Part shown: piece after piece, positions 1-43,239 of the stretch
Position numbering within the stretch: the stretch's first letter is position 1
How the letters are laid out: every line of letters starts with the position of its first letter
Assembly (NCBI GenBank): GCA_018066245.1
Contig: JAGHRT010000032.1
Location: forward strand, 1 to 43,239
Direction of reading: 5' to 3'
Origin: Candidatus Equimonas faecalis
Lineage (GTDB): Bacteria; Bacteroidota; Bacteroidia; Bacteroidales; Bacteroidaceae
Length of the DNA stretch: 43,239 nucleotides
Translations under genes and position numbers: made by a program
Notes under the pieces: generated by a model
Database searches by the model: none
What the model was told of the DNA's origin: nothing
The model's input: only the letters and a program-made list of their open reading frames with translations

Positions 1-6
1 CTCACC

Positions 7-1470
7 ATGACCTCATCCCTACGCCGCAGCGTCAGCGCCGACTGGCTGGTAGTCGTACTCTACCTCCTCTTGCTCCTCATGGGCTGGTTCACCCTCTGCG
101 GGGCGAGCCACGACATCGGCGACACCGACTTCCTGAGCTGGAGCACCCGCACCGGCAAGCAACTCGTGTGGATAGGGCTCTCCCTCGTGCTGGGACTTGT
201 CATCATCAAGGCCGAAGTGCGCTATATCGATACGTTTGCCGGCTTCTTCTACTGGTTCATGATGCTCGTCCTGCTTATCACGCCTTTCATCGCCAAGGAC
301 ATCAAAGGCTCCCGCTCCTGGATTTCCCTCGGCTTTATGAACCTGCAGCCCGCCGAGTTTGCCAAATGTGCCACGGCCCTCTACCTCGCACGCTTTCTCC
401 ACCAGGCGCGGCTGCGGCTGGACACGCTGCGCAACCTCATGCGCACGGCCCTCTACGTGCTCCTGCCGATGGGGCTCATCGTCCTTCAGAAAGAAACGGG
501 CAGCGCACTGGTATATACGGCTTTCTTCCTGGTATTTTACCGTGAAGGCATGACAGGCAGCATTCTCTTCTGTGCGCTGTCGGCTGTCGCTTACTTCGTC
601 ATCGGCATCAAGTACAGCATGGTGCCTGTCCCCGGCACGCTCACGCCCCTCGGCGAGTTTTGCGTGCTCATCCTTGCGGGCCTGTCCACGCTCGGCATGA
701 TGAAGGTCTATGGGGAGCGGCCCCCGCGCCTCTGGCCCATGCTCTGGGGCGGCTTGGCGGCCACGGCGGCGGCATGGGCGGTGAGCCGCTTCATCGTGCC
801 CTTCGACATCTCGTGGGTGGTGCTGGCCCTGTTGCTCACGCTGGTGGGCTACCTCCTGCTCAGGGGGCTTGCGGAGCACACGCGCCTGAACCACTACACG
901 CTCATCGCCCTCTTCGCCCTCGGCTCGGTGGGCTTCCTCTACTCGGCCGACTACACGCTCAACCACGTCCTACAGCCCCACCAGCAAGGCCGCGTCCGCG
1001 TGCTCCTCGGCATAGAGGACGACCCGCGCGGCGCAGGCTACAACGTCAATCAGGCCAAGATAGCCATTGGCAGCGGCGGACTGGCCGGCAAGGGCTTTAT
1101 GAACGGCACGCAGACCAAGCTGAACTATGTGCCCGAGCAGGACACCGATTTCATCTTCTGCACCGTGGGTGAGGAGGAGGGCTTCCTGGGCTGCACCTTG
1201 GTGCTGGCCACGTTTCTCGCCCTTATACTCCGTCTCATCCACCTCGCCGAGCGTCAGGACACGGTCTTCGGCCGTGTCTATGGCTATAGCGTCCTGAGCA
1301 TACTCCTCTTCCACGTGTTCATCAACGTGGGTATGGTAATCGGCCTTACCCCCGTCATAGGCATACCGCTCCCGCTGTTCAGCTACGGCGGCAGTTCGCT
1401 GTGGGGATTTACCCTGCTGCTGTTCCTCTTCCTCCGGCTGGACAAGGACTCCAGAAGCAGGCGGGCGTGA
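7..1470 (+). CDS. rodA: RodA, rod-shape SEDS peptidoglycan glycosyltransferase
   Basis: This is a SEDS-family membrane protein of 487 residues with about ten hydrophobic segments. SEDS proteins polymerise glycan strands from lipid II together with a class B penicillin-binding protein; RodA does this for lateral wall growth. Visible family signatures are the block GSRSWISLGFMNLQPAEFAK near residues 100-120, the PEQDTDFIFCTVGEEEGF block near residues 378-395 and the C-terminal PLPLFSYGGSS motif. The first two favour RodA over FtsW. The start is the ATG six bases into the window. In many Bacteroidota rodA follows mreBCD and the PBP2 gene, so the missing upstream neighbour is probably PBP2, but this cannot be seen here. 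A long extra loop around residues 230-300 is less conserved. Confidence 0.93.
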   Translation: MTSSLRRSVSADWLVVVLYLLLLLMGWFTLCGASHDIGDTDFLSWSTRTGKQLVWIGLSLVLGLVIIKAEVRYIDTFAGFFYWFMMLVLLITPFIAKDIKGSRSWISLGFMNLQPAEFAKCATALYLARFLHQARLRLDTLRNLMRTALYVLLPMGLIVLQKETGSALVYTAFFLVFYREGMTGSILFCALSAVAYFVIGIKYSMVPVPGTLTPLGEFCVLILAGLSTLGMMKVYGERPPRLWPMLWGGLAATAAAWAVSRFIVPFDISWVVLALLLTLVGYLLLRGLAEHTRLNHYTLIALFALGSVGFLYSADYTLNHVLQPHQQGRVRVLLGIEDDPRGAGYNVNQAKIAIGSGGLAGKGFMNGTQTKLNYVPEQDTDFIFCTVGEEEGFLGCTLVLATFLALILRLIHLAERQDTVFGRVYGYSVLSILLFHVFINVGMVIGLTPVIGIPLPLFSYGGSSLWGFTLLLFLFLRLDKDSRSRRA

Positions 1471-1541
1471 ACGCCCCCCGAGGCCGGAAGGCTTGGCCCC
1501 GGAGAAGCCGGCGCTTGCGGAGCGTCCGGAAACTCAGGCCC

Positions 1542-1632
1542 ATAGGCCGGCAGAAACTGTCGGCGGACTACGAAAAACTGTCGTATAGACCTGTAAGAAC
1601 TATCCTATAGACTAATTTCAACTACCCTATAA
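1542..1632. repeat. Dispersed 21/22-bp repeat family, copy between rodA and the next gene
   Basis: The gap after rodA carries one inverted core (CTGTCGGCGGACTACG) followed by degenerate units built on TATAGAC and CTATAGACTAATTTCAAC. The same words recur at 3104-3412, 6170-6257, 10407-10500, 15811-15985, 31633-31709 and 38155-38262. No gene or terminator is obvious in this gap. Confidence 0.75.
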
Positions 1633-1701
1633 ACCCCTAAATCCTTCTCCTGCCGATGTTTCCCCCTGCGGGGAACAGAGCAGGACTCCTACTTAACTAC
1701 C

Positions 1702-2181
1702 GTGAACAATCCCAACGAAAAGAACGGCTCGCCGCTGGCCGGCATCTTCTTGGTGCTGGCCTTTGTGGCCGCAGCCGTTGCCCTGATTATCTTCCTCAAG
1801 AGTTCCACCACGCGCAGCCTCGACGGCGACGGCCGCCTGCGCACCACCGCCGACTCCCTCGTGGCCACGCCCGCCCTCGCCCCCGATGAGCCGGCTTCTG
1901 CCGACGCGCCTTTCGTGGTAGTGCCCGACACGATGATGGGCACCGACGGGCGCGAAGTCTCCGATGCCGGCTATGAAGACGGCTACTGGGCCGGCTACGA
2001 CGATGCCCACCTCGGGCAAGAGCGGGCCTCCTACGACGAGAGCTGCACCTTCCCCACGCCTGCCGAGCGGCGCAAGTATGCCCAGAACTACCGCGAGGGC
2101 TACGCCGAGGGCTGGCAGGCCGGCATCTTCGACCGCGAGGCTGCCGACCGGGCCGACGAACATAAAAAGATGCCGCAATGA
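1702..2181 (+). CDS. Small single-pass membrane protein with GY-rich motifs, unknown function
   Basis: This protein of 159 residues starts at GTG and has one N-terminal membrane segment near residues 12-33 (AGIFLVLAFVAAAVALIIFL). A Pro/Ala/Asp-rich linker follows, then two similar acidic motifs: GYEDGYWAGYDDA near residue 94 and YREGYAEGWQAG near residue 134. These YxxGYxxG motifs resemble short repeats found in Bacteroidota proteins of unknown role. The GTG start is chosen because it gives a short N-terminus before the membrane segment and no ATG lies nearby upstream. The stop overlaps the ATG of the next gene (ATGA arrangement), so the two are probably translationally coupled. I do not recognise a function. 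Confidence 0.72.
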   Translation: MNNPNEKNGSPLAGIFLVLAFVAAAVALIIFLKSSTTRSLDGDGRLRTTADSLVATPALAPDEPASADAPFVVVPDTMMGTDGREVSDAGYEDGYWAGYDDAHLGQERASYDESCTFPTPAERRKYAQNYREGYAEGWQAGIFDREAADRADEHKKMPQ

Positions 2182-3080
2182 CACGCCTCGCGCTCATACT
2201 GATGATGGTGGCGGGGGTGGGGATGCCGTCTCAGCTCCTTGCCGAGGACGTGTTCCGCCGCATGACCAGCTCCGACGACCTCACCGAGAACGCCGACTAT
2301 CTTGTGGGTGTCGTGATGCAGTCCCCTCATTCTGGTCCCTGGGTGCTTTATATTCTCTCTTCCAAGTCCTTCAAGACACACCTGACTGCCGTTGAGACGG
2401 CATTTCGGGAGGCTCCGGAAACGCTGGAGGCACCAGAGGGCAACTGCGTGTGGCGCATCGTGAGGTGCGGCGGCGATATAGCCCTGCGTAGTGCGGCGGG
2501 GCAGTACATCAGCAACCCTAAAGGTTCCGATCTGAGCCTGACTGCTTCGCCCTCCTTCTGGACTCCGCAGGACGAGGCCACGACCATATCCCTCCAAAAC
2601 ACCGCGACGGGAAAATACCTTGGCGGGGGGCATCTCAGCCGCTCCCCCTACACGCGCTATTTCGGTGCCTACGCAGAAGGCCCCCTTTGCCTCTACAAGC
2701 GCGAACAGGCCCCCGAGAGCCTCACTGCCTACGAGCGATTCTGGGAAGCCGACGGCTGCGAAACCCTCTGCCTGCCCTTCGCCTGCACGGTGCCCCAGCC
2801 CTTCACGGCCTATGCGGTGGGCGAGGGCAGCGGCGACCAGCCCACCTATACGCCCACGACAAGCCTCGGTGCAGGCCAACCCGCCGTGATAAAAGGGCCG
2901 AAAGGCCTGCTCTTCCGCGTGGAGGCTGTGGGGCCGCCCGCCGCAGCGCCCCAGCCGACCTACCTCACCGGCACCTTCCGCCCCCTGCGCCTGAACCAGG
3001 GGCGCGTGCTGACCGACCAAGGCTTTGAGCCCGTGGCCGAAGGGTGCTTCCTGCCCGCCTTCCGCGCCTACTTGAAATGA
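2178..3080 (+). CDS. Exported protein of unknown function, possible beta-trefoil-like modules
   Basis: This is a 300-residue protein with a signal peptide (MTRLALILMMVAGVGMPSQLLA). Mature segments such as IALRSAAGQYISNPKGS and ISLQNTATGKYLGGGH follow the pattern 'hydrophobic-L-x-S/N-x-x-x-G-x-Y-L/I'. This is seen in fascin or ricin-like beta-trefoil folds, and it also occurs in the post-catalytic region of the two C10 proteases downstream (for example YYLQSGLGNYIPAF). The likeness is judged by eye and is an inference. It shares a 4-bp overlap with the preceding membrane protein gene. The C-terminus lacks a clear T9SS tail. It lies immediately before the large repeat array. Confidence 0.72.
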   Translation: MTRLALILMMVAGVGMPSQLLAEDVFRRMTSSDDLTENADYLVGVVMQSPHSGPWVLYILSSKSFKTHLTAVETAFREAPETLEAPEGNCVWRIVRCGGDIALRSAAGQYISNPKGSDLSLTASPSFWTPQDEATTISLQNTATGKYLGGGHLSRSPYTRYFGAYAEGPLCLYKREQAPESLTAYERFWEADGCETLCLPFACTVPQPFTAYAVGEGSGDQPTYTPTTSLGAGQPAVIKGPKGLLFRVEAVGPPAAAPQPTYLTGTFRPLRLNQGRVLTDQGFEPVAEGCFLPAFRAYLK

Positions 3081-3103
3081 GCCGCCCGCTGCCAGCGAAA
3101 AAA

Positions 3104-3164
3104 AGTCCGCCGATAGGAAAAATTAGTCCGCCGATAGGAAAAACTGTCGGCGGACTAATTTCAC
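3104..3164. repeat. 21-bp repeat units, two direct and one inverted
   Basis: AGTCCGCCGATAGG begins at 3104 and again at 3125 (period 21). It is followed by the inverted form CTGTCGGCGGACTA at 3144-3157. This is the same core word found inside lptD, mutL and gldL. Confidence 0.85.
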
Positions 3165-3420
3165 CTACTCTATAGGCTGGGAAAAAGAAGTAGGCCGTCG
3201 CACCTGCGGCTCGGCGGACTTGTTTCACCTACTCTATAGGCTGGGAAAAAGAAGTCGGTTGCCGCACCTGCGGCTCGGCGGACTAATTTCACCTACTCTA
3301 TAGGCCGGGAAAAAGAGGTCGGTTGCCGCACCTGCGGCTCGGTGGACTAATTTCACCTACTCTATAGGCCAGGAAAAAGAGGTCGGCCGTCGCACCTGCG
3401 GCTCGGCGGACTGCGCACGC
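3165..3420. repeat. 64-bp tandem repeat array, four units
   Basis: Units begin at 3165, 3229, 3293 and 3357, with an exact period of 64. Each contains CTACTCTATAGGC, a run of A within GGGAAAAAGA, the near-palindrome GCACCTGCGGC (perfect GCCGCACCTGCGGC in the middle units) and the core CTCGGCGGACTAATTTCAC. The last unit diverges after about 3412. Inverted copies of the same 64-bp unit lie at 15811-15970. No coding gene is supported between 3081 and 3578; the rest of this gap (3413-3519) is GC-rich, with one more degenerate GTCGCGCCTGCGG word. Confidence 0.9.
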
Positions 3421-3519
3421 CAAGTCGGCCGTCGCGCCTGCGGTATCCCCCGCAAGGCCCCCGTTCCGTATCAATGCGTAGGCGCGTGTCGCCCGTCCGC
3501 GCGAATATCCTAAGGAAAG

Positions 3520-3551
3520 TTTGCAGGGGTCGCAATTTATTTGTAACTTTG
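3520..3551 (+). promoter_or_regulatory. Bacteroidota sigma promoter for the first C10 protease
   Basis: TTTG at 3520-3523 and TAACTTTG at 3544-3551 are separated by 20 bp. They match the Bacteroidota -33/-7 pattern (TTTG, about 19-21 bp, TAnnTTTG). The ATG at 3579 lies 27 bases after the -7 box. Confidence 0.75.
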
Positions 3552-3578
3552 TGCCCGCAACCATTCATATCCCCTCCG

Positions 3579-6155
3579 ATGAAAAGACTCATCCCCATAG
3601 CCCTTGCACTCCTCGGCCTGACAGCGCAGGCCGAAGTGCGCTCAGTGGACGCGATGCAAGGCATCGCCGCCGCTAAACTCAGCCAACTGAAATCTCCCGC
3701 CCTGCGAGCCAAAGTCCGCAGCGGCGAAAAACTCCGTGTTCTGGCCGACCGCAGCCAGCTCACCCTCTTCGGTTACGACCGTCAGGGCTGGGCGATTGTC
3801 AGCAAGGACGACCGCTTCCCGGCCGTGGTGGCCTACGGCGACTCGCCCCTCGACATGGACAACCTCTCCCCCGAGTTCCAGTGGCTCATGGAGGGCTACG
3901 ACCGAGGAATGGCCAAGGCCCTGACCGACGGCGGCGGCCTCGTGGCCCGCTCCGCTCCCATCCAGAGCAGCGTCCTCATGCCCGTGGAGCCTCTCGTGCA
4001 GACCCATTGGGCACAGTCCTGGCCCTACAACGCCAAGTGCCCCCGCATGATAATCGACGAGGGGGACGTGCAGTGCGTAACCGGCTGCGTGGCCACCGCC
4101 TTCGCCCAGGTGCTCTACTACCATAAGGCCCCGCTCACCATTCAGGGGAAGAAGTCCTACTTCTGGTCGAGTGAGGAGGACGGCACCCTGCGCAAGCTCA
4201 CCTACGACTTCGACGCCAATCCCTTCGACTGGGACAATATGCACCTCACCTACGACAGCGAACACAACTACTCCCAGACCGAGGTCGATGCCATCGCCAA
4301 TTTCATGTCGGCCTGCGGCGTGCTTGCCAACATGAACTACGGTTACAACTACGGCTCCGGTGCGCTCACCAACGAGGTAACCGAGGCCATCAACGCCTAC
4401 TGCACCGACATCCGCTCCACCGACCATGGCGGCAGTCATTGGTCTGCCGTGGACGTAAGCCTGATTGCGCGTGAGCTCAATGCCGGCCGTCCGCTCGTGT
4501 TCAGCGGCGGAGACGGCTACGGGCAGAATGGCCACTGCTTCGTCATCGACGGTGTGGACCAGGACGGCCTTATTCACTGCAACCTCGGCTGGGCTGGCGG
4601 CGGCGACGGCTACTATTCGCCCCAGACCCCCGGCGATTACAGCACCTTCTGCCGTCTGAACACCGTCATCCCCTGTACGCGCGTCGAGGCCGCCGAACCG
4701 CTGCCCGAACTCGCCGGCAAACTCATCACGGCCAGCACTGCTGCGCCCGCCACCGCCGTAAAGCCCAACACGTGGTACGTGCTCTACAACGAGGGGCGGA
4801 GCGTGGCTCTCGCCGACGACGGTACGGAAAAGAATGTGGGCATCAGTCCCGTCCTACCCGCCGCCCGGCGTGCCGAATATGCCGCCCGCGCCCTCGTGCG
4901 CTTCGTTCCCTCCGGCGATAAGTACTACCTGCAATCAGGACTCGGCAACTACATTCCCGCATTTACCAAGGGGCTCGGAGCAAAGCCCACGCAGAACAAA
5001 CAGGACACCTACTCCGTGAAATTCCTCAACGACGGCCACGCCGCACTGGTGGGCTACAACAACGTGGTCATGGAGTGCGGCCACGCCATCGTGAAGGGGC
5101 GTGAGGCCCAGACCGCCCTGGAGATTGGCGGCACCGAGAGTTGGCTGCTCTATCCCGCCACCGTGGCTGACGACCCCGCCGCCAAACCCGTGCAGACCAT
5201 AGAGAACAGCGTGGCCGAACTCAGGATGGTGAAGGGCGGCACAGCCGAACTTTCGGCCAGCGTACTGCCCGCCGATGCCAGCGTAGGCGACGTGATATGG
5301 GCAAGCGACAAAGCGGGCTATGCCAGTGTGGACAGTTACGGCATCGTTACCGCCAGGGCACGCGGCACGGCCACCGTTACAGCCCGGGCCGCCGATGGCA
5401 GCAAGGCGCAGGGCACGACCACCGTCTATGTGGGCACCCTGAGCAACGTCGAGGCCGTCAGCAATCTGAAGAACACCGCCACTTATCTCCTGAGCAACGT
5501 GGGCTACACGCAGGGCTACCTCATTGCCACCGACACCACCACCGCTTATCCCCAGCTGCGCGGCATCGTGCAGAAACAGGCCACTCCTGAGTGGATAGAC
5601 CCCCTCTATTGGGACGACCCGCAGCTTGGCAACGCCTACACCCAGTGGCAGCTGATGAAAGCCTCCGACGGGCAGTACTACCTCTACAACGTGGGAATGC
5701 GGCAGTTCCTTTCCAACGGCGCAGAGGAGAAGTCCGAATACGTGTTCAGCCGCACGCCCAAACCCGTCAGCATAAGCGTGGTGGGCAGCGATGACTTTAC
5801 GGGTGCCAGCACGCTGGCCGGCTATTTCTACATCAACGGCGGCAGCAACGACCGCAGCCGCCTGTGCGCCGGCACCGCCTATCCCAATCCCGCCCATTGG
5901 GTTTACAGCACCAATTCGGGAGCCAAGAAGCAAAGCGTGTGGAAGTTGGAGGAAACCAACGGCCTCGCCACCGGCCTCGACCTGCTCACCACCGCACAGC
6001 TGGACGAGTTGCTCAGCACCGACGGCGTTCACTCCACACAGACCCGCTCCGAGGCTGCACAGACCGGGGAATACGACCTCGCAGGCCGTGCGCTGCACAG
6101 CGGTAAAGCCCTGAAAGGCATCAGCATCCGTGCCGGACGAAAAATCATCAGATAG
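3579..6155 (+). CDS. C10 family (streptopain-like) cysteine protease with T9SS tail, paralogue 1
   Basis: This is a secreted cysteine protease of 858 residues. It has a signal peptide (MKRLIPIALALLGLTAQA) and a streptopain-type prodomain near residues 40-115 (LTLFGYDRQGWAIVSKDDRF). In the peptidase C10 domain the catalytic Cys170 lies in [11 protein letters not shown] and the likely catalytic His319 in NGHCFVIDG, followed by NLGWAGGGDGYY. Next come a region with YYLQSGLGNYIPAF, a BIG2-like Ig domain near residues 538-618 (ending RGTATVTA...TTTVYVG) and a final module. The C-terminus ends in ISIRAGRKIIR, typical of T9SS type A sorting tails. An upstream in-frame extension is possible, but ATG 3579 is chosen because it gives a clean signal peptide and follows a good promoter. 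Relatives include interpain A and PrtT. Likely cargo of the T9SS encoded at 31812-38066. Confidence 0.92.
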   Translation: MKRLIPIALALLGLTAQAEVRSVDAMQGIAAAKLSQLKSPALRAKVRSGEKLRVLADRSQLTLFGYDRQGWAIVSKDDRFPAVVAYGDSPLDMDNLSPEFQWLMEGYDRGMAKALTDGGGLVARSAPIQSSVLMPVEPLVQTHWAQSWPYNAKCPRMIIDEGDVQCVTGCVATAFAQVLYYHKAPLTIQGKKSYFWSSEEDGTLRKLTYDFDANPFDWDNMHLTYDSEHNYSQTEVDAIANFMSACGVLANMNYGYNYGSGALTNEVTEAINAYCTDIRSTDHGGSHWSAVDVSLIARELNAGRPLVFSGGDGYGQNGHCFVIDGVDQDGLIHCNLGWAGGGDGYYSPQTPGDYSTFCRLNTVIPCTRVEAAEPLPELAGKLITASTAAPATAVKPNTWYVLYNEGRSVALADDGTEKNVGISPVLPAARRAEYAARALVRFVPSGDKYYLQSGLGNYIPAFTKGLGAKPTQNKQDTYSVKFLNDGHAALVGYNNVVMECGHAIVKGREAQTALEIGGTESWLLYPATVADDPAAKPVQTIENSVAELRMVKGGTAELSASVLPADASVGDVIWASDKAGYASVDSYGIVTARARGTATVTARAADGSKAQGTTTVYVGTLSNVEAVSNLKNTATYLLSNVGYTQGYLIATDTTTAYPQLRGIVQKQATPEWIDPLYWDDPQLGNAYTQWQLMKASDGQYYLYNVGMRQFLSNGAEEKSEYVFSRTPKPVSISVVGSDDFTGASTLAGYFYINGGSNDRSRLCAGTAYPNPAHWVYSTNSGAKKQSVWKLEETNGLATGLDLLTTAQLDELLSTDGVHSTQTRSEAAQTGEYDLAGRALHSGKALKGISIRAGRKIIR

Positions 6156-6169
6156 ACCCCTGCGGCCTG

Positions 6170-6257
6170 TCCTATAGACTACGGAAAACTACCGTATAGA
6201 CTACGGAAAACTACCGTATAGACTACGAAAAACTATCCTATACACTCGCAAAAACGA
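6170..6257. repeat. 22-bp tandem repeat between the two protease genes
   Basis: Four units of about 22 bp built on TATAGACTACGGAAAACTA, with starts near 6170, 6192, 6214 and 6236; the last is degenerate. The middle units are nearly exact. The same TATAGACTACGAAAA word occurs at 10478-10495, and related words occur at 1581-1632 and 38217-38262. No separate promoter is evident before the next gene, so the repeat may sit in a transcribed leader. Confidence 0.85.
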
Positions 6258-6283
6258 TTAGATAAACCAAGAGCAACTACCCT

Positions 6284-8886
6284 ATGAAACGCTACACACT
6301 CACCCTTTTTGCCGCAGTGCTCGCCCTGCTGTCCGTGCAGGCCGACCGCCGCACCGATGCGGCCATGCGCCAACTGGCCGCACAAGCCCTCAGTCAGACC
6401 AACTCCACCCGCCTCCGCACCAAAGCACAGGAGGTGCAGGACTTGAAAGCGGTCAAGACGATGGAGCAACTCACCCTCTTCGCCTACGATGACGCAGGCT
6501 GGGCCATCGTCAGCCACGACGATGCCTTCACGCCCGTACTCGGCTACGGCGATTCCCCCCTCGACATGGCAAACCCCTCACCCGAGTTCCTCTGGCTCCT
6601 CAAGACATTCAACGCCGGCATGGCCGACGACCTGAAGCAAGGCACCGCCAGCACACGCCGGCAGGTAAGGAGCAAGACCTGCTCCGTGCTCCGTGAGGTC
6701 AAGCCCCTCCTCAAGACCAACTGGAACCAGGCCTGGCCCTACAACACCAAGTGCCCGATGGTCCAGGGGGAGTATGGCAAGGAGTATTGCATAACGGGCT
6801 GCGTCGCCACCGCCTTCGCACAGGTGCTCTACTACCTCAAGTTGCCACGCAAAGCCCACGGCACAAAATCATACACGTGGGCCAATACCGTGGAAGACAA
6901 TCCCCAAGTGCTCTCCTACGACTTCAGCGCACAGCCCTTCGACTGGGACAACATCCCCGTTAATTACGACCCCGTGAAAGGCACCAAGGCACAGCTCGAT
7001 GCACTGGGAAACCTTATGTACGCCTGCGGAGTGATGGCTAACATGAACTACACGCCTACCGGAAGCGGCGCAGCATGTCCCACGGTCAGCAACAGCATCA
7101 ACAATCACTTTGAAGACCTCACCAGTCAGACCGTCGGCTACTACCAGCCCAAGAATGGCACACACATGCCCGCCGACCTCATAGCCTCTGAGCTGAATGC
7201 AGGCCGCCCCTTGGTGTTCTCCGGATCCGACAAAGACGAGAAGAACGGCCATGCCTTCGTCATTGACGGCTCGGACGCTAAGGGTTACGTCCACTGCAAC
7301 CTCGGTTGGAGCGGTCAGGGCAATGGCTACTTCGCCATGGACGAAATGAGCGGCTATCCCACCTTCCAGACGCTCTCCACCGTCGTTCCCTCCGTCAATC
7401 TCGCCGTGGGTAAGCCCTGCGCCGACCTGAACATGAAGTCCCTCACCGCCGACACCAAACATCCCGCCACCGAACTCACCTCTGGCCAATGGTACGTCAT
7501 GTGGAACGAGGGCCGCAGCGTAGCCCTCTGCGACAAGGGAAAAGGCGTAGCCGTAGGCACAAGCACGTGGCTCCCCGACGGAAAACGCTCCGAGTATCTG
7601 GCCAGCACGGTCGTGCGACTTGTGCCCAATGCCGCAGGCACCCGCTATTCCATCCAGACGGGCCTTGGCAACTACCTCCCCGCTTTCGGACAGAACGCTA
7701 CGGGAAACGCTACGACATCCAGCGCCGCCACCTACGCCATCAGTACAATCGTCGATACAAGCGGTCAAGTACAGGACGGGCACTTCTGCTTAGTTTCCAC
7801 TTCCAACGTGAGAATGGATTGCAACGGCAACAACATTGTGGGCTGGGAGACGGGTACGACCAAGGAGGTCGGCGGCAATGCCAGCTGGCAGTTCTATCCT
7901 GTGAGCCTGGCCGACGTTACAAATCACAAGCCCGTAGAGGACATCATACTTGAGGCCGACACCGTGCGCCTCCTCGTAGGAGGAAAGTACGCCCTGTCGC
8001 CCACAGTTACGCCTGCCGATGCGAGCGTGCCGTATGTCAGCTGGACAAACAGCAAGAACGTAGTGGCAGCCGTGGACAACGGCGGAAACATTACCGCTAA
8101 GACGGCCGGAACCACACTTATCACAGCCTCAAGCGTGGACGGAACCGACCTGGCACGCACTTGCACCGTGATGGTAGGCACTCGCAAGCAGACAACGAAA
8201 CTCAGCAGCCTGATGTTCTCCTCTATTTACCTGCTGATGAACGGAGCCGGCACGGGAGGCTATCTTGTGGCCGACGGGGAAGATGCCACCCACCCCGTGC
8301 TGCGCGGCATCCAAGCGAAGTCCGCTGCCGGCTGTAAGGATGAGCTGTACTGGGAAGACGCAGAGCTGGGCCATCCCACCACTCTTTGGCAGATTCCGCA
8401 GGATGAGGCCGGCAACTACTACCTCTACAATCTCGGAGTGGGCAAGTTCCTCGTCAATGGGGAGGGAGAGCAGACAGAATACGTATTCAGCGATACGCCC
8501 AAGCCTGTGAGCATTGCAGCTGTCGGCGAGGCAGACTTCACGGACAGTAAGGAGTGGATAGGCTCCTTCTACTTTAATTGCGGCCAGACCGACGGCAGCC
8601 GCCTGATGGCCGCCACCAATTTCCTCAACCCCGCCCATTGGCTTGACTCCGAGACGGTGGCTCGCAAGAAGCAAAGCGTCTGGACTGTCAGCAGCGTGAG
8701 TGGCCTGAACAAGGGCTTGAAGGTTTGGACGAAGGATGCCTTCAATAAATTCATAGCCCCTGAGGGCATTTCCTCCGCCAGCCTGCGTGGCGGCCAGTCA
8801 AGCGTGGCCCGCGACCTGACGGGGCGTGCCGTTGCCCAGCCCGCCCGTGGCGTGGTCATTCAGGGCGGTAAGAAAATCATACGCTG

Positions 8887-8887
<1 letters not shown>
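6284..8887 (+). CDS. C10 family (streptopain-like) cysteine protease with T9SS tail, paralogue 2
   Basis: This 867-residue paralogue of the preceding protein has the same domain order. It has a signal peptide ([20 protein letters not shown]), a prodomain ([20 protein letters not shown]), catalytic Cys173 in [11 protein letters not shown] and His323 in NGHAFVIDG, then [27 protein letters not shown] region, a BIG2-like domain near residues 545-630 and a terminal module follow, and the protein ends in [11 protein letters not shown] as a T9SS-type tail. Both active-site residues are intact, so it is probably active. The pair looks like a tandem duplication that has diverged clearly. The stop codon overlaps the start of sufB by one base (TGATG). 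Confidence 0.92.
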
Positions 8888-10332
<1,445 letters not shown>

Positions 10333-10357
10333 ATCCCGCGTAGCCCGTACACCGCCG

Positions 10358-10404
10358 AATGCTCCCTTGCAGCGTAGCCCGTACTATTCTGCAAGGGAGC
10401 ATTT
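10358..10404 (+). terminator. Long perfect hairpin after sufB, terminator-like
   Basis: AATGCTCCCTTGCAG at 10358-10372 pairs perfectly with CTGCAAGGGAGCATT at 10389-10403, around a 16-nt loop. A weak T/C tract follows. The word GCGTAGCCCGTAC occurs twice, once before the stem and once in the loop (starting near 10338 and 10372). Confidence 0.65.
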
Positions 10405-10406
10405 CC

Positions 10407-10500
10407 TACTCTATACAGTAGTCTTTCTTACTCTATACAGTAGCTTCTCCTACTCTATACAGTAGTTTCAACTGTCCGATAGACTACGAAAAGCCGTCCT
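10407..10500. repeat. 22-bp tandem repeat, three units, plus a degenerate dispersed-repeat copy
   Basis: TACTCTATACAGTAG starts at 10407, 10429 and 10451 (period 22). Each unit is close to an inverted repeat (CTACT...AGTAG). TTTCAACTGTCCGATAGACTACGAAAA-like sequence follows, split here as TTTCAACTGTCC and GATAGACTACGAAAA, which links it to the family seen elsewhere in the window. Confidence 0.85.
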
Positions 10501-10550
10501 ACAGGCTACGCCGCGCCCGCCCTGCGCCGCTGCCCACGGGTAAAAGAGTA

Positions 10551-10582
10551 GCCGCCCGCCTACTTGGGGTAGGCAGGCGGCA
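10551..10582 (-). terminator. Terminator of the tRNA-Arg transcript
   Basis: On the minus strand GCCGCCTGCCTAC pairs with GTAGGCGGGCGGC across a short loop (one central mismatch). TACTCTTTTAC follows. It lies a few bases past the tRNA 3' end. Confidence 0.7.
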
Positions 10583-10589
10583 CACTACG

Positions 10590-10663
10590 TGACTCCGCTG
10601 GGATTCAAACCCAGGACCTTCAGAACCGGAATCTGACGCTCTATTCAGCTAAGCTACGGAGCC
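10590..10663 (-). tRNA. tRNA-Arg, anticodon CCG
   Basis: A 74-nt cloverleaf on the minus strand. The acceptor stem GGCTCCG pairs with CGGAGTC (one G-U). The D arm contains GCTTAGCTGAATAGAGC, the anticodon stem-loop is TCAGA-TTCCGGT-TCTGA with anticodon CCG (reads CGG, Arg), and the T arm is CTGGG-TTTGAAT-CCCAG. The discriminator base is A and no CCA is encoded. A good -7 box lies 35 bases upstream on the same strand. Confidence 0.95.
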
Positions 10664-10697
10664 GCAACCTATAGGCAAGCCTTGTCGGTTCTGCCGG

Positions 10698-10705
10698 CAA
10701 AAGTA
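10698..10705 (-). promoter_or_regulatory. -7 box of the tRNA-Arg promoter
   Basis: TACTTTTG on the minus strand matches TAnnTTTG. It sits 34 bases before the tRNA 5' end. A matching -33 TTTG is not clear. Confidence 0.55.
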
Positions 10706-10831
10706 CGAATTATTACCGAAACGACCAAGTTTCGTGAGGACAAAATGGCATCCAACCCTATGAAAAGCCTTCGTGGAGCTTCCCTGTGCAACTTTTGCTT
10801 GGGAATAGATGCCCTTTTCCTTATTTTTTAG

Positions 10832-10839
10832 TAAATTTG
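10832..10839 (+). promoter_or_regulatory. -7 box upstream of the coiled-coil gene
   Basis: TAAATTTG matches TAnnTTTG and lies 22 bases before the ATG at 10862. No convincing -33 element is seen at the usual distance. Confidence 0.55.
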
Positions 10840-10861
10840 CAGCCAAATACGCATTTCCCGA

Positions 10862-12850
10862 ATGGACACCCCCGAAATTCCACAAAACGAAGCCGAAGGC
10901 CTGCGCCGCCTCACCCTTGAGGACGCCGCCTTGCGCGAAGCTCGTGAGCGGCGCCAGCTCCTCCGGCAAAGCATAGCCGACGAGCGTCGGCTCATAGCCG
11001 ACATCGACCGCCGCCGCGAGTGGCAGCAGCGCTTCGATGCCGCCGTCGCCCTGCTCCGACAGAATCAGCAGGAAGCCCAAAACGCCAGCCGAGCCTGGGC
11101 CGGCGAAAGCGCAGAGCGCGACAAACTGGCCCTCCACGACCGCCTCACCGGCCTGCGCCCCCTGTACGACCGAGCTGCCACCTTGCAGGATGTCCTCACC
11201 CGCACCCGCGAAGCCTTCATCAAGGGTGAGCAGGAACTCTCCCAAGTCAAGGCCCAGCGCGAGCAGGCCCGCAATGCCGCCGACGTGGCCCGCCAGCGCC
11301 GTTTCGACACCCACGAAGCCCTCCGGCGCCGACAGGCCGACTTCACCAGCGGCTACCGCATAGAAGGCTCCCTTGCCGCCCTCGAACGCCAGCTCAAGCA
11401 GGCCGACTCCGTGCTCCAGCAGACGCAACTCAACCTCGGCTCCAAAGAACGGGCCCTCAAGGAAATGCGATTGCAGGAGGCCGATGCCCTCAAGCAGTTG
11501 GAAGAAGCCCACACCCAGGTGAAGGGCCTCTCCGCCCACAGCGTGATGTTAGGCTTCTACGACCTGGTGAAGGATAAACTTACGGCCATGGGCCGTGAAC
11601 GCCTGATTAACGAAAAACTCCATGCCCAGCAGGCCGAGGCGGGGCGGCAGCGGGAAATGATGCGCCTGAGCATTCGCCAGCACGAAAGCGAGAAGGCCAC
11701 CCTCCAGCGCGAATACGACAAACACCGCTCCCAGCTGGCCATACTGGGGCAGTCCGCCGACACCATACTCGACGTTGTGCGGGCACCAATCATACGCGAT
11801 GCCGACGAAACCCAGCGACAACTGGAAAAGTTCTTCGACCTGCGGCTGCGCGTCCGCCGGTTGGAGGAACAGGTCCAGCTGGCCGACCTCCAGCTCCAGG
11901 CCAAGCGCGAACAACTTGAAAAGCTCAACACCGAGGCCGCCGTGGCCGACTCACACCGCCTCTCCCTCGAACAACTGATGCGGGAGAGCGACCAAGCCAT
12001 GGGCGTTCTCTACGCCGACCTCGACAAAATCATCACCCTGTCCGGCTGGTTCACCGAATGGCAGCACAACCCCGACGCGCTGCGCTCCCGAATCTCCAAA
12101 CTCTACCACGAGTGGCAGAACGCCCGCAACCGCCATGCCGAACAGACCCGCTCTGCCGCACTCATACGCGAGGCCCTGAAGGCCGCCGAGCAGAGCGTGG
12201 CCGAAGCGCGGCAGGAGGAAATACGCCAGAGGAACCAGCGCGATGCCGTGCGCCGCGAGTTGGAGAGCCAGAAGGAGAAGTTGCACGCCCTGTTCAGCGA
12301 GAAAGCTCCCGCCGCCGTGGAGCAGGCTCTGACGCAGGACTGCCAGCAGGCCGACAAGCAGATGGAAGATGCCAACGAATGCCTGAAAGAGGCGCAGGAG
12401 GCCTATCGCAGTTGCCAGAGCCGGCAGGACACGCTGCGCTCCGAGCAAGAGAAGTGTCAGGAACTCCTGCGCCAGGCCAATCTGGACATTGACCTCTGGA
12501 TACAGAACCACAACGCCGAGGGCCTGGCCGTACTCCAGCGCTCAGTGGTGGACGACATCTACAAAAGCCCTTGCGACTGGGTGCGCCTGCGCAGCCGCCT
12601 GGACGAATCGACCCTGCGCAAAGCCGTGGCCGCCACCCGCCAGGAAGACACCGACCGCGTGCTGGCCGGCCTGCAGTGCTCCCCCGCCGCCACACTCGGC
12701 GGCAAGGACGAAAGCCCTGCCCAGTGGCTGCAGCGCAAGCAAGAGGCCGAGCAACGCCTTGACCGCTTCGAAACCGAACTCCGCGAGGTGGAAGGCCGCC
12801 TCTATGCCCACGAACAGGCCCACCGTAAGATAGAAATGCTGATGCGCTGA
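10862..12850 (+). CDS. Large coiled-coil protein, SbcC-like rod without ATPase heads
   Basis: This 662-residue hydrophilic protein is almost entirely predicted coiled coil by eye: heptads rich in Glu, Arg, Gln, Ala and Leu run along nearly the whole length. Some stretches (LDIDLWIQNHNAEG, DWVRLRSRLDESTLRKAV) resemble the distal rod of SbcC-type Rad50/SMC proteins. No Walker A, signature or Walker B motif is present, there is no signal peptide, and no cysteine zinc hook of the form CxxC is seen. The protein has its own promoter-like box and an ATG near it, so it does not look like a simple 5' truncation, but it could be a decayed or domain-lost relative of sbcC. Its stop overlaps the lptD start by one base (TGATG), suggesting an operon with lptD. 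Function unknown; the SbcC likeness is an inference. Confidence 0.7.
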   Translation: MDTPEIPQNEAEGLRRLTLEDAALREARERRQLLRQSIADERRLIADIDRRREWQQRFDAAVALLRQNQQEAQNASRAWAGESAERDKLALHDRLTGLRPLYDRAATLQDVLTRTREAFIKGEQELSQVKAQREQARNAADVARQRRFDTHEALRRRQADFTSGYRIEGSLAALERQLKQADSVLQQTQLNLGSKERALKEMRLQEADALKQLEEAHTQVKGLSAHSVMLGFYDLVKDKLTAMGRERLINEKLHAQQAEAGRQREMMRLSIRQHESEKATLQREYDKHRSQLAILGQSADTILDVVRAPIIRDADETQRQLEKFFDLRLRVRRLEEQVQLADLQLQAKREQLEKLNTEAAVADSHRLSLEQLMRESDQAMGVLYADLDKIITLSGWFTEWQHNPDALRSRISKLYHEWQNARNRHAEQTRSAALIREALKAAEQSVAEARQEEIRQRNQRDAVRRELESQKEKLHALFSEKAPAAVEQALTQDCQQADKQMEDANECLKEAQEAYRSCQSRQDTLRSEQEKCQELLRQANLDIDLWIQNHNAEGLAVLQRSVVDDIYKSPCDWVRLRSRLDESTLRKAVAATRQEDTDRVLAGLQCSPAATLGGKDESPAQWLQRKQEAEQRLDRFETELREVEGRLYAHEQAHRKIEMLMR

Positions 12851-15765
12851 TGAAACGTGCCCTCTTTGCCATACTCCTTTCCAGCCTTGCCCTGAGCCTT
12901 GTATTTGCCCGGGGCGGGGGCGTGCCTGTGGCAACGTGGGCCAACGATTCCCTGCCGGAAGCCGACACCGCCCTAAGGACAGGCGAAACTACTCCGCCGA
13001 CAGTTTCAACTAGTCCGCCGATAGTTTCAACTAGTCCGCCGACAGTTTTAACTAGTCCGCCGACAGTGGACAGCCTCGGCGGGGGCGCTGATTCCGTCGC
13101 TCTGCGGCCGCGCACCATCCTGCCGCAGGCCGACAGCATCGCCAAGGAGCAGGCCGACTCCACCGCCTCCGACAGCCTGAAGCCCCGCCGCTCAGGCATC
13201 GATGCCCCCATCCATTTCACGGCCTCCGACAGTATCGTGTATGTGGCCAAGACCCGTCTGGCCCATCTCTATGGCAACGCCGACGTAACCTATCAGAACA
13301 TGCAGCTCACCGCAGCCCGCATGACCATGAATATGGACTCCTCGCTTGTCCATGCCAACGCCACGGAACCCGACTCCTTGGGCAATATGGACGGCCGCCC
13401 CGTCTATAAGCAGGGAGGGGAGAGCTACACGAGCGATGCCATGAGTTTCAACTTCAAGACCAAGCGCGGTTTCATCCACAACGTCAATACGCAGCAGGGC
13501 AACGGCTACATGATTTCCGACCGCGCCCGCCGCGACGACGACGGCACCATCTACATGGAGAAAGGCCGCTACACGACGTGCGATGATGAGCATCCGCACT
13601 TCTACCTCCAGCTCACGCGGGCAAAGGCCCGCCCGGGCAAAGACATCATCTTCGGACCGGCCTACCTCGTCGTAGAGGATGTGCCGCTGCCTCTCGCCGT
13701 GCCCTACGGCTTCTTCCCCTTCTCGAAAAAGTACAGCTCCGGCATCGTCATGCCTTCCTACGGCGACGAATACTCCCGCGGCTTCTATCTGCGCGACGGC
13801 GGCTACTATTTCGCCATCAACGACTACATGGACTTCAAGGCCTTGGGTGAGATTTACACCAAGGGCTCCTGGGGCGTCAGCGGGGAGTTCAATTACCGCA
13901 AGCGCTACCGCTATTCGGGCAATTTCTACGTCAATTACCTCCACACCGTCGAGGGTGAAAAGAACATGCCCGACTATTCCGTCACCAAGAGCATCAAGGT
14001 GCAGTGGTCGCACCAGAAGCAGGGCAACGGCTCCAACGGCTACAACTTCTCCGCCCGCGTGAACTTCGCCAGCCAGGCTTTTGAGCGTAAGAACCTTGAG
14101 TCGCAGTACAACCCCCTGTCCTATTCGCAGTCCACCAGGGCTTCGTCCGTCAGCTGGAGCAAGACTTTCGACAAAATCGGCCTTAGCCTGTCCGCCTCGG
14201 GCAATCTGACGCAGAACATGCGCGACTCTTCGCTCTCCGTCTCCTTGCCTGAACTCTCCATCAACCTCTCACGCGTCTATCCCTTCAAGCGTAAGCGCCA
14301 GGCCGGCCGCGAGCGGTGGTACGAGAAGATCAGTTTCTCCTACACCGGCCAGCTGTCAAACTCCTTCAGCGGTAAGGAGAGCAAGTTGCTTCATTCCAGT
14401 TTCCTTCGGGACTGGAGGAACGGCATGCAGCACCGCATTCCTGTCGATGCCACCTTCCAGTTGTTCAAGTACATTAATGTGACGCCGAACTTCAGCTTCC
14501 GCGACATCATGTATAAGGAAAAGGTGAACCGCTCCTGGGACGTGGAACGCCAGCGGGAGGTCTGCGACACCACCTACGGCTTCCACAATCTCTACGACTG
14601 GAGCGCGGGCATCTCGCTCAACACCACGCTCTACGGCTTCTACCGGCCCGTGGCCAAGTTCTTGCAGAAGAAAGTCGTGATGGTGCGCCACGTCCTGAAA
14701 CCCGCCGTCAGCGTGAGCTTCGCGCCCGACTTCACGAAAGAGAGCTATGGCTACACCACGTCTTACGTAAAGACCGATGCCGAGGGCAATGTATCTACGG
14801 TAACCTATTCCCCCTATCAGGGAATGCTCTACGGCTACCCCTCCAGCGGCAAGCAGGGCATGGTGTCCATGTCGTTGAGCAACAATCTGGAAATGAAGGT
14901 GCGCTCCGACCGCGATTCTACGGGAGTGAAGAAAATCAGCCTGATAGACGAGCTTTCGGCCAGTATGTCGTACAACATGGCGGCGAAGGTGAAGCCGTGG
15001 AGCGACCTCAGCGTGCGCCTCCGCCTGAAACTCACCAAGAGCTATACGTTCTCGATGAACGCCGTCTTTGCCACCTATGCCTACGAGTTCGACAGAAACG
15101 GCAACGTCGTAGTGGGCAACTCCACGGAGTACAGCCACGGACGCTTCGGCCGCTTCCAGGGAATGTCGCAAAACATCAGCTACACACTGAACAACCAGAA
15201 GCTCAGCGAACTCTGGGAGAAAATAACGGGGCAAAGGCCGTGGCGGGAAAGCAAGAATAAGGATGACGGGCGGCAGCAGGACGAGGCCGACGACGATGCG
15301 GAGGAGTCCAACGTGGACCCCGACATCCGCAAGGCGCAGAAGGGCGGCAAGAAAGAGCAGAAGGCGAAGGTGGATGCCGACGGCTACCTGACTTTCTCCT
15401 TGCCGTGGAGCATCTCCTTCAGCTACGGCATCACGATGGCCGAAAACCGCCAGGCGAAAATCAACCCCAAGCGTATGCGCTACCCCTACAAGTTTACGCA
15501 TTCGCTCAACTTTTCGGGCTACCTGCGCATTGCCGAGGGATGGAACATCACCTGGAGCAGCGGCTACGACTTCAACTATCACAAGCTCTCCACCACCACC
15601 GCTTCGCTCTCGCGCGACTTGCATTGCTTCGAGATGACGGCTTCTGTGGTGCTGGCCCCCTACACGTCCTACAACTTTACCTTCCGAGCCCGCGCCTCGG
15701 AGCTGATTGATGCTTTGAAGTGGGACAAGCGCTCTTCCTACAGCTCCAACGTGCAGTGGTATTAA
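12850..15765 (+). CDS. lptD: LptD, LPS-assembly outer membrane protein (Bacteroidota type)
   Basis: A 971-residue outer membrane protein with a signal peptide (MKRALFAILLSSLALSLVFA). A low-complexity stretch follows, then an OstA/LptA-like beta-jellyroll near residues 115-250 (YVAKTRLAHLYGNADVTYQN) and a long C-terminal beta-barrel with alternating aromatic strands, for example YRYSGNFYVNYLH. The motif VPLPLAVPYGFFPF is typical of Bacteroidota LptD-like proteins. LptD places LPS into the outer leaflet. Residues 47-75 are an in-frame run of the dispersed DNA repeat, read as TSPPTV units (see the repeat entry). A second acidic, charged insertion lies near residues 800-840. It is translationally coupled to the coiled-coil gene upstream. 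Confidence 0.9.
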   Translation: MKRALFAILLSSLALSLVFARGGGVPVATWANDSLPEADTALRTGETTPPTVSTSPPIVSTSPPTVLTSPPTVDSLGGGADSVALRPRTILPQADSIAKEQADSTASDSLKPRRSGIDAPIHFTASDSIVYVAKTRLAHLYGNADVTYQNMQLTAARMTMNMDSSLVHANATEPDSLGNMDGRPVYKQGGESYTSDAMSFNFKTKRGFIHNVNTQQGNGYMISDRARRDDDGTIYMEKGRYTTCDDEHPHFYLQLTRAKARPGKDIIFGPAYLVVEDVPLPLAVPYGFFPFSKKYSSGIVMPSYGDEYSRGFYLRDGGYYFAINDYMDFKALGEIYTKGSWGVSGEFNYRKRYRYSGNFYVNYLHTVEGEKNMPDYSVTKSIKVQWSHQKQGNGSNGYNFSARVNFASQAFERKNLESQYNPLSYSQSTRASSVSWSKTFDKIGLSLSASGNLTQNMRDSSLSVSLPELSINLSRVYPFKRKRQAGRERWYEKISFSYTGQLSNSFSGKESKLLHSSFLRDWRNGMQHRIPVDATFQLFKYINVTPNFSFRDIMYKEKVNRSWDVERQREVCDTTYGFHNLYDWSAGISLNTTLYGFYRPVAKFLQKKVVMVRHVLKPAVSVSFAPDFTKESYGYTTSYVKTDAEGNVSTVTYSPYQGMLYGYPSSGKQGMVSMSLSNNLEMKVRSDRDSTGVKKISLIDELSASMSYNMAAKVKPWSDLSVRLRLKLTKSYTFSMNAVFATYAYEFDRNGNVVVGNSTEYSHGRFGRFQGMSQNISYTLNNQKLSELWEKITGQRPWRESKNKDDGRQQDEADDDAEESNVDPDIRKAQKGGKKEQKAKVDADGYLTFSLPWSISFSYGITMAENRQAKINPKRMRYPYKFTHSLNFSGYLRIAEGWNITWSSGYDFNYHKLSTTTASLSRDLHCFEMTASVVLAPYTSYNFTFRARASELIDALKWDKRSSYSSNVQWY
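12988..13074 (+). repeat. Dispersed repeat inside lptD, four 21-bp units in frame
   Basis: Four units of 21 bp carry TCCGCCGACAGTTT or TCCGCCGATAGTTT, read as CCG-CCG-ACA-GTT (Pro-Pro-Thr-Val). They lie in the disordered segment after the signal peptide. The same DNA occurs in intergenic regions of this window. Confidence 0.9.
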
Positions 15766-15810
15766 GTCCCGCATTTCCCGTTCCGTAGGCCGCTTTCAGC
15801 CCGGCCTCCG

Positions 15811-15985
15811 AGCCGCATGTGCGCAGGCCGAACTCTTTTCCCCAGCCTATAGAGTAGCAAAAATTAGTCCGCCGAGCCGCAGGTGCGGCAACCGAACTCT
15901 TTTTCCCAGCCTATAGAGTAGCAAAAATTAGTCCGCCGAGAGTGAGAACTGTCGGCGGACTAATTTCAACTGGCCTATAGGGCCG
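15811..15985. repeat. Inverted copies of the 64-bp repeat plus core units
   Basis: CAGCCTATAGAGTAGC occurs at 15843 and 15907 (period 64), each followed by AAAAATTAGTCCGCCGAG. These are reverse complements of the 3165-3420 array, and a partial third unit precedes them. An inverted pair, AGTCCGCCGAGAGTG and CTGTCGGCGGACTA, follows at 15930-15962. The gap 15766-16091 lies between convergent genes and otherwise holds a short hairpin AGGCCG...CGGCCT near 15787-15807. Confidence 0.88.
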
Positions 15986-16091
15986 TCGTGCGGAGAATAG
16001 GGTGGTCGTGCCTGCGGTATGGCGGACAGGTTTCAATGGCCAGCCGCTGGCGAAGCCTCCATTAGGCATCAGGCATTTTCAGTAGGCGCTC

Positions 16092-17030
16092 TCACGCTAT
16101 CAGCCAAGCGTAGTAGGCCACTCCCATCAGGATGAGTAGCACGCCCTCGGTGCGGCTGATGACGTAGTGGTCGCGTCCGAAACGGCAGAACAGCCATAGC
16201 ACAGCCGAAGCCGCCACCGCCATGCCCAAATCCACCATCGTGATGCCGCCCGTGCTGAGCGGCGACACCGTAGCCGCCGAGGCCAGCACGAAAAACACGT
16301 TGAACACGTTGCTGCCCACCACGTTGCCCAGCGCAATGCCGAAGTCGCCCTTGCGGGCAGCCATGACCGATGCGGCCAGTTCGGGAGCAGACGTGCCCAT
16401 GCTTATGAAAGTGAGGGCTACAAGGCTTTCGGGCACACCCATCAGGCGGGCCGCTCCTGCGCCGCCCTCCACGAGCAATTCGCCACCGGCCAGAAGTCCG
16501 GCCAGTCCTACCAGTGTCAGGCCCACAGGCTTCCATACGCTGCCCTCCTTTTCCCGGGCGTCCTCGCCGGGCGTGGAGTCGGAGCCAATGGCCAGCGTGT
16601 AGCTCAGAAAAACCATAAAGATGCAGAGCATCAGCAAGCCCTCCGTGCGCTCAATCCGCCCGCCCCAAGCCACGATGACGGTGGCCACGGCAGCCAGCAG
16701 GGCGAAAGGCACGTCGTTGCGTATGCTGCCGCGCGTTACCCGAATGGGAGCCACCAGAGCCGTAATGCCCAGTATGCCTACTATGTTGAAAATGTTGCTG
16801 CCCACCACGTTGCCCAAGGCTATGTCGGTTTCGCCTTTCACTGCCGACATGACGCTTACCACAAACTCGGGCATACTGCTGCCCATCGCCACTACGGTGA
16901 GGCCCACCACCACGGTGGGGATGCCCAGTCGGCGGGCAATGGCCGCTGCACCGTCGGTCAGCCAGTCGGCACCCTTGATAATCACGGCGAGGCCGCCCAA
17001 AAACATAAGGGAAAAAAGTAAAAGTTGCAT
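16092..17030 (-). CDS. CaCA family calcium/sodium exchanger, YrbG-like
   Basis: A 312-residue inner membrane protein with about ten hydrophobic segments in two homologous halves. The alpha-repeat signatures are MGSSMPEFVVSVMSA near residue 50 and MGTSAPELAASVMAA near residue 210, each followed by GDFGIALGNVVGSNVFN or DIALGNVVGSNIFN. In this family the paired acidic residues bind Ca2+ or Na+. YrbG-like proteins exchange Ca2+ (or related ions) for Na+ or H+; the exact ions cannot be told from sequence. The start ATG at 17030 follows a minus-strand -7 box. It is convergent with lptD. Confidence 0.9.
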   Translation of the reverse strand: MQLLLFSLMFLGGLAVIIKGADWLTDGAAAIARRLGIPTVVVGLTVVAMGSSMPEFVVSVMSAVKGETDIALGNVVGSNIFNIVGILGITALVAPIRVTRGSIRNDVPFALLAAVATVIVAWGGRIERTEGLLMLCIFMVFLSYTLAIGSDSTPGEDAREKEGSVWKPVGLTLVGLAGLLAGGELLVEGGAGAARLMGVPESLVALTFISMGTSAPELAASVMAARKGDFGIALGNVVGSNVFNVFFVLASAATVSPLSTGGITMVDLGMAVAASAVLWLFCRFGRDHYVISRTEGVLLILMGVAYYAWLIA

Positions 17031-17060
17031 AGCTTGAAGGTTCTAGATGATTGTCAGCCG

Positions 17061-17068
17061 CAAAAATA
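17061..17068 (-). promoter_or_regulatory. -7 box of the exchanger gene
   Basis: TATTTTTG on the minus strand matches TAnnTTTG, 30 bases before the ATG. The 17031-17337 gap is a divergent promoter region; apart from this box and the amidase promoter nothing else is recognised. Confidence 0.55.
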
Positions 17069-17286
17069 GTGAAAATCGGCCAATAAATCCGCCTTGTCCG
17101 CCCCAAAATGCCGGAATCCGCACGATGCGTCCGCCCAAAGGCTAAGTTGTGTGTACCAAATGTAGCACTTCGGGGCTTTTCCGCAACAATCTTCGCTATT
17201 CCCTTCCCATTCTGCACTTTTTTCGTAACATTAACCTTCTGTTTTAGTTACTCGCGCTCGGAAAAGCTCAAATTTCGCTGCGCTCA

Positions 17287-17318
17287 TTTGGCTGTTCATT
17301 CGCTTTTTCGTAACTTTG
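17287..17318 (+). promoter_or_regulatory. Promoter of the amidase-MCE operon
   Basis: TTTG at 17287-17290 and TAACTTTG at 17311-17318, with a 20-bp spacer, match the Bacteroidota consensus. The ATG at 17338 is 19 bases after the -7 box. Confidence 0.75.
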
Positions 17319-17337
17319 CCACGCAATAGTATAGACT

Positions 17338-18090
17338 ATGAAACATCTTCTCCCCCTTGCGCTTGCACTAGCCGTGCTGCTCACCGAATCATTCACCCTT
17401 GTCATCGATGCCGGCCACGGAGGACGGGATGCCGGAGCCGTCGGAGCTGTCAGTAAGGAAAAGGACATCAACCTTGCCGTAGCCCTGGAAGTGGGCCGTC
17501 TGGTGGAAGACAACTGCCCGGGCGTGAAAGTCATCTACACCCGAAAGACCGACGTGTTCATCCCCCTGCAGCAACGCGCCCAAATAGCCAACAAGGCTAA
17601 GGCCGACCTCTTTATAAGCATCCACACCAACTCCCTGCCCAAGGGACGTTACGCCCACGGCGTGGAAACCTATACGCTCGGTATGCACCGCGCCGCCGAA
17701 AATCTGGCCGTGGCCAAGCGCGAGAATGCCGTCATTAAGTACGAGAAAGACTATCAGCAGACCTATGAAGGCTTCGACCCCAACTCTGCCGAGTCCTACG
17801 TCATCTTTGAAATCATGCAGGACACCTACATGAAGCAGTCCGTAGAACTCGCCAAAAGCATCCAGAACCAGTACGTCAGCCGGGGCCGTCCCAACAAAGG
17901 GGTCCATCAGGCAGGCTTCCTCGTACTGCGGGAAGTGAGTATGCCCAGCGTGCTCACCGAACTTGGCTTTATAAATACGCCCGACGAGGAAACCTATCTC
18001 AACAGCTCGGCCGGGCGTAGCGACCTCGCGCAAAGCATCTATCAGGGCTTTCTCAACTATCGCAAACAGCAAACTAAAGACAAACAATAA
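17338..18090 (+). CDS. N-acetylmuramoyl-L-alanine amidase (Amidase_3)
   Basis: A 250-residue periplasmic zinc amidase that cleaves the amide between MurNAc and the stem peptide. After a short signal peptide (about residues 1-18) come the zinc ligands: His27 in VIDAGHGGRD, Glu41 in SKEKDIN and His96 in ISIHTNS. The catalytic Glu208 is in VLTELGF. All the expected residues are present, and the length fits the single-domain AmiC-like family. It is followed after 31 bases by the MCE gene, an arrangement I regard as common in Bacteroidota. Likely role: cell separation or wall remodelling. Confidence 0.93.
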   Translation: MKHLLPLALALAVLLTESFTLVIDAGHGGRDAGAVGAVSKEKDINLAVALEVGRLVEDNCPGVKVIYTRKTDVFIPLQQRAQIANKAKADLFISIHTNSLPKGRYAHGVETYTLGMHRAAENLAVAKRENAVIKYEKDYQQTYEGFDPNSAESYVIFEIMQDTYMKQSVELAKSIQNQYVSRGRPNKGVHQAGFLVLREVSMPSVLTELGFINTPDEETYLNSSAGRSDLAQSIYQGFLNYRKQQTKDKQ

Positions 18091-18121
18091 CATTACGACC
18101 CCTCGCAACACCCCACTCCCC

Positions 18122-19024
18122 ATGAAATCTTGGACTAAGGAAATAAAAATCGCCCTCACTGCCATAGTGGCCGCCATCTGCGTGTTCGTTGGCATCAACT
18201 TCCTGAAAGGCATCAACGTGTTCGGCTCCAGCCGCACCTACTATGTGAAATTCCGCGACTGCGCCGGCCTGCAAGTAACAAATGCCGTCTATGCCAACGG
18301 CTTCCCCGTAGGAATCGTGCGCAATATCAACTACAACTATTCCGACAACGACGGCGTGGTGGCCGAGATAGAGCTGGACAGCGAAATGCAACTCCCCGCC
18401 GGTACGGTGGCTGAGCTGGAGAAAGGTATCATGGGCGGCGTTACGCTCAACCTTATGCTGGGCCCCAATCCCTGCGCCCTACTTTCCCTGCACGACACCA
18501 TACAAGGCGGCCCGCGCCAAGGAGCACTCGACCTCGCCGGAGCAATGGTGCCCGACATCCAACGCCTGCTGCCGAAACTGGACAGCATACTCGTGAATAT
18601 CAACGCCTTGACAGCCAATCCTGCCCTTGCCGCATCGCTTGCCAACCTGCAGAAAATCAGCGCCGACCTTGCTCAAGTAACGTCCAACTTACCTAAGACG
18701 ATGGCGCAGGTGGACGGCACAGTCAGCAACCTCAACAGTATGAGCGGCAAGTTCAACGAAATGGACTTCCAGTCCACTCTCAACAGCGTGGACAGCACCC
18801 TCGCTGCCACCCACGCCCTGATTGGTCGCTTCGATCAGTTGAGTGCCGACATCGACAGCAAACTTAATTCGCGCGACGGCACCCTCGGCCTCCTCTTGAA
18901 CGACACTCAGCTCCACGACAACCTCAATCGTACTGTCCAAAGTGCCGATTCGCTGGTTACGGACCTCAAAGCGCATCCCAAGCGTTACGTCCATTTCAGC
19001 ATCTTCGGCAAGAAGGATAAATAG
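18122..19024 (+). CDS. MCE-domain (MlaD-like) lipid transport protein
   Basis: A 300-residue protein with one N-terminal membrane anchor (residues about 8-28, IALTAIVAAICVFVGINFL), then an MCE domain near residues 38-115 (YYVKFRDCAGLQVTNAVYANGFPVG, shown here only as its start YYVKFRDCAGL). A long helical segment follows and the end is basic (FGKKDK). MCE proteins form hexameric rings that carry phospholipids between membranes, fed by an MlaE/MlaF ABC unit that is not in this window. Probably in one operon with the amidase. A terminator follows. Confidence 0.88.
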   Translation: MKSWTKEIKIALTAIVAAICVFVGINFLKGINVFGSSRTYYVKFRDCAGLQVTNAVYANGFPVGIVRNINYNYSDNDGVVAEIELDSEMQLPAGTVAELEKGIMGGVTLNLMLGPNPCALLSLHDTIQGGPRQGALDLAGAMVPDIQRLLPKLDSILVNINALTANPALAASLANLQKISADLAQVTSNLPKTMAQVDGTVSNLNSMSGKFNEMDFQSTLNSVDSTLAATHALIGRFDQLSADIDSKLNSRDGTLGLLLNDTQLHDNLNRTVQSADSLVTDLKAHPKRYVHFSIFGKKDK

Positions 19025-19044
19025 GCGTAGCCCAAACCCCACAT

Positions 19045-19090
19045 AAGCCTTAGCTCCGCGCCACTGCCGCAGGGCTAAGGCTTTTTCTCT
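19045..19090 (+). terminator. Rho-independent terminator after the MCE gene
   Basis: AAGCCTTAGC at 19045-19054 pairs with GCTAAGGCTT at 19074-19083, and the T-run continues to about 19086. The next gene starts only 12-20 bases later, so it must have its own promoter or depend on read-through. Confidence 0.85.
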
Positions 19091-19101
19091 TATACGCTCC
19101 T

Positions 19102-19905
19102 ATGTATTCCCCCAAGTCTAAAAGTCCATTGTCTGGCTCTGGTCTTCACTCGCACGGCCTTGGCTCTCCTCTTCCCAAGTTTGGCCCATCCTCGCCTACT
19201 TCTGGTTCACATTCGCCTTCGGAAGCGGATACCTGTTCCTGCTTGACTGAAAATGGCCTCGCTGCAACGTCCCCCGTGTTTATCTCTACAGGTATTTCTG
19301 CCGCCGATGAAGTCTTCGGCGGGGGCTTGCCTTGTGGGCACATCACCGAGATTTGCGGCGAAAGCGGTGCAGGAAAGTCTTGGTTCGCTTTGCGTTGCAT
19401 CGCTTCTGCCCAGTCGCAGGGACTGTCTTGCCTAATCATCGACACGGAGTGTGCTTTTGACGCACGCTGGGCCATACGGCAGGGCGTAGCTCCCGACTCT
19501 CTCGTTCTCCTTCGCCCCGATTCCTTTCAAGTGGTCCAGGAAAGCGTTGAAGAAGCCCTCTATAAAAAATTAGCAAACCTCCTTGTCATAGACTCATTGG
19601 ATGGTCTGCAACAGTCTTCCGCTCTTGGCAGCAATAGCAACGCCCCGGCGCTGTACAGTTTTCTGCCTCATCTGCAGACTATGGTTGAAGGAAGCGGTGC
19701 GGCCTGCTTGATAACGAGTCAGTTCAGGGAGGTGGGCGACACGAAGGTAACGTTGGCCAACGATGTTATGCGACAATGCGCCACTGTCCGCGCCTTACTG
19801 AGCATTCATTCCCAATCTCTCCATGGCCTCCAGCTTTCTCTGCAAGTCAAACGCCACAATATTCTCTCCGAGTGCAATACCGCTGCTCTGCGTCTTACTT
19901 TTTAA
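19102..19905 (+). CDS. RecA-superfamily ATPase with Ser/Pro/Gly-rich N-terminus
   Basis: A 267-residue RecA-fold ATPase. Residues 1-45 are low complexity (SGSGLHSHGLGSPL and similar). The core has STGISAADEVFGGGLPCGHITEI, split as STGISAADEVF and GGGLPCGHITEI; Walker A GESGAGKS at 86-93; DTECAFD near 114-120; and Walker B LLVIDS near 160-165. ITSQFR near 208-213 fits the sensor/loop-1 position of RecA-like proteins. It is shorter than RecA (about 340 residues) and lacks RecA's C-terminal domain, so it looks like a RecA/RadA/Rad51-type paralogue. Codons end in T far more often (TCT, CCT, GGT) than in neighbours, hinting at transfer. It lies between two terminators and has no clear promoter. 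Role in recombination is an inference. Confidence 0.75.
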   Translation: MYSPKSKSPLSGSGLHSHGLGSPLPKFGPSSPTSGSHSPSEADTCSCLTENGLAATSPVFISTGISAADEVFGGGLPCGHITEICGESGAGKSWFALRCIASAQSQGLSCLIIDTECAFDARWAIRQGVAPDSLVLLRPDSFQVVQESVEEALYKKLANLLVIDSLDGLQQSSALGSNSNAPALYSFLPHLQTMVEGSGAACLITSQFREVGDTKVTLANDVMRQCATVRALLSIHSQSLHGLQLSLQVKRHNILSECNTAALRLTF

Positions 19906-19941
19906 TTTCCTCTTCTCCCCGTATTCAATACACAAAAACAT

Positions 19942-19976
19942 AAAGGAGACAAGTGCGCATGGCACTTGCCTCCTTC
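19942..19976 (-). terminator. Terminator of the OmpA-like gene
   Basis: On the minus strand GGAGGCAAGTGC pairs with GCACTTGTCTCC (one mismatch), with a short loop. TTTATGTTTTTGTG follows. It is also positioned to stop transcripts of the RecA-like gene from the other side. Confidence 0.8.
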
Positions 19977-19996
19977 TATCATTAGGGAAGATGAAC

Positions 19997-21202
19997 TTAT
20001 TCAGCAACCTTCACGGTAGCGCGGCGGTTGTAGCTGTAGGGGTTGAGGATGTCCACACCACCTGCGGCAACAGATTCGATGTTCTCCTTCTTCACGCCCA
20101 TCTTAACGAGCTCGTTGACAACAGTCTTGGCACGCTCCTCGGAGAGCCACTGGTTGTGCTCAACACCACCGGTCTTGCTGTCTGCATAGCCGGTAACGAC
20201 GAGCTTGCTGTTGTTGTCGATAGCGTACTTGGCGATTTCCTGAACATTCACGAGGTCCTTGCGGCTTGCAATGTTCGTCTTGTCGAGGTTGAAGAAGACG
20301 CTTGCGCTTGTGCTAACCAGTTCCTTGACGGTCTGAACGACCTTCTCGGGCTGAGCGGGCTTCTGGTTGGCAAGCAGATCACGGAGACGAGCGTTCTCAT
20401 CCTGCTGATCCTTGAGAGCGGCGTTGAGAGCGTCAATCTGCTCCTGATTCATGGCCATGAGAGCGTCCACATCGGGAGCAACATCCCAAGTGCACTTGCC
20501 AAGGTTGTAGGTTACACCGATAGAAGCGTTGAGGAACTTGTCCCAATAGCGGGAGTAGGTCTTGGGGCTGTCATCGCCGAGTTTACGCCAATGGTGATAT
20601 GTGCCTTCGCCGTTCTTGAGAAGGCTGCCTTCTGCGAAGGTTCCCCATACGTCGAGGTAGATGTTCCAGTGCTTGGCCAGACGGAAGGTGTTGATGACAC
20701 CGACGTTGAGGCTGTAGTCAGCATTTACCTGACCCTTGGAGATGTTACGGATGTAACCGATACCGGGATAAACGCTGATGTTCCATACGCGATTTTCCTT
20801 GTAGCCACCGATGAGGTTGGTCAGGTTGAACATTACGTCTTCCTGGATGTTGAAGTACTTGCGGGCGGGGCGGTTGCCTGCATCGTGGCCGACTTCGAGC
20901 ACGTCCTTAGCCCAGAGGCCGTTGAACTTGGTGCGCAGACCGATGCCGGGGGTGAACCACTTACCGATGGCTACCTCAAAGCCGAGGTCGCCGCGGGTAC
21001 CGGTGAAGGGGTTGCCGCTGAGGCCGGATTTTTCCTGGCTGGTATAGGTGGCGTTCACGTTGAAGCCGGCCTGAATGTACCAGTTAGCCCAGAAATTGTT
21101 TGTTACGACATGGTACTTGCGGGTGGGAACCTCGGTAGTACCCTGTGCCATTGCGGTCGTGGCTACGGCTACGACAGCAAGGAGCATCATAAACTTTTTC
21201 AT
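19997..21202 (-). CDS. OmpA family outer membrane protein
   Basis: A 401-residue outer membrane protein with a signal peptide (MKKFMMLLAVVAVATTAMA). The N-terminal part looks like a beta-barrel, with alternating aromatic strands (FWANWYIQAGFNVNATYTS). A short coiled-coil linker near residues 255-285 (QEQIDALNAALKDQQDENAR) follows, then an OmpA-like peptidoglycan-binding domain near residues 300-400. The binding motif GYADSKTGGVEHNQWLSEERA contains the conserved Asp and Arg; it is written here as GYADSKTGG and NQWLSEERA. The long, AT-rich leader of about 75 nt and the strong terminator suggest an abundant protein. It probably anchors the outer membrane to the wall. Confidence 0.93.
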   Translation of the reverse strand: MKKFMMLLAVVAVATTAMAQGTTEVPTRKYHVVTNNFWANWYIQAGFNVNATYTSQEKSGLSGNPFTGTRGDLGFEVAIGKWFTPGIGLRTKFNGLWAKDVLEVGHDAGNRPARKYFNIQEDVMFNLTNLIGGYKENRVWNISVYPGIGYIRNISKGQVNADYSLNVGVINTFRLAKHWNIYLDVWGTFAEGSLLKNGEGTYHHWRKLGDDSPKTYSRYWDKFLNASIGVTYNLGKCTWDVAPDVDALMAMNQEQIDALNAALKDQQDENARLRDLLANQKPAQPEKVVQTVKELVSTSASVFFNLDKTNIASRKDLVNVQEIAKYAIDNNSKLVVTGYADSKTGGVEHNQWLSEERAKTVVNELVKMGVKKENIESVAAGGVDILNPYSYNRRATVKVAE

Positions 21203-21281
21203 AATGTTAACTAATGGTTTTAAAGGTTTATAAGAGGTTAATTAAAAGTTGGGGCTTTGATGGTTTTTCTTTTTGACTGCG

Positions 21282-21289
21282 CAAAATTA
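21282..21289 (-). promoter_or_regulatory. -7 box of the OmpA-like gene
   Basis: TAATTTTG on the minus strand matches TAnnTTTG, 79 bases before the ATG. The DNA upstream (21290-21345) has long T-runs on the plus strand (A-runs on the minus strand), like an UP-type A/T-rich region. Nothing else is recognised in 21203-21433. Confidence 0.6.
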
Positions 21290-21433
21290 GGCATTTTTTT
21301 GGAAAGAGCGAAGTTTTTTTTGGATTTTTTTTGCAAAAGGGCGTTTTTTTGGAGTTTGGCGGTGTTTTAAGCGGTGTCGGAGTTGCTTTTTGGGTTTATG
21401 GAACGGCTTTTTTCGTATGTGGCAGCCGTGGGC

Positions 21434-23305
21434 TCATCCGAAAAGTCGGGAGAGGTGTTCGGGGGAGAGGGGTACGATGATTCTGTGGCCGTCGGGGGTG
21501 TAGCCTGGGAGGGTAGAGGCGAGGAGTTGGCCGGTGAGGCGGGACATGTCTTCGGCTGTAAGGATTTCGCCTTGGGGGATGGCGGCTTTGCGGGCGAGTG
21601 CGAGTGCGATGTGGTGGTGGAGTGTCTCGCGGGCTTCTTCGGCGGGTGTTTGGGTGGCGCCCGGTATGGCGGCGTGGGATTCGTCGATGATGGATTGGAG
21701 AAGGACTATGGGGTCAAGGCCCTCTGTTCCTGCGGGGATGCCGAGTATGGAGTAGCTGTGGCCACCGAGGTTTGATATGTTGAAGCCGAGTGAGCCGAGG
21801 TCGTCGGTGATGGTTTCGATGGTGGCGGCCTGTGTGGGAGTGAGTTGGAGGATTTGTGGGAAAAGGAGGCCTTGTGTGGCGCTGCGGTGGCAGTGCATTT
21901 GCTGCCGGTAGGTGTCGTAGAGGATGCGTATGGAGGCTCGGTGCTGGTCGATGACGAGAAGGCCTTGTTCGGCGGATGTGATGATGTACTGGGCTTGATG
22001 CTGGTAGTATGTCTCGCTCAGTTGGGCTTTGGCCAGGGCTTCTGCGGACTGGACGGCAGTGAAGAGACTGGTGTCGGCAGAGACTTTTTCTTCGCTTCCC
22101 CTTGAAGGGAAAAAGTCGGTGGGGCAGTTGAAACTATCGGCGGACTTGGGAAAACTGTCGGCGGACTTGTTTTTGCTGCCGCTTGGGGCGGTGGATGGTT
22201 GGAAGGGATTGTAGGCGGGGTTGTAGTGCAGGGTGGGCGGTGCAGCCTGCTTGTCGGCGTTGAAGGCGGGTATGTCGGGACGGTCGGCTGCGGTGAAGTC
22301 GAGGGACGGTACGGCGTTGTGCCGTCCGAGGCTTTCGCGTACGGCCACCAGTAGGATTTGCCAGATTTCCTGCTCGTCGGTGAATTTGATTTCCGTCTTG
22401 GTGGGGTGGACGTTTACGTCGATTTCTGCGGGGCTTACGGTGAGGTTGAGGAAAAAGGGGACTTGGTAGCCCTCGGGGATGAGCCGCTCGTAGGCTGTCT
22501 GGATGGCTTTGGCGAAGTAGGGATGGCGCATGAAGCGCTGGTTGGTGAGGAAATACTGGTGGGCGTTTTTCTTCTTTGCGCTCTCGGGTGTGCCCACGAA
22601 TCCGTTGATTTGCACCAGTTCGGTCTCCGTGCCGACGGGCAGAAGCTGGCTGTCTGTGCGCTTGCCGAAGAGGGCGAGGATGCGCTGGCGGAAGTTGCCC
22701 GACGGCAGTTGGTGTACGACCTGCCCGTTGCTGGACAGTGTGAAGGCTACGTCGGGATGGGCCATCGCTATGCGCTCAAATTCCACGAGGATGTTGGCCA
22801 TTTCGGTGTGGTTGGCCTTTAGGAATTTGCGGCGTGCGGGGACGTTGTAGAAGAGGTTCCGTACGGCGAAGTTGGCTCCCACAGGACAACTGATGGGCTC
22901 CTGACTGACTACTTGTGAGCCGGCTATGTTGAGGCACACGCCGAGGTCATCGTAGGGGCGGCGGGTGCGGAGTTCCACTTCGGCCACGGCGGCAATGCTG
23001 GCCAGGGCTTCGCCCCGGAAGCCCATCGTGCGCAGGGCGAAAAGGTCGTCGGCTTTGCTGATTTTGCTGGTGGCGTGGCGCTCAAAGGCCAGACGGGCAT
23101 CGGTTTCGCTCATTCCCTTGCCGTTGTCAATAACTTGAATGCAAGTACGGCCTGCATCGGTTACGAGAATCTGTACGTGGGTGGCTTCTGCGTCAATGGC
23201 ATTTTCCACCAGTTCCTTGATAACGGAGGCCGGACGCTGGATGACTTCGCCTGCGGCAATCTGGTTGGCCACGGAGTCGGGGAGAAGGTGGATGATGTCA
23301 TTCAT
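21434..23305 (-). CDS. mutL: MutL, DNA mismatch repair protein
   Basis: A 623-residue GHKL ATPase of methyl-independent or methyl-directed mismatch repair. The start MNDIIHLLPDSVANQIAAGE is the usual MutL start; a longer frame upstream is rejected because it overlaps ostA and lacks family sequence. ATPase motifs are seen in ELVENAIDAE, DNGKGM and GFRGEALASI. The C-terminal motif is DQHRASIRILYD rather than the classic DQHA(x)2E(x)4E, so endonuclease activity is doubtful. Residues about 377-400 in the flexible linker are an in-frame copy of the dispersed DNA repeat. The start overlaps the ostA stop region by 8 bases. It is the last gene of a guaB-ppiC-surA-ostA-mutL run. Confidence 0.95.
   Translation of the reverse strand: MNDIIHLLPDSVANQIAAGEVIQRPASVIKELVENAIDAEATHVQILVTDAGRTCIQVIDNGKGMSETDARLAFERHATSKISKADDLFALRTMGFRGEALASIAAVAEVELRTRRPYDDLGVCLNIAGSQVVSQEPISCPVGANFAVRNLFYNVPARRKFLKANHTEMANILVEFERIAMAHPDVAFTLSSNGQVVHQLPSGNFRQRILALFGKRTDSQLLPVGTETELVQINGFVGTPESAKKKNAHQYFLTNQRFMRHPYFAKAIQTAYERLIPEGYQVPFFLNLTVSPAEIDVNVHPTKTEIKFTDEQEIWQILLVAVRESLGRHNAVPSLDFTAADRPDIPAFNADKQAAPPTLHYNPAYNPFQPSTAPSGSKNKSADSFPKSADSFNCPTDFFPSRGSEEKVSADTSLFTAVQSAEALAKAQLSETYYQHQAQYIITSAEQGLLVIDQHRASIRILYDTYRQQMHCHRSATQGLLFPQILQLTPTQAATIETITDDLGSLGFNISNLGGHSYSILGIPAGTEGLDPIVLLQSIIDESHAAIPGATQTPAEEARETLHHHIALALARKAAIPQGEILTAEDMSRLTGQLLASTLPGYTPDGHRIIVPLSPEHLSRLFG
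22106..22177 (-). repeat. Dispersed repeat inside mutL, two 21-bp units in frame
   Basis: On the coding strand, AAGTCCGCCGACAGTTTT and AAGTCCGCCGATAGTTTC occur 21 bp apart. They are read as Lys-Ser-Ala-Asp-Ser-Phe, followed by a diverged unit (CCCACCGACTTTTTCCC). The frame differs from lptD, where the same bases give Pro-Pro-Thr-Val. It lies in the linker between the ATPase and dimerisation domains. Confidence 0.88.
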
Positions 23306-24992
23306 GGTCGCTTTCCTCCTTTGTTTGGGGTTGTGGGGGCGCGGCGGCAGGTACAGCCTGCGGGGTGAGATGCTGGAGTGGAGCTTGACGGCGCGGCACC
23401 CATTTGAGTTCGGTGCCCGCCTTCTTGCTGCGCCATTCAAAAAGGTCGTACTTGTCCACGGGCCGCAGGTAGTCGAACCATGCGAAGTTGGGCAGCCATG
23501 TGTGCTCTTTGGGCGCAAGTCCGATGGGGTAGAGGAGGCCTTCGCCCGCAGGCCCCTTGATGGAGTCGAGTTGCCCCTGGCGGTCGTACAGCACGTGCAG
23601 GCGGGCGGACTGGAAATAGACTTGATAGAGTATGAGGCTGTCCTGCTCGTAGGGGTAGTAAACGACGGTGCCGTTGCCGTCCACTACGTTCTCGTGCATT
23701 ACCTTGCCGCGATAGTAGGCCCGCATCTGGCGACCCGCCACTTGGTTGAAGTGCAGCGTGTCGAGGCGTTCCACCAACAGAGCCTGCCTGTCCACATACA
23801 CGGAATCCACGGTACTGTCGTTCAGGTAGGCGGTGATGGTTTCGCCCAGTATCTGGCGGTTGCCGCTCCATACGATGGGATCCTTGTAGAGCGTTACCGT
23901 GCTGTCCTGCGTGCTGCCTGCGAGGGAGTCGCCCACGGCCTGGAAATCGCTGCGGTAGGCCCGTACATGGAAGTAGCCGTGCAGAGTGCGGTAGAGGGAG
24001 TCGGTGTCCATGTTGTAGGCATAGGCGCGGAGCGTGTCGGCGTGGATGAACAGCGTGTCGGTGAGCGACTGTGAGAAATCCTTGGCCAAGGCGCGTCCGG
24101 TGGCCATGGCCTCGCCCGTCAGCTCGTTGTAAAATCCGTATTCGCCTTGCAGGGTGTTGCGGTTGAGCGTGTCGGTGTAGGACACGTTGCCGAAGGCTTC
24201 CGAAAGCCCCGTGTTCTTGTCGTAGTGGAGGCTGTCGCCTAACATCTTGCTGGCCTTGTTGAACAGTTGGGGGCGGTCGTACAGTCGGGCTTGTTTCAGG
24301 TTGGTGTTGTAAAAGCCGTTCTCTGTGTAGATGCGGGAATCGCCGCTGTAGATGTTGGAGGGACCGGTCAGCTGGCTCCACTTCGTGGTGGTGTCGTAGT
24401 GTAGGGTGTCGCTCACGAGGCGGAACTCCGGATTTTCCAGTTGCACGCGGTCGTTGAAGGTGGCTTGGCGTGTGTCGGTGTGGTACTCGCCCCAGTCGGC
24501 GGTGAGGTCGTTGTCGCCATCCACCATCCGGCCACCCTCAAAAAAGTAGCCCTTCTTCTCCACGCGGTCGTAGTTGAGGTTGTCGGTAAACAACTTTGTC
24601 TTGCGATGTGTCATCACAACGTTTCGCCTTGCTTCGGCTATCTGAGATTCGCCGTTGTAGTAGATGGAGTCGCCCGTAAGCGAGAGCGTGTCGCCCTGCG
24701 TCATTTTCACATGCCCCACGGCCATAAAGGAGTTGGAAGCCTCGTACACCACTGCGCTGTCGCAGTTGAGCTTCATCCCCGTGTGGGTGATAATGACGTT
24801 GCCCACCAGAATCTGTGCGCCTGGATGTTCATACTGGTCGTACTTCAGTACATCTGCATTCATCAGATGCACTTTGTCGTCGGTGGTCCGCTTGCGCGGC
24901 GTGGCCGCATTAGCCGTAGCAAGGATGACGGCTGCGGCTATCATCCCTGCTATATATATATATAATGTGTAGGCTGGTTGTCCGGATTTCAC
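23298..24992 (-). CDS. OstA-like (LptA-type) LPS transport protein
   Basis: A 564-residue exported protein. The first about 30 residues form a signal peptide (hydrophobic core IAGMIAAAVILATANA). The mature part is a repeating beta-jellyroll of the LptA/OstA type, with many copies of a pattern such as 'GDSIYYNGESQIAEARRNV' and 'SDTLHYDTTTKWSQLTG'. LptA-like proteins form the periplasmic bridge for LPS. The protein is much longer than E. coli LptA (about 185 residues) and ends in a Pro/Gln-rich tail. The start is a GTG at 24992; an internal ATG (residue 17) is an alternative. A (TA)7 run lies between these two starts. It is next to surA, a chaperone for outer membrane proteins. Confidence 0.82.
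   Translation of the reverse strand: MKSGQPAYTLYIYIAGMIAAAVILATANAATPRKRTTDDKVHLMNADVLKYDQYEHPGAQILVGNVIITHTGMKLNCDSAVVYEASNSFMAVGHVKMTQGDTLSLTGDSIYYNGESQIAEARRNVVMTHRKTKLFTDNLNYDRVEKKGYFFEGGRMVDGDNDLTADWGEYHTDTRQATFNDRVQLENPEFRLVSDTLHYDTTTKWSQLTGPSNIYSGDSRIYTENGFYNTNLKQARLYDRPQLFNKASKMLGDSLHYDKNTGLSEAFGNVSYTDTLNRNTLQGEYGFYNELTGEAMATGRALAKDFSQSLTDTLFIHADTLRAYAYNMDTDSLYRTLHGYFHVRAYRSDFQAVGDSLAGSTQDSTVTLYKDPIVWSGNRQILGETITAYLNDSTVDSVYVDRQALLVERLDTLHFNQVAGRQMRAYYRGKVMHENVVDGNGTVVYYPYEQDSLILYQVYFQSARLHVLYDRQGQLDSIKGPAGEGLLYPIGLAPKEHTWLPNFAWFDYLRPVDKYDLFEWRSKKAGTELKWVPRRQAPLQHLTPQAVPAAAPPQPQTKEESDHE
24951..24964. repeat. (TA)7 dinucleotide run in the ostA signal region
   Basis: TATATATATATATA at 24951-24964 encodes part of LYIYIA in the signal peptide. 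A change in repeat number would shift the frame of the GTG start relative to the downstream ATG. Confidence 0.85.
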
Positions 24993-25012
24993 GGTTTGTG
25001 CTTTCTGGGCAG

Positions 25013-26368
25013 TTATCTAATCCATCCTTCGTACTGGAACTTACACCCGCGCCAGTCGGGACTGATGCGCACGTAGGTGTTCTTGATTTTCTCGGTAATC
25101 CAGTTTTTGAACTTGGCTTCAGCGCGTTCATTATACACGATGTCGTTCAATACCTGGTAGTCATCGACGGGCGTGGCCTTGTGCGGCTCGATGCGATTTT
25201 TAAGGCGGATGATGGCTACCATTTCCTGCCCTTTCTCGTTCGTATAGCGGAAGGCTCGGGAGATGTCGCCCACTTTCATCGTGTCCACGGCCAGGGCGAT
25301 GTCCTGCGGGAGGTCTTTCATCTCGAAGCGCGATGTGGCGGGTGCTCCGTACTCATTGCGCTTGTACATCAGGCCTCGGTTGCTTCGGGTGTCTTTATCA
25401 TCGGACAGGCGCAGGGCTGCATCGTCGAAACTGAACTTTTCGGCACGGATGTCGGCGGCTATGGAATCCAACCGCTGGGCGCATGCCGTGTAGGCACTGT
25501 CGCTGACTTCGGGCTTTATAAGGATATGGCGCACATTGGCCATGTCGTCTTTCTTCTCGATGAGCTGGATAATATGATAACCGTACTCGGTCTTCACAAT
25601 CTTGGACACCTTCTTGGGGTCGGTAAGGGAAAAGGCCACATTGCTGAACTCCTCCACAAACTGGTTACGCTTTCGGAAACCGCACTCTCCACCGTTTACA
25701 GCCGTGCCTGGATCCTGCGACCAAAGGCGGGCCTGTGTGGCAAAGGTCGTCTCGCCGGCATTGACGCGCTGGGCGATGCTTTTCAACTTCTCCTCGACAC
25801 GCATTACCTCCGCACGGCTGACGTGGGGCTGGCTTGTGATGATTTGCACTTCTACCTTCATCGGAATCATTGGAATGCTGTCAGGATTCATGTGCTTATA
25901 GTACTCGCGCACTTCGGCAGGCGTTACCTTGATGTCCTTCTTTAGATTGTTCTTCACGCCCTGCACTTGTTGGTTTGTGCGGGCAAAGTCTTTGTACATC
26001 TCGCGGAGCTGTGGGATGGTGCGGTGATAGAGTATTTCCACGTTTTCCTTGCTGCCAAGCTCCATTACGGCTTGGTTCACCATTTCGTTGGCATACTGAA
26101 TCGCATAGCTTTCGCTGACGTCCACGGAATCAAGCTCGGCTTGATGAATGTAGAGCTTCTGAATTGCAATCTGCTCTGGAATGCTGCAATACGGGTCATC
26201 CATGATTTGCCCGTGCCTTTCCATTTCGATGCGGGCTTCCTCAACTTCGCTTAGTAGTATGGGCTCGTTGCCTACTACCCAGACAACCTGATCTACCACG
26301 TTGGTCTGAGCAGCTGCGGGACAGATGGTCAGCAGGGAAAGCAGGATGAGCAGAACTGTCTTTTTCAT
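25013..26368 (-). CDS. surA: SurA-like periplasmic peptidyl-prolyl isomerase
   Basis: A 451-residue protein with a signal peptide (MKKTVLLILLSLLTICPAAA). A SurA-type N-terminal helical domain (VDQVVWVVGNEPILLSEVEE) is followed by two PpiC/parvulin domains: one near residues 170-275 (WSQDPGTAVNGGECGFRKRN, ending YGYHIIQLIEKK) and one near residues 280-385 (ANVRHILIKPEV). SurA chaperones outer membrane proteins through the periplasm. It lies between a second PpiC protein and ostA, with 20-base gaps on either side, so the genes are probably co-transcribed. Confidence 0.9.
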   Translation of the reverse strand: MKKTVLLILLSLLTICPAAAQTNVVDQVVWVVGNEPILLSEVEEARIEMERHGQIMDDPYCSIPEQIAIQKLYIHQAELDSVDVSESYAIQYANEMVNQAVMELGSKENVEILYHRTIPQLREMYKDFARTNQQVQGVKNNLKKDIKVTPAEVREYYKHMNPDSIPMIPMKVEVQIITSQPHVSRAEVMRVEEKLKSIAQRVNAGETTFATQARLWSQDPGTAVNGGECGFRKRNQFVEEFSNVAFSLTDPKKVSKIVKTEYGYHIIQLIEKKDDMANVRHILIKPEVSDSAYTACAQRLDSIAADIRAEKFSFDDAALRLSDDKDTRSNRGLMYKRNEYGAPATSRFEMKDLPQDIALAVDTMKVGDISRAFRYTNEKGQEMVAIIRLKNRIEPHKATPVDDYQVLNDIVYNERAEAKFKNWITEKIKNTYVRISPDWRGCKFQYEGWIR

Positions 26369-26388
26369 CGTAGGGATGAGTGTGGGGG

Positions 26389-27816
26389 TTAGTCGTGGTT
26401 GTTTACCGTGCGGAGTATGTCGTCATTGACGCTGAAGGAGTAGCGCTTGCGCAGTTCCTCCACCCAGCGTTCCTCGCAGTCGCGCTTGTAGTCATCGATG
26501 ACTTGCTGCTTGACATCGGTGTATTCCTTGGGCTGCTTGAGCACTTTGCCCACTTTGCCGATGAAGGGAAACTTCTTCAGTGGACGCGTCTGGGGCTGGC
26601 CGAACACGGCTTCGTCCACATAGGCGTTCTCGCCCTCGGCTACGATGTAGGGGCCGTGGACGCTGACGACAACAGAATCCTTGTTGATGGTCTTTTTCAG
26701 CTCTCCGCGCCAATCGCCGTCGGCATATTTTTTCAGAAGCTTTTCCACCTGTTTGCGGAGCTTCTTGTCGTTAGTGGCAGTGTGATAGACGAAGCCACGG
26801 AAGTGTGGCTTGTCCCATTTGTACTGCTTCTTGTGGCTCTTGAACCAAGCTTCATGTCCCTTGGTGTCGGCATCGGCGGGATCCCACACCTGCTGCTTGC
26901 ACACTTCGTAGAGCAAGAGGCCATCATGGTATTCCTGCACCAGCCAATGGAGGGAGGGGTCGGTCTTTTCCAGCTCAGCCTGCGTTTCCAAAAGGATGTC
27001 CTCGCGGCTTTTACCCGTCTGGGCCATCAGCTTTTGCAGTTTAGCCTGTGCGGAGGCTTCCTCTACGTTTTGCCGTTTTAGGCTGGCGTAAATTTGCGTG
27101 CGAAGCGAATCAAAAGGTTCAAGAGGCTTTCGCTCTATCATCTTGATGATGTGAAATCCCACAGCGGTTTCTACCACTTCCGAAGTCTGGCCGGCCTGTA
27201 GTTTATAAGCTGCATTTTCAAATTCGGGGATGGTGTTGCCCGGGCCTATCCAGGGGAGTTGTCCGCCTTGGTGTGCGCTTCCCGGGTCTTGGGAGAACTT
27301 AGTGGCCAGTTCTGCAAAATCTGCGCCAGCCTGCAAGGCGTTGTAAATGGAGTCGATACGCTGGCGGGCAGCGGTGCGCTCGGCTTCCGTGGCGTTCTGC
27401 CGCGAGAGCACAAGGATATGGGCGGGATGAAGAAGCTCCCTTCCGGCCAGCATGTCCACGGTACGCTGGTAGGCATCGCGGGCCACGGAGTCAATGTAAA
27501 CGCTATCGGTGAGTGCGGGGGTGAGCTGCATGTCGCGATAGGTGCGGAACTCCTCGTTATAGCTGGTCAGGGTGTCCATGTGGAGGCGTTCGGCTTCAGC
27601 CACCTTGAGCTTGTAGTTGATGAACATATCTACGTATTTCTCAAGGGGGACATCCTCCACGGCACCCTCCTCGCCCTGGTTTTTATTGTAGGCGTATTCA
27701 AATTCGGCACGTGTTACGGGTTTGCCGTTCACTGTCATGAGCACAGGGTCTGCTTTTTGGGCGTGGACGGCTATGCCGCCCAGTGCAAGGCTCAGGAGAA
27801 TAAAGAGCTTTTTCAT
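26389..27816 (-). CDS. PpiC-type peptidyl-prolyl isomerase, SurA-related
   Basis: A 475-residue periplasmic protein with a signal peptide (MKKLFILLSLALGGIAVHA). It has a SurA-like N-terminus (VLMTVNGKPVTRAEFEYAYN), a clear parvulin domain near residues 125-235 (HPAHILVLSRQNAT, KFSQDPGSAHQGGQLPW, VGFHIIKMIERK) and a longer C-terminal region with a weaker second domain. It resembles the foldase family next to surA in Bacteroidales. Probable function: folding of exported and outer membrane proteins. It is co-directional with surA, 20 bases apart. Confidence 0.88.
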   Translation of the reverse strand: MKKLFILLSLALGGIAVHAQKADPVLMTVNGKPVTRAEFEYAYNKNQGEEGAVEDVPLEKYVDMFINYKLKVAEAERLHMDTLTSYNEEFRTYRDMQLTPALTDSVYIDSVARDAYQRTVDMLAGRELLHPAHILVLSRQNATEAERTAARQRIDSIYNALQAGADFAELATKFSQDPGSAHQGGQLPWIGPGNTIPEFENAAYKLQAGQTSEVVETAVGFHIIKMIERKPLEPFDSLRTQIYASLKRQNVEEASAQAKLQKLMAQTGKSREDILLETQAELEKTDPSLHWLVQEYHDGLLLYEVCKQQVWDPADADTKGHEAWFKSHKKQYKWDKPHFRGFVYHTATNDKKLRKQVEKLLKKYADGDWRGELKKTINKDSVVVSVHGPYIVAEGENAYVDEAVFGQPQTRPLKKFPFIGKVGKVLKQPKEYTDVKQQVIDDYKRDCEERWVEELRKRYSFSVNDDILRTVNNHD

Positions 27817-27875
27817 ATCGGATGGTTGCTTTCTGTTTGAGGTTTGGTCTGCTTTTGTGTAAGCCGTGCCGTTGG

Positions 27876-29390
<1,515 letters not shown>

Positions 29391-29541
29391 GTGATTTTTT
29401 CCGAGAGTAGGCTGGATTTTTCGCTAAAAAATGTCCCTTGTGCGCAAAAAGCCGAGGCTGGGGCGCGGGAAAGGCAGGTGCAGGTTTCCTTTTGGGAGGC
29501 GGGGGATGGCCGGGGGGATGGTGTGAACCGGTTGAAGGAAT

Positions 29542-29581
29542 CCCCTGAAAAGTGCTGGGAAAATGCCAGTTTTTTCAGGGG
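29542..29581. terminator. Perfect hairpin after porT
   Basis: CCCCTGAAAA pairs with TTTTCAGGGG, with an inner CTGG/CCAG stem. It lies 30 bases past the porT stop on the minus strand. No external T-run follows, so it may be a processing or stabilising hairpin instead of a classic terminator. Confidence 0.5.
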
Positions 29582-29611
29582 AAGGGGTTTCTTAGGTGCG
29601 GTGTGTACACC

Positions 29612-30343
29612 TTATTCTATATAGAAGGAGACCACCACCATACCAGCCGTGGCCTTGTCCATGCTCTGCGTGTAGATGGTTTGCGAGGGGTCGGTCAGGT
29701 CCTTGCGTTTCTTGTCGAGTATATTGCCGAGGCCGAGGCAGAATTTCAGTTCGGGGATAAACTTGAAGAAGGGCAGATAGATGTCGCAGCCGGCTCCGAG
29801 TTCGAGAAACAGGTTGAGGGGCTTGGCCCGCAGCATGGCGTGCTTACCGGTGCTGAGGTCGTACATCGGAGCAAGGCCGGCGAGGAAGTAGGGCCTGTAG
29901 TTGTTGAAGCGGGGCGCACTGATTTTAAGGTCAATCGGCATGCCGACGTAGGTGCTCCGCATTTCCTGTGATTCGTGAAGCCCTGTGCGTTGGTTTTGGA
30001 AAAGGATTTGCTTGGATCCGAAGTGGAGTGTGGGGTTGAATCGCAGGGCCAGATAGCGGTGGAGCTTGAGTTCGCCCAACACGCCTACGGAGAAGCCCCA
30101 GCCGGTCTGGTCGTTTTTCGCCGTCCACTGGTCGCCGCTTGCGGGATCTATATAGCCGTTGCCCTGCATCGTGAGCCACTGGTCGTGTACGCCTACGTTG
30201 AAACCGTAGTGCCAGCGGCGCTCGTCGATGTAGGGCTTGTTCTGCACGCGCCGCTGCTGGGCGAGGGCCGGAAGGCAGCATAGAAGCAGGAGGCACAATG
30301 CTCCACTGCGCCACACGGCTTTTCCCCATTTTTGAGACCGCAC
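29612..30343 (-). CDS. porT: PorT-like type IX secretion component
   Basis: A 243-residue outer membrane beta-barrel protein, judged as PorT by the block PYIDERRWHYGFNVGVHDQ just after the signal peptide, by the LFLELGAGCDIYLPFFK strand and by the end GMVVVSFYIE. PorT is needed for T9SS function in Porphyromonas and relatives. The GTG at 30343 is preferred as start because it gives a compact signal peptide (core ALCLLLLCCLPALA). A longer frame to 30418 adds 25 residues of low-complexity sequence with no signal character. It is downstream of the sulfotransferase on the same strand. Six kilobases of T9SS genes follow at higher coordinates. Confidence 0.78.
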   Translation of the reverse strand: MRSQKWGKAVWRSGALCLLLLCCLPALAQQRRVQNKPYIDERRWHYGFNVGVHDQWLTMQGNGYIDPASGDQWTAKNDQTGWGFSVGVLGELKLHRYLALRFNPTLHFGSKQILFQNQRTGLHESQEMRSTYVGMPIDLKISAPRFNNYRPYFLAGLAPMYDLSTGKHAMLRAKPLNLFLELGAGCDIYLPFFKFIPELKFCLGLGNILDKKRKDLTDPSQTIYTQSMDKATAGMVVVSFYIE

Positions 30344-30476
30344 TATGCAACGCTCCTCTCCGGTGGGGGAGGGGAGTGTCCTTCTGAGGGTTTGGCGGAG
30401 GGGAGGGAAGCGGTGCATTGTTCGGGAGGATAATTGCGGTTGCTCTTGTTGCCGGCAACGTCTGCCGGCGGAGGGG

Positions 30477-31598
30477 TCAGTCTTGGCCGTGGGCCTCGTC
30501 GTAGCCCCATTGGGTGATGGCGTCCTGCCAATGCTCTTTCACGAGGCGTATGGTACGGTCGTCGTAGCTGTACTTGCGCTTCTGGTGGCCGCTCCTCGAC
30601 AGGACGTAAGTCTCCATGCGGCGGCGTGCAGCGTTGAAACCGGGAAGGCGCAGCTTGTTGTAGATGCGTGCCAATTCGCCCATAGGGTCGGCCTCGAAGT
30701 CCTCGAAGCGGACTTCCACGAGGTGCTTGGCGGGAATGAGGGTCTTATCTCTTTCGTAGCGCTCGTACATGAGCTTGTACGTGCGGAGCACCTGTTGCTC
30801 CACATCGGCTTCGGAGTAGTTGTGGAGCTTGAGGGGGATGAGCGTCTTGGTGAAGTAGTTGCGGCTCGACTCAAAGACCGTGTAGGGATTTCTGACGAGA
30901 TAGATGAACTTGGCCTTGGGATAGACTTTCAGGATTTCCCTGATACGGGCCGTGTGGGGCGGGTTTTTGGAGAGGAACTGCTGTCCTCCGGTGTTCCACA
31001 GGCTGATGTTTACCAACTGCCGGAACTTGGTTTGCCACTCGTGGCGTTCCTCGTCGGTGAGGTCGTCCATGAGGAGGAAGCGGCGTGCCATTTCTTCTTC
31101 GTCCTGGGGGAAGTACCACCAGTGGTAGTAGGATTCGGGCATCAAGTTGGACAGGGCGAACTCCTCCTCCTGCGGAAGGTCGGGTGCGAGCTCCAGCCCG
31201 TCGGTGGGCCGTCGGTCGGGCATTATCCAGTTCATCACCCGCTTGAAGAAGGGCTGGCCGAACATCACGAGGTGGGGAAACACGGTCTGGTAGGTGGTGC
31301 AGTAGCCGAAGGTCTCGTCGCAGCAGAGCACATTGTGCAGGAAGGTGGTGCCACTGCGCCAGTGCCCGAGAATAAATACGGGCTCATCGCTCAGGATGCC
31401 CTGCTCCAACAATTTGCGGTACCGCCGCTGCTGAATGGGGGTAAAGAGCGACATCAGGCGGCAAATGGACTTGGTGAGCACATACTTGGTGCGCCATCCT
31501 TTTTCCACCTTGCGGCCTTTTGTTATTCGCTGGAAAGTATGCCAGTCCGCCCCGACGAGGGTATTGACTGGCAGTTTATAGAAGTTAATCAGACCCAT
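30477..31598 (-). CDS. Sulfotransferase family protein
   Basis: A 373-residue PAPS-dependent sulfotransferase-like enzyme. The 5'-phosphosulfate-binding loop is ILGHWRSGTTFLHNVL near residue 77 and the 3'-phosphate-binding motif is YLVRNPYTVFESSRNYF near residue 230. VRFEDFEADP near residue 300 fits the conserved C-terminal region. No signal peptide is seen, so it is cytoplasmic. Family members move sulfate from PAPS to a hydroxyl or amine on a lipid, sterol, sugar or small molecule. The substrate cannot be told here, and no PAPS synthesis genes are in the window. It sits between gldN and porT. Confidence 0.85.
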   Translation of the reverse strand: MGLINFYKLPVNTLVGADWHTFQRITKGRKVEKGWRTKYVLTKSICRLMSLFTPIQQRRYRKLLEQGILSDEPVFILGHWRSGTTFLHNVLCCDETFGYCTTYQTVFPHLVMFGQPFFKRVMNWIMPDRRPTDGLELAPDLPQEEEFALSNLMPESYYHWWYFPQDEEEMARRFLLMDDLTDEERHEWQTKFRQLVNISLWNTGGQQFLSKNPPHTARIREILKVYPKAKFIYLVRNPYTVFESSRNYFTKTLIPLKLHNYSEADVEQQVLRTYKLMYERYERDKTLIPAKHLVEVRFEDFEADPMGELARIYNKLRLPGFNAARRRMETYVLSRSGHQKRKYSYDDRTIRLVKEHWQDAITQWGYDEAHGQD

Positions 31599-31632
31599 GG
31601 TAAGATGTATTGGTGGAATGTTTCTTCCTTGT

Positions 31633-31709
31633 TTATAGGATAGCTTTTATTAGTCTATACGATAGCGGAAATTAGTCCGCCGACAGTTTCCCCTGGTCTA
31701 TAGGATGGG
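31633..31709. repeat. Dispersed repeat copy between the sulfotransferase gene and gldN
   Basis: Contains TATAGGATAG, TTAGTCTATACGATAG, TTAGTCCGCCGACAGTTTC and CTATAGGATGG. A short perfect hairpin TTCCGGA-TGC-TCCGGAA follows at 31711-31727. The rest of the gap to 31811 holds nothing I recognise. Confidence 0.8.
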
Positions 31710-31811
31710 ATTTCCGGATGCTCCGGAAGTCCATGTCTCTCTATAAGCCAAGTTTTTCTCCTTTCAGGGAGAGTCAGAGGAGACCGTGGCGGGAGGCCGG
31801 CTGCAGGCGGC

Positions 31812-32915
31812 TTAGTGGCGCTGGCGGCGCACACTCAGTTTGCTCCCGCTGGCCGAAGACTTGCTGGACTTGGGAGCCTTGCTCTTGGCAGGCTTGGACG
31901 ATTTGGACGAGGAGGACTTCACCGATGCGCTGCGGTCGCGCTTGCGGGAGGCGGCGGCACGCGTGGTGCGATTGGCGGACTTCGCGTCAGCCTCTGCCAG
32001 ACTGTCGGTCAGCGTCGTGTCGGCAGGAATACTGTCGTGCCCCCACACGTGGCGGCGGAAGTCGGCCAGTTCCTTCTCAATGCGCTTTTGTTCCTTCGTC
32101 ATGGCCGAGTCGGTGGGGCAGTAGTTGGCCAGGATTTTGTCCTGAAGGTTCGTGACTTTGTAAATCTCGCCTTCGTAGCGGTTGGTGGTGAAGTAGTCGT
32201 CGGCACTCACGGTGGCGGCGTTGTTGAGGTTTGACCCCATCAGCTCCAACTTACTCAGATAGGGCGCAGCCTCCTCGTAGTTCACCCAGAACATGGGGTT
32301 GCGCAGCTCTGAGCCGCCAAACTCGCTGTCGCCCCGCTGGAGGACAGGACAGATGGCCGTTACCTTCGTGCGGAAGGAGGCCGTGTGCTGGTCGTAGTAG
32401 CTGCTCTCTTTTATGAAGTAGAGCTTCACGGCCTCGGAGGGGAGGTCGGCATCGTTCAGGCGGATGCTCGTCTTCCCATCCTTATCCACCTTTTCATAGT
32501 AAATCTCGTAGGTGTCCATAATCTTGGTGGGCTTCATCTGATGCTTGGCATCGAAATGCTCATTGCCGTCCAAGGTGTACTCGTAGGCTTTCACCTTGCC
32601 CTGAAGCACCAACTTGAAAAGATAAGTAAAGAGATTCATGCGGCCGCCCTGCGGCATAGTGGGAAAATACAGGGTGGCATTGGCGTCTTTATTGAGGTCG
32701 AGTGAGCGGTAAACGTCGCGACGCCATGAGGCATCGGCAGGCATTTCCTGCGCCGTGGGGAACTCGCGGCCCTCTACGGCAAGCTTCTGGACGGTGGACT
32801 GCTGCGTCTCTTTCTGAGCCCGCCGTGCAGCCGGCTGGGCCTGTGTGAGCGTGGCGCATGAAGCACAGGCTACTGCGCACAGGACGGCTTTTCTGAAAAA
32901 CGGAGTGGTATTCAT
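31812..32915 (-). CDS. gldN: GldN (PorN), type IX secretion ring protein
   Basis: A 367-residue periplasmic T9SS protein. GldN/PorN associates with GldK/PorK as a ring under the outer membrane. The signal peptide ends near residue 26 (CASCATLTQA). The family core follows: WRRDVYRSLDLNKDANATLYFP, shown as WRRDVYRSLDL and NATLYFP, then VKAYEYTLDGNEHF, MFWVNYEEAAPYL and ADFRRHVWGHD. The last about 55 residues are an unusual Ser/Lys/Ala-rich basic tail (KSSSSKSSKPAKSKAPKSSK). The gap to gldM is 14 bases, so it is the end of the porP-gldKLMN operon. Confidence 0.93.
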   Translation of the reverse strand: MNTTPFFRKAVLCAVACASCATLTQAQPAARRAQKETQQSTVQKLAVEGREFPTAQEMPADASWRRDVYRSLDLNKDANATLYFPTMPQGGRMNLFTYLFKLVLQGKVKAYEYTLDGNEHFDAKHQMKPTKIMDTYEIYYEKVDKDGKTSIRLNDADLPSEAVKLYFIKESSYYDQHTASFRTKVTAICPVLQRGDSEFGGSELRNPMFWVNYEEAAPYLSKLELMGSNLNNAATVSADDYFTTNRYEGEIYKVTNLQDKILANYCPTDSAMTKEQKRIEKELADFRRHVWGHDSIPADTTLTDSLAEADAKSANRTTRAAASRKRDRSASVKSSSSKSSKPAKSKAPKSSKSSASGSKLSVRRQRH

Positions 32916-32929
32916 CTTGTTCCTTGTTT

Positions 32930-34483
32930 TTACTTAACGATAATTTCCATTGCGGAGGGCAGCGTGCGCTCTATACCGTCGGGGCCAATGGCGTGCACCT
33001 CGGAGATATAGAAGCGGTTGCCGGTGCGCAGCTCGCGGATGGAGTTGCGCTGGTCTTCGGTCAAGTTGGCTCCGGCGGAGGGCTTGGGCACGGCATTGCC
33101 CATGCGGTCGAAAAAGACGGTCTTGAAGGAAAGCACCTTAAAGGGAATGTTCAAAAGCCCGTCGTCAATCGCGGCACCCACGCTCTTCACGCCGAGAATA
33201 CTGGCCTTGGCGAGGCGACCGCCTCTGAAGTGGTCGTCGCCCACCACCATGTAGGGCGTAGGATCGGGCAACTTGCGCACCTTGAAGGTAACGTTGCCCA
33301 TCGGCTGGCTCTTGCCGTTCACCACGCCGGTGATGGAGAACGTAACGTCCTTACCCACGGCGGCAGGGCGGGCGATGTAGTGGCCGTCGCCCTTGGACGT
33401 GAGCGTGCCGCCCTGCATACTCACCGTGATTTTGTCGCTGGAAATGCCGCTTGCGCTTACGCTGATGGGATTGTCGAAGCCGGCATAGAGCACGTTCATT
33501 AGGTCGGCAGCCACGGTGGCACCGCTGGGCGGCGCTATGACGTTGTACTTTTGCGTAAACTCGCGGCGGATGATGTCGCCGGCAGCGTTGGGCATCTGTA
33601 TATAGCCCGAGAAGGTGTACTCGCCCGGGGAGCCCACGCGGAAGTTGTAGGACCCGTCGGGGCTGATGCGGCGACCGTTCACGTAGATTTCAGGCCGCTG
33701 TGTCGTATCGACGGCTGCCATGAAGATGCGGCTGCGGAACTCGTCGCCGGGGAAGAGCGTGGTCATCTCCGGCAGGCAGTAGGCTCCCAGCTCATTGACG
33801 CGGATGTCCTTCAGGTCTATGTTGCTGACGAGCGTGTGCAGGACTTCGTTTTCGGCCTTGCGGACATCGCTTTGCAACTTGCTGAGCATGGTTACGGCGG
33901 CTATGGAGGGCATGGCCTCGAACATATATTCCTGCCAGTTCTTGCCTATGTTGTCGCCTTTTTGCGGTACGTCGGTGCTGAGGTTGGAGGCGATGATGGC
34001 GCGTTGGCGCGGGTCGGTTACGTAGGCCGTTATGAACTCGCGGTAGGCGTTTATGTCCTTGAAGAGTTTTTCGCCCTTTCCCCTCGACGGAGCCAGCATG
34101 ATGTGGCCGGCAGCCTCCAAGTCCTCTTTGTTTTGGAGGTCGAGGGGTGTGCCGTCCTTGCCGTCGGCCTGGCGGGCGATGGCCCACTTCAGACTGTCGG
34201 CGAAGTCGTAGAGGCGGTCGGAGGCTTGCTTGACGGCTGAGGCGCGGTCGTACCACGCCTGCACCTTTGCGGGGTTTTTCTTCAGCTGCGCCTTGAAGTC
34301 GTCGTAGATGGCTTTGTTCTCCTTCTCGGCATTCTCCGTGGTGCGCTGTAGGGAATCGCCCACGAGGGTAAAACCTTTCAGCACGTCGTTGGAGACGTTG
34401 AGCGCCAGCATGGCCATCAGTACGACGTACATCAGGTTGATCATCTTCTGGCGGGGAGATATGGTTCTTTTCTTTACGGGCAC
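32930..34483 (-). CDS. gldM: GldM (PorM), type IX secretion motor protein
   Basis: A 517-residue inner membrane protein whose periplasmic part spans towards the GldK/N ring. GldM with GldL forms the proton-powered motor of T9SS. The N-terminus RQKMINLMYVVLMAMLALNVS is the single membrane helix with the family block; written shorter it is NLMYVVLMAMLALNVS. A helical periplasmic region follows, then beta domains (SGYIQMPNAAG, VTFSITGVVNGKSQPMGNVTF as GNVTFKVRKLPDP). The length is as expected. It is 14 bases upstream of gldN and 69 bases downstream of gldL. Confidence 0.95.
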   Translation of the reverse strand: MPVKKRTISPRQKMINLMYVVLMAMLALNVSNDVLKGFTLVGDSLQRTTENAEKENKAIYDDFKAQLKKNPAKVQAWYDRASAVKQASDRLYDFADSLKWAIARQADGKDGTPLDLQNKEDLEAAGHIMLAPSRGKGEKLFKDINAYREFITAYVTDPRQRAIIASNLSTDVPQKGDNIGKNWQEYMFEAMPSIAAVTMLSKLQSDVRKAENEVLHTLVSNIDLKDIRVNELGAYCLPEMTTLFPGDEFRSRIFMAAVDTTQRPEIYVNGRRISPDGSYNFRVGSPGEYTFSGYIQMPNAAGDIIRREFTQKYNVIAPPSGATVAADLMNVLYAGFDNPISVSASGISSDKITVSMQGGTLTSKGDGHYIARPAAVGKDVTFSITGVVNGKSQPMGNVTFKVRKLPDPTPYMVVGDDHFRGGRLAKASILGVKSVGAAIDDGLLNIPFKVLSFKTVFFDRMGNAVPKPSAGANLTEDQRNSIRELRTGNRFYISEVHAIGPDGIERTLPSAMEIIVK

Positions 34484-34552
34484 GGTGTGTGGAGTTAAAA
34501 GTTAGGAATTAAAAGGGTAGGCAGTGAGCGCTTGGTCTCCTTTACTTTTAAT

Positions 34553-35596
34553 TTATGCCTCGCCGCCGGCTGCGGCGGGGTTGGCCATGATGTTGAGCTG
34601 CTGCATCATGCGTGCGTAGATTTGGTTCACTTCGTCAATCTTCTTGGCCAGTTCGCGCGTCTGGTCGTTGATTTGTTCGATGGTGGTTACCTGCTTGCTG
34701 ATGCTGGCGAAGTGGAGCTCGTAAATCTTGTTGATGCCGATGAGCGTGCGGTTGAGGTTTTCCATCTCCTGGGAGTCGCGGGTGAGTCGAGAGGACTGCT
34801 CGTCCACCTTCTGGAGGGTGTCGGTGAGGGTGCGGAGCTTTTCGATGTAATCCTGAGAGGCGGCCTCCATGTCGGGGGAGAGCACGGCCTGAGCACGGTG
34901 CAGCAACTCGTCGTTGGCCATACGGATGATTTTTGCCAGTCGGTCGGACTCTTCACCGCCTTCGGGCATGGCTGCGCTGATGGCATCGGAAATGATCTGG
35001 TCGGTTGCAGAGAGGGGGGCCTGGGGGGCGTTGCCTGTGGCTGGAACGGCCTGGCTTCCGCCTGCGGCTCCGCCGCCGATGACCACGGTGCCACCGCCGC
35101 CCTGTCCGCCACCGATGATGACGGTGCCGCCTGCGCCTGTGCCTGCCGTGGCTGCCACGGCCTCACCTTCCGCACCGGTAGCGGGTTGAGAGCCGGCGAG
35201 GGGAACGCCCACGACAGGACTTCCGCTCACGGGGCCGCCGACAGGATTTATTACTCCGCCGACAGTTTGTCCTACTCCGCCGACAGTTTGTCCTACTCCG
35301 CCGACAGTTTCGCCTTCTTCTTCCTCCACGTAGTCGTCGGCTACGGTGGCTTCGCCCGTCTTATCGAAAGGACGGTCGAAAGCCGAGATGAAGAACACGA
35401 ATACCTCCGTGCCCATGCCCACAAAGAGCATGAGGTTGGCTCCGGCTATATGGGTGAGCTTGAAGAGCGTGCCGAGGATGATGATGGACGCGCCCCAGTT
35501 GTAGGCATAGTTGAGGAAGGTCTGGCCGGGCACGCTGTCCATCCAGCGTTGCATACGGGCCACGAGGTTTACTATAGGGTTTGCTTTCTTGGGCAT
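34553..35596 (-). CDS. gldL: GldL (PorL), type IX secretion motor protein
   Basis: A 347-residue inner membrane protein with two N-terminal membrane helices (residues about 33-73; NWGASIIILGTLFKLTHIAG, GMGTEVFVFFISAFDRP). The C-terminal cytoplasmic helical region starts near residue 195 (ATDQIISDAISAAM) and ends in a coiled coil. GldL is the stator-like partner of GldM. The linker between the two parts (residues about 92-195) is greatly expanded: first an in-frame run of the dispersed DNA repeat (TVGGVGQ units, residues 95-121), then a Gly-rich segment with TVIIGGGQ and TVVIGGGA. It is 2 bases from gldK. Confidence 0.94.
   Translation of the reverse strand: MPKKANPIVNLVARMQRWMDSVPGQTFLNYAYNWGASIIILGTLFKLTHIAGANLMLFVGMGTEVFVFFISAFDRPFDKTGEATVADDYVEEEEGETVGGVGQTVGGVGQTVGGVINPVGGPVSGSPVVGVPLAGSQPATGAEGEAVAATAGTGAGGTVIIGGGQGGGGTVVIGGGAAGGSQAVPATGNAPQAPLSATDQIISDAISAAMPEGGEESDRLAKIIRMANDELLHRAQAVLSPDMEAASQDYIEKLRTLTDTLQKVDEQSSRLTRDSQEMENLNRTLIGINKIYELHFASISKQVTTIEQINDQTRELAKKIDEVNQIYARMMQQLNIMANPAAAGGEA
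35234..35314 (-). repeat. Dispersed repeat inside gldL, three 21-bp units in frame
   Basis: On the plus strand ACTCCGCCGACAGTTTGTCC recurs every 21 bp, with a diverged fourth unit. The gene reads the complement, ACT-GTC-GGC-GGA, as Thr-Val-Gly-Gly. This is the opposite strand and another frame compared with lptD and mutL. Confidence 0.9.
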
Positions 35597-35598
35597 GG

Positions 35599-37050
35599 CT
35601 ATTTCTTCTTACTGGTGTTGTTAGTTGCGGATGTTGTACTGGCTTTGGAGCGCACGCATCGGAAGCCTATGAAAGAGCGGGGCTGGTTCTGGTATTCCCA
35701 TGAGCGCCATGCGCTTCGGATGAGGCTTTGGGGATCTTTCCATGAGCCTCCGCGCACGCTCTTGCGCTTCAGTATGTAGGGGTCTTCCTTGGCGGCGTCG
35801 TAGCGGAGCTCAGGATTGAGGTCAGCCATGGCGGCCACGCCGCTGGCGGTATAGACCGTGCTTGTCCATTCGGCGACGTTGCCTGCCATATCGAAGAGGC
35901 CGTTGCTGTTGGCGCCGTAGATGCCCACCTTGGAGGTAATCAGGTTGCCGTCCTCGGTGTAGTTGCCCTCGTCGGGCTTGAAGTTGGCGTTGAAGCACCC
36001 CTTGTCGTTGGTCATGTCGCCCGACTCCCACGGATAGGGGTTGCCCTCCTTGCCGCGGGCGGCGTACTCCCACTCGATTTCGGTGGGGAGGCGGTAGCGC
36101 TGAATATAGCGGGCTTGGGGGCCGAGGCCGCGCAGGAGATAGGCGGTGCGCCATGCGCAGAAGGCCTGTGCCTGCTCCCACGTTACGCCCACCACGGGGT
36201 AGTCGCTGTAGGCGGGCGACGACCAGTAGTTGCGCATGTAGGTTTCGTTGTAGGCGTTGGTGAAGTCATTGACCCAGCACGTCGTGTCAGGATAGACGTT
36301 CACGATGTACGTATTCAGGAAGTCGTACATCGAGGAGAGGGGCCTCGTGATGGTCTGTCGCACTATGCGCCCGTCATCGTCGATGTAGGCGGTGTCTTTG
36401 CTGATGATGATTTGCTCATCGGCATTGACGGTGTGGTCGGTGTTGAGGTCGCGCTCTTCGGGGTTGAGACGGTATTTGCGCAGGGCGGCCTTCTCGTAGT
36501 CGAACACCTCGTAGCGATAGTTCATCTGCTGGGCATCGAGCATTTTCGTACCGTCAATCTCGTGCGTCCGATAGACGCTTTCCAAGGCACGCTCCTGATC
36601 TTCGTTGGGCTTGCGCCAGGGAATGGCCTTGGTCCAGTTGAGGTGGGGCTTGACGGGGTCGCCGTTGCGATCCACCTCAATCTTGAAGGTTTCGTCGCCG
36701 CCGTAGGAGGGATCGGCGAGGCGTTCGCGCACGATGCTGTCGCGCACCCATTCCACGAACTGCCGATACATGGAATTGGTTACCTCGTTCTGGTCCATCC
36801 AGAAGCCGTCGACGCTGATGTCCTTGGTCTGCGAGCCCGTACCCCAGAGGGAGTCTTGCTCACTGAGGCCCACCTTGAGGTAGCCTCGCTTCACCTCCAC
36901 CATTCCGTAGGGTGAAGGTTCCATGACGGTGGCTCCGCGTGAGCCCGTCACTTCGCCGCCATTCTGCATGGCACGGCTGCCGGAGCCCATGCAGGAGATG
37001 AGCATGGCGGTGGCAGCGCAGGCGGTCAGTATCTTTGTTAGTGCTTTCAT
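35599..37050 (-). CDS. gldK: GldK (PorK), type IX secretion lipoprotein
   Basis: A 483-residue outer membrane lipoprotein. A lipobox is visible in AMLISCMGS, with the modified Cys at residue 20. The rest is a formylglycine-generating-enzyme-like (FGE-sulfatase) fold: WMDQNEVTNSMYRQFVEWV, YPVVGVTWEQAQAFCAWR, LPTEIEWEYAARG, GLFDMAGNVAEWTS and VRGGSWKDP. In T9SS this fold serves as a structural ring component with GldN. It starts 56 bases after porP and ends 2 bases before gldL. Confidence 0.95.
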   Translation of the reverse strand: MKALTKILTACAATAMLISCMGSGSRAMQNGGEVTGSRGATVMEPSPYGMVEVKRGYLKVGLSEQDSLWGTGSQTKDISVDGFWMDQNEVTNSMYRQFVEWVRDSIVRERLADPSYGGDETFKIEVDRNGDPVKPHLNWTKAIPWRKPNEDQERALESVYRTHEIDGTKMLDAQQMNYRYEVFDYEKAALRKYRLNPEERDLNTDHTVNADEQIIISKDTAYIDDDGRIVRQTITRPLSSMYDFLNTYIVNVYPDTTCWVNDFTNAYNETYMRNYWSSPAYSDYPVVGVTWEQAQAFCAWRTAYLLRGLGPQARYIQRYRLPTEIEWEYAARGKEGNPYPWESGDMTNDKGCFNANFKPDEGNYTEDGNLITSKVGIYGANSNGLFDMAGNVAEWTSTVYTASGVAAMADLNPELRYDAAKEDPYILKRKSVRGGSWKDPQSLIRSAWRSWEYQNQPRSFIGFRCVRSKASTTSATNNTSKKK

Positions 37051-37106
37051 ATTCCTTATATATTAATAATGTGCGAAAGGGTGGTCGGGGGGAGCGGGGC
37101 TTCGGC

Positions 37107-38066
37107 TTACAGCCAGCGGACGCTTTTGTGGAGATTGCGGCCCTTTTTCCCGAGGTTCAGGTCCAGCTTGTAGCCCAGCGACACCTCGTGCTGTCCTGCG
37201 CCGAGCCCCATTCCTTGGGTGTTGGCCTCATAGGAGTAGCAGATGTTGATGCCGTGGAACACGCAGCCGGCGAAGATGGTGAAGCTGTGCTTTGGGGCGT
37301 AGCTGGCTCCGAAGTTGAAGTTTTTGGTGTCGCGCTCAAAGATGAATCGGGCGGTCAGGTCGCCGCGCCAGGAGAGCAGGTCGGTGCGAAGGATGGCGGA
37401 GGGCACCATTTTGAAGTAGGGGTTGCCGGTGTGGACGGTGTAGGCGGCGTTCATGTAGTAGTGCCGCTTGGTCTGATACTGGTTTTTGTCGCCCAAATCC
37501 ACGGTCGGGGCGAGAGCGTGGCTTAGGGCAAGTCCCACGCTCAGGTCTTTCCACTGATAGAGCAGGCCGACGCTGAGGTCGAAGCCTGAACCGGTCATTT
37601 GGCTTGAGCTGAAGGCGGGGTCGGAGGGGTCTTCAAGGTCGGCCTTGGAGCCGTCGGCGCTTTCCTGGAGCAGGTCGGCTTGCACGCCGAGGCTAAGGTG
37701 GTGGGCCTTCTTCTGTCCCATCCTGAACTGGTAGGCATACTGCACGGCGAACTTCTTGTGGCTGAAGATGCCGATGTTGTCGGCTTGGAACAGCGCACCC
37801 GCCCCGTGGCGTGTCTTGCCCAGCATGAAGGCCACGTCGGCCCCTGCAAAGAGGGTCTGTCCGGCTTGCTGGAAGCCGGCGGCGTGGGTTTGGAGGGCGG
37901 CGGTTATGTTGAGTTGGTCCGACTTGCCCGCCGCTGCGGGGTTGTACTGCGTTTCCACCATCCAGTACTGGGCATAGAGTGGGTCTTGCTGGGCGTTGGC
38001 GTGGAGCGAGGCCACGACAAGGAGCAGGCTCACTATGGTCGGGATGGAGGGAATACGGCGTGCCAT
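37107..38066 (-). CDS. porP: PorP/SprF family type IX secretion membrane protein
   Basis: A 319-residue outer membrane beta-barrel with a signal peptide (core PTIVSLLLVVASLHANA). The family start QDPLYAQYWMVETQYNPAAAG is clear (short form: DPLYAQYWM and YNPAAAG), and the C-terminus has strands such as HEVSLGYKLDLNL. PorP is part of the T9SS outer membrane complex and is the first gene of the porP-gldKLMN operon here. A weak -7-like box (AAGTTTTG on the minus strand) lies about 20 bases upstream, but it is not a confident promoter. Confidence 0.93.
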   Translation of the reverse strand: MARRIPSIPTIVSLLLVVASLHANAQQDPLYAQYWMVETQYNPAAAGKSDQLNITAALQTHAAGFQQAGQTLFAGADVAFMLGKTRHGAGALFQADNIGIFSHKKFAVQYAYQFRMGQKKAHHLSLGVQADLLQESADGSKADLEDPSDPAFSSSQMTGSGFDLSVGLLYQWKDLSVGLALSHALAPTVDLGDKNQYQTKRHYYMNAAYTVHTGNPYFKMVPSAILRTDLLSWRGDLTARFIFERDTKNFNFGASYAPKHSFTIFAGCVFHGINICYSYEANTQGMGLGAGQHEVSLGYKLDLNLGKKGRNLHKSVRWL

Positions 38067-38154
38067 AACAATTCACTAACGCAAAACTTTTCCATTTATT
38101 ATGCGCGGGTGTGAGTTTTTTTAAGGAAAAAAGCGGCTGGCCTGCTGAAACCGT

Positions 38155-38262
38155 AGTCTGTTGGCGGACTTCGCCTCGCTAATCTATAGACTGCGCACAA
38201 TTAGTCCGCCGATAGGAAAAACTCTCGGCGGACTACGAAAAACTCTCGGCGGACTACGAAAT
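38155..38262. repeat. Dispersed repeat copies between recG and porP
   Basis: A single TTGGCGGACTTCG is followed by CTATAGACTGCGC and AGTCCGCCGATAGG, then two direct inverted-core units (ACTCTCGGCGGACTACGAAA, starts 38221 and 38242, period 21). The gap 38067-38328 otherwise holds nothing I recognise. Confidence 0.85.
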
Positions 38263-38328
38263 GCCGGCCCTTGACTTTTTATTTCTGTCTTTTGACTTCT
38301 GATGCCTGTCGGAAGGCTGCCTCGGCCT

Positions 38329-40452
38329 TCACGATATTTCGGAAAAGTCCGTCTTGTCCTTGCGCAATTCGCGCAGGCGGTTCCAGAACAGCTGGTTTTG
38401 CGGCAGTTGCTGCTGGGGGTCGGCTTCCACAATCTGTCGTGCGGCCAGCCGTGCCTCCTGCATCAGCCGTGAGTCCTTCACCACGTTGGCTATTTTCAGG
38501 TCGAAGGGCATTCCGCTCTGCTGCGTGCCCTCCAGGTCGCCGGGGCCGCGCAGCTTCAAATCTTCCTCGGCAATCTCAAAGCCGTCGGTGCTCTCCACCA
38601 TGATTCTCATGCGGCGGCGCGTCGTGTCGCCCATGTCGCGTCTGGTGATGAGCAGGCAGTAGCTCTGGTCGGCTCCGCGCCCCACGCGCCCCCTGAGCTG
38701 GTGGAGCTGCGACAGGCCGAAGCGCTGCGCGTCCACGATGACCATCACGCTGGCATTGGGCACGTTCACGCCCACCTCTATGACGGTGGTGCTGACCAGT
38801 ATGTGGGTCTGTCCGCTTACAAAGCGGCTCATGGCTTCGTCCTTGAGGGCGGCTTTCATCTTGCCGTGGACGCAGCCCACGTTGTACTGCGGGAACTCGT
38901 CCACCAGGCGTGCGTAGCCCTCTTGCAGGCTCTGCAAGTCCTGCTTGGCCGACTCTTCGATGAGGGGATAGACCACGTAAATCTGCCGTCCTGCCTGCAA
39001 CTCGTGGAGCAGGCCGGCATGGAGCTGCCCCTGCTCGTCGGCATAGTAGTGGCGGGTGCTGATGGGCTTGCGGCCGGGCGGGAGCTCGTCGATGACGCTC
39101 ACCTCCAAGTCGCCGTACACGGTCATGGCCAGCGTGCGGGGGATGGGCGTGGCCGTCATTACGAGAATGTGGGGCGGCCGGGCGTTCTTTTCCCACAGGC
39201 TTGCCCTCTGCTTCACGCCGAAGCGGTGCTGCTCATCTACTACGGCGAGGCCGAGGTTCAGGAAGCAGACCGTGGGCTCCGTGAGGGCGTGCGTGCCCAC
39301 GAGTATATCGACCTCACCCCGTGCCGTGGCTTCCAGAATTTCGCGCCTGCGTGTGCCCTTCACCATGCCTGTGAGAAGTTCCACCCGCACGGGGAGCGTG
39401 CCCAGCAGGTGACGGAGCGTGGCAAGGTGCTGCTCGGCAAGGATTTCCGTGGGAGCCATGAGGCAAGTCTGGAAGCCGTTGCCGATGGCCAGCAGGCAGG
39501 TCATGAGGGCTACCATGGTCTTGCCGCTGCCCACGTCGCCCTGGAGCAAGCGGTTCATCTGGCGGCCGGAGGCCATGTCGGCCTGGATTTCGCGCAGCAC
39601 GCGCTTTTGCGCCTCGGTCAGGGGGAAGGGGATGCACTCCCTGTAGAAGCGGTGGAACGGTTCGCCCACCTGTGTGAAGCGGTAGCCGGCAATGTGCAAC
39701 TGCTGCCGCTTGGCATAGCACAGGATGCCCAGTTGGAGGTAGAACAGCTCCTCAAACTTGAGCCTGCGCTCGGCTGCCGGCAACTCGTCGGCGGAGCGTG
39801 GCGCGTGAATCCGCCGCAAGGATTCGGCAAGGGGCAGCAGTTGCCGTTGGGACAGGAAGAAGTCGGGCAGGGTCTCGGACACGGCGGGCTGTCCTTGACG
39901 CTGCGTCCCGTCGGGCAGGAGGCCTGCGGTCTGAAGGGCAGCGAGCACGATTTTGTGGAAAGCCCGCGATGCGAGGCCGCTGTTTTTCATGCGCTCTGTG
40001 GTGTGGTAGTGCGGCACAAGCCCCTGTCCGGCGTCCGTGGGCGTGGCGGAGGGCTCGCTCATCTCAGGGTGGCCGATGTTGAACCTGTTCTTGAAAAACG
40101 TGGGTTTGCCGAACACGATGTACTCCCGCCCCACCTTGTAGGACTTCTCGGCGAACTTGATGCCCTGGAACCACACCAGTTCGCAGAAGCCCGTGCCGTC
40201 GGTCAGCAGGGCTATGAGGCGTTGCTTGCGCCCCACTCCCTCCTTGAAGAACTCGGTGATGCGTCCGCGCAGTTGCACGGCCGGCATACCCTCCATCAGG
40301 TCGCAGATGCGCTGCGTCTGGGAACGGTCGTCGTAGCGGTAGGGAAAGGAATACAGCAGGTCGCCCAGCGTGCAGATGCCCAGCTCACGCCGCAGCAGGT
40401 CGGCCCGCACGGGACCCACGCCCTTCACGTATTTTACGTCTTGGTGGAGCAT
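38329..40452 (-). CDS. recG: RecG, ATP-dependent DNA helicase
   Basis: A full-length RecG of 707 residues that reverses stalled forks and acts on Holliday junctions and R-loops. The N-terminal wedge/OB domain has VKGVGPVRADLL and LLYSFPYRYDDR. Walker A GDVGSGKT is at 305-312 and the DEQH box at 406-409 (DEQHRFGVKQR). MTATPIPRTLA, STTVIEVGVNVPNA, QLHQLRGRVGRG and the C-terminal DLKLRGPGDLEGTQQSG complete the family. The start MLHQDVKYVKGVG is the usual beginning. It is alone on its strand between repeats and the porin terminator. Confidence 0.96.
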   Translation of the reverse strand: MLHQDVKYVKGVGPVRADLLRRELGICTLGDLLYSFPYRYDDRSQTQRICDLMEGMPAVQLRGRITEFFKEGVGRKQRLIALLTDGTGFCELVWFQGIKFAEKSYKVGREYIVFGKPTFFKNRFNIGHPEMSEPSATPTDAGQGLVPHYHTTERMKNSGLASRAFHKIVLAALQTAGLLPDGTQRQGQPAVSETLPDFFLSQRQLLPLAESLRRIHAPRSADELPAAERRLKFEELFYLQLGILCYAKRQQLHIAGYRFTQVGEPFHRFYRECIPFPLTEAQKRVLREIQADMASGRQMNRLLQGDVGSGKTMVALMTCLLAIGNGFQTCLMAPTEILAEQHLATLRHLLGTLPVRVELLTGMVKGTRRREILEATARGEVDILVGTHALTEPTVCFLNLGLAVVDEQHRFGVKQRASLWEKNARPPHILVMTATPIPRTLAMTVYGDLEVSVIDELPPGRKPISTRHYYADEQGQLHAGLLHELQAGRQIYVVYPLIEESAKQDLQSLQEGYARLVDEFPQYNVGCVHGKMKAALKDEAMSRFVSGQTHILVSTTVIEVGVNVPNASVMVIVDAQRFGLSQLHQLRGRVGRGADQSYCLLITRRDMGDTTRRRMRIMVESTDGFEIAEEDLKLRGPGDLEGTQQSGMPFDLKIANVVKDSRLMQEARLAARQIVEADPQQQLPQNQLFWNRLRELRKDKTDFSEIS

Positions 40453-40462
40453 GAAAACGAAA

Positions 40463-40499
40463 GTCCCCTCTGCACCCGGCTGCCGGGCGGAGAGGGGAT
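40463..40499 (-). terminator. Terminator of the O/P porin gene
   Basis: On the minus strand TCCCCTCT-CC-GCCCGG pairs with CCGGGTGC-AGAGGGGA across a short loop. ACTTTCGTTTTC follows. It lies about 17 bases after the porin stop. Confidence 0.75.
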
Positions 40500-40515
40500 A
40501 TTGTCAATAGGGATA

Positions 40516-41736
40516 TTAGAATCTAACGTAGGTCTCAACCCACAGCTGGCTGTAGTTGTGATGAGAAGTCTTCGTGCGGTCGTTCACGAAGTTGTACTGA
40601 AGCTGAAGCATCAGGTTCTTGTGTATCTGGAAGTTGGGACAGATGCTGTAGATGCTTGTGGCGCCGCGCCAGGAAGCCTGCTTGCGGAACACGTCGTACT
40701 TGCCATAGACTTTCAGCCAGGGCGTGCAGGGCACGCCCACGGTGGCGTACCACGCATCGGCGCGGCTGCCTGCCGTACCGCTGTGATGGGCGTATTCGGC
40801 ACGGGCGCTCCAACCGTTGTGCTCATACTTTGCGCCTACGGCATAGCGCTCGCGGCGCACGGTAACGCCGGAGTAGGTGGCATTGCCCGTCCAGCCGAAG
40901 AAGCCCACGTACAAGTCCTTGATCGGCTGCACCTGAAGCGTACCGATGACGTCCTTCTGGTTGTTGGCATCGGTGTTGTTGATGCCCTGACCGTTATAGA
41001 CGCCCAGCTGATAGTGCAGCAAGCGGTGCTGATCCTGCCCCACGGGGAAGGCATCGCCGGCCACCTGCACGCCGATGTCACGGCCGCCCGTATTGCCGGC
41101 TTCGTTGCCGATATAGTCGCTGAAGCCGGCCAGCTTCTTCACCAGCTGGGAGTAATCGCCCACGCCCACGTCCCAGGGATTGTAGGGGTTCTCGAAGGTG
41201 AAGGCACGCTTGAACTGACCCGCCTTGATTTCCAATTCCTTCCAGTGGCTCCAGCTCACATAGAAGTCCTTGACGTGGGGGCCAGGGGTGCCGCCCTGCA
41301 ATTCCACCTGCAAGCGGTACTTGAAATCCTTGAAGATGCTGCCGTCCACATAGACGCGGATAAGGCGTGCGCTGAAGCTGTTGGTGCCGGGTGCGGGCTG
41401 GCCGTTCTGCTCGGAATAGCTGGTGTAGTCATACTTGCCGATGATGTAACCGCCGAACTTCGGGGCGCTCGCCCAGCCGGTCGTGGTGCGGCTGAACACG
41501 GGCTTCTCGGCAGGGTCGGCCTGAGGCATGGCCTTTTCAATGCTGCTGTTCAGCATACCGGTGAGGAAGCCTGCGGGCTCGGGTGCATCCGTACCCACGG
41601 CAGGCGTTTCGGGAGAGACTGTCAGGGCGGGAGTTTCCACGCCCTCGGAAGTCGTTACGGCTTCTTCTGCGTTGTCGGCAGCGGCACTCAGAGAAAAGAG
41701 GCCGTATGCCAAGCATAGTGCATAATAATGCTTCAT
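40516..41736 (-). CDS. OprO/OprP-like (phosphate-selective-type) porin
   Basis: A 406-residue outer membrane protein with a signal peptide (LCLAYGLFSLSAAA) and a Pro/Glu-rich linker before the barrel. The porin O/P core is visible in KFGGYIIGKYDYTSY, SARLIRVYVDGSIFKDFKYR, KAGQFKRAFTFENPYNPWDVG (short forms: SARLIRVYVDG, AGQFKRAFTFENP) and QLQYNFVNDRT, and the last strand ends in QLWVETYVRF with terminal Phe, as expected for BAM folding. Some family members favour phosphate or polyphosphate; the substrate here is unknown. It is divergent from the PCMD gene. Confidence 0.9.
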   Translation of the reverse strand: MKHYYALCLAYGLFSLSAAADNAEEAVTTSEGVETPALTVSPETPAVGTDAPEPAGFLTGMLNSSIEKAMPQADPAEKPVFSRTTTGWASAPKFGGYIIGKYDYTSYSEQNGQPAPGTNSFSARLIRVYVDGSIFKDFKYRLQVELQGGTPGPHVKDFYVSWSHWKELEIKAGQFKRAFTFENPYNPWDVGVGDYSQLVKKLAGFSDYIGNEAGNTGGRDIGVQVAGDAFPVGQDQHRLLHYQLGVYNGQGINNTDANNQKDVIGTLQVQPIKDLYVGFFGWTGNATYSGVTVRRERYAVGAKYEHNGWSARAEYAHHSGTAGSRADAWYATVGVPCTPWLKVYGKYDVFRKQASWRGATSIYSICPNFQIHKNLMLQLQYNFVNDRTKTSHHNYSQLWVETYVRF

Positions 41737-41773
41737 TTGAAGAAAAATTTAGGGGTTTTCTAAACTCTGCCTG

Positions 41774-41781
41774 CAAAATTA
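41774..41781 (-). promoter_or_regulatory. -7 box of the porin gene
   Basis: TAATTTTG on the minus strand matches TAnnTTTG, 37 bases before the porin ATG. It lies where the -33 element of the opposite promoter would be. Confidence 0.65.
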
Positions 41782-41794
41782 CGGAAAAAAGCCG

Positions 41795-41802
41795 TAACTT
41801 TG
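41795..41802 (+). promoter_or_regulatory. -7 box of the PCMD-type gene
   Basis: TAACTTTG is a perfect match to TAnnTTTG, 52 bases before the ATG at 41855. It is only 13 bases from the divergent porin -7 box. Confidence 0.65.
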
Positions 41803-41854
41803 CGACCGATTACTAAAAAAAACATAAAAAATCACCCATATACCCCATTTCCCC

Positions 41855-42844
41855 ATGAGAAAAGTCGTATTTTTTGCCCTGCTGGCAGCAACGGGCCTCC
41901 GTATGCAAGCCCTTCCCTATGCCCCCCAGCCCACAGGCAGCGAAGCCGCCGCAGGCACGGAAGAGTACATTAAGTTTGGCAAATTCGACAGTTGGCTGAC
42001 GCGCGAAGTTCATGAAAGCAAGCTCTTGGGCGGTAAGACGGTTACGCTCTACGAAGTGGCACCCTCGGCGCACTGGACCCAGAACAAGGCCTATGCCAAT
42101 CAGGGCGGAAGCCCCTGGGCCACAAGCAACGTCTATGCGAAGGTGGCGGGAATCGTGAAGTCCAACATCAGCGTTTACAAGGAAGCCCGCCCCGGCCACG
42201 GCAGCTGCGCCAAACTCTATACCCACCTCGTGCAGTGTAAAGTGCTGGGCATGGTCAATATTAAGGTGCTGGCTGCCGGAAGCCTGTTCCTCGGCGAAAT
42301 CCAAGAACCCATCAGCGGTGTGGGCGACCCCATGAAAAAGCTCGACTGCGGCATGAAAATAAACCGTAGGCCCAAGGCCGTGCGCTTCGACTACAAGGTG
42401 AAGCTGTCGGGCGAGAAAAACCGCATCCGCAAGGGTACGGGGGCGCAAACGACGGTGGCCGGCATCGACATGTGCGATTGCTACGCCCATGTGCAGAAGC
42501 GTTGGGAGGACAGCAAGGGCAATATCCACGCCCTGCGACTCGGCACGATGGGCGTGCGCTGGAGCAAGAACACGTCCGACTGGGTGAACGACGCCACCTA
42601 CGAAATCCACTACGGCGACATCAGCAAATCGTCCTACTTCCAGAGCTTCATGAAGCTGAACGAGGTGCAGCGCTACGCCAAAAACTCCAAGGGCAAGATG
42701 GTGCCCGTCGTGGAAGAAGGCTGGGGCAGCGAGAGCGACCAGCCCACCCATCTCGTTCTCGCCTTCGACTCCAGCCACGGCGGGGCCTACGTGGGAAGCG
42801 TGGGCAATACGCTTTGGGTGGACAACGTCAGGCTGGTATATTAG
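41855..42844 (+). CDS. Exported PCMD-type (putative carbohydrate metabolism domain) protein
   Basis: A 329-residue protein with a signal peptide (MRKVVFFALLAATGLRMQA, likely cleaved near residue 19). The body follows the PCMD pattern of Bacteroidota: WATSNVYAKVAG, then INRRPKAVRFDYKVKLSG, and a C-terminal block HLVLAFDSSHGG...GNTLWVDNVRLVY, a beta-sandwich end often seen in carbohydrate-binding-like proteins. The molecular function of PCMD proteins is not known to me; a role in glycan binding or processing is suggested only by the family name. No lipobox and no T9SS tail are evident. It is followed by a terminator. Confidence 0.8.
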   Translation: MRKVVFFALLAATGLRMQALPYAPQPTGSEAAAGTEEYIKFGKFDSWLTREVHESKLLGGKTVTLYEVAPSAHWTQNKAYANQGGSPWATSNVYAKVAGIVKSNISVYKEARPGHGSCAKLYTHLVQCKVLGMVNIKVLAAGSLFLGEIQEPISGVGDPMKKLDCGMKINRRPKAVRFDYKVKLSGEKNRIRKGTGAQTTVAGIDMCDCYAHVQKRWEDSKGNIHALRLGTMGVRWSKNTSDWVNDATYEIHYGDISKSSYFQSFMKLNEVQRYAKNSKGKMVPVVEEGWGSESDQPTHLVLAFDSSHGGAYVGSVGNTLWVDNVRLVY

Positions 42845-42880
42845 CCTGCCATACAGTATCGCATACTTTAGGATTAAGGC

Positions 42881-42930
42881 TGAAAGCGGCAGATTTCCTC
42901 CGAGGGAGCCTCCGCTTTCAACTTTTTTTT
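42881..42930 (+). terminator. Terminator of the PCMD gene
   Basis: TGAAAGCGG at 42881-42889 pairs with CCGCTTTCA at 42912-42920, then ACTTTTTTTT. The T-run directly abuts the -7 box of the array promoter. Confidence 0.8.
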
Positions 42931-42931
42931 G

Positions 42932-42939
42932 TACCTTTG
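42932..42939 (+). promoter_or_regulatory. -7 box directly before the 85-bp array
   Basis: TACCTTTG matches TAnnTTTG. Initiation is expected a few bases downstream, near 42945, which is the first base of the first unit's hairpin. The -33 element is not a good match (the upstream sequence is the terminator arm). Confidence 0.6.
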
Positions 42940-42940
42940 C

Positions 42941-43239
42941 ACTCGCATCCAAGTTCAGCGGCCCAGCCGGTCGGACTTTCAGCCCTCCGCGGCTGACCTT
43001 CCGCTGGGATGCTCAGCGAAGAAGCACTCGCATCCAAGTTCAGCGGCCCAGCCGGTCGGACTTTCAGCCCTCCGCGGCTGACCTTCCGCTGGGATGCTCA
43101 GCGAAGAAGCATCCGCATCCAAGTTCAGCGGCCCAGCCGGTCGGACTTTCAGCCCTCCGCGGCTGACCTTCCGCTGGGATGCTCAGCGAAGAAGCATCCG
43201 CATCCAAGTTCAGCGGCCCAGCCGGTCGGACTTTCAGCC
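42941..43239. repeat. 85-bp tandem repeat array, three full units and a partial fourth, cut by the window end
   Basis: Units start at 42941, 43026, 43111 and 43196 (period 85); the fourth is cut after 44 bases. Units differ only at bases 2-3 (ACTCGC in units 1-2, ATCCGC in units 3-4). Each unit can fold: GCATCC and CAGCGG pair with CCGCTG and GGATGC, and inside these CAGCCG pairs with CGGCTG and GGA with TCC. The first hairpin spans 42945-43012, followed by a 17-nt linker. The period is not a multiple of three and no reading frame spans the units, so it is probably non-coding. There are no spacers, so it is not a CRISPR array. Confidence 0.9.

Follow-up and report, generated by a model that had tools for sequence, protein, structure and literature searches.

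Repeat arrays in the window

The window, the whole stretch of 43,239 nt analysed here from the source genome G000, contains ten arrays of short repeat boxes that lie between genes or inside them. The boxes are of two types, C (CGCCGA, 21-bp step) and T (TATAG, 22-bp step), each occurring in either orientation (+ or -). The arrays, listed without strand, and the ORFs that host three of them are as follows.

1551-1619: array C-T-T-; boxes at 22-bp steps, between an ORF that ends at 1470 and one that starts at 1693
3098-3418: long array C+C+C-T-C-T-C-T+T+C-; 64-bp super-units with a GCCGCACCTGCGGC hairpin
6161-6253: array T-T-T-T+; between ORFs 3474-6155 and 6284-8887
10343-10513: array C+T+T+T+T-T-; downstream of ORF 8887-10332, first box weak (2 mismatches)
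12850-15765, plus strand: host ORF of the LptD_2 family, 971 aa (Pfam E 3.2e-154)
12985-13072: in-frame array C+C+C+C+; four 21-bp units in the LptD-like ORF, reading TSPPTVL and similar
15837-15989: array T-C+T-C+C-T-; 64-bp super-unit, tandem repeat called from 15808
21434-23305, minus strand: host ORF MutL, 623 aa (Pfam DNA_mis_repair, MutL_C)
22128-22173: in-frame array C-C-; in the MutL linker, reading KSADSFPKSADSF
31623-31711: array T-T+C+T- (box calls)
34553-35596, minus strand: host ORF GldL, 347 aa (Pfam GldL_N)
35247-35313: in-frame array C+C+C+; inside GldL, reading ETVGGVGQ
38152-38261: array C-T-C+C-C- (box calls)

An Rfam search of the window at the gathering threshold yielded a tRNA only. 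The initial annotation had described about 25 copies of a short word in 43 kb, with a 21/22-bp period, CTATAG-type boxes, both orientations and copies inside three genes. The array calls bear all of this out, the three genes being those for the LptD-like protein, MutL and GldL, and the phenomenon is bigger than first noted. The word TCCGCCGA has 26 matches in the window, compared with a mean of 1.99 and a maximum of 5 in 100 shuffles. Twenty-three matches are distributed over eight arrays; the other three (11753, 21969 and 39788) stand alone within ORFs, with no array around them, and look like chance. The arrays at 6161-6253 and 10343-10513 are mainly T-type and contain no exact TCCGCCGA. The initial annotation would have been refuted by a core confined to the window or no commoner than base composition predicts; neither is the case, as the core also exceeds expectation beyond the window. 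Genome-wide, TCCGCCGANAG occurs 328 times, compared with 20 for its reversed control, and the exact 14-mer TAGTCCGCCGACAG occurs 74 times (31 forward, 43 reverse), compared with none.

Box lattice and spacing of the arrays

We called 153 strict arrays in 849 kb of G000, 121 of them intergenic and 32 inside ORFs. Contigs were chosen by listed hit positions in two batches, starting with the richest (111 arrays in 453 kb for the first batch and 42 in 396 kb for the second), so the array density is not representative of the genome. As genes we took the longest ATG-initiated ORFs with a minimum of 120 aa; this misplaces some starts, and some small array-bearing ORFs may not be genes.

A single lattice of about 21.5 bp accommodates both box types and the A/T-tract linkers, whichever way each is oriented. 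Distances between units are almost only 18-24, 40-47, 60-68 and 82-91 bp, regardless of type or strand. The CTATAG module is thus present as first described, but it is really a second box type on a common lattice, with a step of 22 rather than 21 bp. The most frequent array size is four boxes (72 of 153). The 64-bp repeats at 3147-3412 and 15805-15940 consist of boxes plus an extra hairpin module, a further correction. Linkers are about 7 bp long and are reused, those adjacent within an array being only slightly more alike than those from different arrays (3.84 vs 4.29 mismatches of 7). A search for common array ends found nothing beyond one degenerate outer box. Of 306 ends, 9 have a CCTAAGGAGAG-like form in register, and the CCTAAGGAGAG word itself is not enriched (168 vs 177 for the control). 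The 849 kb contain 130 tandem repeats with periods of 20-23, and 36 of these fall outside called arrays, so other 21/22-bp repeats exist there, part of them coding.

These data bear on whether there is any element at all, or whether local slippage yields 21/22-bp tandem repeats. The commonest tandem periods in the congener sample are indeed 21 and 22, 21 being also an ordinary coding period. However, identical cores recur at hundreds of loci, boxes of both types share one lattice even when flipped, and linker similarity within arrays is weak, which also makes local tandem duplication a weak candidate as sole source. We regard slippage as highly improbable.

A role as transcription terminators or RNA hairpin elements is suggested by folding, which is better in arrays than in shuffled sequences (mean z -3.17 for the 121 intergenic arrays and -1.86 for the 32 in ORFs); in addition, hairpin-forming inverted C+C- neighbours are rare in divergent gaps (1, compared with 10 in convergent and 11 in tandem gaps). 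Nevertheless, divergent gaps hold arrays about as often (18/46) as the other two gap classes (26/56 and 73/189), and arrays also occur inside ORFs and between genes that abut in the sister genome. Given these facts, such a role is very unlikely. A promoter role was likewise rejected, as gap types show no clear preference.

Arrays exclude each other at short range. Only 2 of 142 inter-array intervals are below 1.25 kb, whereas 21.4 are expected; in the second batch alone the figures are 0 vs 3.4 (P 0.02) below 1.25 kb and 0 vs 1.6 (P 0.19) below 750 bp. This evenness, of the kind found for DNA uptake sequences, is a deficit of short intervals, and the overall spacing CV is the same as in the null. 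In-gene arrays lie far from other arrays, and long stretches (e.g., about 41 kb of contig C15) are array-free. On whether arrays, like DNA uptake sequences, are depleted in acquired DNA, array density climbs with coding GC (rho 0.57), and enrichment near conserved genes does not reach significance, with P 0.14 in a Fisher test and P 0.06 for the correlation across windows.

Orthologous junctions and arrays inside genes

Across 13 orthologous junctions compared between G000 and the sister genome G039, five carry an array in G000 and none does in G039. The G039 spacers at these five junctions measure 63, -20, 3 and 2 bp, and 1777 bp at the fifth. At the three cleanest junctions, the G000 gaps are about 130-175 bp longer than the sister's; the box part of the arrays in general spans about 45-130 bp. 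G009, the closest genome by one protein, has no arrays at two of the five array-bearing junctions, the two that were read. The array-free sister junctions are most simply explained as gains in the G000 lineage, a direction suggested by comparing sequences; arrays may instead have been lost in G039 and G009. The relatives are too diverged to reveal target-site duplications.

Genes hosting arrays include those for MutL, UvrA, PriA, LptD, GldL and FolP. In an AAA helicase, an A2M protein, a THUMP-like protein and a permease, the array stretch is absent from the aligned ortholog; the AAA helicase, A2M and permease cases are in-frame insertions of the kind found for Rickettsia palindromic elements (RPEs) or MITEs. 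The reading frame of the arrays varies from gene to gene, and the arrays explain odd repeats such as KSADS, VGGLGET and SPPTV in host proteins. Units inside ORFs are mostly of the C type (60 C vs 12 T), compared with 109 C and 182 T outside. Two calls illustrate the uncertainty of starts: the AroA ORF has a family match only from position 95 onward, so its called start is wrong, and the start of an FtsW-like ORF probably lies after its array.

Together, the array-free junctions and the in-frame stretches missing from orthologs support gain by insertion. The initial annotation had proposed a mobile or actively copied element, and the insertion part of this is supported. The data do not show active copying of a whole element: in an earlier set of 114 arrays (a stricter rule dropped three), none had a partner matching it at 90% identity or more across 80% or more of its length, so copies do not share one full-length sequence as RPEs or MITEs do. 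Its suggested partner, a RAYT transposase, is unsupported as a mover. G000 has three Y1_Tnp matches, as a REP/REPIN system would, but the flanks of two of the three genes, read by eye, hold other, REP-like repeats.

The initial annotation had also raised the idea of a densely maintained protein-binding site. A recognising protein is plausible in view of the minimum spacing, the four-box size and the helical lattice. Helically phased arrays, putatively bound by a nucleoid- or chromosome-organising protein and preserved by selection, would account for a two-turn lattice spanning box types and orientations, the four-box mode with an exclusion zone, adjacent linkers that are barely more alike, and convergent, tandem and divergent gaps used without strong preference. 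On the other hand, the long array-free stretches and the two array-free junctions in G009 argue against it, and block insertion is required anyway. The lattice and spacing fit the proposal, binding itself being putative, and we consider it improbable.

Species-specific cores and possible origins

Counting the exact 14-mer in relatives, as the initial annotation had proposed, gave 0 of 100 genomes compared with 74 copies in G000. Some congeners have 21/22-bp arrays with different cores. The core of G057 is present in 4 of 58 genomes, G000 not among them; G057 itself has eight arrays in 320 kb, none in ORFs, and its seven intervals are too few for an even-spacing test. The linker TAGTTTTTCNTA is shared by several genomes, with 80 copies in G000, 140 in G031, 84 in G055, 29 in G039 and 26 in G007; most of the remaining 53 have it at baseline or close to it. 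Neither the species-specific cores nor the exclusion between arrays had been anticipated in the earlier reading. When a genome collection was scanned for C boxes with TAGTC at the next step, a scan that may omit the source or very near genomes, there was one match, a lone site without neighbouring boxes on an Elusimicrobia contig; viral contigs gave none. Our literature search, covering titles and abstract openings and mostly outside subscription journals, found no account of such arrays in Bacteroidales.

Species-specific words in excess on both strands recall DNA uptake sequences (DUS), and the arrays could be a self-recognition signal for DNA import and recombination that molecular drive has accumulated, each typical recombination fragment carrying one array. 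The even short-range spacing, the distance of in-gene arrays from other arrays, the many conserved host genes, the correlation with coding GC and a ComEC-family protein in the genome fit this idea. Known DUS, however, occur as one 10-12-mer or a pair, unlike four-box arrays acquired in blocks. Moreover, the overall spacing CV does not differ from the null, the G057-type core is sparse, the conserved-gene enrichment is not significant, and ComEC is widespread (10 of 14 control genomes). In Neisseria, one study reports DUS spacing close to conversion-fragment length and permissive core-genome sites, a parallel, but also that one DUS is enough and two very close DUS bring no gain in transformation (PMC2397512). 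An uptake role is unlikely. Also rather unlikely is a genus-wide self-recognition code, with species-own cores, an A/T linker shared in several species and a minimum distance near recombining-fragment length; proteins of import or recombination would recognise it and favour DNA from the same species, and turnover of the core would follow changes in the recognising protein.

We favour, with a probability of about 0.5, the reading that the repeats are modular miniature insertion arrays resembling RPEs, gained as blocks and spread by a copying process that is probably not RAYT. An insertion would typically comprise two to six short boxes, modally four, each a CGCCGA- or TATAG-type core between TAG/CTA ends, two helical turns apart with an A/T-tract linker between them. 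Blocks would have been gained in the G000 lineage both in gaps and in those parts of conserved proteins that tolerate insertion; within genes only frame-keeping insertions would survive, so the 21-bp box would be favoured there. The copying process would reuse boxes and linkers in either orientation, perhaps, as a guess, by template switching between arrays at shared TAG-A/T-tract-CTA junctions. Genome-wide exchange would keep the core uniform within a species and free to differ between species, and the arrays would be mainly selfish. Counting against insertion arrays are the lack of full-length copies, unlike an active MITE; the exclusion within about 1.25 kb, unexpected for a plain mobile element without target immunity; the lack of shared outer ends beyond one degenerate box; and the period 20-23 repeats outside arrays.

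Comparison with known systems

CRISPR arrays combine a constant repeat with unique spacers of about 25-40 bp, whereas the G000 linkers are about 7 bp and reused. Cyanobacterial small dispersed repeats have units of about 20-25 bp, tandem and dispersed; we know of no two-turn lattice or species-specific core exchange in them. REP/REPIN repeats, associated with RAYT, are short, dispersed, palindromic, species-specific and found in inverted pairs, and differ in that the two RAYT genes with flanks read in G000 carry other repeats. DUS and USS show species dialects. DUS occur in genes and gaps and in inverted pairs, with spacing tied to recombination, according to PMC2397512. The G000 arrays share the species-specific words, the presence in genes and gaps and the inverted pairs, but are multi-box arrays gained as blocks, with a putative uptake role. 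If true, the self-recognition code would be, to our knowledge, the first dialect system of its sort in Bacteroidota and the first of multi-box arrays.

RPEs also sit in gaps, and we know of no identified mover for them. They are about 150 bp long, fall into several families and are inserted in-frame into unrelated genes, with 44 such cases in R. conorii, according to PMC10969869. In-frame insertion within unrelated genes is common to both; the G000 arrays differ in their 21/22-bp boxes, independently oriented cores and linkers, species-specific cores, mutual exclusion and lack of a full-length family. The arrays supply species-specific DNA tags, and with many insertions, a core that differs between congeners and a step (in several, also a linker) that persists, they are a clear example of dispersed DNA turning over in concert.

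Structure and abundance of the arrays

The initial annotation had put a repeated word at about 25 occurrences in 43 kb, and the frequency held: TCCGCCGA matched 26 times in the window, compared with 1.99 expected and a maximum of 5 in 100 shuffles. Arrays built of short units account for 23 of the 26 matches. The 21-bp C unit consists of TAGTC-CGCCGA-NAG and a 7-base linker, and the 22-bp T unit consists of TAGTC-TATAGGA-NAG and a linker of the same kind. The linkers, most frequently TTTTTCC, GAAAAAC, TTTTTCG, and GAAAAAT, are A/T tracts, and both linkers and cores were found in both orientations.

We carried the core count through the whole assembly of the source genome (G000; 2.59 Mb, 62 contigs; GldL, SusC-like, and LptD_2 proteins, consistent with Bacteroidota) and its relatives. 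TAGTCCGCCGACAG occurs 74 times in G000 (0 for the reversed control) and in none of 100 relatives, of which 57 are congeners and many are incomplete genomes. TCCGCCGANAG was counted 328 times genome-wide vs 20 for its reversed control. In 849 kb of G000 we called 153 arrays covering 14.4 kb, with a modal size of four units (72 of 153); 32 of the 153 sit in ORFs with a minimum length of 120 aa. Ten arrays were called in the window, three in genes, as initially described. The 849 kb contain 130 tandem repeats of period 20-23, of which 36 do not overlap with arrays. Other features of the window are as follows:

3147-3412 and 15805-15940: arrays with an embedded GCCGCAGGTGCGGC hairpin as a separate module, giving super-units of 42 or 64 bp (hairpin also in arrays of loci L024 and L025)
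3474-6155 and 6284-8887: two neighboring large ORFs separated by a T-type array, sharing several DNA blocks 72-80% alike at ~2.7-kb spacing
42939-43239 (window end): 85-bp tandem repeat, 3.5 copies 97-99% alike, continuing into the window edge and unrelated in sequence to the boxes

The arrays with the hairpin look as if another REP-like repeat had used them as insertion targets, and the two ORFs look like tandem paralogs by their sequence.

Arrays inside genes and at orthologous junctions

The 32 in-ORF arrays were distributed over 29 distinct ORFs. A Pfam scan of 20 of these assigned a family to 18, namely LptD, MutL, GldL, PriA, UvrA, FtsW/RodA, AAA helicase, RlmL, THUMP-like, alpha-2-macroglobulin (A2M), UPF0004-type radical-SAM, carbohydrate-binding protein, amino-acid permease, C26/M19 peptidase, TamB, FolP (Pterin_bind), TPP enzyme, and 7TM-HD protein. 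The array-encoded peptides (TSPPTVL, KSADS, VGGLGET, NCRRT, and LSADYEK) are unlike one another because frames and strands differ. We counted 60 C and 12 T units in ORFs and 109 C and 182 T units outside; the C-unit excess in ORFs is expected if 22-bp steps break frames. Alignment identified orthologs without the array stretch for the AAA helicase (genome G040), A2M (the sister genome G039), THUMP-like protein (G051), and permease (G035). No such clear gap was found for MutL, in which the linker is variable in all three species compared, or for LptD, which aligned poorly over the array-bearing region. In a FolP-like (dihydropteroate-synthase-like) gene (locus L163, 7938-8801), a four-box array directly follows a TPDSF stretch, an unusual site for an insert in an enzyme.

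At 13 gene pairs orthologous between G000 and G039, an array is present at five in G000 and at none in G039, and eight are array-free in both. At four of the five array junctions the spacers are 237, 382, 136, and 150 bp in G000 vs 63, -20, 3, and 2 bp in G039; the 382 bp include the AroA start, so the true gap is smaller. The fifth spacer is 96 bp in G000 and 1777 bp in G039. A further relative, G009, is closer to G000 than the sister by one protein (CorC-like, 85% vs 81% identity). Its topoisomerase-CorC spacer is ~95 bp without boxes and its CorC and AroA genes overlap by 4 bp; G000 has an array at both junctions. The G009 genome contains no exact C 14-mers and no T 15-mers at one mismatch. 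The simpler reading of these junctions is that arrays were gained in G000, rather than lost elsewhere.

Spacing, copying, and candidate mover

We tabulated unit-pair distances up to 100 bp over the first batch of G000 contigs (453 kb, the richest in hits), counting in weak units with two mismatches. The distances cluster at 18-24, 40-47, 60-68, and 82-91 bp for all combinations of type and orientation, with seven stray pairs (15, 36, 38, 53, 72, 74, and 96). Distances of 19 and 24 are put down to off-centre reference points of flipped units. One-step neighbors in these contigs include 19 C+C- pairs and one C-C+ pair.

Among 142 intervals between neighboring arrays, 0, 1, and 2 were shorter than 750, 1000, and 1250 bp, compared with 9.6, 15.6, and 21.4 expected from random placement (intergenic arrays in gaps of 80 bp or more, in-gene arrays anywhere). 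The second batch of contigs (396 kb) alone had 0 intervals below 1250 bp vs 3.4 expected (P 0.02). With a coefficient of variation over all intervals no different from the null, the effect amounts to exclusion at short range. In the first batch, the strict in-gene arrays (22) were more distant from other arrays than were randomly chosen positions within the gene concerned (mean percentile 0.74, Wilcoxon P 0.0008). This exclusion could alternatively stem from a deletion hazard between nearby repeats. Array density is uneven: it increases with coding GC (rho 0.57, 83 windows), and its link to gene conservation is only weak (P 0.06 and 0.14).

Some match to another array was found for 111 of 114 arrays, and one pair, in two different genes, has 75 bp in common at 97%. 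For the best inter-array match, median cover was 54% and median identity 86%, and 0 of 114 arrays had a partner at 80% cover and 90% identity. Of 7 linker positions, 3.84 mismatch between adjacent linkers within an array (88 pairs) vs 4.29 between arrays, nearly as unlike. Thus, copying of whole arrays does not account for the set, nor does simple tandem duplication; its modules seem to come from a genome-wide pool.

A RAYT partner had been suggested, and the systematic mover search covered RAYT only. Y1_Tnp (RAYT-type) matches number three in G000, which is one of 28 genomes with such a match among the 58 of the genus. The suggestion was not borne out: by eye, two of the three G000 flanks carry REP-like repeats of other sequence, and around six genes from other species (sequence truncated at the gene in one case and downstream in another) none of the species' own 21/22-bp arrays adjoined the gene. 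The RAYT genes at loci L115, L011, L102, L105, and L110 have their own REP-like repeats nearby, differing by species (by eye).

Relatives and known systems

In a 770-kb sample of 22 other congeners, the commonest tandem periods are 21 bp (26; also a coding period), 22 bp (16), and 18 bp (12). Eight of the 22 had no tandem repeat of period 20-23 in the 15-60 kb sampled; sampled family and order genomes had 3 in 140 kb and 5 in 184 kb. Cores read by eye are CTACCTCAGAGGTAG with TTTTTT in G057, GTGGCAGGCCTTGCCAC in G019, and CCTAGGTGCGCTCCTAG with TTTTT in G031, with further cores elsewhere. Of 58 genomes, G057 has 48 sites of CTAYCTCNGAGRTAG, G048 has 16, G004 and G029 have one each, and the remaining 54 have none. 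A clear excess of the linker word TAGTTTTTCNTA is seen in G000 (80), G031 (140), G055 (84), G039 (29), and G007 (26; controls 0-4), and a mild excess in G028 (10), G051 (9), and G015 (11; control 3). G039 carries the T type plus its own 21-bp type, TAGTCGCCRACTA. The differing cores and the TAGTTTTTCNTA distribution indicate that the core varies and the step persists, with the linker persisting in a subset. G039 (loci L050-L058) also has several repeats with periods of 7 bp and 9 bp (ATAAGAA, CTAGACAAC), mainly in gaps.

We put at about 0.5 the probability that the arrays are a modular miniature insertion family. They resemble Rickettsia palindromic elements, as portrayed in PMC10969869, in being inserted as blocks, tolerated in frame, and specific to a lineage. 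They also resemble DNA uptake sequences, as portrayed in PMC2397512, in species words, short-range exclusion, and sites in conserved genes; the same paper reports that close pairs bring no gain in uptake, which counts against this likeness. Under either likeness, the lattice of unit distances suggests a bound protein.
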